A stretch of 40,836 bases of DNA from a virus, in the IMG/VR virus record IMGVR_UViG_3300020202_000048, positions 1 through 40,836 of that record; one strand, 5' to 3'. The translations under genes were made by a program, and so were the position numbers. The notes beneath the pieces are model-generated. The model saw nothing but the letters and a program-made list of their open reading frames with translations, did not search any database and was not told the origin of the DNA. Of this stretch, positions 1-40,836 are shown piece after piece (the first letter of the stretch is position 1; the number at the start of each line of letters is the position of its first letter).

Positions 1-739
1 AATCAACTTCAACCTCATCAGTTATAAGAGCAGCTTCACCATCCTCATTAAGAAGACGTTGCATTGTTGTATACGGTATCCACACAAGAGGATAATTTTT
101 ACCCCATGAGTTTTTAGCAAGAAAGGCCTGTCGTTTGTCAGACGCTCCAATAATACAGACACAGTGACCTCCTCGAATATGTCCGAGAGATCCTTCACCA
201 ATCCAATGTTCAGTACCTTTGTGCTGAGGATTGTCGAAGTTGCTATACCAATTAACACCAATAACTACAGGAACATTTCCAGCAATAGCTGTTCGCATTT
301 CATCAACGGTAGTGGCCCATCTGTTTTCTTGAATAGCCCATCGTCGTTCAGGAGATCTTTTGCCTTTAAGAACATGGCCTTGATCACGAAGCACATCACC
401 GGCAGCTCGAACTGAAGTACCGTTATTATCACCCGGATTTGTATCAGGCCATATATCTATTTTCTTAGCTTCGTTCCATAGCCACGCATCATTAAATCGT
501 TGCTTATCGAGAATGGCTTTTGCCATAGACCATCCATACCCAACACAAGCACCTTCAGTACCTTGATCATGTTCCTCATGCCATGAAGGAAGGGGAAGGA
601 TATTTTCTACATTAGCCACCGCCCGTACAACCCTGAAAGGATATTTTTCAATATGCTTTGTGTCAGGCGATCGTCGTCGTCCGAGTGGACCAACAACATG
701 ATGTGACTCTTTTGGTTTTACAGGCTTTGGTTTTTTCAT
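1..739 (-). CDS. Papain-like cysteine protease with C-terminal peptidoglycan-binding domain (N-terminal 246 residues; continues across the join)
   Basis: This is the start-proximal part of a 334-aa protein. The reading frame runs off base 1 and continues without interruption at base 40709 down to 40444. The papain (peptidase C1) catalytic set is complete: oxyanion Gln59 in DQG, nucleophile Cys65 in GACVGYGWS, His192 in GGHCVCIIG and Asn210 in KNSWG. A basic, proline-rich tail of about 30 residues precedes the domain and I see no clear signal peptide. The start ATG lies 1 nt after the stop of the coiled-coil gene upstream, so the genes are probably co-transcribed. In C1 enzymes this set cleaves peptide bonds; here the target could be host surface protein, wall peptide or a phage virion protein. 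The fold is certain; the substrate is unknown. Confidence 0.9.
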   Translation of the reverse strand, partial: MKKPKPVKPKESHHVVGPLGRRRSPDTKHIEKYPFRVVRAVANVENILPLPSWHEEHDQGTEGACVGYGWSMAKAILDKQRFNDAWLWNEAKKIDIWPDTNPGDNNGTSVRAAGDVLRDQGHVLKGKRSPERRWAIQENRWATTVDEMRTAIAGNVPVVIGVNWYSNFDNPQHKGTEHWIGEGSLGHIRGGHCVCIIGASDKRQAFLAKNSWGKNYPLVWIPYTTMQRLLNEDGEAALITDEVEVD

Positions 740-740
740 A

Positions 741-1268
741 TTAGTGTTTTATTCCTTCAAGTTGATCCTCAACCGACTTATGAAGATCCTCTTTTGCGTG
801 ATCTATTTTGCTATCCTTAGCAGTTTGATATTGTTCAAGTTGTTTTTTGAAGTCCTCAACCTGACCTTCAAGGATTATGATACGGTCCAGTTTGTCTTGT
901 CGCTCTTCTTTGAGATCATTATTCTCCTTGAGCAGAGCATTATATTTATCTTCGAGAGCCTTATATTTATCCTTCAAATCATTGTGTTCGTTTTGAAGGG
1001 TTATAAATTTATTGCCGAGATCATTGAAGCTCGCTTGAAGACCATCAAATTTATCCTTGAATTCCTTTCGGAGTTCCTCTTTATCTAGCTTCTGTTGCTG
1101 CGCATAAGCAGCCCATTCCTTACCGATCATAATTTCACCGGACACCACAACATTCTGTGTTTCCGCGTTGTTCTTTCGGCGTCCAGCAATAATACCTAAG
1201 CTGGTTACTCCGACAGATGTTATGAGGGCGATGATTATTGGTGTCCAGTCCATATCGTTATTTTCCAT
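741..1268 (-). CDS. Membrane-anchored coiled-coil protein (BhlA/spanin-like architecture)
   Basis: This 175-aa protein has one N-terminal transmembrane segment (about residues 8-27, WTPIIIALITSVGVTSLGII) followed by GRRK. A long charged heptad-type coiled coil covers roughly residues 50-165, rich in DLKDKY and ALEDKY repeats. The start ATG overlaps the stop of the upstream membrane-protein gene (ATGGAAAATAA), which suggests translational coupling. An anchor plus a long coil, next to wall enzymes, resembles BhlA-type holin-like proteins or an inner-membrane spanin. It could also be a virion coil that spans the envelope. No sequence signature settles this. The gene is clearly real; the role is inferred from architecture and place. 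Confidence 0.75.
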   Translation of the reverse strand: MENNDMDWTPIIIALITSVGVTSLGIIAGRRKNNAETQNVVVSGEIMIGKEWAAYAQQQKLDKEELRKEFKDKFDGLQASFNDLGNKFITLQNEHNDLKDKYKALEDKYNALLKENNDLKEERQDKLDRIIILEGQVEDFKKQLEQYQTAKDSKIDHAKEDLHKSVEDQLEGIKH

Positions 1269-1578
1269 TAAGTATCTTTCCTTTCGCCTCTATACGAGTA
1301 TAGATCCGGATAATTCCGTACATCTTCAAAAGTCGCGCAACCGAAGACATCATAAAGAATGTAATTGTAGGAAGTGTAGGTGGAATGTGGGTTTTAATAT
1401 CCCCCAATACCCAGAAACTTGCGACCTGCAATCCGAGAACAAGAGCAAAGCCCGCTAGTAAATACTCCCAAGTACCGTTCGGAGTGAGGGTATGACGCCG
1501 TAGTTTGTTGATGTAAAACACCGACACACCGGTTGCTATTATTTCGGTGAAGATGAAGATTAGAAAGAATAAAGACAT
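1258..1578 (-). CDS. Small multi-spanning membrane protein, candidate holin
   Basis: This 106-aa protein has hydrophobic segments at about residues 1-22, 38-60 and 66-82, with basic loops and a basic tail. It sits between the GH6 enzyme gene and the coiled-coil membrane protein, two genes upstream of the papain/amidase pair. Phage holins are usually 70-150 aa with one to three transmembrane helices, so size and context fit. A second holin-like protein is encoded at 38974-39240, and only one of the two may be the true holin. The last 11 nt overlap the next gene. Confidence 0.6.
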   Translation of the reverse strand: MSLFFLIFIFTEIIATGVSVFYINKLRRHTLTPNGTWEYLLAGFALVLGLQVASFWVLGDIKTHIPPTLPTITFFMMSSVARLLKMYGIIRIYTRIEAKGKILNGK

Positions 1579-1581
1579 ATA

Positions 1582-2553
1582 TTAACTCGCTAGTTCTACA
1601 GCTCTTTCGATCCATAGTGTTCCAGCATTAGGTCCGCCATTACAATTCCCGTCCGACTCTCCGGGAAGTTTTACCCAACCGTGTGCATATACATCACCCT
1701 TGTCGATGATGACCGGATCTGATCCGAGCTTCTCGCCTGTAGGATTACACCAATCACCTTCTTTTGTGTTACCACCATTTCGTGAAATATCCACAATGAT
1801 CTGAAGACCTGATCGAAGGTTCTTGAGAACGTCTCGAGCATACGCTTCAGCTACATCAGTCTTTGCTCGTCCTGAAGTATTCACAGCAATACCGTGAGCG
1901 CGTTCAATTCCAGCACCCTTTACTCGTCCAGCCATATCATTAGCGGGGATCCACATAGCAGCTTCAACGAAGATTTTTGTGTTGCTGTTTTTTCGGAGAA
2001 TATCCACAGCAGCATTGATACATGGGTATGTAGTAGGTCGATCATTAAGAAGCCCAAGAGCATCAGGTTCAACGATGAAGACGCAAGGCTTGTTACCGGC
2101 AATTTGAACAGCCCATCCAAGACCACCAACCCATTTGTTGTAGTCTTCAACTGTTTTAAATCCACCGGCTGAATGTTGCTGAGCATCTCGATCAGGAATT
2201 GCATATACAACAAAAGCAGGGATTGTGTCCCCGCACTCTTCCATAGTTCTACGAACTAATGCAATATCCGCTTCACTACCATTTAGCCATACGAAACAAG
2301 GCTTATCAGCGATCTTTGTTTTAAGAAGTTGATAATCCTTATGAGACTTATTCATTTCAAGCCATGTATGGAGCTGAGTCTTGGCGTTGAAAAACTTTTT
2401 ACCTCCTGATGGTGGTGTAGGATCCTGTGGATCTGGTGGAGTCGGAGGTGTCGGTGTATTATTGCCGATTTTTGCAATAGCACCGAGAATTTCTTGTTGC
2501 TGTTTGTCAGTTTTAACTAATAATTCCTTTACTGTCGGATTTTTTATTGACAT
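1582..2553 (-). CDS. Glycoside hydrolase family 6 (cellulase/cellobiohydrolase-type) protein
   Basis: The protein is 323 aa if it starts at the ATG at 2553, which lies 9 nt after a TATAAT box; a longer open frame upstream would run through that promoter. Residues 1-30 form a helical segment, 33-50 a Pro/Thr linker (TPTPPTPPDPQDPTPP), and 55-320 a GH6 catalytic domain. The signature blocks appear in order: VVYAIPDRD (116-123), VFIVEPDALG (158-167), VDISRNG (254-260), DWCNPTG (267-273) and KLPGESDGNC (295-304) followed by GGPNAG. The Asp residues matching the family's catalytic and base positions (Asp123, Asp164, Asp301) are all present. GH6 enzymes invert beta-1,4-glucan bonds. The gene is downstream of the tail-fibre genes, so it may act as a virion depolymerase or a lysis-time glycanase. 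There is no signal peptide. Confidence 0.9.
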   Translation of the reverse strand: MSIKNPTVKELLVKTDKQQQEILGAIAKIGNNTPTPPTPPDPQDPTPPSGGKKFFNAKTQLHTWLEMNKSHKDYQLLKTKIADKPCFVWLNGSEADIALVRRTMEECGDTIPAFVVYAIPDRDAQQHSAGGFKTVEDYNKWVGGLGWAVQIAGNKPCVFIVEPDALGLLNDRPTTYPCINAAVDILRKNSNTKIFVEAAMWIPANDMAGRVKGAGIERAHGIAVNTSGRAKTDVAEAYARDVLKNLRSGLQIIVDISRNGGNTKEGDWCNPTGEKLGSDPVIIDKGDVYAHGWVKLPGESDGNCNGGPNAGTLWIERAVELAS

Positions 2554-2568
2554 GTTAGGTATATTATA
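2554..2568 (-). promoter_or_regulatory. -10 box upstream of the GH6 gene, near-leaderless
   Basis: On the minus strand TATAAT (2568-2563) is followed by 9 nt and then the ATG at 2553. Transcription would begin about 2-3 nt before the start codon. No Shine-Dalgarno is present. Confidence 0.55.
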
Positions 2569-2581
2569 TACTAAATTGCTG

Positions 2582-3259
2582 TTAAAAGAAAAACTTTGAT
2601 GTGTCCGCGGGAGGTGGCGCACCGCCTGACTCCTTCAATGTGACAACCATCGTAGAACTATGAGTACCACTACTAGTAGTGACGGTATAGCTTTGACCCG
2701 CTGTCGATCCAGCGCTTTTAAATTGAACATGAACAGATGTCCATGAGTCGAAACCTGTGGCTGAATAAAGTGTACCATACGAAGCATCTCCTGTGACACC
2801 CGGCACCTGATTTGTTGCTGCCATTACACCAACAACCATTTCATTTGATTGAGCAAGTGCTGCTGTAGCACCTGAAGCGTGGGTTGTAACCGCATCCGCA
2901 ACAGCTTCAGCAATTTGATCTAATGGAGTAGTAGCCGAAAGACCTGATATTTCAAAAAAGTATGCAGCGGAGTCGGCCCAATTACCCCCTGAATAAAATC
3001 GTGTTGTTTTTGAGCCTGTAGTGCTTACATTTAAGATCAACCACAATTCAGCACGTCGATCACCAATGTTTACAGTTTCGTTTAATTCTACCCATAGTTG
3101 GCTATGAGTAAGATCAGTAAGTGTAGGAGCATCACCTTCACCAGCAGCAAGAGCAACAACCGCAGCATTTCCAGCTGTAAAAGAATGAGCATGGTCCCAT
3201 TGTTGGACATACCCTCCACCTCCGTTTTTTGCTGATGATGATACTATTGCGTAAGCCAT
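2582..3259 (-). CDS. Putative virion/tail-associated beta-rich protein
   Basis: This 225-aa protein is rich in Ala, Ser, Thr and Gly and has an alternating pattern typical of beta-sandwich virion proteins. The N-terminus (MAYAIVSSSAK) has no signal peptide. The C-terminus ends in a flexible APPPADTSKFFF tail after a strand reading MVVTLKE. Its ATG overlaps the stop of the preceding small gene (TAATG), so the two are translationally coupled. It follows the long tail fibre and precedes the GH6 enzyme, which suggests an adsorption-apparatus or decoration role. I do not recognise a named family. Confidence 0.65.
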   Translation of the reverse strand: MAYAIVSSSAKNGGGGYVQQWDHAHSFTAGNAAVVALAAGEGDAPTLTDLTHSQLWVELNETVNIGDRRAELWLILNVSTTGSKTTRFYSGGNWADSAAYFFEISGLSATTPLDQIAEAVADAVTTHASGATAALAQSNEMVVGVMAATNQVPGVTGDASYGTLYSATGFDSWTSVHVQFKSAGSTAGQSYTVTTSSGTHSSTMVVTLKESGGAPPPADTSKFFF

Positions 3260-3501
3260 TATTTTTGTTTCTCTTTATCCTTCTTTATTTTTAGATCCTT
3301 ATATTTTTTGTCAGCTTTGATCTTGTCTTCAGCGCCGACTTCAAGACCGGACTGTTTGCTTGTGATAGGTACTATATAAGTACTACCGTCAGTCAAATGA
3401 ACAGTGAAAGTTTTGCTTTCCCCATTTTCTCCATCCTTATTAGGCACCAGCTTTGCTAGTACCTCAGGATCAAATACGTTGTCGAATGAATGTTTTGCCA
3501 T
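3259..3501 (-). CDS. Small acidic/basic virion-associated protein of unknown function
   Basis: This 80-aa protein starts at MAKHSFDN, 2 nt after the stop of the tail-fibre gene; a longer frame would start inside that gene. The middle (TFTVHLTDGSTYIVPIT) looks like a beta hairpin and the last 20 residues are almost all Lys, Asp and Glu. It is coupled to the next gene by a TAATG overlap. A position just behind the fibre gene is common for fibre chaperones or small tail proteins, but nothing in the sequence proves that. Confidence 0.6.
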   Translation of the reverse strand: MAKHSFDNVFDPEVLAKLVPNKDGENGESKTFTVHLTDGSTYIVPITSKQSGLEVGAEDKIKADKKYKDLKIKKDKEKQK

Positions 3502-3503
3502 AA

Positions 3504-6500
3504 TTATGCTTGTACTCCATAAGCTAGTACGTCCCACTTAGTATCCGCTGCGTTATACATACACTTAAAGTACAACGTCTTGCCCGCTACTGTAGTAGTA
3601 GGAAGTGTGATACCAAGCGCTCGATAAATTGCATTGAAAGCAAGTGTTTGAGCTGATCCATTATCTTTAACTCTGATCCACAATTCCTGTCCGTCTGTTG
3701 GAGTTCCAGTTGGCGCACCAAATGTAGCACCAGCAGCAAGAGCTGTGACGGTGTACATATCATGATCATCAGCACTAGGAGTAGGTGTTGATGATGAAGC
3801 GACTGTTCCAACACGCTTAGTCATGCGCTTGTTGGTCATCGTTTGAGTATCAGTAGTTCCTATAACAGTTCCAGTAGGAACAGTTTTACCAGCCCATGAA
3901 GTGAGCGTTGCGCTGTATGCCTGTACGTTTGTACCAATCACAAGGCCGAGGTTTGTTCGCATTGCAGCATAGTCAGCAGAACCCAAGAAGGTTTGCATGT
4001 TTGCTGAAGGAGCAATACCAGCGTATGTAGTAAGGTTTGCTGAGTAAGCCTGTACGTTTGTACCAATCACTAATCCCAGAGTTGTTCGGACCTGAGCCGG
4101 AGTTCGTGAAGCCCAAGCTGAAGATACGGCAACTATAAAGTTGTCGGTGGTTGCAGTAAGACCAGCAATAGTAGTAAGATCGCTGTCCAAAGGCTGATAA
4201 GCAGAAGCAGCTGCGGAGGTTGTGAGATAAGTTGAGTTGTCATAAGTAATTGTTGTTCCTGATGCTTTTACAAATCCTGTTCCGTTGAGCTGTGCCTGTT
4301 TTGCAGCAAGATCAGTAGTGAGGTTTGTGATATCGGACTGAGGATGGGTGTGTGCTGAAGGAGCAAATGTTGCAGGAATACTTGTGAGAGAAGAATATGC
4401 GTGAGTGTGACTACTTGAAGCAGCATCCGTAATTCCATATCCTGCCAAAGTTGTAGGAAGACCTGAGGTGATATCGGCCCAAGCATGGGTATGTGAGGTT
4501 GATGCTTTACCGGCAAGTGCAGTATTTAAATCAGTTTGGTTAGAAAGAGTACCTCCGATAGATCCCCAGTTTACGGTTGCTGAAATTGCGGTCCATGCAC
4601 CATCTCCTCGAAGGAAGGTTGTATTGTCCGCTGTTCCTGATCCAAGTCGAGCAGCAGCAACGGTCCCTGAAGTAATATCGGCACCGGAGTGAGCATGAGA
4701 AGCAGCAGCATAATCAGTTCCGGCTACAGCAACAGAAACAACACCAGCAGTTGCCTTAAGAATTCCAGCTAATGAAGCAATACGAAGTTCAGCTGGAAGA
4801 TATACTTGTCCATTTTGATTTACAATAATTCGCTGTGCATTTGAAGCCGTTACATCCACAAGCGAAATTGAGTCTGCATCGTTGTATCCTGAAGACAATC
4901 TCCATTCTCGTGTACCCGGTTGGTTTGTTTTTAGTCGAAGTGTTGGAATTGAATATCCTTGAATATTGATATCTGATCCCGAGGTAATACCCGCAACAGT
5001 AAGACTACCCTGCATTGTCCAGTTTCCACTTGTTCCATCAACTGTGGTGTTTGGTGATGCAGAAGGTGTGCCGTGGTAGATATAAAGTGTGCCTTGATAG
5101 TTTCTAAAATAATGCTTTTTATATGTAGCAGTAGCATCATGTGCAATAGTGAGAGCTTGGTCCCCAGCATTGTTTAATACTACGTTCCCTGTAAATATTG
5201 CACCTGAAAGGTTGGCTTTGGCAGCAAGATCGGTAGTAAGGTTAGTAATATCTGATTGAGCATGAGTGTGAGTTGCACTTGCCTTTCCAGCTAAATCAGA
5301 AACGAGGTTGGTGATATCTGATTGAGCATGAGTGTGGGTACTACTTGCTTTCCCGTTGAGCTGAGTCTGAATTGCTGAAGTAACCCCCGCAACATATCCA
5401 AGTTCAGTAGATGTTACAGCCGATACAGCAACCTTGCCGGAAGTATCGGAAGCCAACGCTCGAGAAGCAGTAAGGTTTGAAGAGACGATTGTTGTAGCAC
5501 CTCCGGTAATTGTTGCTTGCTTTGCGTTGAGCTGAGTTTGAATTGCTGAGGTTACACCGTTTACATATCCAATTTCAGTTGCAGTCGTTGTCGCTACTAT
5601 AATTTTTCCTGAAGCATCTGAAACGAGAGCGCGAGAAGCGGTGAGGTTTGTTGTAACAAGACCACTAATGGCACCGGTCATTGCTGCTCGTGCGCGTGTA
5701 TCTGTATAGTAAAGGTTTCCTGACTCAGCGATGTGTGAAGTATTCAAAACAACCACGCCAGTTTGACCGTTTACTGAAGTAACAGCATCGGTAGGTGAAG
5801 CAAGTTCAGACCAGTCAGCCATTGTTCCAGCAGTACCACCGTTATGAATGTATGTCTTACTAATATCACTTCGGATTGCAACATCTCCTTCTTGTGCAGT
5901 AAGTGCAAGTTGCGCTGCTTGTGAAGCAACAGTATATACATCAGTAAGTGCAAGAGCGTGAGTAGAGATCCGAGCATCAACAGCTGTATTAAAGTCAGTA
6001 ATATTTGCTGCAACGTGAGTGTGTCCTGAAGCAGCAGCATCAGTAATTCCATAACCAGCTAAGGTTGTAGGCTTTGAAGTGAGTGATGCAAAAGTGTGAG
6101 TATGAGAAGTATCTGATTTTAAGTTAAGAGCGTTCTGAAGATCTGTTTGATTTGAAAGTGTACCAACAATAGCTCCCCATGTAGGAGTTCCTGAAGAAAC
6201 AGGTATGTAAAATTCAAGGCCAGTACCATCTGAATTTACGCGGACCGCTTCAAGGGCATGACCTTTATAGGTATCGGGTGTATCGGTAAGTGAAATAAAT
6301 TCCCGCGCACCTCCGGCAGGATACATGTGTGATCGAGGCCCAGCAAAACGATCCCAGTTTATAGCAATAGCTTCCTCAGGAATTTTTACCTCACCATCAA
6401 GAAGTTTTTTTATGATTTCATCCGCTGTCGGAGCTACCGGAACATCAATTTTAGGGATAAGAGGCAAGATCAGCTTTCGAAGTCGATCATCTGAAGGTGT

Positions 6501-6839
6501 TTCACCATCTTTTACCTTAGGAATGAGAGGTTTAATGAGTCCAAGCAATTTATCTACTGTCGGAGTTTCACCGTGACGTGGTTCAGGGATCAGAGGCTCA
6601 ATCAACGCTAAAAGCTCCTCGCGTGAAGGAGTTTTTCCGTGGATAACTTCGGGGATATTGGGGATAAGTGGCTTAATAAGCTCCAAAAGCTCTTCTTTTG
6701 TTGGAGTATGGCCCGGCAAACCTTGAATTGTGACAACTTCAGCGCCCTTAAGTTCAATTTTTTGTTGATTTTTAAGAACCTCGACGATGTCTTCGAACGC
6801 TTTTTTATATAATTGGTAGAGTTGTCGATCTTTTTCCAT
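3504..6839 (-). CDS. Long tail fibre protein with repeated shaft
   Basis: The protein is 1111 aa. Residues 1-30 are a charged helix that probably attaches to the virion. Residues 40-145 contain four to five tandem units of about 20-22 aa with the pattern HGxTPxxxELLxLIxPLIP. Residues 190-900 are a shaft of fibre repeats, including many copies of SHTHxxxxIT, LAGYGITDAA, NLTTDLAAK and TSAIQTQLNAK, as in phage tail-fibre families. The last 120 residues form a beta-rich tip (TPTDGQELWIRVKDNGSAQTL). The gene has its own extended -10 promoter. Such trimeric fibres bind the host surface; the receptor is unknown. The repetitive DNA could recombine or be mis-assembled. Confidence 0.9.
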   Translation of the reverse strand: MEKDRQLYQLYKKAFEDIVEVLKNQQKIELKGAEVVTIQGLPGHTPTKEELLELIKPLIPNIPEVIHGKTPSREELLALIEPLIPEPRHGETPTVDKLLGLIKPLIPKVKDGETPSDDRLRKLILPLIPKIDVPVAPTADEIIKKLLDGEVKIPEEAIAINWDRFAGPRSHMYPAGGAREFISLTDTPDTYKGHALEAVRVNSDGTGLEFYIPVSSGTPTWGAIVGTLSNQTDLQNALNLKSDTSHTHTFASLTSKPTTLAGYGITDAAASGHTHVAANITDFNTAVDARISTHALALTDVYTVASQAAQLALTAQEGDVAIRSDISKTYIHNGGTAGTMADWSELASPTDAVTSVNGQTGVVVLNTSHIAESGNLYYTDTRARAAMTGAISGLVTTNLTASRALVSDASGKIIVATTTATEIGYVNGVTSAIQTQLNAKQATITGGATTIVSSNLTASRALASDTSGKVAVSAVTSTELGYVAGVTSAIQTQLNGKASSTHTHAQSDITNLVSDLAGKASATHTHAQSDITNLTTDLAAKANLSGAIFTGNVVLNNAGDQALTIAHDATATYKKHYFRNYQGTLYIYHGTPSASPNTTVDGTSGNWTMQGSLTVAGITSGSDINIQGYSIPTLRLKTNQPGTREWRLSSGYNDADSISLVDVTASNAQRIIVNQNGQVYLPAELRIASLAGILKATAGVVSVAVAGTDYAAASHAHSGADITSGTVAAARLGSGTADNTTFLRGDGAWTAISATVNWGSIGGTLSNQTDLNTALAGKASTSHTHAWADITSGLPTTLAGYGITDAASSSHTHAYSSLTSIPATFAPSAHTHPQSDITNLTTDLAAKQAQLNGTGFVKASGTTITYDNSTYLTTSAAASAYQPLDSDLTTIAGLTATTDNFIVAVSSAWASRTPAQVRTTLGLVIGTNVQAYSANLTTYAGIAPSANMQTFLGSADYAAMRTNLGLVIGTNVQAYSATLTSWAGKTVPTGTVIGTTDTQTMTNKRMTKRVGTVASSSTPTPSADDHDMYTVTALAAGATFGAPTGTPTDGQELWIRVKDNGSAQTLAFNAIYRALGITLPTTTVAGKTLYFKCMYNAADTKWDVLAYGVQA

Positions 6840-6858
6840 GTTGTTTTTTATTATACCA
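6840..6858 (-). promoter_or_regulatory. Extended -10 promoter of the tail-fibre gene
   Basis: Minus strand TGGTATAAT (6858-6850) is followed by 10 nt and then the ATG at 6839. There is no -35 match at normal spacing. It lies in the short gap after the 1160-aa gene's stop. Confidence 0.6.
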
Positions 6859-6860
6859 CT

Positions 6861-9800
6861 TTAGTAGCCGAGTTTCTTCTTAGCTTTAACATAAATTTCG
6901 TAGTCATCGTCAGAAAGACTGTCTACAATTTTTGCAACGGCATCCATATCGCCTTTTTCCTTCCAATGCTGAACTTCCAACACCACGTCGTACATCTTTT
7001 CTGTTTTTTCCTTCGTGGCAGCGCTCTTCTTAGCTGTTCGAATGTCCTTGTACATTTCGTAGTCCTCTTCAGAAAGACCATCAATAATGGCATTAGCTTC
7101 CTCTTCACGGCCAGTATTCACCAGTGATTGAACATCGTTGTAGATTTTTGTAAGTTCCTTTTTACGAGGTTCATTTTTTTCTTTAACCTCTTCAAGACGT
7201 TTCTCAGCTTCAGTTTTTGGAGCATTTCCTTCCTTCTTTTCAAAGTATGCTTTAGCGTCCTTGTTTGCATATTTACCAAATATATAAGCCTGAACATCTT
7301 TTGCAGGAGTTCCACCAACAGGGAACTGTTGTCTGCCAGCAGCATCAAATGATCCACCTTCCTCAACAGCTTTCCTTCCCTGAAGAGTTTTCTTAAGTTG
7401 AATACCACCCGGAAGTACACCCCATGCAGCATTACCTACATCCTTTAATTTCTTTTCAGTGTCTCGAGCATTTCCATATTGATCAGGAGTATTGAGAGCA
7501 GCCTTCGCAGCTTCAACCGGCAACTTCATAGATGGAGGTACTCCGAACTTATGATCACCAGTGATTTGTCCTGAGAATGGGATGAGTTCTTTTGGTTCCA
7601 TTCCAAGAGCTGATCCCACGGTGTACACGAAAGCAAGACCACCAATGGTGTATCGAGCAATACCCATGTATTCCTTGTTTTTTGCCATTCCAGCGAGGAA
7701 TTCAGTCTGTTTCACCGGATAGGTCAAGAACTGTAGAAACACCTTCACAAGGTCATTCTGAAGCGCCAGAGGAGTATCTATAGCTGAGTATTGGAACTGA
7801 GTATCACGAACGATCTTCTTACCATACTCAATAGCTTCCTCAAGACTTTTTCCTTGAGCAAGAGCTTTAGATTTAGCACCGTAATAAGCAGAGGCACGGT
7901 TCACTTTTTCAGCAGTATCGAACATGAGGAATAATCCCTTGTCGAGTTTCTCCATCGCTTTACCGGCAGCTGAGATGTTTCGGTCCGTAATGAAATTGTC
8001 GGCAAGCACACCAACTTCTCGAGCTTCAGCTAATCCTTGCGTTGCTATTTTGGCATATCCGATAGCAGTATATTTTTCACCGAGTTTTGCATAGGTGTTT
8101 ACACCCTGAGATAGGTTTCGAAGTGCTGATCCTACGTTTGCACCGAGCATACCACGGAATGTCATTTGTCGAAGGAAGCGACTGATCTTAGCAACAGGTC
8201 GAGCGCCGAGCTTGTAGCCAAGCATTTGCTTCATGGTGTTATCAACAGCAGTATCAAAATCAGAAGGTCGCATGTTTACGCGATCCGCAAACTTCTTTAT
8301 GTAGTCAAACTGACTCTTCTCAAGTTTTTGTGCAACATCTGACAACTGAGAAAGAGCAGGGTCCATGTGTACCTTTCGGGTAGCACGCTTAGTGTAAGCA
8401 TCAAGGGCAGCGACAAAATCTTGTTTGTATCCAGCAGCACCAAGACGCTTCTCGAGGAATGGATCGTACACGGATCCGGGAACTTTATCAGATATAAGTT
8501 TTGCGAGGTCTTCATCGAATTCTTTTTTAATAAGCTGATCATCAAAAATGTGAGTGATGTAGTGTGAGATACGCTTGTCTTCAGGAAGTCCAAGTCGATC
8601 AGCCCATTCTTCAAGATACTTCTTTACTTCATCAGCAATCTTCGCTTCCTTTGCCGAAAGATCAACAGCTTCTCCATCAAGGTATCGGAATATTTTTGTA
8701 TTCTCTTCGGGTGTAACTTGCTTAGCCCACTGAGAAATCTTCTCAATATTCTTTGGAAGTTCCTGAACGTACCCCTCGTGAGATCGTCGAATGTCATCGA
8801 ACTCTTTTGAGAGTCCCATCTTACGAAATACATTTTCAGGTGTTCGAATAGCATCATGAAATCCCACCTTCTTTGAAAGAGGTGTAGGAGTTTTTCGGAC
8901 AGCTTCATCAAACGCAGGAAAAGCAGTAGGAGTATTAGGAGCATCAGGAACAGTTTTATATCGGTCCTGTTCAGCAACCTTTTCAAGTGATCGAACTTCT
9001 CCGGTAGACATTGAGTCTACTGCTCTATTAACGGTCTTTGGTTTTGGTTGAAATCCATTAAGGATCTTTTGTTTTACCGAAGGAGTTTTTTCTATCACCT
9101 TTTCAAGAGCATTTGCGAGACGAGCATTAGGTTGATTTGGATTTACACCATACCGTTCAGCAAGACGACGAACAGCAATTTCATTTTGAACACTAGGTTT
9201 TGCATTTGGAATACGGCTTCGGTCAATGAAGGTCAAAACTTCTCCAAGATCTTCATCGTGTATGTTATCAAACTTAGCTGTTCCCGGAACATCTCGAGAT
9301 GTGTTTCGAACGATTGAGTCGATAGGACGTGGAACTCTTTGATCGGCAATAGCCTGTCGAAGTGCCTTCTTTTCAGCTGAAACTTCAGCCATCCCCTTCT
9401 TATAGTTTGCTACTTCGTCTACAAACTTTCGTGGATCATTGATACCAGTTTCAGCGATTATATCCTCCATTTTTCGAACCGGCTTGTTTCGAACATTTCC
9501 AATATCAACAATATCCCCTTCCTTTCGCATCAATTTTCTTTGATCAACTTGAGCAACAGGATTATCTCGAAGCGCTTGTTCCTTTATTTCAAGTGCAATC
9601 CTTCGTTCCTCAAGCTCTCGAGGAAGTGGAGCTTTTGTGTTTTTTGGAACATCAGTAACCTTCACACTATTTAAGTGGGCTTCAATAACTTTTCGATCAT
9701 TTGTTTTTGCAATATTGTGAGCAAGATCATCAACAACATCATCACTCGCACCAATACTCTTCAAATAAGTTCGAATGGAGTTTTTGTCACCAGACTTTAC

Positions 9801-10343
9801 GAGTCGCTCCAACATATCAGGAGCAACTTGTTTAAGAAGTGTCTTACCTCCACGTCCACCCGGAACAGCATCGAGGATCGGCATAAGACTACCTACAACC
9901 GGAGCAAGCCATTTTTCAGCCTTTGATCCTTCAGGAATACCAACCATACGAGTCATGTCCTGTCCTTCAGTTGTTACAGAGAAAGGCTTATCAGTTCCAT
10001 ACATGAAGCTCATTACCTTTCGATCGAATTCACTTTGAGGAGCAGGAAGCTGAGTTGAGATTGGCTTTTTAAAACCAGTCACTGCACTTTCACCGGTAGA
10101 GATCATACCCTGTCCGAGAGTTGCAAGTCCTCGCGCAGTACCCTGAGCCATATCCTTACCCACAATAAGTGTCTCTTTTGGAAGACCGAGAACGGTATTC
10201 TTAATAAGCCCACGAGTTGTAGGAGTAAAAGTACCGTCAGTGTTTTGTTTAACATCCGGCGCTATTTTATCGAGGCCCTGCTTACCATAGTTGATAATCG
10301 CTGCGCCTCCTTTTTTAATTATCTCGAAGGGTGATAATGGCAT
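6861..10343 (-). CDS. Large internal virion (ejection-type) protein
   Basis: This 1160-aa, mostly helical, Lys/Glu-rich protein has glycine-rich amphipathic stretches near residues 50-180 (including SLMPILDAVPGGRGG). A hydrophobic/amphipathic region at about 720-960 includes MTFRGMLGANVGSALRNLSQ and IGGLAFVYTVGSALG. The C-terminal 120 residues contain two copies of a unit ending in LSEEDYEMYKDIR / LSDDDYEIYVKAK. Size, composition and position after the LysM protein match the large inner-core or ejection proteins of podoviruses, which leave the capsid with the DNA and may line an envelope channel. No enzymatic motif was found. The function is inferred from context. Confidence 0.75.
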   Translation of the reverse strand: MPLSPFEIIKKGGAAIINYGKQGLDKIAPDVKQNTDGTFTPTTRGLIKNTVLGLPKETLIVGKDMAQGTARGLATLGQGMISTGESAVTGFKKPISTQLPAPQSEFDRKVMSFMYGTDKPFSVTTEGQDMTRMVGIPEGSKAEKWLAPVVGSLMPILDAVPGGRGGKTLLKQVAPDMLERLVKSGDKNSIRTYLKSIGASDDVVDDLAHNIAKTNDRKVIEAHLNSVKVTDVPKNTKAPLPRELEERRIALEIKEQALRDNPVAQVDQRKLMRKEGDIVDIGNVRNKPVRKMEDIIAETGINDPRKFVDEVANYKKGMAEVSAEKKALRQAIADQRVPRPIDSIVRNTSRDVPGTAKFDNIHDEDLGEVLTFIDRSRIPNAKPSVQNEIAVRRLAERYGVNPNQPNARLANALEKVIEKTPSVKQKILNGFQPKPKTVNRAVDSMSTGEVRSLEKVAEQDRYKTVPDAPNTPTAFPAFDEAVRKTPTPLSKKVGFHDAIRTPENVFRKMGLSKEFDDIRRSHEGYVQELPKNIEKISQWAKQVTPEENTKIFRYLDGEAVDLSAKEAKIADEVKKYLEEWADRLGLPEDKRISHYITHIFDDQLIKKEFDEDLAKLISDKVPGSVYDPFLEKRLGAAGYKQDFVAALDAYTKRATRKVHMDPALSQLSDVAQKLEKSQFDYIKKFADRVNMRPSDFDTAVDNTMKQMLGYKLGARPVAKISRFLRQMTFRGMLGANVGSALRNLSQGVNTYAKLGEKYTAIGYAKIATQGLAEAREVGVLADNFITDRNISAAGKAMEKLDKGLFLMFDTAEKVNRASAYYGAKSKALAQGKSLEEAIEYGKKIVRDTQFQYSAIDTPLALQNDLVKVFLQFLTYPVKQTEFLAGMAKNKEYMGIARYTIGGLAFVYTVGSALGMEPKELIPFSGQITGDHKFGVPPSMKLPVEAAKAALNTPDQYGNARDTEKKLKDVGNAAWGVLPGGIQLKKTLQGRKAVEEGGSFDAAGRQQFPVGGTPAKDVQAYIFGKYANKDAKAYFEKKEGNAPKTEAEKRLEEVKEKNEPRKKELTKIYNDVQSLVNTGREEEANAIIDGLSEEDYEMYKDIRTAKKSAATKEKTEKMYDVVLEVQHWKEKGDMDAVAKIVDSLSDDDYEIYVKAKKKLGY

Positions 10344-10352
10344 GTTTATTTA

Positions 10353-12356
10353 TTAGTATTCTCGCCCGCCCGGAGTCTTACCTTTTTTCGCTTTCTCTGC
10401 TTTCCACTTATCGTATTCAGTTTTTAATTGAGCTTTATTCAATCGAAGTTTATCGCTCGTGATCAAATAATCACGGAAGGCAGGTTCAGTTGCGGTAAAG
10501 AATTTGATTGCATCCTCACCGAAGATTTCAGCATTTTCAACTTCTTGAGCAAGTGCAGGAGTAAGGTTGAAAGGCTTGATCGTTCCATCAGGCATAAGAA
10601 TACCTTTTTCTTTTCCTCGAATGGTGTATCCACCTTCCATACCACCCTTTGTAACTGTCTTCGCGATCTTAGCTGCATCATATTTAGCAGCAAGTTTTGC
10701 GTATGCTTTTGCGTTCTTTTCAGCTTCGAGCTTAGCTTCTTTAGCAAACTTCTCACGTTGAGTCTTAAAGTGAAGGGTATATTTTTCAACAATACCAAGT
10801 GTCTTACGATCAGCTTCATTTTGTAGTTTGAATACTTCCTTCCAGATATCCTCTTCTGTTTTTGAAAGGTCGCCCTTAGTCTTGAGAATTTCCTCATCCT
10901 TAGAAAGGTTGATTTCATCCACAGTTTCATTGAGCTTGAGTTCAATCTCACGATTTTCCATTTCGTATGAGGTTCGGAGTTTTTGAGCTTGCGCTTGATA
11001 CTTCTGTTCAAGAGTAGCAATAGCCTGAGGCGCTGCACCGGTAGTATTCAACGCTCCAAGTTTTGCCAACATACCTGTCATATAGTTCTTAGCAGCAAGT
11101 CGGTTCTCTTCAACTTGATCAGCTTCAATAGCAAGCTGTTTCTGATTTCGTTCGATAGCAAAATTAGCCTGAGCGCGCATGTTATGCTCCTCAGTTTTTG
11201 CTCGAACTTCAAGAAGTTTGATTTCCTCTTCTGCTTGTTTTCGTCGCTGTTGAACAAGACCCACCTGTTGAGGTGTTCCGAAATAAAGTTCACGATATTG
11301 TTCAGGAATACTTTGTTCAAGAGCAATTTGTTCTTGATAAACCTCTTTTTCAGGAATAAGAGACTCAAGCGCTCGTCGATCTGAAGGATTTTTCATAGCA
11401 CCAAGATAATCGTCGAGTGTCTGAACTTCTCGAGCTGTGTATGTACCATCAGGGTTCATGACATATCTTCGATTGTCCTCATATCCATCAGAGTATTGAA
11501 CACGCCAACTTCCATCAGGATTTTGAATTTCTCCTGTTACCTCCACTGAAGGATTTGCTGTGATTTTAGCTGCAATATTACTTACATTTCCACCCATTTG
11601 CTGATATTGCATCAGAGACTTTTGGAAGTCCGGATTTTGCATAGCTGCTTCGAACTCTTGAGATGATCCGAAAAGTCCAGCAAATTGATCAGTGAAACTT
11701 TCAAGGATAGCTTTTTGCTTGTCCTTCTTTTCGTTCTTGTTTACCCACGGATCATTTGTAACTGAGTCCATCTTCATTCGAGCATTGCCGAGTGTTTGGT
11801 TGAAACCAGCGATTGTCTTTGGGTTAAAGGTATAAGAAGTAAGAGCCGATGTTTGGCTCTTCAACTGAGCTTGTTTTTCTGCTGCCTTTGCTTGCGCTTG
11901 TGATCGAGTAAGTCCTGCATAATCATCATCAGCAATACCAGCAAGACCGTATTGTTTTGCAAGACTTTTAGACTCACCACCAGAAAGAGTTACAGGCGCT
12001 CGATAGGTTGAGAAGTAAGATGTAGGAATACGGTAATTTGGATCACTTTGATAGTCTCCAATTTCAGACATTGGAACACCGAAGCCGGTAGCTTCTTTGG
12101 TGATCGCAGAATTATCATATTCTCCACGTCCTGCTGCTCCATACTTCAGAGCGTCTTGATAAGCCTGACTTTGATTTGTTATACCAGATGTTCCCGCTGG
12201 TGATTTAGGAGCTGTATTACCATAAGACAAGGTTTCACCCACGGCGATCTTGTTTGGATCTCCTGACTTATATCCAGTCAAGCTGGATACTGGTACACCT
12301 AAGGCTTTTGCAATCTTGCTTAGGCTATCCCCGGGTTTTACGACGTAGGTTGCCAT
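10353..12356 (-). CDS. Virion protein with N-terminal LysM domain and coiled coils
   Basis: The protein is 667 aa. Residues 4-45 form a LysM domain (YVVKPGDSLSKIAKALGVPV ... IAVGETLSYG), a fold that binds N-acetylglucosamine polymers such as peptidoglycan. A low-complexity linker follows, then residues 330-570 form Gln/Lys/Glu-rich coiled coils. There is no transmembrane segment or catalytic motif. The gene is 9 nt from the 1160-aa ejection-type protein and downstream of tail genes. I infer an internal virion protein that contacts the wall during DNA entry. The LysM call is firm; the virion role comes from context. Confidence 0.8.
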   Translation of the reverse strand: MATYVVKPGDSLSKIAKALGVPVSSLTGYKSGDPNKIAVGETLSYGNTAPKSPAGTSGITNQSQAYQDALKYGAAGRGEYDNSAITKEATGFGVPMSEIGDYQSDPNYRIPTSYFSTYRAPVTLSGGESKSLAKQYGLAGIADDDYAGLTRSQAQAKAAEKQAQLKSQTSALTSYTFNPKTIAGFNQTLGNARMKMDSVTNDPWVNKNEKKDKQKAILESFTDQFAGLFGSSQEFEAAMQNPDFQKSLMQYQQMGGNVSNIAAKITANPSVEVTGEIQNPDGSWRVQYSDGYEDNRRYVMNPDGTYTAREVQTLDDYLGAMKNPSDRRALESLIPEKEVYQEQIALEQSIPEQYRELYFGTPQQVGLVQQRRKQAEEEIKLLEVRAKTEEHNMRAQANFAIERNQKQLAIEADQVEENRLAAKNYMTGMLAKLGALNTTGAAPQAIATLEQKYQAQAQKLRTSYEMENREIELKLNETVDEINLSKDEEILKTKGDLSKTEEDIWKEVFKLQNEADRKTLGIVEKYTLHFKTQREKFAKEAKLEAEKNAKAYAKLAAKYDAAKIAKTVTKGGMEGGYTIRGKEKGILMPDGTIKPFNLTPALAQEVENAEIFGEDAIKFFTATEPAFRDYLITSDKLRLNKAQLKTEYDKWKAEKAKKGKTPGGREY

Positions 12357-12372
12357 TTGTATTGTTGGTTAA

Positions 12373-14454
12373 TTATTCTAGCTCTATCCAAGTTCGGGCT
12401 TGCCACAAGTAGATAGGAGAAGCGCTATTGTTTCTAATCTTGTAGTGAAACTCATTTGTAGTTTCAGGAAGAGTGTAATTCACACTTATTGGCTCGACCA
12501 AAAAACCGTAAGTTGTATTTATGGTAGCTACCACACTTTCTTTGTGAAGAATTTGCAATGAGATGTTGTCCGTTGAAACATACTCAAACTGACTAGCAAC
12601 ACCAAGACCCATCATGATGTGTTTTGTTCCAACTTGAACAATTACATTCTGACCTCCGAAGCCATAGTTATCATGGTATGAGTGCCAATTTGAGAACCAT
12701 CGTCCTGAAGTGTGCCAATCGGTACCTCGTCTAGCCCATTCACCAACAGGGTTTCCGCTTTGGAAAGTTATAGTATTTGCTGTTGTATCAACAGTAAACT
12801 TTTTTCCTGCCATTGCAGTTGAGTTATGACCAATATAATAGTAATCATTTCCACTTGCTCGGAAGATACGCATTGTATCGTGGCCGTTCATACTGCTTAA
12901 TGCAGTCCCGCCTACTGATGAAGTTAAACTTGATACGTTAATTAAGGCTGTATTTCTTCGATCGAAGTTTACATTTTCATCATAAGTACTTCCCATCCAG
13001 ATGAATTTATCAGTCGCAATTTGAAGTGCTGCATGAGTATATTTACTGTTCATGAGCGCACCACCCATAATGTTCAATTCACCTCCGAAAGATACTGAGG
13101 TTCCTGACACAGAAACCACGATTGTTGTAGGACCAGCTGCCTTTAGGTAGAAAGCCTGAAGTTTATCAGTTCCGTTTGCAATGAGTTTTGTCCAAGTAGG
13201 TGATCCAGTAATGTTGAAGTTTGCACCGTATGAAGGCACAGTTCCAGCGATTGATACTACGTTGTATGTAACCTGAGTACCGTTACCCCATGCAACTACA
13301 GCTTTATCGGTTCCTACAGTTTCGCAAGTTGCTGATCCAGCGATTGCAGTAGCAGCAATTTGAACAACTGCGTTCATCGTAATTGTAGTACCTGAGATTG
13401 TTGCAACACGTCCAGTAGCAAACGATGTTGTTCCCGGAAACACGAAGAACAATTTATCGGTACTAACCATACACATATCTACCAATTCAACATCGGTATT
13501 GTCGTCGATAAGAACCGGAGTACCGAATGTCTGAAGTCCGTTTGCATCAACTGAGGCAATAACAAGATACATACCAGTTGTACCTCCATGTTGGTTATAC
13601 ATCCAAGCTACTCGAGAAGTATCAAGAGGAATAGCTTTTATAATTTGATTACTTCCGTGAGCAGTAAATGGCGCACCAAGAACAGCTCGAGTTCGTTTCT
13701 GAGTATAAATTCGAGGAGAGATTTTTCGAAGTCGTCTTATCGCACGTCCAAAGTGATCAGGAAGAACAACTTTTCGAGAAGCACCAGCAGCAATAAGATC
13801 TGAGGTAAATGCAAAATCTGAGTTTTTCCATCCACCTTGACCCTGTTGGTTGTAATCATCAAAGTTAGTCCATGTCGCATCGTTTACATCAGCAACCGAA
13901 GCGTAACCTGATTGGTTTGACCAGTTTGAAGACCAAAGACCTGTATCAGTTTCAGTTTCTCCTACGCCCGCGCGTGTAGTTCCAAGAGTAGCAGCATCCC
14001 ATGATCCAGCAGTTCCACCTGTTGCAATAGAGTTTCCAGCAGTACCAGCTGTTTTTGCTGTTACAACCAAAGTGTTTGTTGTCCATGAAGTTGCAGCTGA
14101 TACCTGAGGATTTTCCGACATTGAGGCAGCATATTGAGTTCCGACGGTTCCGGTGAGGTTTATTGCATCAATGAGGTTCTGTTGAGAAGCAGCAAGAGAC
14201 GCACCGATTTTGATGTTTCCATCCACATCAGTGAGAGTCGTCTGCCATGTATACGTTTTTCCACCCACCACAGTCGTCTGACCGTTCGTAGGTTGGATCG
14301 ACAAGGTGTATGTACCTTGCGATGCTATCGCGTTGTACAGGAAGATCTTTCGGAAGATTTCCTGAAACATCATTGCTGGCGTCGAGAACAAATATGTCCC
14401 CTTCGGAGCAGTTGCGCCCTGATTTTTTTGTTTGTTTGCGTTAATTACTAACAT
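12373..14454 (-). CDS. Large beta-rich virion protein, possible receptor-binding/propeller protein
   Basis: The protein is 693 aa. Residues 45-150 resemble a common phage structural insert: GKTYTWQTTLTDVDGNIKIG, then SLAASQQNLIDAINLTG and VTAKTAGTAGNSIATGG. Residues 230-600 contain about six units built on a strand such as TDKLFFVFPG, TDKAVVAWGN, TDKLQAFYLK or TDKFIWMGST, the pattern of a beta-propeller. The C-terminus reads NEFHYKIRNNSASPIYLWQA. It lies between a fibre-like gene and the LysM protein. The fold suggests an adhesion or tail-hub part. I cannot assign a named family, and a glycan-binding role is only inferred. Confidence 0.7.
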   Translation of the reverse strand: MLVINANKQKNQGATAPKGTYLFSTPAMMFQEIFRKIFLYNAIASQGTYTLSIQPTNGQTTVVGGKTYTWQTTLTDVDGNIKIGASLAASQQNLIDAINLTGTVGTQYAASMSENPQVSAATSWTTNTLVVTAKTAGTAGNSIATGGTAGSWDAATLGTTRAGVGETETDTGLWSSNWSNQSGYASVADVNDATWTNFDDYNQQGQGGWKNSDFAFTSDLIAAGASRKVVLPDHFGRAIRRLRKISPRIYTQKRTRAVLGAPFTAHGSNQIIKAIPLDTSRVAWMYNQHGGTTGMYLVIASVDANGLQTFGTPVLIDDNTDVELVDMCMVSTDKLFFVFPGTTSFATGRVATISGTTITMNAVVQIAATAIAGSATCETVGTDKAVVAWGNGTQVTYNVVSIAGTVPSYGANFNITGSPTWTKLIANGTDKLQAFYLKAAGPTTIVVSVSGTSVSFGGELNIMGGALMNSKYTHAALQIATDKFIWMGSTYDENVNFDRRNTALINVSSLTSSVGGTALSSMNGHDTMRIFRASGNDYYYIGHNSTAMAGKKFTVDTTANTITFQSGNPVGEWARRGTDWHTSGRWFSNWHSYHDNYGFGGQNVIVQVGTKHIMMGLGVASQFEYVSTDNISLQILHKESVVATINTTYGFLVEPISVNYTLPETTNEFHYKIRNNSASPIYLWQARTWIELE

Positions 14455-14468
14455 ATATTTTTTAATTA

Positions 14469-15200
14469 CTAATTATTTTTGGTAATGCTGACCACCCGAT
14501 CTCCCGAGTAGTTGATCTTCCATGTCGAAACCCCATTGAAGATTGATTTAAGACTATCATCCGCGTTGTAACTCAGAACATAAACCTTACCCAACTGATT
14601 GTCTCGAACCGTCTTTACTCTTCCGTAAGAGTCATAAGTAAGAGTCGCTGCGTTCAATCCGGTTGTTGCTCCACCGAACACCAATGAAAGAACGTATGCC
14701 ATTGTAGCAGCATCGTTCGCTCCTACCGGAGTAGCAACTTGGACCGGCAGAGTGAATGTTTCCGGTCCAGTATGTACGTTAGTTCCATTAAAGGTGTTAT
14801 TACCATTAAAGGTATTGTTTCCACCCCATATTGTATTGTCGTTTGCATCAGGCTTAAGGTCGATAGCAGCGTTCATGAGAGCTAGTTGATCTTTCAAATC
14901 AGACCAATGCTCCGCGGTAAGCGTCATTTGTACCAATTCATCCGCTTCGTGAGTCTGAGCAGTAGTGCCTCCAAGACCTCGATCTGAGGCAAGGGCGATA
15001 GTAATGTAGTTACCACCTCCATCTGTACCTTTTCCTGTATATCGAACGATCTCACGCTTTGTAGTAGATGCACGATTGATAACTAAATATCCGTTTGTGG
15101 GAGTAGGGAGAGTTGTAATGTAGAAGTTTCCAGCGCCAACAGAATTCCATTTTGTTAGTATTGTTGTCTGAAAAAAGTTTTGGACATTTTCGATTGCCAT
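14469..15200 (-). CDS. Short tail fibre/appendage with YD-like C-terminal repeats
   Basis: This 243-aa protein starts at MAIENVQNFF, 9 nt after a TATAAT box; the longer open frame would begin inside the nozzle gene. Residues 30-115 form an N-terminal beta domain (YLVINRASTTKREIVRYTGK). Residues 137-150 have the trimeric-fibre repeat NTFNGNNTFNGTN, followed by NDAATMAYVLS. Residues 185-243 carry three YD/RHS-like strands (LTYDSYGRVKTV, LSYNADDSLKSI, INYSGDRVVSI). It lies next to the nozzle gene, where podoviruses keep appendage genes. The YD ending is unusual on so short a protein. Confidence 0.75.
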   Translation of the reverse strand: MAIENVQNFFQTTILTKWNSVGAGNFYITTLPTPTNGYLVINRASTTKREIVRYTGKGTDGGGNYITIALASDRGLGGTTAQTHEADELVQMTLTAEHWSDLKDQLALMNAAIDLKPDANDNTIWGGNNTFNGNNTFNGTNVHTGPETFTLPVQVATPVGANDAATMAYVLSLVFGGATTGLNAATLTYDSYGRVKTVRDNQLGKVYVLSYNADDSLKSIFNGVSTWKINYSGDRVVSITKNN

Positions 15201-15218
15201 GTTGAAAATATTATACCA
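15201..15218 (-). promoter_or_regulatory. Extended -10 promoter of the short-fibre gene, overlapping the nozzle stop codon
   Basis: Minus strand TGGTATAAT (15218-15210) is followed by 9 nt and the ATG at 15200. The TAA inside the box is the stop codon of the nozzle gene, so promoter and terminus are superimposed. Confidence 0.6.
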
Positions 15219-16989
15219 CGCTAATAATTTTGCTACTAGAAAACAGCTTCTCCGGTTGCTCCATACCCATGAAGGCAAATTGAGCGATCGTGAATGTTTC
15301 GTCTAGTTCACTGTTTCCAAGTCCCAAAACTATCGCCTGATTTTTTGAGAGGAAAGAAACTCGTTTTTTAATGAACGGACTGTATTCAATAGATCCAGCC
15401 ACACCACCAGCAAACAATCCATCCCCAAACATAACCTCACCAATTAGCGCTCCGAACGAACTGTTACCGAGGAAGAATGATTTATTCTTTTCCTCAGCAA
15501 GGTCGGACGCTTCCTGACGAATAGTTAGTTCAATGGTTCCCACAAGATCCTTAAATAGAATGTCGAGGTAACGGAATATTCTGAAACGATTGAACTGTTT
15601 ATCTTGAAGTCGTCGAAAGAACACCTGAGATGAAATAGGTGTAGCTATATCATTTAAACTAGCTGTCCATCGAATAGCTCCGAACGGCGCCACAGCTTTT
15701 GTGCTGTATACGTTTCCATCAACAACCATGAAGTCGTTTACACGCGCCTTATCTCGTCCTGTATATTTTGTCCAAGAATTTTTATAGAGAGTATGACAAA
15801 CAAAGACCGTATCTACCGTTCCTGTTTCAAGAGGTACACCAAGATAGAAGCGTCGGTTCTCATAGAACACGATCACCTTCTTAAAATTTTCTATAGAAAC
15901 ACGCTTAAGAGTTTCTTTAATTGGTTCAGAAATAACCGATTGGTTAATACCGAAGATACCTGAGACGTTGTCAGAGAAACCGATAGCTCGCACTTCACGT
16001 CCGGTGAAGAACCATAAGTCGTTTTCAACCCATGACACAGCCTTTCGAGAACATGCTCCATAAGTACCCGATTGCTGTTCGAGTTTAGGCACGAAGAGAC
16101 TGACAACCTGATCGTAGTTGAAGGTGAGTTTCCAAATACTATCTTGTTTGAATATGAGCATGGTTCCATAGTAATTTTTCAGGTTGGTTATACTATCAGT
16201 TCCAAGTGGTTTAACAAGATCAGTCGGAGTGAAGGTAGTAGGATTTCCTACGTTTGAATAATAAGCAGTAAGAGGTTCAGCTGTTACACCCGCGATGAAA
16301 AACCGGTCTTCAAAGACTTCGGTGATATTTCCTTTAGGAGCAGTATCGTATTCTGTTAAAGCAGTTCCGGTCCATTTAAAGAAGTTCTCTACGCCGTTGC
16401 CACCATAGAGTTCGTCGTTGTAGACAGTAAAGCCGAATTCCGCGCCTTCAGTGTAGACTCGAGTGACTGTGTGAACTCCAGATTGAGTACCTGAAGTGTT
16501 AATAGCTGCTCCACCAACTGTTGCTGAAAATTGAAAAGCATCTGAAGTTAATCCGGTTGCAATTACATAATAAGTGGTTCCAGCTGTTACACCTGTAGGA
16601 AGGGCGCCTGTTGTACTAAAAGTAATAGGAGTCCCAGCTTTAAAACCATGAGCCACCAGAGTCGCAACCGCCGGTGAGGCCACTGTAATTGTGACGGTCC
16701 CCGCTGCTATATCTGTCCAAAGTCCAGTACCGCTACTATAGTATTTCAGGCTTTTACCAGTACCAGCAACGATAAAAGAGTTTCCATTTTTCTTTTTGAA
16801 ATAGAAGAGTGAGTGAAGAAGAGACGCCTGAGCATTTCCGAACAGAGCAATACCAGTATCTTTTGTGAGATATCCTTCGTCCACGAAGTTCATGTTTACA
16901 GGAACACTTCGACCGTCGGATGCGTCAACGTCGATGATGTCTTGGAGGTTGTCCTGTATGATTGTGAATTTTTGTTGTCGTAATGGCAT
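15211..16989 (-). CDS. Tail nozzle / tail tubular protein B-like (P22 gp10/T7 gp12 type)
   Basis: The protein is 592 aa and starts MPLRQQKFTIIQDNLQDIIDV. It has the arrangement of podovirus nozzle proteins: an N-terminal strand region, then a propeller with units such as GNSFIVAGTGKSLKYY, NDELYGGNGVENFFKW, EDRFFIAGVTAEPLTAYYSN, YGTMLIFKQDSIWKL and ENDLWFFTGREVRAIGFS. A beta-sandwich insert at about residues 95-180 (VAHGFKAGTPITFSTTGALP) is a module often carried by phage structural proteins. It lies directly after the adaptor gene, as in other podoviruses. The nozzle closes the tail tube until DNA release. I am confident of the class, not of any exact orthologue. Confidence 0.82.
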   Translation of the reverse strand: MPLRQQKFTIIQDNLQDIIDVDASDGRSVPVNMNFVDEGYLTKDTGIALFGNAQASLLHSLFYFKKKNGNSFIVAGTGKSLKYYSSGTGLWTDIAAGTVTITVASPAVATLVAHGFKAGTPITFSTTGALPTGVTAGTTYYVIATGLTSDAFQFSATVGGAAINTSGTQSGVHTVTRVYTEGAEFGFTVYNDELYGGNGVENFFKWTGTALTEYDTAPKGNITEVFEDRFFIAGVTAEPLTAYYSNVGNPTTFTPTDLVKPLGTDSITNLKNYYGTMLIFKQDSIWKLTFNYDQVVSLFVPKLEQQSGTYGACSRKAVSWVENDLWFFTGREVRAIGFSDNVSGIFGINQSVISEPIKETLKRVSIENFKKVIVFYENRRFYLGVPLETGTVDTVFVCHTLYKNSWTKYTGRDKARVNDFMVVDGNVYSTKAVAPFGAIRWTASLNDIATPISSQVFFRRLQDKQFNRFRIFRYLDILFKDLVGTIELTIRQEASDLAEEKNKSFFLGNSSFGALIGEVMFGDGLFAGGVAGSIEYSPFIKKRVSFLSKNQAIVLGLGNSELDETFTIAQFAFMGMEQPEKLFSSSKIISVV

Positions 16990-16995
16990 ATATTT

Positions 16996-17634
16996 TTACC
17001 AATGATGCGGATCATTATTGTTGTTATACCCTCCGAACATTCTGATACCATTGAACATAGTACCTCCTCGCTGAGCATCCTCTTCATAATTTGAAAGAGT
17101 AGCGATCTTATCCTTGATCATGTCGTCGTACTTTGTTTGGAAGAATTTTGAAAGCTCAACATCCTGAAGGTCCTCATAGGCTCGATAAAGAATTCCATAA
17201 ACAATAACTTCATCGAAGTAATCATCGAACATTGGCTGACCTCCGGCTTCAAGGTCCTCATACTTTGGATAGTATTTGATATTTAAACTTGTTGTATTTC
17301 GAGGAGATACGCGCATTACTCCACCTTCAATAGACACGGCATTACTAATTCCAGAGTCTCGAGTGAAGTCTGAAATATTTAACTCAACGAAGTGATCGTT
17401 TCCTGTAACAGAATAGGCGTCGGCATACATTGTTCCAAAATCTGTTGGAAGCGTGCCGACACCGTTTACAAAAACTACCGTAGCTGATTTGATCGCACTA
17501 TTAGGAAAAATTTTTCGTGCAATGTCCTTATACGCAAGGTTTGCGTAGATCAAAAGTGTCTCTTCATCAAGAATTTCCGTTCCTGTTTCAAGAAGTTTTT
17601 TACGAGCTAATGCAATTATTTGTTGAGTAGTCAT
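16996..17634 (-). CDS. Head-tail adaptor / tail tubular protein A-like
   Basis: This 212-aa protein starts at MTTQQIIALARKKL, 10 nt after a TATAAT box; the longer open frame would begin inside the capsid gene. The opening helix (TTQQIIALARKKLLETGTEI), then LLIYANLAYKDIARKIFP, then strands in the middle and a helical end, follow the gp4/gp11-type adaptor proteins that fill the gap between portal and nozzle. The Asn- and His-rich tail (GGYNNNNDPHHW) is probably flexible. The stop lies 6 nt before the nozzle start. Context (capsid, adaptor, nozzle) supports the call. Confidence 0.75.
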   Translation of the reverse strand: MTTQQIIALARKKLLETGTEILDEETLLIYANLAYKDIARKIFPNSAIKSATVVFVNGVGTLPTDFGTMYADAYSVTGNDHFVELNISDFTRDSGISNAVSIEGGVMRVSPRNTTSLNIKYYPKYEDLEAGGQPMFDDYFDEVIVYGILYRAYEDLQDVELSKFFQTKYDDMIKDKIATLSNYEEDAQRGGTMFNGIRMFGGYNNNNDPHHW

Positions 17635-17653
17635 TGTTGGTTTTATTATAACA
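17635..17653 (-). promoter_or_regulatory. Extended -10 promoter of the adaptor gene
   Basis: Minus strand TGTTATAAT (17653-17645) is followed by 10 nt and the ATG at 17634. It comes directly after the hairpin that ends the capsid mRNA. Confidence 0.55.
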
Positions 17654-17688
17654 GGCTTATCGCTGTCCCCGAAGGGACAGAGTAAGCC
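17654..17688 (-). terminator. UUCG-loop hairpin downstream of the major capsid gene
   Basis: On the minus strand GGCTTA, then CTGTCCC, loop TTCG, GGGACAG, then TAAGCC form two stacked stems. A UUCG tetraloop is exceptionally stable. No U-run follows, so it may protect the 3' end of the abundant capsid mRNA or be a partial terminator or processing site, not a classical terminator. Confidence 0.65.
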
Positions 17689-17696
17689 AATTAGAC

Positions 17697-18788
17697 TTAG
17701 ATGGTTGCTCGGAGAACTGCACCACGGCCACGGTTTCCAGCGAAAACTTTTCGTCCCCATGTGAGCAATCCTTTACAGGTTGTCATGAATGAGTTTGGAT
17801 CGTTATCTGAAGAAACAATGTTTACCTTCATAATTTGAAGGGCCATTGAACAGAATTCCTTTGTACCAGCAATGAACCACCAACCAGTAGTGTTGTTACC
17901 AGGGATGAGTTCTGAAGTGTAAACTTCGAAACCAGCGATTCGTCCGATACGAGCGCCTTTTACAGCCTCTTCGTATGCAGCTCCAACCGCAGGGATGAAC
18001 TCAGGAGCCTGAAGAAGTACTCCTTCAAATTCTGAGTTTACGACGATAAATCGTCCATCCTTACCAGTCAACTTATTTCCGAGTTTTGTTCGGAGAGCTA
18101 CAAGCTGTGCGTACACGTTTGTCTTTGTAAGGACAACGGCTGTAGCAGCATTGATAACATAAGTAGCACCGGCTGAGATTGCACCACCTGTATATGCTGT
18201 TCCACCAACATCAGTGATTGTGATTGTTGTACCGTTAGTGAAGCCAGTAACAAGGTAGTAAGTCGTATGACCAGCTGCCTTGAAGTAACCACCTACCATC
18301 GCTGCTGTGAAAGCAGTACCAGTACCAGTTACAACACCTGTACCAGTCGCTACTGCAACTGTACCTGTGTTATAGACGTTTCCAACAGCGTTGTCTCCGT
18401 CCACATTCTTTCGCATGTAGTCAAGAATGTCTGTGTCGATAAGAACCTGCATGTCCTTCTTTGAAGTTTGTGCATATTCATTGATTGTATCGACATCGTT
18501 CTGAAGTTTATCAATATCATCTACTGTGAACTTGAAGTAGTGTTGCTGATCAATGATAAGGTCTTCATAAGTAGGAACTAGATCCTGCGCAACGAGGGTC
18601 ATGTTCTTAGTGTAAGGACTCAATACGAGTTTACCGAGGGTTCGGACACGAACTCGATCACCTTCATTACGAATTTCACCTTCGTAATTGGTGTTTGTGA
18701 TTTTTGTATAAATTGTTTCGTTATACAAGAGACTTACCAATTTAAGTGAGTACTTAATCGGAGTCAGTGCGGATAAATTGTTAGCCAC
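17697..18788 (-). CDS. Major capsid protein with a beta-sandwich insertion
   Basis: The protein is 363 aa. The start is GTG at 18788; no in-frame ATG lies nearby, and TAAACT is 7 nt upstream. The opening (SLKLVSLLYNETIYTKITN), YEDLIIDQQHYFKFTVDDID and the end (MKVNIVSSDNDPNSFMTTCKGLLTWGRKVF) match the coat proteins of many HK97-fold podoviruses. Residues about 141-213 are an inserted beta domain (TVAVATGTGVVTGTGTAF ... VGGYFKAAG), as seen on capsid surfaces of other phages. It lies directly after the scaffold gene. Strong hairpins on both sides of this gene may favour high and separate expression. Confidence 0.92.
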   Translation of the reverse strand: MANNLSALTPIKYSLKLVSLLYNETIYTKITNTNYEGEIRNEGDRVRVRTLGKLVLSPYTKNMTLVAQDLVPTYEDLIIDQQHYFKFTVDDIDKLQNDVDTINEYAQTSKKDMQVLIDTDILDYMRKNVDGDNAVGNVYNTGTVAVATGTGVVTGTGTAFTAAMVGGYFKAAGHTTYYLVTGFTNGTTITITDVGGTAYTGGAISAGATYVINAATAVVLTKTNVYAQLVALRTKLGNKLTGKDGRFIVVNSEFEGVLLQAPEFIPAVGAAYEEAVKGARIGRIAGFEVYTSELIPGNNTTGWWFIAGTKEFCSMALQIMKVNIVSSDNDPNSFMTTCKGLLTWGRKVFAGNRGRGAVLRATI

Positions 18789-18811
18789 GTTTGTAAGTTT
18801 AGGTTGTTAAT

Positions 18812-18831
18812 CCAACCCCTTACGGAGTCGG
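18812..18831 (-). other. Short hairpin between scaffold and capsid genes
   Basis: Minus strand CCGACTCC, loop GTAA, GGGGTTGG: eight pairs including three G-U or mixed positions. It lies directly after the scaffold stop codon. It could tune the ratio of scaffold to capsid mRNA. There is no U-tract. Confidence 0.45.
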
Positions 18832-18832
18832 G

Positions 18833-19603
18833 CTATTTCAACTTACCTGAAGCCATATCCTCATCGAACTGTTTGGACAGCTGAGCGAACTTAGCGGGAT
18901 TTTCTGTAGCAAGACGGTTCCAATCTTCGATTGAACGTGTGGCAGTAGGAGTTTTATCTCCACCTTTCGCACGCTCAATTTCAATACGGTCGTTTTGCTC
19001 CATTGCTCTCTTAGCTCCTAGATCCTGTGCTTTGTCGAAAAGGTGAACTTTCGCAAGATCCTTCAATATATCTGCAATATTCTGTGGAACATTGTTTGGA
19101 TTGAAGTACTTTTGCTTGAATTCATCTCGAGACTCGCGCAGTTCAGGATACTGAGTTGCAACTTGTTCAAAAGCATCACCCCATTGTTTTTCGTTAAACG
19201 ATTGCTTAGCAAAAGCCAATGCGGGATCTTTATATACCTCGTTAAGAGTCTGCTTTTTTATACTGTTAGTATAGGCAAGCAAATTTTTCTGCTCTTCCTC
19301 TCCTAGCTGATCGAAACCGGGGATGCCATCAGTATCGTTACCATAGCTGGTGCCGGGATCCTTTTCAGGTTCCTTTGTAGAATAAAGTGCTTTGAGTCGC
19401 TCAACTTCAGCCTCCGCTTTTTTCTTCTCTTCGAGAAGTCGGAGTGCCTCTTTTGATGACTCGCTGAACTTAGTCTTGTAGTCGATATCGTCGTTGGCAG
19501 GGACTTTATCGTTGCCTTGTCCGGTTGGCGCCGTTCCCGTCTCACTAGGGTTGGGAGCTTTTGGAGTTCCGTCCTCGTTTAGGTTTGGGTTGTGTTCTGA
19601 CAT
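18833..19603 (-). CDS. Capsid scaffolding protein
   Basis: This 256-aa, acidic, highly charged protein has a disordered N-terminus (NPNLNEDGTPKAPNPSETG). A coiled coil follows at about residues 45-75 (SSKEALRLLEEKKKAEAEVE). The C-terminal half is helical and ends in a basic/acidic helix (FAQLSKQFDEDMASGKLK), the usual place where scaffolds touch the coat. It sits directly before the major capsid gene. Scaffolds guide procapsid assembly and then leave. Composition, size and position are typical, although scaffold sequences are poorly conserved. Confidence 0.8.
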   Translation of the reverse strand: MSEHNPNLNEDGTPKAPNPSETGTAPTGQGNDKVPANDDIDYKTKFSESSKEALRLLEEKKKAEAEVERLKALYSTKEPEKDPGTSYGNDTDGIPGFDQLGEEEQKNLLAYTNSIKKQTLNEVYKDPALAFAKQSFNEKQWGDAFEQVATQYPELRESRDEFKQKYFNPNNVPQNIADILKDLAKVHLFDKAQDLGAKRAMEQNDRIEIERAKGGDKTPTATRSIEDWNRLATENPAKFAQLSKQFDEDMASGKLK

Positions 19604-19616
19604 ATATTTGGTCCGT

Positions 19617-19671
19617 CCTTTGCCTTTCCATTCCGATACCGGCGAACCGGTACCGAGAGGAATAACAAAGG
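19617..19671 (-). other. Long hairpin with TTCG loop upstream of the scaffold gene
   Basis: On the minus strand CCTTTG, ATTCC and TCGGTACCGG pair with CCGGTATCGG, AAT and CAAAGG around a central TTCG tetraloop, with small internal bulges. It resembles the hairpin after the capsid gene. It lies between the coiled-coil virion gene and the scaffold, so it may be an RNA processing or stabilising element. Confidence 0.6.
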
Positions 19672-19696
19672 GTTTGGAATTAAACTAACTTTATAA

Positions 19697-20194
19697 TTAT
19701 TTTCCTGCTTCTTTTGTTTCCTTCTTTTCTGCTTCCTTATCAGCCTTCTTTTGCTCAGCTGCCTTTTCCTTTTCTACTCGTTCTGCTTCCTTTTCAAGAG
19801 TCTTTACTTCTTTTTCAAGCTCCTTAGCTTTTTCAGCTCGCTCTTCAACAATTTTTTCTTGAGCCTCAGTTCGAGCTTCTCCTTCCAATGGCTTAGTAGC
19901 GTTAAGCTCAAGTTCAGCAGCCTTATTTCGAGCATCTCGAATGATATGCTCCTGTTCCTGAAGGGGTCGATTTTCGTTAATAATGCGCTCTTCGCGAGTG
20001 AGGGGTGTAGTCTCTACCAATACTTCAGCAGGGTTTTCACCTTGTAGGTAAATTGCCTTATCTGCTTCAGAAAGGTAATCTTCTCGAGCTTTTAAGAACG
20101 CGAAGTCTGTAGCATCGAGATCGCGGTAGTGCTTCTGCTTGATCACATTGATCGCAGTTTCTACTGTCATACCATCAAATCGTTTGAAATCCAT
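19697..20194 (-). CDS. Charged coiled-coil protein, probably capsid-assembly related
   Basis: The protein is 165 aa. The first 60 residues are globular-looking (MTVETAINVIKQKHYRDLDA). The last 90 are almost only Glu, Lys and Ala in a continuous coiled coil (EKAKELEKEVKTLEKEAERV). It precedes the scaffold gene and follows the portal-proximal small genes. Small coiled-coil proteins here may be head decoration, a second scaffold part or a portal partner. I recognise no family. Confidence 0.65.
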   Translation of the reverse strand: MDFKRFDGMTVETAINVIKQKHYRDLDATDFAFLKAREDYLSEADKAIYLQGENPAEVLVETTPLTREERIINENRPLQEQEHIIRDARNKAAELELNATKPLEGEARTEAQEKIVEERAEKAKELEKEVKTLEKEAERVEKEKAAEQKKADKEAEKKETKEAGK

Positions 20195-20248
20195 AAATTT
20201 TTTTGTTAATTACTAACTTATAATTATTTGACTACTGTCATACTTTGA

Positions 20249-20254
20249 ATTATA
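20249..20254 (-). promoter_or_regulatory. Possible -10 box of the capsid operon
   Basis: Minus strand TATAAT (20254-20249) lies in the 80-nt gap between two genes. A TTGACT (20273-20268) is only 13 nt upstream, too close for a standard promoter. The short inverted repeat GACTA...TAGTC also spans this gap. Weak evidence. Confidence 0.3.
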
Positions 20255-20274
20255 TAACAGTTTTTATAGTCAAG

Positions 20275-20706
20275 CTATTTTCTCTTCTTGAGACGTTGCT
20301 TAACTTCCTCTGCAACCATACGCGCTTTGAACGCATCGGTCACAGATCCATCATCGTTGAAGTCCGGAGCATTATCATACGACCGTGCTGTTTTCAACGC
20401 CTTTGTGTCAGCATCAGCACGCAGCATATTTCGCTTTGCATTGAGCTGCGCAGGTGCCGACAAAACATTGGCGGTAGCATTGATAACACCATTCTTCATT
20501 TTCGTAACGAAGTTTGGCTTTTTAAGTGGGACGGCTCCCAACTTTCCGAGCTTCAACTCCGTATATCGCTTACCATCGGCTGTAGCCATTGGCTCAGTTC
20601 CGATAGTACCCGATCTATTGAGACGCACATCGCTGAGGTCCACTTTCGTAGAAGCAGCTTTTCGTGCGATCTCTTTTGTTTTTCTGAAGTATGTATCTTT
20701 ACGCAT
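20275..20706 (-). CDS. Hypothetical basic protein in the head gene cluster
   Basis: This 143-aa protein is strongly basic (MRKDTYFRKTKEIARKAAS and VKQRLKKRK ends), with no transmembrane segment or enzyme motif. Its start overlaps the previous gene's stop by 8 nt (ATGCGTAA), which suggests coupled translation. Its place between portal and scaffold suggests a minor head protein, perhaps DNA-contacting given the charge. No family recognised. Confidence 0.6.
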   Translation of the reverse strand: MRKDTYFRKTKEIARKAASTKVDLSDVRLNRSGTIGTEPMATADGKRYTELKLGKLGAVPLKKPNFVTKMKNGVINATANVLSAPAQLNAKRNMLRADADTKALKTARSYDNAPDFNDDGSVTDAFKARMVAEEVKQRLKKRK

Positions 20707-20938
20707 TTTTTTGCTTTGATTGATCTTGTAATTCTCTCCTTCGCAGCTCGACCATGCCGTCGGCGATCTGCCGGACCTCCTTATACAGCACGCTGTCTTC
20801 GGGGATCTCGTTTACCGCCACTATACTTTCATATCCGGCTTTTTTGCTTTTGAGGATAGCCCAAAGAACTGTCTTTTTAGCTCCGGTTCTATCGGCTATT
20901 TTATCCTCAATTCGCAATGTTAGATCAAGTTTATTCAT
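20699..20938 (-). CDS. Small hypothetical protein in the head gene cluster
   Basis: The protein is 79 aa and mixed alpha/beta (MNKLDLTLRIEDKIADRTGA; GYESIVAVNEIPED), ending in a basic helix RRRELQDQSKQKNA. It lies 1 nt after the next upstream gene and overlaps the following one by 8 nt, so it belongs to the same transcript as its neighbours. The function is unknown. Confidence 0.55.
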   Translation of the reverse strand: MNKLDLTLRIEDKIADRTGAKKTVLWAILKSKKAGYESIVAVNEIPEDSVLYKEVRQIADGMVELRRRELQDQSKQKNA

Positions 20939-20939
20939 A

Positions 20940-21263
20940 TTATTGGTTTAGCATGTTGTTAATTTGCTGCTCGAGCATAGCCTTCTCGAGTTTTGGACTA
21001 TTTAAAAATGTCTGTATTTTTGTAATGAATTCGAGTTTCATTTTTAAGAAAACATCAGCACGTCCAACAGTCTCAGGGTTAATGAGCTTCTCTTCTACTT
21101 GCTGTTTTTCAATTTCCAAGAACCTAGCAACATCATCATCAGTGAGTTTGCGACCATTGAGAATGATCTCCCATTGACGATAGGTTTCTTTTTCCTCAGC
21201 GGTGAGTTCTGAAAATTCATTCACATTCCGCTTTTTTAATAATCTAGTTAGGACATTGCTCAT
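20940..21263 (-). CDS. Hypothetical helical protein next to the portal gene
   Basis: This 107-aa, all-helical protein includes FSELTAEEKETYRQWEIILN and KLTDDDVARFLEIEKQQVEE. The ATG overlaps the end of the portal gene by 4 nt, so translation is likely coupled. Short helical proteins in this place may be portal-associated or packaging accessory proteins. No known signature was seen. Confidence 0.6.
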   Translation of the reverse strand: MSNVLTRLLKKRNVNEFSELTAEEKETYRQWEIILNGRKLTDDDVARFLEIEKQQVEEKLINPETVGRADVFLKMKLEFITKIQTFLNSPKLEKAMLEQQINNMLNQ

Positions 21264-22981
21264 GCTGTTTGTTGTTGCATCATCTGGCTATTGTTAAACA
21301 TACGACCAGTTGCCTGACCTGTTGGCTGAGCCGGACCTCCCGCAGCAGGATCACCTCCCATAGGATTTTGAGGCTGCTGCATTTTCTGATCCTCGAACTG
21401 CATCGCTTGCTCAATTTCATCAGTAGTCCAATCCATAAGTTCGAGCTGCTTTCGCTTCGCGATCTTAAGCGCTACAGGGTTATCGGCAAAATTTGCAATA
21501 GTGTACTGAGCTTTCTGAAGTGCAAATTGATCAAGAGCATCAGCTTCAGACTTCATAATTACCTGACACTGATAACCTTCTGGCATGAGCCAATCTGAAG
21601 GATAGATATCCTTCTTGTATAACTCTCCATCGGCACCCTTCTTGTACAGAGTAAGAATTCCGTTAGTGTTGTTAGACAAAAGTTCGTAGAAAATTTCTCC
21701 GATCTCTTCCCATGCGCGTCGGTAGTGTTTTGAAGAAGTGGTGTTTCGCTGTCCTGAGTTCTGAAGACTAAGTTCAATTTCACCAAGAGTGGTTCGACTC
21801 TTAGTTTGCTCTCCTCGTTCAGTAGCAGTTTGCGCAACAGAAGATTGAATAAGATCCTTTAAGAAGCCGATCTGCTGAGTAGTATCGTTTAGAGGCTCGA
21901 TGCGAACTTGCTGCAAAACTTCTGCTGGATTTCCCGGCACGCCATACATTCCGAAAGGTTTTGGATCGAAGGCTTTTGGCTGGAACGTACCATTCATTGT
22001 GTTGAAGAAGTACATACCGAAGTTTCGATATGCACGGTTTTCCACATCTTGTGAGATGTACATATTCACCACCTTGTTGATTGTTCGAACAGAGTCACCC
22101 TTTCCATCACACCAAATGTCATTGAGGTCAGGATCATCAGCCCATGTAACAATAGGAAGTCGTCCAATACCAAGAGCAAGTTTAATTGGCTTGTTATAGA
22201 GAACAACTTTATCAGCACCAAAAATAATCAGGTGTCTTACGAACTGATTTTTTTCTACATCCCATACCATCTTGTAGCTCTCGTTTATTTCAACAAGAAC
22301 TTCTGAAGCGTTGTAGTCATCGTAGTTACTAGCACCAAGATCGCGGAGTCGCTGTACTTTTTCAAGGTAGGCTTCCTGAGTATTTTTCGCCTGAATAATT
22401 CCTTCTTTTGTATCTAAATATGCCTTGAGTTCGAGCTTCGCTTCACCATCGTATTTTCGGTTCGCAAGAATTTCTCGGAGTGGTTTGAAAATTCCTGTTC
22501 GAATAATGTATTGCGCGGAGTTGAGGTTAAGAGGATTTACTCGAGGAGATATTTCAATATCATACGGATCAATAAGATCAATGAAAATTTCCCCCGCGCT
22601 CATTCCAACTATTTTGAAAGACCTTCCTTGAAGGCCCACCACTTTTTTATCTACTTGATCAAGAATATCTAAACGTAGTTTGTCGTAGTAGTATCCCCAA
22701 ATTTCATCCACAATAATTTCTCCGTTCTTGTGCTTATTGGTTCTACCCCTAGACTTGAAACGCATTTCTGGCGGTTCATCAATTTTTGAAATCCATGTCT
22801 GCACGGTTTCGCGCATTACCGGAATGTTGATCGCTTGTCGCTGCGTCAACCGATTTGTGTCTACCTTATCACGATAAAGAGAATAGTTTTCGTTCCATTG
22901 TGAGAAGCGTCGTTTCTTAAATGCAATCGACTCTTCTTTTTCTTTGCGATGTTCGCTGAGTAGTTTTTCTTTTAATAGCAT
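21260..22981 (-). CDS. Portal protein
   Basis: The protein is 573 aa and starts at MLLKEKLLSEHRKEKEESIA, 9 nt after TGGTATAAT. A longer open frame begins inside the terminase gene and would cross the promoter. Portal features are an N-terminal charged helix, the central wing (EIFIDLIDPYDIEISPRVNP), then the long helix region MYISQDVENRAYRNFGMYFF and VAQTATERGEQTKSRTTLGEI. The C-terminus is rich in Gln, Met and Pro (QQPQNPMGGDPAAGGPAQP). It lies directly downstream of the large terminase. The dodecameric portal is the DNA entry channel and tail attachment site. Context and layout make this call strong. Confidence 0.88.
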   Translation of the reverse strand: MLLKEKLLSEHRKEKEESIAFKKRRFSQWNENYSLYRDKVDTNRLTQRQAINIPVMRETVQTWISKIDEPPEMRFKSRGRTNKHKNGEIIVDEIWGYYYDKLRLDILDQVDKKVVGLQGRSFKIVGMSAGEIFIDLIDPYDIEISPRVNPLNLNSAQYIIRTGIFKPLREILANRKYDGEAKLELKAYLDTKEGIIQAKNTQEAYLEKVQRLRDLGASNYDDYNASEVLVEINESYKMVWDVEKNQFVRHLIIFGADKVVLYNKPIKLALGIGRLPIVTWADDPDLNDIWCDGKGDSVRTINKVVNMYISQDVENRAYRNFGMYFFNTMNGTFQPKAFDPKPFGMYGVPGNPAEVLQQVRIEPLNDTTQQIGFLKDLIQSSVAQTATERGEQTKSRTTLGEIELSLQNSGQRNTTSSKHYRRAWEEIGEIFYELLSNNTNGILTLYKKGADGELYKKDIYPSDWLMPEGYQCQVIMKSEADALDQFALQKAQYTIANFADNPVALKIAKRKQLELMDWTTDEIEQAMQFEDQKMQQPQNPMGGDPAAGGPAQPTGQATGRMFNNSQMMQQQTA

Positions 22982-22999
22982 GTTAAAAATATTATACCA
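22982..22999 (-). promoter_or_regulatory. Extended -10 promoter of the portal gene
   Basis: Minus strand TGGTATAAT (22999-22991) lies 9 nt before the portal ATG, in the 28-nt gap after the terminase stop. Confidence 0.6.
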
Positions 23000-23009
23000 C
23001 AAGTAAATC

Positions 23010-24305
23010 TTATCCAATACCAAATTCCGGATACATTGATTGAACTCCACCGGCTTGCACGATTTTGGTCATTGAGTGTTGAGTAACAGGTCGTGGAGGA
23101 ATATCCCATACCGCCAAAGCTAATGACATCATTCTATCATCATGTTTGTCTTCAGGTACAGTAATTCTTGTTCGACCATTCGCCGTTAGATCCCAAACAG
23201 CTGCCTCGAGTTGTTCGATCAACTCAGGATCATCAGGAATTTTTATTTTGTCCTGCTCCAAAAGTATTTGAAGATTTACCAACAACTCATTTCTTGAGTT
23301 ATATGTAAAAGTGAATGGTGCAATGTTGATACCTTTGTTCAAAAGGTCGTCTACCACAGGGGTTCCTACTCCGGTCGCGTCCATTATGATGCGACCCTTG
23401 TTATGACGGTAGAAGGCAGCTTCAATTTTTGCTTTTTGAAGGGTGTAATCTATGAGATTGAAGCTATCCTGAGGACCTACCTGAAAAGTAGTCAGGTTAA
23501 AAGGGGTGAGTACCGTGTAGTCGTTCGCTTTCGCAAGGTCCACGCCCACCTGATAGAGTCCCATGTCCTTATGCTCGTAACTTGCCAACGGATACGTCCT
23601 ACTTCGCACGTTTTTGAACACCGCACTAGCATTTTCCGTAAAATCACACTCATATTCCTGCAAATACAGCGCTGAAGACATGGTCATCTTCTGTTCTAAC
23701 AGGTCTACCTCCGGAACAGCCTGAGTTTTTGATACCGGAAGGACCTCAACGAACCATTTTGGATTTTTTTCCGCGTTTTTTAGCAATTCATACGCATGAT
23801 TTTGGCCTCGGGGTGTGTATACGAACACGGCCCACCCGCCGTTTTCAGCCAAAATTGGTGAAATAAGGTTCCACACCTCCGGCTTCATCAAGGAGTATTC
23901 GGAGAATACGACTCCGACCGGGTTGGTTCCGACCACTCGGTCAATATTTTCTGCTCCAATGAGCTGAAGAATAGATCCATTCATCAACGTGATCATCATT
24001 TCAGTCTGATTGATGTTTTTTACGATCTCTTTAGGAAAATGGTCCAAAAAACGGAAGCCGTCTTTATCGGCCCCGTTCCAAATAACCTTTCGCGCTTGGT
24101 TGTATGTAGGCAAAAAGTAGAAATATGTACCCACTCGCTCCATCATTTTCTTGGGTAGATTGGAGAAAATCATCTTGTCCTTACCCATACGTCGATGGCC
24201 GACAAGAATAATTCGTTTTATACCCTCATCCCACGCCCTAAGAGTAGGTATTTGATACCATCGAGGAGTAAATTGATACGGTAGAGTAATAGTCGCTGTT
24301 GACAT
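23010..24305 (-). CDS. terL: Terminase large subunit
   Basis: The protein is 431 aa. The ATPase domain shows a deviant Walker A GHRRMGKDK (36-44), Walker B VGVVFSE with Glu136, and the coupling region near VYTPRGQNH. The nuclease domain has GVDLAKANDYT (Asp256), IIMDATGVG (Asp309) and DKHDDRMMSLALA (Asp389/390), the RNase-H-type metal-binding set. The enzyme drives DNA into the procapsid and cuts it. It lies just before the portal gene. The promoter TGGTATAAT is 8 nt before the ATG and contains the stop codon of the upstream gene. Confidence 0.95.
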   Translation of the reverse strand: MSTATITLPYQFTPRWYQIPTLRAWDEGIKRIILVGHRRMGKDKMIFSNLPKKMMERVGTYFYFLPTYNQARKVIWNGADKDGFRFLDHFPKEIVKNINQTEMMITLMNGSILQLIGAENIDRVVGTNPVGVVFSEYSLMKPEVWNLISPILAENGGWAVFVYTPRGQNHAYELLKNAEKNPKWFVEVLPVSKTQAVPEVDLLEQKMTMSSALYLQEYECDFTENASAVFKNVRSRTYPLASYEHKDMGLYQVGVDLAKANDYTVLTPFNLTTFQVGPQDSFNLIDYTLQKAKIEAAFYRHNKGRIIMDATGVGTPVVDDLLNKGINIAPFTFTYNSRNELLVNLQILLEQDKIKIPDDPELIEQLEAAVWDLTANGRTRITVPEDKHDDRMMSLALAVWDIPPRPVTQHSMTKIVQAGGVQSMYPEFGIG

Positions 24306-24322
24306 TTGCCAACATTATACCA
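24306..24322 (-). promoter_or_regulatory. Extended -10 promoter of the terminase gene
   Basis: Minus strand TGGTATAAT (24322-24314) is followed by 8 nt and the ATG at 24305. The TAA within it is the stop codon of the upstream 96-aa gene. Confidence 0.6.
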
Positions 24323-24605
24323 TGAGTCTCTTCAAAAGTTCACCATTCTCAAGACACCCGCACTTCGAAACAGTTTGTGTGGGATGGTTCGGACACAAAT
24401 TATCCTTTTCCTTATACTCGTTGAAGAGTCTGATTACCTCCGGATCTGTTTCTTGTGAAACCTTCTCAGTAGGCTCGATCTCCTTCTCTTCGCAAAACTT
24501 TTTGAGCGCAGCCTTAATAGCACCGGATACTGTGTAGCCTTTTGCCACTAAACCGTTAATGAGTAAGTCTGTTTGCTTGTCTGTTGATATATTTCGCCTT
24601 GTCAT
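24315..24605 (-). CDS. Small ribbon-helix-helix-like protein with Cys motifs
   Basis: The protein is 96 aa. Residues 4-36 (NISTDKQTDLLINGLVAKGY ... SGAIKAALKKF) fit a strand-helix-helix pattern of ribbon-helix-helix DNA-binding proteins. The C-terminal third has CPNH (71-74) and KCGC (81-84), a possible zinc site. It lies between the small and large terminase genes. Its promoter carries phased GTGTGTA repeats; RHH proteins usually bind such short tandem operators, so self-regulation is plausible. It could instead be a packaging accessory protein. The RHH call is tentative. Confidence 0.5.
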   Translation of the reverse strand: MTRRNISTDKQTDLLINGLVAKGYTVSGAIKAALKKFCEEKEIEPTEKVSQETDPEVIRLFNEYKEKDNLCPNHPTQTVSKCGCLENGELLKRLMV

Positions 24606-24640
24606 GTGTGTATTTTAGCATAGTGTGTATGCGTGTGTAA
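24606..24640 (-). promoter_or_regulatory. Leaderless promoter of the RHH-like gene
   Basis: Minus strand TTACAC (24640-24635), 17 nt, TAAAAT (24617-24612) with an upstream TGC extension, then 6 nt and the ATG at 24605. Transcription would start at or next to the ATG. Confidence 0.65.
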
Positions 24641-24674
24641 AGGTGTGTATAACTATACACAATCGTGTGTATAG
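24606..24674. repeat. Array of GTGTGTA heptamers ending in a palindrome
   Basis: GTGTGTA begins at 24606, 24623, 24633, 24643 and 24665; three are exactly 10 bp apart, one helical turn. The last is half of a perfect palindrome CTATACACA-ATCG-TGTGTATAG (24653-24674). The array overlaps the -35 and -10 of the RHH-like gene. It is an operator array or replication iterons. Confidence 0.7.
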
Positions 24675-24704
24675 AGACGAAGCGCTGAATTTTTCGAAAA
24701 AAGT

Positions 24705-24733
24705 AAAACGGCCCTGTCGATAGGCCGTTTTTT
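24705..24733. terminator. Rho-independent terminator, bidirectional
   Basis: AAAACGGCC-ctgtcgata-GGCCGTTTTTT: an eight-pair stem with A and T runs on either side, so it can work for both strands. Confidence 0.75.
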
Positions 24734-24778
24734 GGGACATTCGTATTGAAATAAATAATTCCGATAGGATATAAGTAG

Positions 24779-24804
24779 TCCTGCTTACCCTATGGGTATC
24801 AGGA
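24779..24804. other. Strong hairpin in the control region
   Basis: TCCTG, CT, TACCC, TAT, GGGTA, T, CAGGA: ten pairs with one small bulge and a 3-nt loop. There is no T-run, so it is not an obvious terminator. It may be a protein-binding site, a structured small RNA or an origin element. Confidence 0.45.
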
Positions 24805-24852
24805 TAACTATTTTAACTAAAAAAAGCAAGTGGATAAGTTGTGGCACAATAA

Positions 24853-24884
24853 AAACCTCGCGTTGTCAACGAGGTTTAAAAAAA
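24853..24884. terminator. Rho-independent terminator after the small terminase gene
   Basis: AAACCTCG-cgttgtcaa-CGAGGTTT with A7 on one side and, on the minus strand, TTTTTATT after the stem. It can end the small-terminase transcript. Confidence 0.75.
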
Positions 24885-24948
24885 TAGGTCTGTAAAATAT
24901 TGACCCTGTACGGGATTGTGACTAAAAAATTTTTGGTGACGTACCCCC

Positions 24949-25005
24949 GTGTATACCACCCCTACCCTATACACATACATATAGACTATACACACATATA
25001 CACAC
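24949..25005. repeat. Opposite-facing TACACAC motif cluster
   Basis: TACACAT at 24970 and TACACAC at 24989 and 24999 (again 10 bp apart), plus GTGTATAC near 24950. It mirrors the array at 24606-24674 across the control region. Confidence 0.55.
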
Positions 25006-25041
25006 ACTCAAACAAAAGGAATGTCTTAAGAAAGACATGAT

Positions 25042-25542
25042 CTATTGTGTGTTGTCTTCGACAACACGGCCCGCCTCGCTCGGTGCCACGTCTACGGCCT
25101 CGGCTTCATGGACCACGGGCGCGGGTGCGCTGTCCTTTGAATAGTTGACTATGTTTATTTGTACGTTAGGCGGTGCGGGTTCGTCGTCTTCGGTATACTT
25201 TGCCTTTGCCAGTGTCTTTAATACAAACTTACTCACGTCCGCTTGTAGCTTGACAAGGTCTATATCATATTGTTTATTATTAAGGTCTATATCTACATCA
25301 ATAATATTGTCTAAATTTCGCTCAGCTCTTTTGACACGTTCTATATCGCGCTCAACGCTTAGGGATAGCCACACGGGCCGGAGTTGGGTCAGATTGTCCG
25401 CGTATGTTTCACTATAGCCCGCTTGAATGGCACTCGCTCGGAGGTTTCCGAATGTTTCGCTCTTAGGATTGCGCCATAATGCAATGGTCCGAAGTTGTCG
25501 CGGGTCTTTTAGGTCTTCTATTTTCTCGGGTACTGTTGACAT
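25042..25542 (-). CDS. Putative terminase small subunit
   Basis: This 166-aa protein starts at MSTVPEKIEDLKD, 9 nt after a TATAAT. Residues 38-55 (FGNLRASAIQAGYSETYADN) match the helix-turn-helix of small terminase subunits (the A-x-x-AGYS pattern). A helical oligomerisation region follows (RDIERVKRAERNLDNI), and the C-terminal 45 residues are a Pro/Ala/acid-rich tail. Small terminases recognise viral DNA and start packaging. It is the first gene of the late cluster, with the RHH-like gene and large terminase next, although 436 bp of control DNA lie between. A recognition site in that DNA is possible. Confidence 0.62.
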   Translation of the reverse strand: MSTVPEKIEDLKDPRQLRTIALWRNPKSETFGNLRASAIQAGYSETYADNLTQLRPVWLSLSVERDIERVKRAERNLDNIIDVDIDLNNKQYDIDLVKLQADVSKFVLKTLAKAKYTEDDEPAPPNVQINIVNYSKDSAPAPVVHEAEAVDVAPSEAGRVVEDNTQ

Positions 25543-25557
25543 ATTACGGATATTATA
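25543..25557 (-). promoter_or_regulatory. -10 box of the small terminase gene
   Basis: Minus strand TATAAT (25557-25552) then 9 nt and the ATG at 25542. No good -35 and no TG extension were seen. Confidence 0.5.
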
Positions 25558-25589
25558 ACCCGATAGCGCCCAATAGGCCACACTTGACA

Positions 25590-25629
25590 CACACTTGTGT
25601 ATTGTTGTGTATTGCTAATATGTGGATAA
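25590..25629. promoter_or_regulatory. TTGTGTATTG tandem repeat and DnaA box in the divergent region
   Basis: TTGTGTATTG occurs twice in tandem (25595-25604, 25605-25614), preceded by ACACA-CT-TGTGT. TGTGGATAA at 25621-25629 is a perfect DnaA box (TTATCCACA on the minus strand). The region separates late and early genes. Confidence 0.6.
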
Positions 25630-25639
25630 TTGTCTAGTA

Positions 25640-25674
25640 ATTGTCTTGACAATAATCTAGCTATCGTCTATACT
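25640..25674 (+). promoter_or_regulatory. Consensus early promoter with overlapping palindrome
   Basis: TTGACA (25646-25651), 17 nt, TATACT (25669-25674), the best sigma-70-type promoter in the window. The palindrome ATTGTC-TT-GACAAT (25640-25653) covers the -35, so a repressor could block it. Expected start is about 25681, giving a leader of about 28 nt. Confidence 0.8.
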
Positions 25675-25708
25675 TAGTATATTAGTAAATAGTTAATAAC
25701 ATAGATAT

Positions 25709-25990
25709 ATGGAAAATAAAACAGCGACAGTAAAAAATATGACAGGGCGAACAGGTCGGGAAGTTCCCAATCAATTCGTAATAGCAACACGGGACGGGCT
25801 ATTCTTTCAGAGTTATAAAAGCGTTATTGCTTTTGTACCTTTCGATGGTAGCAAGATCAAGCTAGATCGAACTTACTGGGATTATTCACGAACAACGGGC
25901 AAGTATCGAAATGAGTTTTTGCGAGAAAATAAAGCGGAAACAGTAAAAAAGATCAATGAAGGTGTGTATGAATTGGTAGACCTTAACTAG
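25709..25990 (+). CDS. First early gene, conserved-looking phage protein of unknown function
   Basis: This 93-aa soluble protein has the block PNQFVIATRDGLFFQSYKSV and then DRTYWDYSRTTGKYRNEFL, a pattern I associate with small phage early proteins of unknown function. It is driven by the strongest promoter in the window and ends before a GC-rich hairpin. A role in takeover or regulation is likely from its place, but nothing shows the mechanism. Confidence 0.75.
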   Translation: MENKTATVKNMTGRTGREVPNQFVIATRDGLFFQSYKSVIAFVPFDGSKIKLDRTYWDYSRTTGKYRNEFLRENKAETVKKINEGVYELVDLN

Positions 25991-25997
25991 TCTTTAG

Positions 25998-26021
25998 GGC
26001 GCCGGATCACTCCGGCACCTT
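25998..26021 (+). terminator. GC-rich hairpin after the first early gene
   Basis: GCCGGA-TCAC-TCCGGC (26001-26016), extended by outer AGG/CCT. No U-run follows, so termination may be partial. Confidence 0.5.
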
Positions 26022-26053
26022 ATAAGGCTCAATAAGCCGATTATAAATAAACA

Positions 26054-26068
26054 TACAATATATAATAT
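26054..26068 (+). promoter_or_regulatory. Possible -10 box 9 nt before the 99-aa gene
   Basis: TACAAT (26054-26059) then 9 nt of A/T and ATG at 26069. It keeps the spacing seen at the minus-strand near-leaderless genes. The A/T-rich setting makes chance matches likely. Confidence 0.4.
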
Positions 26069-26368
26069 ATGAATGAATACCTATTAGACCCCGAAGTTTG
26101 CCCAGCCTCACTAAATGAGGACGACGAGCCAACAACGGAAGGCGAAACGGCTCACAAGTGGGACGGTCGAACTTGCTCAGAGTGCGGAGCAACACGCGAA
26201 GCGGAACGCCTCACAGTCAAAAAATTGATTGAACAGCTCGCAAAGTATCCATTGAATAGCCTTGTGTATGTAGATGAGGCGCCGGTGATCTCAGTAGACG
26301 CCGGAGAAATTGAGAAAAGCAACGGGGACGGAACATTCGACGCGGTAATATTAACAATAGATAATTAA
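26069..26368 (+). CDS. Small early protein with CxxC motif
   Basis: The protein is 99 aa. The acidic N-terminus includes NEDDEPTTEGETAHKW; Cys pairs (CSEC at 36-39 and Cys11) suggest a partial zinc site. The C-terminal half (LTVKKLIEQLAKYPLNSLVY) has the helix-strand layout of small phage proteins that begin with an 'I..L..lpld..V' strand. Unknown function. It lies 3 nt from the next gene. Confidence 0.65.
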   Translation: MNEYLLDPEVCPASLNEDDEPTTEGETAHKWDGRTCSECGATREAERLTVKKLIEQLAKYPLNSLVYVDEAPVISVDAGEIEKSNGDGTFDAVILTIDN

Positions 26369-26371
26369 AAT

Positions 26372-26707
26372 ATGAAAAAAGCAATTATAGTTTTGGTTTT
26401 GGTAGCCGGAGCAGTTGGGACTTATTACTATATGGAGTATAAAAACTCTATAGTTATCGAGAACACGCAAGCGGTAGAAGCTCGCGAAGTGATCGACCCA
26501 GAGACAAAAAAGAAGCAAGACGAGATCAACACATACATGCAGACCGAAGAATTCAAGCGTCAGGCGCTCGCATCTGCTGAATTATGGTGGGAAAAGAAGC
26601 GAACGGCAGAACTTGAGGCAGAATTAACAGCGCGAACAACTGAGATAAACGCAAAAATCAAAGCCAGCAAGGACCGAGCGCTTGAATTGAGTCAGCAGGG
26701 TTTTTAA
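26372..26707 (+). CDS. Membrane-anchored coiled-coil protein, zero-frame part of a probable frameshift gene
   Basis: The protein is 111 aa: one N-terminal transmembrane helix (residues 4-22, AIIVLVLVAGAVGTYYYME), then a charged helix and a coiled coil (ELEAELTARTTEINAKIKAS). The last codons are CAG GGT TTT TAA; G-GGT-TTT (26698-26704) is a canonical X-XXY-YYZ slippery heptamer. A -1 slip there would lead directly into the wall-hydrolase-like frame that follows, which has no start codon of its own near the domain's beginning. Alternatively this gene stands alone. Confidence 0.75.
   Translation: MKKAIIVLVLVAGAVGTYYYMEYKNSIVIENTQAVEAREVIDPETKKKQDEINTYMQTEEFKRQALASAELWWEKKRTAELEAELTARTTEINAKIKASKDRALELSQQGF
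26698..26704 (+). promoter_or_regulatory. Candidate -1 ribosomal frameshift site (GGGTTTT)
   Basis: The heptamer is in phase (G GGT TTT) and followed immediately by TAA. A weak stem (GGTG...CACC, or AGGT-TAGC-ACCT) begins 5-10 nt downstream. A one-base error in the T5 run would give the same picture. Confidence 0.5.
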
Positions 26708-27105
26708 TCGGTGGACAGGTTAGCACCTTAAAATCCTATCTGAAGCAATACAACAGTCCGCTTGTTGCTTACGCTTCAGAGATTGTCGAATTGCCTCGAT
26801 GGGTTGAGGCGGTATCTATTGCCGGAGCAGAAACACATTTTTGCACCACAGGGACAGCCGTTTCTAAAAATAATTGTGGAGGAATACGGCCAAAAGGCGC
26901 CGTGACCGGTTTCGTTGACTATTCAACAGATTTCGAGTCAGTAAAAGCTATTTCAGATCTTATCAATCGACCTTTATATAAGGATAAATCTATTGAGGAG
27001 ATGAACGGCATTTATTGTACGGAGGAAGTCGGATCACCGGACGGAGTTTGTCCACGATGGGAAAAAACAATTAACAAACACATAGACAATATAATATTCA
27101 ATTAA
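26704..27105 (+). CDS. Lytic transglycosylase/glucosaminidase-like domain (minus-one frame)
   Basis: From the slip site 133 residues are open to the stop at 27105. The nearest start-type codons are TTG at 26791 and CTG at 26740, but domain-like sequence already begins upstream (QVSTLKSYLKQYNSPLVAYA). The block VSIAGAETHFCTTGTA, then NNCGGIR, matches the active-site region of lysozyme-like wall hydrolases (Glu in AGAET). The downstream helix pattern (FESVKAISDLINRP) also fits. With the upstream membrane anchor it would make a 244-aa tethered wall enzyme in an early operon. Family assignment is by motif only. Confidence 0.65.
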   Translation, partial: LIGGQVSTLKSYLKQYNSPLVAYASEIVELPRWVEAVSIAGAETHFCTTGTAVSKNNCGGIRPKGAVTGFVDYSTDFESVKAISDLINRPLYKDKSIEEMNGIYCTEEVGSPDGVCPRWEKTINKHIDNIIFN

Positions 27106-27109
27106 ATAT

Positions 27110-27295
27110 ATGACACGCACAATCACAAAATCAAAAGCAAAATCAAAAATATACTATAAAGTTTTAGGCGATATGCAGGGTGTTCTATACGTTTTAGGGT
27201 TCACTTCAAGCCGGTCAGCATGGCTCAAGAACCCAAACGGATGGAGAAAGGACCAGCTAAAATTTATCCCTTTAAGATCAAAAACAAATGAGTAA
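27110..27295 (+). CDS. Small basic hypothetical protein
   Basis: This 61-aa protein is strongly basic (TRTITKSKAKSKIYYKVLGD), with a central strand pair (VLYVLGFTSS) and WLKNPNGWRK. Its end overlaps the next ATG by 8 nt. It may bind nucleic acid because of its charge, but no motif proves this. Confidence 0.55.
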   Translation: MTRTITKSKAKSKIYYKVLGDMQGVLYVLGFTSSRSAWLKNPNGWRKDQLKFIPLRSKTNE

Positions 27296-27470
27296 TATTA
27301 ACCTATCAAAATATCGTCACGCAGATTTTGGAGCAATGGAGGATGACGATTTACTCGAAGCGCGGGAGGAATTGTGCGCAAAGATCGAAGAAGGGACAGG
27401 ATTTAAGCATACTGAAGCACTAGCCCAGCTATTAGAGATTGAAAGAGAATTAACTATTAGAGAAGAATAA
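27288..27470 (+). CDS. Small acidic helical hypothetical protein
   Basis: This 60-aa protein is acidic and helical (DDDLLEAREELCAKIEEGTG). It overlaps the previous gene and lies 9 nt before the next. The basic/acidic pair may form a complex, but this is a guess. Confidence 0.5.
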   Translation: MSNINLSKYRHADFGAMEDDDLLEAREELCAKIEEGTGFKHTEALAQLLEIERELTIREE

Positions 27471-27479
27471 TTTATTTGT

Positions 27480-27683
27480 ATGATTTTAAAAACCCTCTCA
27501 GATTTAATACCGCTACTCGAGAAACACAGTCCGGCGCAAATAGGCAAGATGCTCAAGCCTAAACGATCACGCGCAACGATCTATTCATATATGAAACAGC
27601 TTAGGGACGCGGGTTATAAACTTCCGACAAGAAAAGCGGGACGGCCAAAAATTCCGCTTGACAATAGGCAGGAAAACATATAA
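27480..27683 (+). CDS. Small helix-turn-helix protein, likely regulator
   Basis: The protein is 67 aa. Residues 17-46 (SPAQIGKMLKPKRSRATIYS ... QLRDAG) read as a helix-turn-helix, followed by a basic arm (KLPTRKAGRPKIPLD) with an AT-hook-like GRPK. It is the last gene of the first early operon and is followed by a perfect inverted repeat. It is a candidate repressor or activator for the palindromic operators in this genome, but no binding target can be assigned from sequence. Confidence 0.6.
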   Translation: MILKTLSDLIPLLEKHSPAQIGKMLKPKRSRATIYSYMKQLRDAGYKLPTRKAGRPKIPLDNRQENI

Positions 27684-27684
27684 A

Positions 27685-27707
27685 CTTAACACCTATAAGG
27701 TGTTAAG
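27685..27707 (+). repeat. Perfect inverted repeat after the HTH gene
   Basis: CTTAACACC-TATAA-GGTGTTAAG, nine-base arms, starting 1 nt after the stop codon. No T-run follows. It may be an operator or an mRNA 3' hairpin ahead of the real terminator 30 nt on. Confidence 0.7.
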
Positions 27708-27734
27708 CCATATAGACTGCGGTATACACACACG

Positions 27735-27764
27735 AAAAAAGACCCTTGCGGGTCCTTTTTCTTT
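27735..27764. terminator. Bidirectional rho-independent terminator
   Basis: AAAAAA-GACCC-TTGC-GGGTC-CTTTTTCTTT separates the plus-strand early operon from the converging minus-strand helicase gene and can stop both. A TACACAC motif lies just upstream (27725-27731). Confidence 0.85.
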
Positions 27765-27768
27765 GGTC

Positions 27769-29055
27769 CTAATGAGGTCGGTCATTATTACCAATGCTAT
27801 CAAAGAAGATGTCAGCCTCCGTCGGTGCTTCCTGTTCTTCCTCAGCGGTAATGCCACGGCTCTCGAGTTCCGTAATACCTTTGATATGTTCTATACGACG
27901 TACAATATTGTAATCGCTTTCTGTTTTAAATCCCCATGTAAGACTTCCATCGTCACCCATTCGATCAAGTACACCCACTGAGGCAAGGTTCTGAAGGATC
28001 ACGCGCACTATTTTAGTGTCGAGTCCTACCATGTCAGCAATACTTGAGGTCGTAACCTTAGTATCGAAGGCCACGCTTGCCACTACCTTAAGCACGGCGC
28101 GCTTCTCTTCGTTTGCGAGTGAGTAGGCCATCCAGTCTATTGTCCCCATGTCCTCGTCATTAAAGTCACATGAACCTGTTTCGTATAGCTTAATCGCTCC
28201 AAGTCCTTTTACTACGGACGTAAGCTGTAGAGCCACACGCATAGGCATGGCAGGTACAGGGATTTTGTCGATCAGTTCGCCTCTCCATTCCTTGTGCGCT
28301 GTAGTTCGTACCCGTTCAGCAAACATTGAGACTTCTATAATGCGCTCTTTTACATTCTCAGGCAGTTCTATTTTTGCAGGATCAATGCTTTTTACTACCT
28401 CTTTTATATAGTCACCGTACATATCGCTCATGATCTTATCGAGTTCGCGACCGTATACGGTACGGGATAGAGCAAGTCGAGTAGCTTTCAGCGGGTCCGC
28501 TTCCTTCATTCTGTAATATATAAATCGCTCACCCATGTCCGCGACATCCTCAAAGTGTGCATAGATAGAAGGCGTAGAACCCGCAAGCATACCCAAATAT
28601 CCAGTACCAGACGCGGGCCACTTGATCGGCTTCGGACTATTTCCAGAGTACTTAGTCATCTCTCCATCGTAGAGCATACGCAACTGAGAAAGGATCGTCG
28701 CGCGGGACTCAGTACTCTTACTCATAAGCACAGTGAAGTCTGATATAACAATGATACCCTGATTACCAATGCGCAAGAGCAACGACACAGGCTCATCGCC
28801 TTTTACTTTTGCACCAGATAGGAAAGTGTTTTCTGTAAGGTCATCAACACGGTGTATAAATTTTTCATCAGTCATCGCAAGGGGTCGGAGTATTTGTGAC
28901 TTACCACCAGACGATGCACCGATAATGATTAACCAAACAGGATCGCCGAGCTTCAAACGGTTGGCAATAACAGAAGCTAAAGAAACATCTATGATCGAAG
29001 TGTCCTCAAAATATTGGTACTTTTGAATTTCGGTTTTTAATTCGTTGAGTTTCAT
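27769..29055 (-). CDS. P-loop ATPase, probable replicative helicase
   Basis: The protein is 428 aa. Walker A is GASSGGKS (46-53); Walker B is IIVISDF (101-107, Asp106). The core continues through SQLRMLYDGEMTKY to the region GTGYLGMLAGSTPSIYAHFE. A winged-helix-like segment is near residues 320-365 (VTTSSIADMVGLDTKIVRVI). The overall look is of phage helicases related to the DUF3987/D5 or MCM-like groups. The ATG overlaps the primase stop (ATGA), so primase and helicase are made together, which supports a replisome role. The tail is acidic. Confidence 0.75.
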   Translation of the reverse strand: MKLNELKTEIQKYQYFEDTSIIDVSLASVIANRLKLGDPVWLIIIGASSGGKSQILRPLAMTDEKFIHRVDDLTENTFLSGAKVKGDEPVSLLLRIGNQGIIVISDFTVLMSKSTESRATILSQLRMLYDGEMTKYSGNSPKPIKWPASGTGYLGMLAGSTPSIYAHFEDVADMGERFIYYRMKEADPLKATRLALSRTVYGRELDKIMSDMYGDYIKEVVKSIDPAKIELPENVKERIIEVSMFAERVRTTAHKEWRGELIDKIPVPAMPMRVALQLTSVVKGLGAIKLYETGSCDFNDEDMGTIDWMAYSLANEEKRAVLKVVASVAFDTKVTTSSIADMVGLDTKIVRVILQNLASVGVLDRMGDDGSLTWGFKTESDYNIVRRIEHIKGITELESRGITAEEEQEAPTEADIFFDSIGNNDRPH

Positions 29056-29990
29056 ACAAGTTTATTTAATTGCTCAACGGCTTCCCGAAACTTCACGCCG
29101 TTTAATTTGCTATAGATGTCGATCGCATCATAGCTTTTGCCACACCCGCCGAAACAGTAACAGGTATTTGTTTTCGGATAATAGTGGAGGCTAGGAGTCT
29201 TCTCATTATGGAACGGACAGCGCGCTGTATTCTTTTTGAACTCCATCAGGTTTGTTATCGGATATGCACGCGCATTTGTTACTACATCATTTGAGTACGT
29301 TTTCCTTTCGGCATGTACATTGGCAACCTTAGTATGCGCCTTTATATATGCGTCATGAAAATACACTGATTGAAATGTAGCAATGCGCCGTGATCTGTCT
29401 TCAGTCACTTCATCTATAGACTCAAACTTTCGCGCGGTCTTTAGTAGCTCATGTAGATTGCCTCCAACATTTACATAGTCAGATATATCCTTCACGTTCG
29501 GCATGTCCGGTATGAACATCACCTTCGCCCACGGTAATATATCGAGCGTCTTCACTAAACCTTCCGCGCCCGCATGGTCATTGTCGTAGCAGATAATAAT
29601 ATCCTTCGCGAATTCTCCGTCTTCTTTTGGCAGGAAATAATCCTTCCATTCATCTTGGAATGATTGCGCTCCACCTGTAGAAGTAACAGCGGGGATGTTA
29701 TGGCTCCATGCAACAAGACAATCTTTTTCTCCTTCGGTTATTAAAATTGGGTTACAGTCTTTTGCTTTGTGGATACCATACAGGGACACCTTACCTCCGC
29801 GATCATACTTATACTTCGGACCTTCATTTGATAGAGGACTTCGTCGGTACTTATTAAAAATAAAATTCCCTTCAATATCATAGACGGGAATAACGATGTC
29901 TTCAGCAAACGAAAGATTGAACTCTTCTTGTACACTCTTTGTTATTTTATTGGCAGTAAGCCAATCCTGAAATACTTTATTAAATTGCAT
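29052..29990 (-). CDS. Primase-like protein with TOPRIM before the CHC2 zinc domain (permuted order)
   Basis: The protein is 312 aa. The start at 29990 is chosen because TGGTATACT ends 6 nt before it; an upstream ATG would be inside the promoter. Residues 82-140 are TOPRIM: PILITEGEKD (Glu86), TSTGGAQSF, and CYDNDHAG (Asp136, Asp138). Residues 255-312 are a CHC2-type zinc domain: CPFHNEKTPSLHYYP, then CYCFGGCGKSYDAIDIY with Cys258, His261, Cys279 and Cys283. In DnaG and T7 gp4 the zinc domain comes first; here it is last. The region between (residues 170-250) is unassigned. It should prime DNA synthesis with the helicase downstream. Confidence 0.85.
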   Translation of the reverse strand: MQFNKVFQDWLTANKITKSVQEEFNLSFAEDIVIPVYDIEGNFIFNKYRRSPLSNEGPKYKYDRGGKVSLYGIHKAKDCNPILITEGEKDCLVAWSHNIPAVTSTGGAQSFQDEWKDYFLPKEDGEFAKDIIICYDNDHAGAEGLVKTLDILPWAKVMFIPDMPNVKDISDYVNVGGNLHELLKTARKFESIDEVTEDRSRRIATFQSVYFHDAYIKAHTKVANVHAERKTYSNDVVTNARAYPITNLMEFKKNTARCPFHNEKTPSLHYYPKTNTCYCFGGCGKSYDAIDIYSKLNGVKFREAVEQLNKLV

Positions 29991-30005
29991 AACACTAGTA
30001 TACCA
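29991..30005 (-). promoter_or_regulatory. Leaderless extended -10 promoter of primase-helicase
   Basis: Minus strand TGGTATACT (30005-29997), 6 nt, ATG at 29990. TTGCAA lies 15 nt upstream. It is divergent from the SF2 helicase promoter 40 bp away. Confidence 0.65.
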
Positions 30006-30044
30006 AATCCTTTTATGTTGCAATAGTGGAAAACACACTCAACC

Positions 30045-30082
30045 TACTTGCGGTAAGTATGTCAATATGATAGACTATATAT
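30045..30082 (+). promoter_or_regulatory. Leaderless promoter with palindromic operator (copy 1)
   Basis: Palindrome TACTT-GCGGT-AAGTA (30045-30059) covers the -35 TTGCGG (30048-30053). A 17-nt spacer with TATG, then TAGACT (30071-30076), 6 nt and the ATG at 30083. The mRNA should begin at the start codon. Confidence 0.8.
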
Positions 30083-31231
30083 ATGAAACCTTTGAAGCAT
30101 CAAGAAAAATTCCAAAAGGACTATACAGGCAAACGTATTTTGGTGCATGAAGGAGGTACAGGTAAGACTATTTGTGCATGTCTGTGGCTTAAGGATGGAC
30201 GAGATGATGACGCCCTTGTGGTATGTCCTAAGCGTGTAGTAAAGAAGTGGTTAGAAGCACTCCGTCTATGGGGAACTAAAGCTACTGTGCTATCTAAAGA
30301 GGAGTTTAAAAAACATCCATTAAAACGATGGTCAGCTGTGGTAATTGATGAGGCCGATGAGTTTGCATCTCCTCTTTTTACAAAGGCGCGATCACAATTA
30401 TCAGAGAAAATGTACAACCTTATTCGTACATATAATCCGATAACTCTTTTGCTCACGGCTACACCGATAAGATCAACGCCGTGGAATTTACATACCATCC
30501 TCGCGCTCAGTGGAAAATATATTGATTGGAAAAAATGGCGCGCTCACTTTTTCGAACTGAAGAAGGAACGGTACATGCCACGTCCAGCATGGCTACCGAA
30601 AAGAAATTGGCGTAAGATGATCAAGCCGGTACTCGAAAAGTATTGTGACATTGTACTGCTCAAAGATTGTGTTGGAGAAGTTCCACCTATCACTGAGGAA
30701 AAGATATTGGTACCTTCAGAACCTTTCGACGCAACAGAATGGGAAGGATCAAAAGCATTTTTCGAAGAGCATCGACATGAACAGCTCAACAAGCCAAAGG
30801 AAATTTTGGCAATCGGAAAGGAATATCGAAAGGTATTAGTCGTTGCATATTATCGAGAGCAGATAGATCAGTTGCAAAAGGAACTATCAAAAGATCGTGA
30901 GACGTTTGCAATTTATGGAGGCGTGAAGGATCAGGAGAACATCATCAAGCAAGCGCAAGAAAGTGACGAGTGTTACTTCATTGTTCAAGCATCACTTGGC
31001 GCGGGCTTCGATGGTGATCAATTCTCAGCCGTTGCTTTCGCATCAATGAGTTACTCGGTCCGCGACTTTGTGCAAATGAAATTCCGCGTTCGACGAATTC
31101 ACAATCTTCATCCGGTGAAATTTTATTATCTAATGGGAGGCCGTTGCGATAAGGCAGTATTAAGAAACATACAGCTCGGAAAAGACTTCGTGCCTTCAGA
31201 ATGGAAACCAAATGAAACATCTAGTACATAA
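30083..31231 (+). CDS. SF2 DEAD/Snf2-type helicase
   Basis: The protein is 382 aa. Motif I is HEGGTGKT (22-29); motif Ia region ALVVCPKRVVKKW (44-56); motif II IDEADEF (88-94); motif III LTATPIRSTPW (124-134). The second RecA domain ends with a GAGFDGDQFSAVAFASMSYS ... QMKFRVRRIH block (motifs V-VI, with the Q..RR arginine finger). All parts needed for ATP-driven strand or protein displacement are there. Its promoter shares an operator with the nuclease gene. It probably helps recombination or replication restart. The class is firm; the exact role is inferred. Confidence 0.88.
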   Translation: MKPLKHQEKFQKDYTGKRILVHEGGTGKTICACLWLKDGRDDDALVVCPKRVVKKWLEALRLWGTKATVLSKEEFKKHPLKRWSAVVIDEADEFASPLFTKARSQLSEKMYNLIRTYNPITLLLTATPIRSTPWNLHTILALSGKYIDWKKWRAHFFELKKERYMPRPAWLPKRNWRKMIKPVLEKYCDIVLLKDCVGEVPPITEEKILVPSEPFDATEWEGSKAFFEEHRHEQLNKPKEILAIGKEYRKVLVVAYYREQIDQLQKELSKDRETFAIYGGVKDQENIIKQAQESDECYFIVQASLGAGFDGDQFSAVAFASMSYSVRDFVQMKFRVRRIHNLHPVKFYYLMGGRCDKAVLRNIQLGKDFVPSEWKPNETSST

Positions 31232-31469
31232 TGGAGAGTTCTATATAAATGAGAAAGATACAAAAGAGCTGTTCGCTCAGCAACTAATTCCTGAGGAAGT
31301 GTTGATGAATGAAGGAGCAGAGGAGGCTGTATTAAGAACCATGACTCAGGCTATTGCTGAAGAGTTATATAAAAAGGGACTTATAAAAATACAGAAAGAA
31401 GACGATCCAAATAGTCTCAGTAAAAAATTTACAATGTCCATTAAAATAGTGGACCCTTTTGCGTTATGA
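31212..31469 (+). CDS. Small hypothetical protein overlapping the helicase end
   Basis: The protein is 85 aa. The ATG lies 20 nt inside the helicase gene; its own end overlaps the next ATG (ATGA). It has a helical middle (EEAVLRTMTQAIAEELYKKG) and a C-terminal strand (KFTMSIKIVDPFAL). This resembles short phage proteins of unknown role made with replication genes. No known motif. Confidence 0.6.
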   Translation: MKHLVHNGEFYINEKDTKELFAQQLIPEEVLMNEGAEEAVLRTMTQAIAEELYKKGLIKIQKEDDPNSLSKKFTMSIKIVDPFAL

Positions 31470-31624
31470 TAATACCCGTTAAAAAATTTAAGGAGTGCGA
31501 GGATTGCGCCAAGAAAGCTGGATCACCTACCCTATGCGTATTTTGCTTAATTAAAAGAGATGGATTTTGTCCTCATGGAAAACATTTCGCTTACTGCGTA
31601 AAATGCTATGAAAAATTACGATAA
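31466..31624 (+). CDS. Tiny Cys-rich zinc-ribbon-like protein
   Basis: The protein is 52 aa. Cys pairs CEDC (11-14), CVFC (24-27) and CVKC (44-47), plus Cys35 and His37/His40, could hold two zinc ions. The ATG overlaps the previous stop by 4 nt and the end overlaps the next small gene by 17 nt. Conserved spacing of the Cys pairs and coupling support a real gene. Likely nucleic-acid or protein binding. Confidence 0.65.
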   Translation: MIIPVKKFKECEDCAKKAGSPTLCVFCLIKRDGFCPHGKHFAYCVKCYEKLR

Positions 31625-31760
31625 AATAATCAAGAACGGGTACATAGGAGAGTTCGCGGGGTATGTTAAAGAAAAATGTATTTGCCCGAAACCTAATTGC
31701 CCTTTATCATTAAAGGGACATGCACCTACCCGACCTACCAAAAAAAAGAAAACACGATGA
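31608..31760 (+). CDS. Tiny protein with Cys motif and basic tail
   Basis: The protein is 50 aa. Residues CICPKPNC (24-31) form a possible metal knuckle and the tail TKKKKTR is basic. It starts inside the preceding gene and ends 41 nt inside the next. Overlaps of this size are tight, so it may be spurious, but the chain of overlapping small Cys proteins is consistent with a compact operon. Confidence 0.4.
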   Translation: MKNYDKIIKNGYIGEFAGYVKEKCICPKPNCPLSLKGHAPTRPTKKKKTR

Positions 31761-32043
31761 GGCTGATATCACGCCGGATGTTGCGGAATGGTTCCTACAA
31801 AACTATCCCGATGATGTTGCTATTGAAGTAAAAGTAAAAGGAAATAAAACTAAACCCCATCAGGACCTTGCGCTTGATCAAGTGAAGCAAGGAAAATTTA
31901 AATATAAACTACCAGACATGGGACGAAGAAACCCATTTGATATTGTGGTACTAAAAAAGGCCAAAGCATTTGTTGTAACATGCGATGGCCTTTCTTGTAC
32001 CGCGGTTGGCAAGCACGGTGAAACTTTCAACTTTACTTTGTAG
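31720..32043 (+). CDS. Possible small nuclease (Holliday-junction-resolvase-like)
   Basis: The protein is 107 aa. DDVAIEVKVKGNK has an E-x-K strand as in PD-(D/E)xK nucleases and small resolvases; KPHQDLALDQVKQGKFKYKLPD, then RNPFDIVVLKKAKAFVV, give the helix and final strands. The fold assignment is weak because the first acidic residue is unclear. It lies with replication genes. The last 11 nt overlap the converging SSB-like gene. Confidence 0.5.
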   Translation: MHLPDLPKKRKHDEADITPDVAEWFLQNYPDDVAIEVKVKGNKTKPHQDLALDQVKQGKFKYKLPDMGRRNPFDIVVLKKAKAFVVTCDGLSCTAVGKHGETFNFTL

Positions 32044-32569
32044 GATCTTCGTCCTCACCTAGAGCATCGAAATCATCATCAGCTTTTTTATTGGCTGCTG
32101 CGACTTCAGGATCAATAGGATCTTTTGAACCCCCAGCTAGACGATCCTCATCCGTAAGCTGTTTTACTGTTTTATTTCCACCGTTCTGTGGAAGGTTCGC
32201 ACCGTAGTAACTAAATACTTTTGCGCCTTGCTGTCCTTTCTTAGCTGGTGGCATGATCTTAGTAAGCTCGATTGTGATAGGGTCCCCTACTCGGAGATTA
32301 TCAGTCGATGCAAGTACGAAAGAAAGATCTTTGATACCTACGTTAATAAGAGTACCGTCAAGCTGTTTGATGGTGACGCCTCGCTGAGCGCGGAACGCTA
32401 CAGTTTCACCGTCTTTTTCTTCTGGTCGATAGAAAGCATCAGCGACGTATCCCTGAACCTTCTCACCCACCTCAGCACCTTTCCAACTCTTCCAATTACT
32501 CCACGCCTCATCTCGAGGTCGTGTAAGTGTATGTTCCTTATATTTATCGAAGTCAAAATTCTGTGACAT
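32033..32569 (-). CDS. Single-stranded-DNA-binding-like protein
   Basis: The protein is 178 aa. The middle (VGEKVQGYVADAFYRPEEKD, VTIKQLDGTLINVGIKDLSF, VGDPITIELTKIMP) has the beta pattern of an OB fold. The C-terminal 25 residues are very acidic (ADDDFDALGEDEDPTK), typical of SSB and gp2.5 tails that recruit partners. It sits alone on the minus strand inside the replication region and converges with the resolvase-like gene. It should coat single strands during replication and recombination. I infer this from fold pattern and tail. Confidence 0.62.
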   Translation of the reverse strand: MSQNFDFDKYKEHTLTRPRDEAWSNWKSWKGAEVGEKVQGYVADAFYRPEEKDGETVAFRAQRGVTIKQLDGTLINVGIKDLSFVLASTDNLRVGDPITIELTKIMPPAKKGQQGAKVFSYYGANLPQNGGNKTVKQLTDEDRLAGGSKDPIDPEVAAANKKADDDFDALGEDEDPTK

Positions 32570-32607
32570 ATTTTACATGTTTAATTTAATAATTTGCCAA
32601 CTCACCT

Positions 32608-32649
32608 AGTATAGCAGACTATAAATAAATGCGCAACTTGCGGTAAGTA
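32608..32649. promoter_or_regulatory. Divergent promoters sharing the palindromic operator (copy 2)
   Basis: Minus: TTGCGC (32636-32631), 17 nt, TGC-TATACT (-10 at 32613-32608) for the SSB-like gene. Plus: the palindrome variant AACTT-GCGGT-AAGTA (32635-32649) covers the -35 TTGCGG of the nuclease promoter. One regulator could control both directions. Confidence 0.7.
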
Positions 32650-32660
32650 AGGCATTATGT

Positions 32661-32672
32661 TAGACTATCTTT
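32661..32672 (+). promoter_or_regulatory. Leaderless -10 of the RecB-like nuclease gene
   Basis: TAGACT (32661-32666) is 17 nt after TTGCGG (32638-32643), then 6 nt and ATG at 32673: the same geometry as at 30083. Confidence 0.75.
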
Positions 32673-33302
32673 ATGACTTACAACCTTCCAAGACCGTACC
32701 TTTCTTACTCAGCGTTTTCGCTATGGGAGAAAGACAAGGACGCATTTCGAAGGAGATATTATGAAAACGAAAAACCATTTGAAACTGTTGAAACTATTTT
32801 TGGTAAAACTGTTCACGAACAGTTGTCACCGGATGGAGAAAAACAGATTGAAGTTTGGCTAACAGAGGATCTCAAGTTGATGGGGTTTCTCGACAACTTC
32901 AATGAAGAAAGTTTAGGTATCACGGACTATAAGACCGGACACTTAGACTCAAAAGGAAATGCGCCGTGGGATAGAGTGAAGGTTCAGAAACACAAGCAAC
33001 TTGTTTTTTATTCTCTACTCGTTCTGCTTAAGTATGGTAAGTACAATCCAATCGTTAAACTTGAATGGCTCGAAACAAAATTCAAGAACAGAAGTGTGGA
33101 GTTCAACGGCCACATATTAAATACAGAAACTCGAGAGCTAGAACTCACCGGTAAAAAGAAGATGTTTGAACGGCGTGTATTCAAATGGGAGATCGAGAAA
33201 ATGAAACGAGAAATTATCAAGGTCGCTCGCGACATAAGTAAAGATTACACCCTATGGCAAAAAAGAAACGGATCCTTCCAATCCCCGAACGAGAACTCAT
33301 AA
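32673..33302 (+). CDS. RecB-like PD-(D/E)xK nuclease
   Basis: The protein is 209 aa. YLSYSAFSLWEKDKDAFRRRYY (9-30) is the opening helix of RecB/Cas4-like nucleases. GKTVHEQL has the family histidine (His48), GFLDNF gives Asp74, and ITDYKTG gives Asp85-Tyr-Lys87, the D-x-K metal site. No Fe-S cysteine cluster is visible. Phages use such enzymes to trim DNA ends for recombination. With the SF2 helicase and SSB it forms a repair or replication set under a common operator. Confidence 0.85.
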   Translation: MTYNLPRPYLSYSAFSLWEKDKDAFRRRYYENEKPFETVETIFGKTVHEQLSPDGEKQIEVWLTEDLKLMGFLDNFNEESLGITDYKTGHLDSKGNAPWDRVKVQKHKQLVFYSLLVLLKYGKYNPIVKLEWLETKFKNRSVEFNGHILNTETRELELTGKKKMFERRVFKWEIEKMKREIIKVARDISKDYTLWQKRNGSFQSPNENS

Positions 33303-33412
33303 GCAAGGCCATGAGTCTCATCGCGAAGAAGGGTCATAAAAAGAAACCGCGTCCTAAAGAATTTTATCAGAAGATGGTAAACAGTAGACGGGACAGGAAA
33401 AAGATGTCGTAA
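33254..33412 (+). CDS. Small highly basic protein overlapping the nuclease end
   Basis: This 52-aa protein has 18 Lys/Arg (MAKKKRILPIPERELISKAM; KKKPRPKEFYQKM). It starts 49 nt inside the nuclease gene. Its charge suggests nucleic-acid binding. No Shine-Dalgarno. It is supported by codon-like composition and tight packing only. Confidence 0.5.
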   Translation: MAKKKRILPIPERELISKAMSLIAKKGHKKKPRPKEFYQKMVNSRRDRKKMS

Positions 33413-33418
33413 GTAGAA

Positions 33419-33427
33419 TGTGGATAA
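33419..33427. promoter_or_regulatory. Perfect DnaA box
   Basis: TGTGGATAA, complement TTATCCACA, directly before operator copy 3. Confidence 0.5.
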
Positions 33428-33432
33428 GTTTC

Positions 33433-33464
33433 TACTTGCGGTAAGTAAAAGGATATGCTAACAT
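33433..33464 (+). promoter_or_regulatory. Promoter with palindromic operator (copy 3), accessory operon
   Basis: TACTT-GCGGT-AAGTA (33433-33447) overlaps -35 TTGCGG (33436-33441); 17 nt; TAACAT (33459-33464). The leader is about 26 nt to ATG 33497, longer than at copies 1 and 2. Confidence 0.75.
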
Positions 33465-33496
33465 AGATTTATTAACAGAGACATTAAATATAAAAT

Positions 33497-33796
33497 ATGG
33501 ATATACAAATATTCAAAGATTACGCAGAAGTGAAGCGACAGATCTCGGCCCTTGAGGAGCAAGCAAAACTTCTACAAGGTGCAGTCATGCAGGAACTTGA
33601 AAAGTCCGGCAAGACCAAAGAAGAAACCGAGTTCGGTCGCTTTTCTATTGCCAGTCGCAAGAATTACAAATACAGCCCTAAGGTCGAAGAGCTAGAAGAA
33701 AAGGTAGAGCTTGCGAAGATTAAAGAACGAGAGAAAGGAATAGCAAAAGTTACGGAAACCCATTACTTAATGTATAAAGACACAACAAAAGTATGA
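33497..33796 (+). CDS. Coiled-coil protein, first gene of the accessory operon
   Basis: The protein is 99 aa: helical residues 8-40 (YAEVKRQISALEEQAKLLQG) and a second coil (KVEELEEKVELAKIKEREKG), with a strand block between (EFGRFSIASRKNYKYS). It resembles in outline short phage proteins of the Gam or nuclease-inhibitor kind, but this is not proof. Its stop overlaps the next ATG (ATGA). Confidence 0.6.
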   Translation: MDIQIFKDYAEVKRQISALEEQAKLLQGAVMQELEKSGKTKEETEFGRFSIASRKNYKYSPKVEELEEKVELAKIKEREKGIAKVTETHYLMYKDTTKV

Positions 33797-34239
33797 AACT
33801 AAAAAATCGACAGGTTACGTTCGCAAATGCAGTACTCAAGAATATAAAACTTGAAGTTACTCAATCAGCAGGACGACGACGTTTTCTAAGAGACTTACGT
33901 CCATTCCATGATGATATCGTTGAAGCTCAAACAGAAATTCAACAGCAGTACGCAGACAAAGATAAGAACGGTGAAGTAAAAGCTGATCCTGTTACAGGAC
34001 TAATTAAATTCTCAGGTGAGAATAAAAAGAAGTCAGAAGCAGAATGGCGAAAACTCGAAGAAGGTGAAATCTTTTTTGAAGTAAGTGAAAAGAATGAACG
34101 AGATGTAAATACTGTTATTGATATCCTAACAGCTCATCGAGATGAATATCTTGAAAAGAATGAAAAGGAACTCAATGCAGAACAGTATGAATATTTCGAA
34201 GAACTAGAAAATTTAATAGAGACACTTAAAAATAAATAA
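33793..34239 (+). CDS. Hypothetical charged helical protein
   Basis: The protein is 148 aa. It begins MKLKNRQVTFANAVLKNIKL and ends in an acidic coil (EQYEYFEELENLIETLKNK), with no transmembrane part. The layout resembles DUF1617-like phage proteins, but I would not rely on that. Coupled to the previous gene by ATGA; 5 nt to the SPFH gene. Confidence 0.6.
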   Translation: MKLKNRQVTFANAVLKNIKLEVTQSAGRRRFLRDLRPFHDDIVEAQTEIQQQYADKDKNGEVKADPVTGLIKFSGENKKKSEAEWRKLEEGEIFFEVSEKNERDVNTVIDILTAHRDEYLEKNEKELNAEQYEYFEELENLIETLKNK

Positions 34240-34244
34240 TAGAT

Positions 34245-35087
34245 ATGTATCCTACATCACGCAGACAACCAAATCCAATTAAAATTGCTCTTTATGTTTT
34301 TCTCGGACTACTCGGACTCATGATCATTTTCGGATCTTTCGGAGTCGTAGATGCCGGAGAACGAGGAGTGAAAGTGAGACTCGGTAATGTTGTTGGAACA
34401 GTAGAGTCAGGTGTTTATTTCAAACTTCCATTTATAGAAAGTGTAAAGAAGTTTGATGTTCGAACTCAGAGTGTAGTATATGAAAAGGAAAATCCATTAA
34501 CAGCAGCGTCGTCGGATCTTCAGGATGCAACGATCGCAACTGTTACGAATTATCATATTGACCCATCAAAGGTTGTCGAGATTTACCTTCAGTATAAAAC
34601 ACTTCAGGCGTTCGAAGACAATGTAATTCGGCCATCAGTTCGAGACTCAATTAAAACAGCATCAGCACAATTCACAGCCAATGAGCTTGTTGGAAAACGA
34701 GCAGAGTTCGCGGACCGTGCAGCTAAACTATTGAATGAACGATTTGCCGATAAGTACATCGTGATCGAACAATCAAACATCACCGACGTTAAATTCTCAG
34801 AGAGCTTTACTCAAGCCATCGAAGCCAAAGTAACAGCGCAACAGCAAGCTGAGAAGGCACGAAACGATCTTGTTCGTATCGAGCTTGAAGGTAAGCAAGC
34901 AATCGTGAGAGCGCAAGCAGAAGCTGAAGCCATCCGGCTCAAGTCTCAAGCAGCAAGCAATGAAAAATACGTTTCATTGAAGGCTCTCGAAGTTGAAGAA
35001 AAGGCTATTGAAAAATGGAATGGACAGCTACCTACACAGTTTATTCCGGGATCAACAATGCCATTTATAAATCTTAATAACCGCTAA
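34245..35087 (+). CDS. SPFH/prohibitin (HflK-like) membrane protein
   Basis: The protein is 280 aa. There is one transmembrane helix at about residues 12-33 (IALYVFLGLLGLMIIFGSFG), then the SPFH core: VDAGERGVKVRLGNVVGTVE, SGVYFKLPFIESVKKFDVRTQ, and the helix QFTANELVGKRAEFADRA. A coiled coil of AQAEAEAIRLKSQ type covers 190-240. In bacteria these proteins form ring or cage scaffolds around FtsH or in membrane microdomains. A phage copy next to an FtsH-class AAA+ ATPase is notable. It may modulate host membrane proteolysis or shield the envelope. The family call is firm; the role is inferred. Confidence 0.9.
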   Translation: MYPTSRRQPNPIKIALYVFLGLLGLMIIFGSFGVVDAGERGVKVRLGNVVGTVESGVYFKLPFIESVKKFDVRTQSVVYEKENPLTAASSDLQDATIATVTNYHIDPSKVVEIYLQYKTLQAFEDNVIRPSVRDSIKTASAQFTANELVGKRAEFADRAAKLLNERFADKYIVIEQSNITDVKFSESFTQAIEAKVTAQQQAEKARNDLVRIELEGKQAIVRAQAEAEAIRLKSQAASNEKYVSLKALEVEEKAIEKWNGQLPTQFIPGSTMPFINLNNR

Positions 35088-35088
35088 T

Positions 35089-35319
35089 ATGTCTCAGAAA
35101 TTACAACGACATAGTTGGACAAAGGAAGAAATCAAAAAGTTGGTGAAGGTATGGGATACCCACACTATTGATGAAGTTGCTCAAGAATTGAAGCTAGACC
35201 GACAGCAAGTGCAGTACATGGTGAACGAAATCCGAAAGGCCGGAGTTCCCCTCGCAAAAAAGCATCGAAAGGGTTATCTTCAAAATCTTATTAAAGAAGC
35301 ACTTAATATCAAAAAATAA
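35089..35319 (+). CDS. Myb/SANT or HTH-like DNA-binding protein
   Basis: The protein is 76 aa. HSWTKEEIKKLVKVWDTHTI is a Myb/SANT-type first helix; EVAQELKLDRQQVQYMVNEI forms the turn and recognition helix. The C-terminus is basic (KKHRKGYLQNLIKEALNIKK). It starts 1 nt after the SPFH stop. It may be the regulator of the operon, or of the GCGGT palindromes; the target is not shown. Confidence 0.65.
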   Translation: MSQKLQRHSWTKEEIKKLVKVWDTHTIDEVAQELKLDRQQVQYMVNEIRKAGVPLAKKHRKGYLQNLIKEALNIKK

Positions 35320-35320
35320 A

Positions 35321-35545
35321 ATGGATCCAAAAAAAGCTGAAGAAGGTATGGGAATGATGGGAGTTAGTTTCATTATGACCCTCGCTCGTTTGTCAGGCAT
35401 CAAACCAAAGGACTTCGCTGATGCTATTGTTGAAGACAAGAAGGATCAGGAATATCTCGAAGAGTTTACACTTGAATTTTCTCGAGCTACTATCGAGGCA
35501 ATGAAGCAAAAGCGTAAGGATCGGGACGCTGCAAAGCAATCGTAG
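35321..35545 (+). CDS. Small hypothetical helical protein
   Basis: The protein is 74 aa, helical, Met-rich start (MDPKKAEEGMGMMGVSFIMT), with a short hydrophobic patch and a charged tail (KQKRKDRDAAKQS). Spacing of 1 nt from the previous gene and a hairpin after it suggest an operon end or pause. Unknown. Confidence 0.55.
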   Translation: MDPKKAEEGMGMMGVSFIMTLARLSGIKPKDFADAIVEDKKDQEYLEEFTLEFSRATIEAMKQKRKDRDAAKQS

Positions 35546-35555
35546 TACTTAGCTT

Positions 35556-35578
35556 CTGTCCTTTTATGAGGAGGACAG
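35556..35578 (+). terminator. Hairpin after the small helical gene
   Basis: CTGTCCT-tttatgagg-AGGACAG, seven perfect pairs. No T-run follows, so partial termination or mRNA processing. Confidence 0.45.
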
Positions 35579-35613
35579 GGTGGTGAGTATTATAAAAATA
35601 AAACATAAAATAT

Positions 35614-35979
35614 ATGGATAACGAACATGAACATGATGAAGAATTAGACGAAGAAGAGATAGCACGTCGCAAGGCTATCACTGAAAAATACCGAAAGAAA
35701 ACTAACGCTCTTATGGCTGAGATGGCTGAAGAGATGGTGGACGAAGAGGTACAGAAGAAGATCGAAGATAAGATCAAGGATATTCTTGCTGATCAAAAAG
35801 TTCCTTTTACTCTTACCCACATGAAGGCTTTTAATGAAGGTATGACATTGATGATGAGTGCTATCGGAGAACGAGAAATTCCGGCAATGCTTTTCATGGT
35901 CACAAAAATGATCATCGCTCGAAAAGAAAAGGCGGTGAACGAACAGGTCGAAAAATCAACAAAAGAAAACGGCTTATAA
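35614..35979 (+). CDS. Hypothetical acidic helical protein
   Basis: The protein is 121 aa. An acidic start (NEHEHDEELDEEEIARRKA) is followed by helices; residues 80-115 (LTHMKAFNEGMTLMMSAIGE) are amphipathic and Met-rich. It lies 6 nt before the AAA+ gene and probably forms part of the same complex or operon. No motif. Confidence 0.6.
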   Translation: MDNEHEHDEELDEEEIARRKAITEKYRKKTNALMAEMAEEMVDEEVQKKIEDKIKDILADQKVPFTLTHMKAFNEGMTLMMSAIGEREIPAMLFMVTKMIIARKEKAVNEQVEKSTKENGL

Positions 35980-35985
35980 ACTAAC

Positions 35986-37257
35986 ATGGCTTTTGCTAGT
36001 AATTCTATGGGAAATAATTTTGATCCGAACGATCCATACAGTCAAATATTTTCAAACGTGAGTGCGAAATATGCAAAGATGATGCAGCAACAGCTCATGT
36101 CCCAGAATGTAGCCTTTACTACTTACAACATGCCATCAAGAAACAATAATATGAACCCATTTTCACCCGGAGATCGAGTTGTCCTTATTAAAGGAGAAGG
36201 TCGATCCCGATCAAAAGAACATAACCCTGAATGGGGACGTGACGGAGACTACATTGCCGGAAGAGTTGATGACGTAAACCGTCACGGCCCTGAGGTAGTT
36301 ATTAGTTGGGACAACGGATCACGAAATATATACAGCATATTAGATGCTAAGATCGTTCCGCATCACGACGCTCCAAAGCCTAAAGGAAAAACTGGATGGA
36401 AGAAAGGAGATAAGTCAGCAACACTTGATACTACTAAGCTCGATCCTCTTATTATTGATCCTGCAATCAAATCTGAAATAGTTGCGCTTCTTCAACAGCA
36501 CAAGCACGCTGATAAGATCTTCGATGAATGGGGTCTTGGTGAGCTTATTGAATACGGACGCGGTATGACTCTCATGTTCCACGGAGGACCGGGAACAGGT
36601 AAAACTTTCGGCGCACGATGTATTGCAAAGGCACTTGGTAAAGAACTTCTTGTGATCGGAGCAGCTGAAATTCAATCGTCAGAACCGGGAGGAGCTAACC
36701 GTGCTATTCAAGAAGCATTTGCAACTTGTGAAAAAGATAACAAGGTACTCTTTATTGACGAGTGTGACTCATTGATCGCGAACCGTGCAAACCTCGGTAT
36801 GATCCTTGCCTCAGAAATTAACACGCTCCTTACTGAAATTGAAAAGTGTGAAGGTGTAGTGATCCTTGCAACAAACCGTATCTCAGACATGGACTCAGCT
36901 CTTGAACGACGATTGTCATTGATCATCAAGTTCCCTAACCCATCACTTGAACAGCGTATTGCAATCTGGAAGGGATTGTTGCCAGCAAAAATGCCGTTGA
37001 ACATCGACGTTGAGATCGAACGACTTGCAGCACACGAACTAACCGGAGGTCTTATTAAAAACATTGTACTTCAAGCAGCTCGACTTGCAGTTGCCGACAA
37101 TGCAAAAGATGTACAGATGGCACACTTCGATAAGGCTATTGCTCGAGTAAAATCTTCACAAAACCTCATGGGTAAGAAGCGGGTACAGAGCGATGAGGTA
37201 GGTGTTGGAACAAGTACCAATAAGAAAGAAGTTATTAGAAAAATTGACGATCTATAA
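35986..37257 (+). CDS. AAA+ ATPase of the FtsH/Cdc48 class with N-terminal SH3-like domain
   Basis: The protein is 423 aa. Residues 58-125 (FSPGDRVVLIKGEGRSR, YIAGRVDDV, EVVISWDNGS) look like a KOW/SH3-like beta barrel. The ATPase core has Walker A HGGPGTGKT (199-207), Walker B VLFIDECD (254-261), sensor 1 ILATNR (Asn297) and arginine fingers in SALERR (308-309). A helical lid follows (HELTGGLIKNIVLQAARLAV). There is no protease domain or transmembrane helix. Such rings unfold or remodel proteins. The SPFH gene in the same operon suggests joint work at the membrane. Confidence 0.9.
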   Translation: MAFASNSMGNNFDPNDPYSQIFSNVSAKYAKMMQQQLMSQNVAFTTYNMPSRNNNMNPFSPGDRVVLIKGEGRSRSKEHNPEWGRDGDYIAGRVDDVNRHGPEVVISWDNGSRNIYSILDAKIVPHHDAPKPKGKTGWKKGDKSATLDTTKLDPLIIDPAIKSEIVALLQQHKHADKIFDEWGLGELIEYGRGMTLMFHGGPGTGKTFGARCIAKALGKELLVIGAAEIQSSEPGGANRAIQEAFATCEKDNKVLFIDECDSLIANRANLGMILASEINTLLTEIEKCEGVVILATNRISDMDSALERRLSLIIKFPNPSLEQRIAIWKGLLPAKMPLNIDVEIERLAAHELTGGLIKNIVLQAARLAVADNAKDVQMAHFDKAIARVKSSQNLMGKKRVQSDEVGVGTSTNKKEVIRKIDDL

Positions 37258-37260
37258 TTT

Positions 37261-37500
37261 ATGACAACAAATTTCTCAAATCAAAGACGACCATCATTCA
37301 AGCCTCGATGTCCAAACCACAACGAAGAGCTAATGGATATCCCATTTCCTATGCCGAAGAAAGGGGTAGGTATATGTCCGGTATCCGGCGCTCCGTTTGA
37401 ATTCGAGGTCGATGTGGACGAAGAAAAGATGATCAAGGATAAGAACGGAAACCTCGTACCAACAGTCGGTTGGTCATTAAGCGGGGAAGAAAATGAATAA
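37261..37500 (+). CDS. Small zinc-ribbon-like protein
   Basis: The protein is 79 aa. CPNH (17-20) and CPVSGAPFEF with Cys39 give three Cys/His near zinc spacing; the rest is acidic (EVDVDEEKMIKDKNG). It lies 3 nt after the AAA+ gene. It may be an adaptor or substrate-binding subunit for the ATPase; this is only suggested by place. Confidence 0.55.
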   Translation: MTTNFSNQRRPSFKPRCPNHNEELMDIPFPMPKKGVGICPVSGAPFEFEVDVDEEKMIKDKNGNLVPTVGWSLSGEENE

Positions 37501-37503
37501 TAA

Positions 37504-37518
37504 TATAATTATATACTT
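37504..37518 (+). promoter_or_regulatory. -10 box 9 nt before the 122-aa gene
   Basis: TATAAT (37504-37509), 9 nt, ATG at 37519. Same spacing as at the late genes on the other strand. The sequence is A/T-rich. Confidence 0.45.
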
Positions 37519-37887
37519 ATGAACGCATTATTTTTAGTCGCAGTATGGGTAGTATTTATTGGAGTTATGATCTACTCTTCTAACGCAAGTCGTCGATCTG
37601 TTTTTGGAAGAGAATTACCGGACTCAGAAACGGTACCATTCTTAGAACAGCATTTGAAAGACTACACCCTCAACGATATTACATGGAAGAGTGGAGGTAA
37701 GATGCTCTATGGAATGGGACATCTACCTTTTATTGCTCAAACGAGCAAGGGAATGTTTGGTCAAAGACCTCAATGGTATGTAAATGATTACGGTATGATC
37801 CCTAAAAATTCTAAAGCAGAGAAGATGATCAATGATCATTGGGATACGCTTCCAAAGCCATTAGAACCTAAGCTCAGCGATCTATGA
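37519..37887 (+). CDS. Membrane-anchored hypothetical protein
   Basis: The protein is 122 aa: one N-terminal transmembrane helix (LFLVAVWVVFIGVMIYSS, 4-21), then a soluble domain with MLYGMGHLPFIAQTSKGMFG and RPQWYVNDYG. It may be an envelope protein expressed with the SPFH module. Stop overlaps the next ATG by 4 nt. No known family. Confidence 0.6.
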   Translation: MNALFLVAVWVVFIGVMIYSSNASRRSVFGRELPDSETVPFLEQHLKDYTLNDITWKSGGKMLYGMGHLPFIAQTSKGMFGQRPQWYVNDYGMIPKNSKAEKMINDHWDTLPKPLEPKLSDL

Positions 37888-38207
37888 GAGCCGAAGAAGA
37901 CTTGAACAGCCCTGAGTTTCAGGATGACATGACACCTCTTATGAGAGAGCTTGAAAGTAGAGACATTAAATACACGATCAAGCCTCATCCGGGAGCCACA
38001 CCAAAACTGCTCGATCTCATAGGATACTATCCGACAGGAGGAAGTCACATCATGGTCGGCGATGTATCAATTATCAGGGGTATGGCTTCGTTCGGACTGT
38101 ATGAAGGATATGGGGGACCATTTGAAGAACCGGAGCGCTTCAGTGATCCAAAAGAATTAGTAGATGCAATAGTAAAATACAATGAAACCAGATCTAACAG
38201 CCATTGA
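37884..38207 (+). CDS. Hypothetical soluble protein
   Basis: The protein is 107 aa, mixed alpha/beta (YTIKPHPGATPKLLDLIGYY; VGDVSIIRGMASFGLYEGYG), ending with a helix ELVDAIVKYNETR. Coupled to the membrane protein gene before it (ATGA) and overlapped by 26 nt by the gene after it. It has the look of small phage proteins of unknown function. Confidence 0.6.
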   Translation: MRAEEDLNSPEFQDDMTPLMRELESRDIKYTIKPHPGATPKLLDLIGYYPTGGSHIMVGDVSIIRGMASFGLYEGYGGPFEEPERFSDPKELVDAIVKYNETRSNSH

Positions 38208-38373
38208 TATAAACCTTCCTGCTGATACCGTGATACAAGGTGGAGGAGTAGCATACTACAGGCTCACAAAAGAAATGAAAGAGTTTCTTGAGCTATGCCA
38301 TCAGAAGCACGGGGTCATCGGCTTCGAGTGGGACGGTAGTTTCAACTTCGGAATTATTCTTAAGAAAAGCTAA
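38182..38373 (+). CDS. Small hypothetical protein
   Basis: The protein is 63 aa, alpha/beta (VAYYRLTKEMKEFLELCHQK; GFEWDGSFNFGIIL). It overlaps the preceding gene by 26 nt and lies 1 nt before the next gene. Unknown. Confidence 0.5.
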   Translation: MKPDLTAIDINLPADTVIQGGGVAYYRLTKEMKEFLELCHQKHGVIGFEWDGSFNFGIILKKS

Positions 38374-38374
38374 C

Positions 38375-38500
38375 ATGGGATACTATGATCACGAAGACTC
38401 ACAAGGACCTAACCCGTGGTGGGGAGTACTCTTCGGCTTCGTCTTCACAGCGGTAATTGTTGGAGGGGTAATGTTATTGAGAACATGGTTAAGCAAATAA
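38375..38500 (+). CDS. Single-span membrane peptide
   Basis: The protein is 41 aa, starting MGYYDHEDSQ, with one transmembrane helix (WGVLFGFVFTAVIVGGVMLL). A longer open frame exists upstream, but this ATG sits 1 nt after the prior stop. Its topology is like small holin-type or regulatory membrane peptides. It overlaps the next small frame by 16 nt. Confidence 0.55.
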   Translation: MGYYDHEDSQGPNPWWGVLFGFVFTAVIVGGVMLLRTWLSK

Positions 38501-38595
38501 AAAAACTACTCCAAATAGTAATAAGCGCGCTCCTGTTTTGGATCGCGCTTTATACTTTTGAAATTGTTTATCAGGAGTTACAGAAATTACTGTAA
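38485..38595 (+). CDS. Second tiny membrane peptide
   Basis: The protein is 36 aa (VKQIKKLLQIVISALLFWIA, then LYTFEIVYQELQKLL), a basic start and one hydrophobic helix. The final 9 nt overlap the converging transglycosylase gene. The stretch contains the inverted repeat AGCGCG...CGCGCT. It could be a real peptide or only the leader of a terminator. Confidence 0.4.
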   Translation: MVKQIKKLLQIVISALLFWIALYTFEIVYQELQKLL

Positions 38596-38958
38596 GCAAC
38601 CGGCAACCTTCTTGCATGTTGTCCAAGCCCTGAACGTATCATTCCTATCGGAATAGATCCGGTAAGCCTTCGCAATGTTTAGAGCAATGTTGTCACGGCT
38701 TTCACCTTTCTTATAGTGAAGACATCCAACCTGCATTAAGTTCCATGAACCGAGGCAGGTTTTATGTTTGTCCTTCCAGTTGTGGAATTTTGGATTACAG
38801 TCAGACTCAGCCCAAGCTATATCCATTGCCATTTCCACATCCCAATCATACTTCTCAAACATAGGTCGATATTTTTCACAGTCAGCCGGAGAAGCAACGG
38901 CCTGTACGTTTATAGGTACCAGCAGAAAAGCTGCACCAATTAAAATTGCAGGTAAAAT
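38587..38958 (-). CDS. Secreted lytic transglycosylase with a non-ATG start
   Basis: The SLT/lysozyme-like domain has the block DIAWAESDCNPKF (Glu in AESD is the likely acid), CLGSWNLMQVGCLHY, and Cys residues that may form disulfides. The first ATG (38862) comes after a complete signal-like segment LPAILIGAAFLLVPINVQAVAS. That segment has no ATG/GTG/TTG; an ATT at 38958 is suitably placed, with AATACT 7 nt upstream. Alternatively the frame is entered by read-through of the TAG ending the holin-like gene, which is in phase. The coordinates use the ATT. Enzyme class is good; start is uncertain. Confidence 0.7.
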   Translation of the reverse strand: MLPAILIGAAFLLVPINVQAVASPADCEKYRPMFEKYDWDVEMAMDIAWAESDCNPKFHNWKDKHKTCLGSWNLMQVGCLHYKKGESRDNIALNIAKAYRIYSDRNDTFRAWTTCKKVAGCLQ

Positions 38959-38973
38959 GTTGTTTAGTATTAG

Positions 38974-39240
38974 CTAGTAAGGAGTGTAGTCCTCAGACAC
39001 AGTTCGGTATCCACCTTTTCTGATCTTCTTTTCGTTGACTGAGTTTCTCCAAATGAACCACATTTGAGCAATAAATGCTGCAAGAAGTGATGTCACTACT
39101 GTTGGAACGCCCGCTTTTGCTGCAAGGTCATAGACCCATTGAACAAAGTTGGCAAATTCGACTGTAGGAGCTAAAGCAATAAAAGCTGAAAGCGCCACAG
39201 ATCCGAACACCATTCCAAAAGATTTTAGTCGTTTATTCAT
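38974..39240 (-). CDS. Holin-like membrane protein
   Basis: The protein is 88 aa with two transmembrane helices (FGMVFGSVALSAFIALAPTV, 8-27, and VPTVVTSLLAAFIAQMWFIW, 45-64), a short loop and a basic/acidic tail. Size, topology and place next to a secreted transglycosylase fit a holin. Its TAG stop is in phase with the transglycosylase frame with no ATG between. Promoter: TGATATAAT (39276-39268), leader about 20-28 nt. Confidence 0.72.
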   Translation of the reverse strand: MNKRLKSFGMVFGSVALSAFIALAPTVEFANFVQWVYDLAAKAGVPTVVTSLLAAFIAQMWFIWRNSVNEKKIRKGGYRTVSEDYTPY

Positions 39241-39267
39241 AAATTATCGTTTATTGATAATAGTCTA

Positions 39268-39286
39268 ATTATATCATAGGTGTGTA
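39268..39286 (-). promoter_or_regulatory. -10 box of holin gene with a GTGTGTA motif
   Basis: Minus strand TATAAT (39273-39268) with TG extension; GTGTGTA lies at 39280-39286 on the plus strand, so the same motif as in the 24.6 kb array overlaps this promoter. Confidence 0.5.
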
Positions 39287-39287
39287 T

Positions 39288-39323
39288 AAAAACAGTCCCC
39301 CGCCGTGTGGTACGGAAGGGGAC
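39288..39323 (-). terminator. Terminator of the GC-rich gene
   Basis: Minus strand GTCCCC, 17-nt loop, GGGGAC (39323-39295), then TGTTTTT. Confidence 0.7.
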
Positions 39324-39350
39324 GTGCGCGACATCCATGTCGCAAGGAAC

Positions 39351-39617
39351 TCAGGCCATCATGCCGTCGTGGCAACGGAGGTACTCTTGCGCGAGTCTGT
39401 CGCGGTAGTATTTTGTCAGGCGGTTGAGGTTCGTCTTCTCACCGCGCGCATCCTTGAGCAGGATGAGACAGTTCTCAGCGCATGAGTCGGGATCGGTGAT
39501 CTTGAGGGTGGGGTGACTGGTGGCAGCCGTTTTGAAGATGTGCGTCGCCTCTTCATCGGTCAGCCCTTTCACCCATAGGCCCAGCGTGATCGTCGCCGGA
39601 TCGGTAAACGGGGTCAT
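39351..39617 (-). CDS. GC-rich foreign-looking small gene (moron) with Shine-Dalgarno
   Basis: The protein is 88 aa, starting MTPFTDPATITLGLWVKGLT; AGGAG lies 7 nt before the ATG, the only clear Shine-Dalgarno in the window. The segment 39295-39640 is visibly GC-rich with G/C-ending codons, unlike its neighbours. It has its own promoter-like TATAAT and a terminator. Helical, no transmembrane part, with DSCAENCLILLKDARG. No known family. It looks like a recently acquired self-contained gene from a different host. Function unknown. Confidence 0.7.
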   Translation of the reverse strand: MTPFTDPATITLGLWVKGLTDEEATHIFKTAATSHPTLKITDPDSCAENCLILLKDARGEKTNLNRLTKYYRDRLAQEYLRCHDGMMA

Positions 39618-39650
39618 GTGGTACTCCTGTAAAGAACGTACTGCACCAAC

Positions 39651-39670
39651 ATAGGTACAGAATAGGTACA
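39651..39670. repeat. Tandem 9-bp repeat upstream of the GC-rich gene
   Basis: ATAGGTACA-GA-ATAGGTACA, 11-bp period, between TATAAT (39687-39682 on the minus strand) and the gene. Candidate operator. Confidence 0.5.
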
Positions 39671-39698
39671 ACTTCAGAGAAATTATACCTATCTATAT

Positions 39699-39836
39699 CT
39701 ATCGTAGTAAAAGAAATAGCAAAATTATCACGATAACTACAGGAACCCAGTGTGTGTTACCAGAGATGTAGGGAGTTGAACCTAAAGCCCCTAGTAACCA
39801 TAGCACCAAGATGATAACCAAAATGGTCCAAAGCAT
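39699..39836 (-). CDS. Small two-helix membrane protein, DUF5670 (Lmo0937)-like
   Basis: The protein is 45 aa, MLWTILVIILVLWLLGALGS, then HWVPVVIVIILLFLLLR: two hydrophobic helices joined by a short loop. The MLWTI...LWLLG opening is characteristic of the Lmo0937/DUF5670 family of unknown function found in many bacteria. It lies 5 nt after the amidase stop. Among lysis genes it may change the membrane or have been captured from a host. Confidence 0.7.
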   Translation of the reverse strand: MLWTILVIILVLWLLGALGSTPYISGNTHWVPVVIVIILLFLLLR

Positions 39837-39841
39837 GTTTT

Positions 39842-40447
39842 TTAATTTAATTGGCTGATAATTGCGACCGCTTGAGCCATATCATCTTGAGCGTGTTTGA
39901 TCATTTCCAAAGCCCGCGCTTTTAGATCAACCTTCACCAGATCTCTAGCCCAATTATCGCTTAACTTTTTACCGTAACAAGTCTTACCGGAGTATGAACG
40001 ATGAGGATTGATATCCGAAGGCAATAATTTATATTGAGTCAGTTTCTCCGAAAGGAGTTTAGCCAACGCAACCTCCTGTGCTTTTGTCGGAAGTGTTGCA
40101 TCAAAATTTCCGGCAAGACATATGCCTATAGAGACGGAGTTTTTGCCAATCGTGTGCGCACCTTCGTCAGTATCCGCGCGACCTTGTTTAATTATACCCC
40201 TTTTATCAATATAGTAATGGTATCCAACATAGTAGCCGAGAGATGATTTAAAATTGTAGGCCACACGATGAAGTTCATTACACTGATCAAAAGTGAAATT
40301 AGAACTATCAGCTAAAGGAGCTGAGTCAGTTCCACCAGTATGATGCACAATAAGCATCTTCGGTTTATTGACTGTAGCAGTACGTCCTTTTGATGGAACA
40401 TACCGATCCCTTCTACCACTTAACAGTTCGGGATAAGTTATTCTCAT
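39842..40447 (-). CDS. N-acetylmuramoyl-L-alanine amidase (Amidase_2, T7-lysozyme-like endolysin)
   Basis: The protein is 201 aa. LIVHHTGG gives a zinc His (His35 or 36); INPHRSYSGKTCYG gives His149, Lys155 and Cys157, with the same spacing (6 and 2) as the His-Lys-Cys of T7 lysozyme. YYVGYHYYIDKRG, EGAHTIGKNSVSIGICLAG complete the PGRP-type fold. The C-terminal helix (ALEMIKHAQDDMAQAV) may be an extra. It has no signal peptide, so it needs a holin. ATGA overlap with the papain gene couples the two. Confidence 0.92.
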   Translation of the reverse strand: MRITYPELLSGRRDRYVPSKGRTATVNKPKMLIVHHTGGTDSAPLADSSNFTFDQCNELHRVAYNFKSSLGYYVGYHYYIDKRGIIKQGRADTDEGAHTIGKNSVSIGICLAGNFDATLPTKAQEVALAKLLSEKLTQYKLLPSDINPHRSYSGKTCYGKKLSDNWARDLVKVDLKARALEMIKHAQDDMAQAVAIISQLN

Positions 40448-40836
40448 TTTGTTTTGTTTAGATATTCTCGAGTCTTTGGACCGACTTGTCCAAACCCAGC
40501 ATCCGTTTGCTTAGCAATGCCACGATCAAGTTGAAGTTTTCGAACTTGAGTACGAGTAAGAGCGCCGAAGTAATTAGTTTCGTTTCCCGGAGATCCGGCA
40601 CCTTCAGATGCTACAGTATATCCATGATTGTTGAGCCATCGCTGAAGAGCAAGAACATCTTTGTTTCTCGATCCTATTTTAAGCTGTTTTGTAAATATGT
40701 AACCGACGAAATCAACTTCAACCTCATCAGTTATAAGAGCAGCTTCACCATCCTCATTAAGAAGACGTTGCATTGTTGTATACGGTATCCACACAAGAGG
40801 ATAATTTTTACCCCATGAGTTTTTAGCAAGAAAGGC
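40444..40836 (-). CDS. C-terminal part of the papain-like protease: peptidoglycan-binding domain
   Basis: This continues the gene that begins at 739; bases 40710-40836 repeat 1-127. From residue 255 on, KIGSRNKDVLALQRWLNNHG, then NYFGALTRTQVRKLQLDRGI and GPKTREYL, is a PG_binding_1 three-helix domain. It should hold the protease to the wall. The stop overlaps the amidase start by 4 nt. Confidence 0.88.
   Translation of the reverse strand, partial: AFLAKNSWGKNYPLVWIPYTTMQRLLNEDGEAALITDEVEVDFVGYIFTKQLKIGSRNKDVLALQRWLNNHGYTVASEGAGSPGNETNYFGALTRTQVRKLQLDRGIAKQTDAGFGQVGPKTREYLNKTK
40710..40836. repeat. Direct terminal repeat, identical to 1-127
   Basis: The 127 bases match the window start base for base. 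The length equals a common odd assembly k-mer, so it most likely marks a closed circular contig and not biological terminal redundancy. Confidence 0.9.

Follow-up and report, generated by a model that had tools for sequence, protein, structure and literature searches.

Cel6 of M. tuberculosis (Rv0062; 1uoz, 1up0), a secreted endoglucanase of glycoside hydrolase family 6 (GH6), hydrolyses cellulose in mycobacterial biofilm and disperses the biofilm (PMC10816823). Cellulose is made at Streptomyces hyphal tips by CslA-GlxA (PMC11022532), and the CslA-GlxA cluster encodes a GH6 enzyme, CslZ (PMC9040799). An earlier study described viral GH6 as an auxiliary gene (PMC8725595). We analyzed a viral record of 40,836 nucleotides (IMGVR_UViG_3300020202_000048 of IMG/VR; hereafter the window), in which the minus-strand ORF at 1582..2553 encodes a GH6 protein of 323 aa. 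The original prediction had called a phage GH6 unusual, a view that does not hold: besides the published case, an alignment-based scan of IMG/VR recovered 212 contigs with GH6 relatives (a few of them host DNA), and Streptomyces phage Gilgamesh gp72 was the only true phage relative in INPHARED. A phage GH6 as such is nothing new; the novelty lies in a branch with a shortened active-site loop and in its tie to tail proteins.

Judged by profile, sequence and predicted fold, the window ORF (2553..1582) is a genuine GH6 member. Its match to PF01341 (Glyco_hydro_6; E=9.8e-33, 114.7 bits, profile positions 14-300 of 305) lies far above the curated cut-off of 27 bits, and phmmer returned M. tuberculosis Cel6 (1uoz) as the top PDB chain (E 3e-35). 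The AlphaFold2 model, built from a 47-row alignment with public-record rows left out, reached a mean pLDDT of 87.4 and exceeded 90 across nearly all of the catalytic domain (residues about 50-323; 1585..2406, minus strand; delimited by profile, model and Foldseek). The predicted structure has the distorted TIM-barrel fold of Cel6. Foldseek matched it to 1uoz (E 1.7e-26, TM 0.76/0.81) and to T. fusca Cel6A (TM 0.75/0.86), with TM-scores by target length of 0.81-0.86 for endo-type Cel6 versus 0.51-0.53 for Cel6B exo-enzymes. A search of the BFVD viral structure library gave no GH6 fold. M. tuberculosis Cel6, the top PDB match by both sequence and structure (28% identity in the structural alignment), shares the endoglucanase fold and an equal set of catalytic Asp residues with the window protein, but differs in being a secreted bacterial enzyme with a full DAGHSRW loop and an RDC cysteine.

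Comparison with T. fusca Cel6A (E2; 1tml), numbered by 1tml chain positions counted in the phmmer alignment, located the conserved and the altered parts of the active site. D123, D164 and D301 of the window protein correspond to D79, D117 and D265 and are invariant among about 180 relatives. K295, E299 and W201 are the equivalents of K259, E263 and W162, and Y117, R122, S128 and E162 are also kept, together with nearly all invariant GH6 residues. The loop D156-A-G-H159-S-A-W162 forms a lining of the T. fusca Cel6A active site, and its residues H159 and D156 presumably contact substrate. The window loop (residues 195-202; 1948..1971, minus strand) is two residues shorter in the alignment, with YVDAGHxxW reduced to FVEA--AMW: E197 takes the place of D156 in the sequence E197-A-A-M-W201, and G158-H159 are absent. 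The protein thus lacks the D-A-G-[HN]-x-x-W loop, a usual rather than defining feature of GH6, and stays a member of the family as a variant. The RDC cysteine is replaced by A124 and its C125 partner is absent, so that the equivalent of the C80-C125 disulfide is lost; the C232-C267 pair is kept as C269 and C304, and NTSG stands where N-x-S-N is usual. The original prediction was therefore right about GH6 membership, on which the profile search and Cel6A overlay it had proposed agree with the PDB match, and about three intact Asp residues. It was wrong in taking all GH6 signature blocks to be intact.

The two-residue loop deletion was detected in 10/200 GH6 rows, duplicates counted. These represent the window gene, four phage lineages (L152/L153, identical in sequence; L163/L165; L207; L208) and a pair of genes from a single Saccharibacterium genome, G016 (L048=L222 and L209). 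The full-length loop was found, and the deletion was absent, in 86/86 bacterial, 66/66 marine-family phage and 8/8 actinophage rows. When the loop columns were left out, constraining all short-loop members to one clade raised lnL by 37 units over the free quick tree (p-AU 0.89), and uniting the window gene with the short-loop phage members gained 29 (p 0.83). The kinship of the window GH6 is nonetheless uncertain because its branch is very long (1.4-2.0), and quick trees place it unstably. The sequences are compatible with a single origin of the short-loop set, whose status as a clade is unproven given the long window branch and the choice of the group by its trait. The G016 pair shares the deletion and N-x-S-G with the window protein, and L209 is the top match in the Saccharibacterial class (39-40% identity); unlike the window gene, both are chromosomal and encode a signal or anchor sequence, extra N-terminal sequence and the RDC cysteine.

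The short-loop phage enzymes also share the DALGL motif and SAGGF with the window protein. In contrast to it, each is one domain of a tail-module protein of 523-1373 aa and has inserts near the C-terminal end, and the phages are mostly higher in GC than the window phage. In L208, GH6 forms part of a protein of 789 aa, after which come a minor tail protein (phrog_290) and the tape measure. The 523-aa protein of L207 has a tail fibre (phrog_8780) on one side and a tail-spike-like protein (phrog_7458) on the other, with an NlpC/P60 protein near the GH6 gene. The 1373-aa protein of L163 immediately precedes terminase and portal, and the 1040-aa protein of L153 lies downstream of a 1138-aa late protein. 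A phrog_14065 domain is present in the GH6 proteins of L207, L208 and L163, and the C-terminal phrog_14065 part of L207 has matches in Streptomyces phage proteins annotated as minor tail proteins.

Two other viral GH6 families are distinct from this branch. Most of the best 80 of the 212 IMG/VR contigs carry a signal-less GH6 of about 280 aa (most of L131-L206), here labelled "marine" as shorthand for a habitat inferred from the appearance of the contigs. Marine-family contigs reach 340 kb, a terminase was detected in 3/7 tested records, and the family was not found among isolate phages. It resembles the window GH6 in its lack of a signal and its presence in phage genomes, but forms a distinct clade with a normal-length loop and is located among metabolic genes (glycosyltransferase, radical-SAM and cytidyltransferase) rather than lysis or tail genes. 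The second family comprises Gilgamesh gp72 and its relatives (L005-L010, L199); like the window gene, these are signal-less and lie in a late tail region, but they represent a separate clade with a normal-length loop and another kind of N-terminal domain. Actinobacterial GH6 from Nonomuraea and from a Mycobacteriales bin (L044/L100) falls together with phage GH6 of the Gilgamesh type (L003-L010), and the sequences suggest that this phage family stems from a separate transfer. Some viral-classed records resemble bacterial chromosomes wholly or partly, with TonB receptor genes and secreted GH6. Among them, MT836874 ('Bacteriophage sp.', L002) was rejected as a piece resembling bacterial chromosome, and L004 as a GH6 with a signal peptide outside phage genes; L128, the top IMG/VR match, is probably host DNA with a secreted, Patescibacterial-like GH6.

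The window is a whole IMG/VR entry with a 127-bp direct terminal repeat (1-127 and 40710-40836), as fits a circular record or a complete genome whose assembly overlaps itself, so about 40.7 kb is probably the full genome length of this tailed phage. A terminase, an SU10-type adaptor and a major head protein can be recognised. Read along the minus strand, the genes run from a tail fibre bearing phage tail repeats (PTR; 3504..6839; PF12789 E=1.8e-23) through two small proteins to GH6, then to lysis-type genes. The second small protein (225 aa, 2582..3259) is a late protein without a family match in profile searches and ends 28 bp upstream of GH6. Beginning 3 bp past the GH6 stop, a holin-like membrane protein of 106 aa (1258..1578) has two TM-like stretches and gave no family match in profile searches. 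It is followed by a 175-aa protein with one TM segment and a coiled coil (741..1268), spanin- or lysis-accessory-like, and by a papain-like C1 peptidase (334 aa in total, phrog_16701) that runs through 2..739 and then 40444-40709 across the circular junction, the latter part holding a PG_binding_1 domain. An Amidase_2 endolysin (N-acetylmuramoyl-L-alanine amidase; 39842..40447) completes the cluster. GH6 is the only domain of the window enzyme, and peptidoglycan cleavage falls to the neighbouring amidase and C1-PG_binding proteins. Single-protein scans of IMG/VR with GH6, a 1160-aa late protein and the C1 peptidase found no close relatives; the terminase has relatives (L011-L015, 71-78% identity), but these are fragments and none contains GH6.

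Several other genes of the window are of separate interest. Close to an AAA ATPase (35986-37257) lies an SPFH/Band_7 membrane protein (34245-35087; PF01145 E 1.7e-35), a combination not usual in phages of 40 kb. A late protein of 667 aa (10353-12356) has a LysM domain (PF01476) at its start and is perhaps a virion-borne cell-wall binder. Of two small lysozyme-like ORFs (38587-38862 and 26791-27105), one is near PF18896 SLT_3, below the cut-off, and the other is glucosaminidase-like by eye.

The N-terminal part of the GH6 protein comprises helices at residues 8-29 (8-13 and 16-29; 2467..2532, minus strand), modelled with low to middling confidence and a possible tether, and a Pro/Thr/Asp-rich linker at residues about 31-52 (2398..2463, minus strand; pLDDT <50 at 32-39 and 42-49). 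A hydrophobic N-terminus was not found from either start codon (over the first 40 residues, KD19 peaks at 0.13), so the protein lacks the export signal of a secreted cellulase or auxiliary metabolic enzyme. An alternative GTG start at 2622 would lengthen GH6 and overlap the upstream gene; the ATG at 2553 is favoured because an exact TATAAT-N9-ATG element, a leaderless-type promoter and start, lies there (2551..2568, minus strand). Five such exact elements occur in the window (2551-2568, 15198-15215, 22979-22996, 25540-25557 and 37504-37521), every one at a gene start, against a chance expectation of 0.46, and 0/25 long genes of the window have a Shine-Dalgarno-like site. It seems that leaderless transcripts are in wide use in this phage. 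Gene order and family matches bear out the late-operon position beside tail fibres given in the original prediction, sequence and model agree with its Pro/Thr linker and short N-terminal helix, and the absence of a signal peptide is confirmed; its proposal of a role in the virion or at lysis time also appears supported.

The host may be a low-GC actinobacterium or a member of the Patescibacteria. C1 peptidases like that of the window occur in L163 (phrog_16701) and L153 (PF00112), and the L163 type is annotated in actinophages as putative lysin or cysteine protease; these sequence links point to actinophages. Among bacterial GH6 genes, those of Patescibacteria (10/287 genomes) belong to the nearest, one Saccharibacterium has the short-loop deletion, and certain Patescibacterial regions contain, in small numbers, Shine-Dalgarno-free gene starts of the TATAAT-N9-ATG type as well. 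A terminase search of 380 Patescibacteria and a major capsid protein search of 295 genomes of the Saccharibacterial class both returned nothing close and no related prophage. Although Patescibacterial genomes are tiny, about 3-4% of them encode a secreted GH6, and one such gene (L037) stands behind an apparent S-layer homology domain.

We hypothesize, with moderate confidence, that the window GH6 is a signal-less late β-1,4-glucan hydrolase that cuts a cellulose-like or other β-1,4-glycan at the host cell, from the virion or after lysis; from sequence, model and gene context we infer its activity and substrate, as well as the host and a location in the virion. An inverting, endo-type enzyme would be made late in the cytoplasm, along with tail and lysis proteins and without an export signal, and would act on such a glycan on or around the host cell. 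By the virion route, the N-terminal helix and Pro/Thr linker may tether the enzyme to the particle, where it would act during entry; by the lysis route, it would be set free at lysis and then act outside the cell. A glucan target on the host appears reasonable, and actinobacteria offer plausible ones. We lean slightly towards the virion because the nearest short-loop phage relatives are domains of tail-module proteins; the lysis route stays in play because GH6 adjoins the holin gene and stands alone. Against the favoured hydrolase reading, the window protein is without the tail domains of its short-loop relatives, its gene is on the side of the tail fibre that faces the lysis genes, and loss of the H159 equivalent together with the D156E change could weaken or alter its activity.

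The same gene arrangement lends itself to a narrower explanation, which we consider possible although the less probable one: a cytoplasmic enzyme absent from the virion, freed by holin, amidase and C1 peptidase, that degrades outer glucan or matrix and aids dispersal of progeny. The 3-bp gap to the holin-like gene, the amidase and C1 peptidase-PG_binding protein in the same cluster, the missing signal peptide and a leaderless-type promoter separate from the tail fibre all fit lysis-only action, as does the Gilgamesh-like fragment L006, where GH6 is also near an amidase-type endolysin; the short-loop phage relatives, as parts of tail proteins, and the tether-like helix and linker speak against it. 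The loop deletion, D156E, the lost disulfide, NTSG and the long branch would likewise suit a degenerate or repurposed GH6 that binds glycan or has another specificity, its altered loop unable to support cellulose hydrolysis. We regard this as unlikely, since the catalytic Asp set is complete, nearly every invariant residue is retained and the identical deletion occurs in secreted-looking, otherwise canonical Saccharibacterial genes. Least probable, and disfavoured here, is an auxiliary metabolic gene for host digestion of environmental cellulose, even though viral GH6 has been read in this way (PMC8725595) and the marine family lies among metabolic rather than lysis genes: an enzyme without an export signal would reach polymeric cellulose only once the cell lyses, and the window gene is in the tail/lysis region, away from early or metabolic genes. 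A broader proposal, for which we hold only tentative and rather doubtful expectations, is that the short-loop members are a distinct subfamily, moulded by losing the His-bearing active-site loop, and represent a phage tail depolymerase lineage acting on a β-1,4-glycan other than plain cellulose, of Saccharibacteria or their actinobacterial partners, and exchanged between phages and Saccharibacteria.

Phages thus appear to have acquired GH6 on several separate branches, one of which, marked by a shared active-site deletion, was built into tail proteins, a claim that can be tested. If active, these enzymes would imply cellulose-like coats on hosts without known ones (Saccharibacteria or low-GC Gram-positives) and would provide a source of glucanases with altered subsites.

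Follow-up and report, generated by a model that had tools for sequence, protein, structure and literature searches.

The window analysed here (the whole 40,836-base stretch, an IMG/VR virus record) belongs to a podovirus-like phage, and its genes were assigned from open reading frames. The genes, promoter-like boxes and other elements discussed below are collected in Table 1. SPFH and AAA genes are also present, and no phage RNA polymerase was found among the window proteins scanned. The GH6 (cellobiohydrolase-family) domain sits in the phage tail module, and GH6 matches among the phage records searched were limited to Streptomyces phage Gilgamesh and one faecal phage.

Table 1. Coordinates of genes, boxes and other elements in the window
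Feature	Coordinates	Strand	Remarks
Terminase large subunit	24305-23010	-	
Portal-like gene	22981-21260	-	Named by position and general features, without family match
Putative scaffold gene	19603-18833	-	Named by position and general features, without family match
Major capsid protein (MCP) gene	18788-17697	-	
SU10-like adaptor	17634-16996	-	
PTR tail fibre (tail-fibre-like gene)	6839-3504	-	
GH6-like gene	2553-1582	-	
DnaG-like primase	29990-29052	-	
Helicase	30083-31231	+	
TGGTATAAT, extended -10 box	6850..6858	-	10 nt before ATG 6839, tail-fibre-like gene
TGGTATAAT	15210..15218	-	9 nt before ATG 15200; relatives share this box, which overlaps the upstream gene's end
TGTTATAAT	17645..17653	-	10 nt before ATG 17634, SU10-like adaptor
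TGGTATAAT	22991..22999	-	9 nt before ATG 22981, portal-like gene; relatives share this promoter
TGGTATAAT	24314..24322	-	8 nt before ATG 24305, terminase large subunit
TATAAT without correctly placed TG	2563..2568	-	9 nt before ATG 2553, GH6-like gene
TATAAT without correctly placed TG	25552..25557	-	9 nt before ATG 25542
TGCTAAAAT	24612..24620	-	Exactly 6 nt before ATG 24605
TGGTATACT	29997..30005	-	Exactly 6 nt before ATG 29990, primase-like
TGATAGACT	30068..30076	+	6 nt before ATG 30083; weak -10 within repeated element 30046-30086
TGTTAGACT	32658..32666	+	6 nt before ATG 32673; weak -10 within repeated element 32636-32676
TGATATAAT, sixth exact box	39268..39276	-	27 nt before ATG of ORF 39240-38974
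TGCTATACT	32608..32616	-	38 nt before ATG 32569; leader about 32 nt
TTGACA-17-TATACT promoter-like site	25646..25674	+	For ATG 25709; leader about 28 nt
ACTTGCGGTAAGT (ACTT-N5-AAGT inverted repeat)	30046..30058	+	Over the -35 position
Leader hairpin CC-AAAC-stem-AC-GG, conserved	19608..19682	-	Upstream of putative scaffold gene

An initial annotation had described extended -10 boxes shortly before start codons, and a base-by-base check found all 11 of the quoted boxes at the spacings given. Exact TGnTATAAT occurs at six sites in the window, five of which end 8-10 nt before a leftward start. Nearly all boxes carry the TG extension, a -35 element is missing from most of the window's own start-adjacent boxes, and the boxes before 30083 and 32673 are TAGACT with poor -10 scores. 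Since most window boxes lie at a spacer of 8-10 nt, strictly leaderless transcripts (0 nt) would be expected only for the genes starting at 24605 and 29990, and perhaps 30083 and 32673.

Boxes do lie within the span to which the pattern had been assigned (2554-30082), but the pattern inside it is not uniform. An adjacent box precedes only 8 of the 21 late genes of the window, and the MCP, scaffold and most tail genes are without one. Many box-less late genes begin -8 to +16 nt from the previous gene and also lack a Shine-Dalgarno (SD) sequence, and the other box-less late genes have no recognisable promoter. The best -35/-10 pair in scans of the window is the site before the leadered 25709 gene. 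With so few late genes boxed, the proposal that each has its own promoter was not upheld; nor was that of genome-wide near-leaderless expression, as the 25709 and scaffold genes are leadered and the portal spacing reaches 35 nt in relatives.

The box before 24605 lies in a non-coding gap of 436 nt (24606-25041), and two terminator-like hairpins (24853-24877 and 24705-24731) are found upstream of this promoter. The gap also holds ACACAC/GTGTGT-rich inverted repeats, in which 24624-24651 pairs with 24987-25014, and is a candidate origin, packaging or control region. On the plus strand, a 41-nt element occurs in three copies (30046-30086, 32636-32676, and 33434-33474), with identical copies of ACTTGCGGTAAGT at 32636-32648 and 33434-33446. 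The element also contains a TATGnTA... -10-like box, its third copy precedes a leadered gene, and it likely serves several rightward genes as their operator.

Boxes in related phages

By using the terminase, primase, and capsid in IMG/VR searches, over 75 related loci were collected, nearly all with a capsid identity of 56-75% to the window. Possible failure of the boxes to align in related phages, a check suggested with the initial annotation, was examined, and the boxes were found to recur before orthologous genes with aligned, conserved N-termini, including the terminase, portal, 15200-type gene, adaptor, 25542 gene, and primase. The terminase spacer is 8 nt in the window, 10 in L001, and 6 in L003 and L004, and the portal spacer is 9 in the window and in L022, 6 in L031, and 7 in L001. 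A homologue of the 25542 gene (L021) has TGATATAAT 6 nt before its ATG, and the primase homologues of L034 and L035 have TGATATACT at the same spacer. Across relatives the portal box lies 6 to 35 nt before the ATG, and 25-35 nt in some of them, which implies that abutment is not essential for this gene.

A tally of spacers was made for 73 exact boxes, after similar upstream regions had been collapsed and with the window's own boxes included. Two boxes were found at 0-5 nt, 41 at 6-11 nt, 6 at 12-17 nt, and 13 at 18-35 nt, and the remaining ones are mostly scaffold leaders. The peak is at exactly 6 nt (12 boxes) and involves many different genes. One of the two exceptions at 0-5 nt (L101) has a second in-frame ATG exactly at spacer 6. 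About 6 nt separate the -10 hexamer from the transcription start, so that with a spacer of 6 transcription would begin at the A of the ATG; that almost no boxes lie below this value is as predicted for leaderless transcripts.

A TTGACA-like -35 element (at least 5 of 6 matches), aligned 17 bp upstream, accompanies 19 boxes, whereas 51 have none. Boxes of both types precede the same orthologues in different relatives, which looks like a lineage difference rather than one between early and late genes. In L090 and L105, spacer 6 is found behind full -35/-10 promoters, and few genes are boxed in relatives G002, G004, and G007. On the basis of their conservation, the TG extension, and the -35 elements at 17 bp, the reading of the boxes as sigma-70-type promoters is well supported.

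Initiation without Shine-Dalgarno sequences

The absence of recognisable ribosome-binding sequences extends well beyond the boxed genes. SD-like tetramers precede 8% of the starts in the window and 11% of internal ATGs, which bears out the earlier remark that SD sequences are nearly absent. Across the window and eight large relatives (GC 31-58%), the values are 0-13% of starts and 7-12% of internal ATGs, while the same count in T7 gave 72% and 15%; the starts of P23-45, phiYS40, and crAss001 have such tetramers in 60%, 33%, and 23% of cases, respectively. Upstream of box-less genes, A reaches 62% at -6 and 64% at -3, and G is only 4-8% from -9 to -1. Because genes without a box are likewise SD-free with A-rich, G-poor upstream regions, the general feature appears to be SD-independent initiation, of which leaderless promoters are one part.

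The phage family thus has a mixed leaderless and leadered programme that is SD-free, as far as can be read from its sequences. Quite probably, sigma-70-type promoters are placed so as to give leaderless or near-leaderless mRNAs at a subset of its genes, and leaderless initiation at such a subset is likely. The boxes would act as -10 elements, mostly TG-extended, for a housekeeping-type RNA polymerase of the host. Transcription would start on the A of the ATG at spacer 6 and 1-4 nt before it at spacers of 7-11, so that genes leading short transcription units would have such mRNAs, and ribosomes would presumably start on the 5'-terminal AUG. Scaffold, MCP, most tail, and most rightward genes would instead be internal to transcription units or follow leaders of 20-40 nt. 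The earlier statement that mRNAs begin at or just before the ATG therefore fits the placement of boxes at many starts, for which the exact start sites are predicted ones, and does not extend to the leadered genes or to those within units. A box nested in the end of the upstream gene saves space, which may explain why the arrangement has been kept.

Several other explanations of the boxes were considered. The total number of TATAAT sites in the window is ordinary (29 found, 26 expected), as would be the case if the boxes were chance matches in AT-rich intergenic DNA, and the signal consequently lies in where they are placed. Of the 51 called starts in the window, 8 have a box with at most one mismatch 5-12 nt upstream, whereas none of 202 internal in-frame ATGs does, and exact TGnTATAAT is approximately 97 times denser upstream of genes than in gene interiors among the relatives (725 unique upstream regions). 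Together with the recurrence in relatives, these internal-ATG and gene-interior controls rule out chance matches, whose probability is practically negligible. It is also very improbable that the motif is a translation signal, i.e., a non-SD ribosome site whose position it resembles, since it carries a TG extension and is also found 25-48 nt upstream; the -35 element at 17 bp rules this reading out.

Real promoters could also appear start-adjacent if the true start codons lay elsewhere and the transcripts had normal leaders, and several boxed ORFs can indeed be extended through the box via GTG, TTG, or ATG (15278, 17760, 23050, 25590, 2622, and 30038). Such misassignment is unlikely, because homologous proteins share the downstream methionine as their start and show little similarity ahead of it, and it would not give a spacer peak at exactly 6 across many different genes. 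A more substantial alternative, possible although doubtful, is that boxes come close to ATGs through genome compactness only; ribosomes would then initiate in an ordinary non-SD manner on leaders that are short and A-rich, and leaderlessness would have no role of its own. The packing of the genes (gaps of -8 to +28 nt), the variation of the portal spacer from 6 to 35 nt between relatives, and the lack of SD in all genes are in line with this. Against it, boxes peak at spacer 6 and are nearly absent at 0-5 nt, which suggests active placement, and in L090 and L105 this spacer follows complete promoters.

A leader hairpin upstream of the putative scaffold gene

In addition to the start-adjacent boxes, a hairpin in the leader of the putative scaffold gene was found in the window and nearly all of about 75 relatives (for example, L024:4990-5021, L080:4547-4579, and L077:668-702). 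Invariant CC-AAAC and AC-GG flank a variable inner stem, and the hairpin mostly lies 9-17 nt before the scaffold ATG. In about 20 relatives an exact box is found 40-48 nt before this ATG, which places the hairpin within a leader of 34-42 nt.

To examine covariation, 26 sequences were aligned with MAFFT. In this alignment 88.6% of cells are paired under the named structure. Its covariation score is 0.583, whereas shuffles gave 0.162 and sliding the structure gave no more than 0.116; the pair adjoining CC/GG shows four pair types and no failure. A covariance model finds the hairpin about once per phage (24 bits for the window copy) and nothing convincing in control records. In Rfam, no match reached the gathering score, and a permissive search likewise gave none of note. 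The hairpin is thus possibly a new cis-regulatory RNA, and it offers a concrete RNA element for study in an SD-free translation system.

The scaffold gene of phage P22 is under translational control, and a literature search returned nothing usable on its post-transcriptional autoregulation. Translational control of the scaffold gene would be a natural hypothesis for the role of the hairpin. More tentatively, these phages may be a widespread family, infecting hosts without SD initiation, that uses two SD-free start modes: leaderless promoters at unit-leading genes, and a leader with the new hairpin at the scaffold/capsid unit, which might recruit ribosomes or let a phage protein, perhaps the scaffold itself, control translation.

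Known systems and possible hosts

SD-free phages of Bacteroidota have A-rich upstream regions, as does this family, and Bacteroidota promoters are of the TAnnTTTG type. The Bacteroidota phage crAss001 (NC_049977) resembles the family in its weak or absent SD; however, it has no exact TGnTATAAT near its starts, whereas this family has sigma-70 TTGACA/TATAAT promoters. The Thermus phages phiYS40 and P23-45 differ in their clear SD sequences.

Leaderless genes with an adjacent -10 element are known from earlier work, which also describes the TG form in low-GC bacteria (PMC3160421, PMC12340547), while this phage group is undescribed. In TA-led bacterial genes, a TATAAT-like signal lies approximately 10 bp before the start, and in several low-GC groups TG peaks just ahead of the Pribnow box (Zheng et al. 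2011, PMC3160421). The phage likewise has boxes about 6-10 nt before starts above background, sigma-70-type promoters, and no SD; yet TA-led genes coexist with many SD-led genes, whereas no SD above background was found in nine genomes of the phage family. In Deinococcus-Thermus, a -10 element 6-7 bp before the ORF has been tested as a working promoter (Zhong et al. 2025, PMC12340547), and nearly one third of D. radiodurans genes have an ORF-adjacent -10. Those bacteria use a TANNNT/TACACT motif and also GGAG sites, in contrast to the TGnTATAAT boxes and missing SD of the phages. Phage transcripts have been reported to be often leaderless in a paper on AR9 (PMC5312081); what differs here is a family-wide promoter placement and the lack of an SD background, both read from sequence alone.

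With regard to the host, the data are consistent with leaderless translation, but the earlier claim that they imply such a host does not follow, because leaderless genes are widespread in bacteria (PMC3160421) and so indicate no single host. A stronger clue is that SD is missing from every gene, and the host must accordingly begin translation without a ribosome-binding sequence. TGA is the stop codon of 30 tallied conserved genes in relatives and of 6 of 44 window genes, so that the genetic code is probably standard; these stops rule out a recoded host that reads TGA as an amino acid (Gracilibacteria, Absconditabacteria, or Mollicutes). Scanning a terminase alignment against genome contigs gave distant matches only and no close relative; tblastn of the MCP, terminase, GH6, and 29055 proteins against phages gave distant matches or none, the 29055 protein had no match in plasmids, and Pfam, NCBIfam, and PHROGs gave no hint of a host. 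No study on leaderless or SD use in Patescibacteria or Saccharibacteria was found in a literature search, and a saccharibacterial host is a guess that draws on GC content, the standard code, and the missing SD. An uncultured phage family whose genes have no SD signal, with leaderless promoters predicted for many key genes, limits the possible host bacteria and may help to correct gene starts in such genomes.

Some relatives show features of their own. G002 (L113 and L114; capsid locus L065) has 66% capsid identity and a GC content of 58%, compared with 42% in the window and 31-43% in the others; it has almost no boxes by consensus, and SD is also absent. A cluster of 23 tRNA genes is present in the approximately 41-kb relative L122 (G006, 16297-18725), the window having none. 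Four tRNA genes are found in L116 (G003, 12686-13135), and tRNA genes were also seen in G004.

Follow-up and report, generated by a model that had tools for sequence, protein, structure and literature searches.

A phage operon encoding a prohibitin-like SPFH protein and a AAA ATPase with a constant small Cys/His partner

Introduction

Precedents for an SPFH complex that works with a AAA protein are HflK/C with FtsH and prohibitin with m-AAA. In the former, FtsH contacts HflK/C via its periplasmic domain, inside the cage (PMC12048511). Both orientations of SPFH complexes occur in E. coli, according to the part of PMC12048511 that cites Chiba et al. 2006. Phages also have SPFH proteins, grouped as phrog_200 and found in the T4-like phages 44RR, Aeh1, and RB43, in Kayvirus (MbpS), and in Bruynoghevirus. 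They are common and have no assigned job; two papers term their role unclear (PMC13239085, PMC8540360; see also PMC1524935 and PMC7150955 on phage SPFH proteins). Among AAA proteins, the reference points for the enzyme described here are PAN and Cdc48/p97, the Pvc15-type eCIS ATPases (PMC11495950), and IetA of the IetAS system.

An SPFH gene in one operon with the phage's own AAA ATPase gene looked informative. Such an operon is present in a 40.8-kb virus record in IMG/VR, the whole of which was analyzed and is referred to as the window. The literature that we searched contained no paper about this ATPase family or about a phage SPFH-AAA pair.

Organization of the operon

Profile searches confirmed what an earlier note made from the letters alone had proposed, namely, that the window has phage-encoded SPFH and AAA genes (PF01145, 1.7e-35; PF00004, 1.2e-21). 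They belong to a run of eight genes on the + strand, from 33497 to 37500, that overlap or lie at most 69 bp apart, and they are probably cotranscribed. The run, the operator copy before it, and the gene after it are as follows:

33434..33446, + strand: operator copy ACTTGCGGTAAGT before the SPFH-ATPase operon (exact copies also at 30046-30058 and 32636-32648)
33497..33796, + strand: first gene of the operon, 99 aa, no assigned function (ORF, gene spacing)
33793..34239, + strand: 148-aa protein of phrog_1401, function unassigned (4.6e-14)
34245..35087, + strand: SPFH (prohibitin-like) protein, 280 aa, TM segment at residues 14-32 (34284-34340) (PF01145, phrog_200, prohibitin structures)
35089..35319, + strand: HTH protein, 76 aa (phrog_323, 4.6e-8; HTH_28, 4.5e-4, below cut-off)
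35321..35545, + strand: 74-aa protein, no assigned function (ORF only, no family matches)
35614..35979, + strand: acidic helical protein, 121 aa (tblastn homologs in G002 and G003)
35986..37257, + strand: AAA ATPase, 423 aa (PF00004, model, structure comparison, family alignment)
37261..37500, + strand: small C-x2-H...C protein, 79 aa, constant partner of the ATPase (linkage, alignment)
37519..37887, + strand: 122-aa protein with an N-terminal TM segment (weak homolog after the G003 cassette, tblastn 1.3e-4)

The HTH gene named in that note is supported, and a membrane protein is indeed encoded after the ATPase gene. The operator common to this operon and the recombination genes is also real. 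It is the 13-bp sequence ACTTGCGGTAAGT, with half-sites ACTT/AAGT, of which the window has three exact copies (30046, 32636, and 33434); a search there that allowed two mismatches found no more. Each copy lies just 5' of a gene, these being the helicase gene at 30083, the exonuclease gene at 32673, and the head of the SPFH operon at 33497. Early control common to the SPFH operon and the recombination genes is a fair reading of this arrangement. Scans for promoter-like and terminator-like sites returned no more of them than shuffled sequences did. A Shine-Dalgarno sequence precedes only 5 of the 32 gene starts in the window, versus 2.5 expected by shuffling, and AT-rich leaders such as TAAAAT-ATG are seen; the host may come from a group with low SD use. 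No near-identical DNA was found among annotated phages.

The AAA ATPase family

When IMG/VR was scanned for the ATPase and for the small protein encoded at 37261-37500, ten further phages that carry the ATPase emerged (G001 to G009 and G015). Judged by the genes they share, the ATPase phages make up about five groups that otherwise have little in common, and the ATPases of the family form one clade (92/96). The sole match in a bacterial genome, L007, was an ordinary host FtsH and was discarded; Rhodobacter phages, where a AAA gene at a similar map position encodes a distant ATPase and where no SPFH gene was present in the stretch read, were also set aside. Reading of the sequences revealed a Cpn60/GroEL-like chaperonin in one group of cassette phages, of about 42 kb, at these positions:

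G002, 15754-17157: Cpn60/GroEL-like chaperonin
G004, 3921-5366: Cpn60/GroEL-like chaperonin
G006, 442-2097: Cpn60/GroEL-like chaperonin
G014, 7996-9564: Cpn60/GroEL-like chaperonin

The window protein is a AAA ATPase of the classical clade. Its Walker A, Walker B, sensor 1, and arginine finger motifs (GPGTGKT, DE, TN, and RR) are conserved across the family, with Walker A at residues 200-207 (36583-36606). The confident parts of the predicted structure are an SH3-like barrel (residues 64-125; 36175-36360) and a AAA module (residues 149-392), the latter resembling PAN, p97, and FtsH in structure comparison (Z 20-22). No protease domain or TM segment was found in the ATPase, in agreement with the earlier note. 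Pfam searches with the N-domain alone gave nothing above cut-off (SH3-C_UBE2O, 0.12; DUF4314, 0.13), and because AAA modules took up the results of the structure search, the barrel itself was barely compared with known folds.

An unusual part of the enzyme is its pore loop 1, which reads SSEPG in the window (residues 231-235; 36676-36690). Nine of the 11 family members have SEPG here, one has SVPG, and one has YMAG. Other AAA proteins compared have an aromatic or bulky residue followed by x-G at this place, for example, FVG in FtsH, KYVG in Mcat5, and KYIG in eCIS-type proteins; the aromatic-x-G loop of the threading unfoldases FtsH and PAN was not found in the phage family. Since a conserved SEPG replaces the aromatic pore-loop residue, the sequence suggests that the ATPase does not thread substrates like FtsH or Cdc48. 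PAN and Cdc48/p97 are similar to it in that a classical AAA module (Z 21.7 and 21.2, respectively) follows a small N-terminal beta barrel. Unlike them, the phage ATPase has one AAA module, an SH3-like strand order in the barrel, a pore loop without an aromatic residue, and no proteasome.

The closest non-phage relatives found are plasmid ATP-binding proteins, about 33% identical over the AAA module. One of these, from Rhodococcus, adjoins Pvc16 and tail-sheath genes and is of the Pvc15 type, which places Pvc15-type eCIS ATPases, along with other plasmid ATP-binding proteins, nearest to the phage family outside phages. The eCIS-type ATPases differ from it by their canonical KYIG pore loop and, in the Rhodococcus case, by these neighbors; no sheath, tube, or Pvc16 gene was noticed when the phage neighborhoods were read by eye.

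The C termini of the ATPases (37216-37254 in the window; also G001, G002, G003, and G005) have a variable linker followed by a hydrophobic/acidic motif (IRKIDDL, IKRFL, ISRTIDAVF, IDSFFKEIED, and ISDFLQ). As sequences, these motifs recall sliding-clamp-binding tails.

The Cys/His protein and other small proteins

In all ten genomes where its position could be checked (the window and nine relatives whose contig reaches that position), the Cys/His protein is encoded zero to one genes downstream of the ATPase, and this linkage extends over about five groups of phages that otherwise resemble each other little. The Cys/His protein is the near-obligatory partner of the ATPase; the SPFH protein is only an occasional neighbor. 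The label of a zinc protein given to this gene earlier stands in part: the alignment shows invariant C17, H20, and C39, which are possible metal ligands, although they number three and not four. The model of the protein is uncertain (pLDDT 69). It had no match in annotated phages, and its pairing with the ATPase appears to be undescribed in the libraries searched. In G008 (25556-25945, minus strand), the Cys/His frame runs on at its 5' side to take in a TM segment, with an 8-nt overlap with the gene before it; this is perhaps a membrane-anchored version of the protein.

The acidic protein is a less constant companion, with homologs encoded immediately before the ATPase in G002 and G003 (tblastn 1.9e-11 and 1.7e-9) and a truncated remnant in G001. 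Only the 3' part of the G001 gene remains, and an HNH-like fragment (L002, 9198-9450) appears to interrupt it between the SPFH and ATPase genes.

The SPFH protein

The SPFH protein matches Band_7 (PF01145) and phrog_200 (1e-64) across the whole domain and adds a member to a phage family that is already known. When a profile of two sequences was used, prohibitins were the closest solved structures (1.2e-34), with HflC far behind (5e-8); the curated equivalog cut-offs for HflC and HflK were missed (40.9 of 134.4 and 31.5 of 159.4 bits, respectively). The protein has the SPFH fold and TM placement of mitochondrial prohibitins and HflK/HflC; unlike theirs, its ring and protease partner are only putative. 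The single TM segment follows MYPTSRRQPNPIK (charge +4), and no second TM-like stretch was found in the protein. One TM segment, a basic N terminus, and best homology to prohibitins together suggest that the SPFH domain is outside the cytoplasm (N-in, an HflC/prohibitin-like layout), a prediction limited by the weaker charge signal in some relatives.

SPFH matches are present in 670 of the 50,697 annotated phage records; only 67 have any match to the window ATPase. The phrog_200 proteins resemble the window protein in their one N-terminal TM segment, KW[ND]G-LP...PFINL-type C terminus, and early-region position, but their phages usually lack a AAA ATPase of the window's family. A signature like KW[ND]G-x-LP...PG...PFINL (35000-35084 in the window) is common to many phage SPFH C termini. 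In other phages, the SPFH gene adjoins replication, recombination, or RIIB genes, without a window-type ATPase; the neighbors include primase/helicase, O/DnaC, and RIIB genes. In G001 and G004, it lies beside an ERF-like and SSB-like pair, as read from the neighborhoods. SPFH is an early-region gene generally, and this habit can explain its nearness to the ATPase gene and part of the enrichment described below.

Co-occurrence of the SPFH protein with the ATPase

Peptide-pattern searches of IMG/VR found no close relatives of the window SPFH protein, and its presence in other phages was therefore checked with Pfam and phrog_200 profiles. SPFH proteins were detected in four of the ten ATPase relatives (G001, G003, G004, and G006); neither PF01145 nor phrog_200 detected one in the contigs, possibly incomplete, of the other six (G002, G005, G007, G008, G009, and G015). 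The ATPase of G002 is the sister of the window's and the closest found (70% identical), and two small TM proteins occupy the place where an SPFH protein would stand in that phage. The SPFH and ATPase genes are separated by 0.9 kb in the window, by 0.4 kb in G001, and by 5 kb in G004; joining the contig ends of G003 would give about 1.6 kb there. In G006, the order of the two genes is reversed, and they are 2 kb apart.

The earlier note had proposed co-occurrence of the two genes in related phages as a check. On the one hand, they do co-occur above a random sample: among IMG/VR contigs of 20 kb or longer sampled by random 14-mers, SPFH was found in 1 of 52, versus four of the ten relatives, a comparison based on small numbers and unmatched for phage type (Fisher P=0.0017), and after the lineages were collapsed to five, SPFH was present in two of five, versus 1 of 52 (P=0.018). 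The enrichment is real but modest. On the other hand, the same note had named relatives with only one partner as evidence against its proposal, and this is largely what was seen, down to the phage with the sister ATPase. Furthermore, the cassette phages' SPFH proteins do not cluster as a clade of their own within the phage SPFH proteins; thus, SPFH and ATPase do not travel as a strict pair. Three Rhizobium phages (B1VFA, V1VFA-S, and X66) have both an SPFH protein and a AAA ATPase and were left out of the counts, because in B1VFA the ATPase core differs (GEPGQGKT, no SEPG) and the two genes are about 11 kb apart.

Possible roles of the two proteins

We consider it somewhat more probable than its alternatives combined that two early modules lie next to each other here, a phage prohibitin and a AAA/Cys-His remodeler, rather than a docked SPFH-AAA machine. 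The SPFH protein would insert into the host cytoplasmic membrane via its N-terminal TM segment and assemble, with the SPFH domain on the outer side, into a ring like that of prohibitins. Judging from its family, its role in infection may be to change either the membrane itself or the proteolysis that the host carries out there. The second module would be a cytosolic machine composed of the ATPase, probably a hexamer, and the Cys/His protein as a dedicated cofactor, often with the addition of the acidic helical protein encoded upstream. Its target would be chosen by the SH3-like N-domain or by the small proteins and then remodeled or taken apart by movements powered by ATP; because the genes are in an early position beside replication and recombination genes, we infer that a DNA-transaction complex or a host factor is the likeliest target. 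The modules would share regulation and timing and would not need to make contact. What counts against this reading is the enrichment of SPFH, the location of both genes within 1 kb in the window and G001, the possibility that missing SPFH genes partly reflect incomplete contigs, and the existence in nature of the opposite SPFH orientation. The earlier proposal has the ATPase bound to the SPFH ring in the manner of FtsH and HflK/C, as one machine. The precedents, the common operon, and the enrichment speak for such a machine; however, an FtsH-type periplasmic domain and a TM segment are both missing from the phage ATPase and the predicted place of the SPFH domain is across the membrane from it, which makes direct docking unlikely, and no SPFH protein was detected beside the closest ATPase. 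The AAA partner in HflKC-FtsH-type systems has TM, extracytoplasmic, and protease domains, whereas the phage enzyme is a soluble AAA protein with an SH3-like barrel, and the partners are not kept together across the relatives, within the limits of possibly incomplete contigs. We regard docking as very improbable.

A looser association fares better, although it is still well behind the two-module reading: the SPFH protein and the AAA machine may serve one membrane-linked pathway without direct docking. The SPFH ring would organize a membrane patch (at a host membrane defense, FtsH/HflKC, or an entry site), small TM proteins would bring the cytosolic ATPase to its inner face, and another membrane protein would replace SPFH in phages that lack it. 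Co-occurrence above the random sample, the single operon in the window and near-adjacency in G001, the two TM proteins at the corresponding place in G002, TM proteins near the ATPase in G003 and G008, and the G008 Cys/His ORF in frame with a TM segment are all consistent with this. Yet phage early regions often encode small TM proteins, none of the TM proteins has homologs in all of the relatives, the spacing is loose in G003, G004, and G006, and the sample with which co-occurrence was compared was not matched for phage type. A tighter version, in which the SPFH ring and the AAA/Cys-His machine build one phage membrane apparatus and a non-threading SEPG ring remodels a membrane-bound target, with coupling via the N terminus of SPFH, a short basic tail, or via small adaptors with TM segments, seems to us unlikely. 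A similarly low probability attaches to the ATPase being part of an IetA-related, phage-carried defense or counter-defense that hits competing phages or a host IetAS-like system. IetA gives the best PADLOC and NCBIfam matches (2.1e-28 and 4.8e-26), the latter being the best curated AAA model for the ATPase, and the public phage matches include a prophage IetA-like gene with an S8 peptidase; however, the score is far below the curated cut-off (91.8 of 510 bits) and an S8 peptidase (PF00082) was found in none of 12 records, on which grounds membership in IetAS was rejected. In addition, in the tree, which has long branches, eCIS-type and other ATPases are closer to the family than that prophage IetA is, and the ATPase gene is located in the early replication region.

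Implications

Comparison with relatives makes the SPFH-ATPase operon a weaker handle on the role of phage SPFH proteins than it first appeared. While the phage SPFH family is already known, the ATPase family and its partner appear to be undescribed, and the focus shifts to this phage AAA family with its near-inseparable Cys/His protein and conserved non-aromatic pore loop. No membrane part is predicted for the window's pair, which should express easily; thus, a direct search for its target would be feasible.
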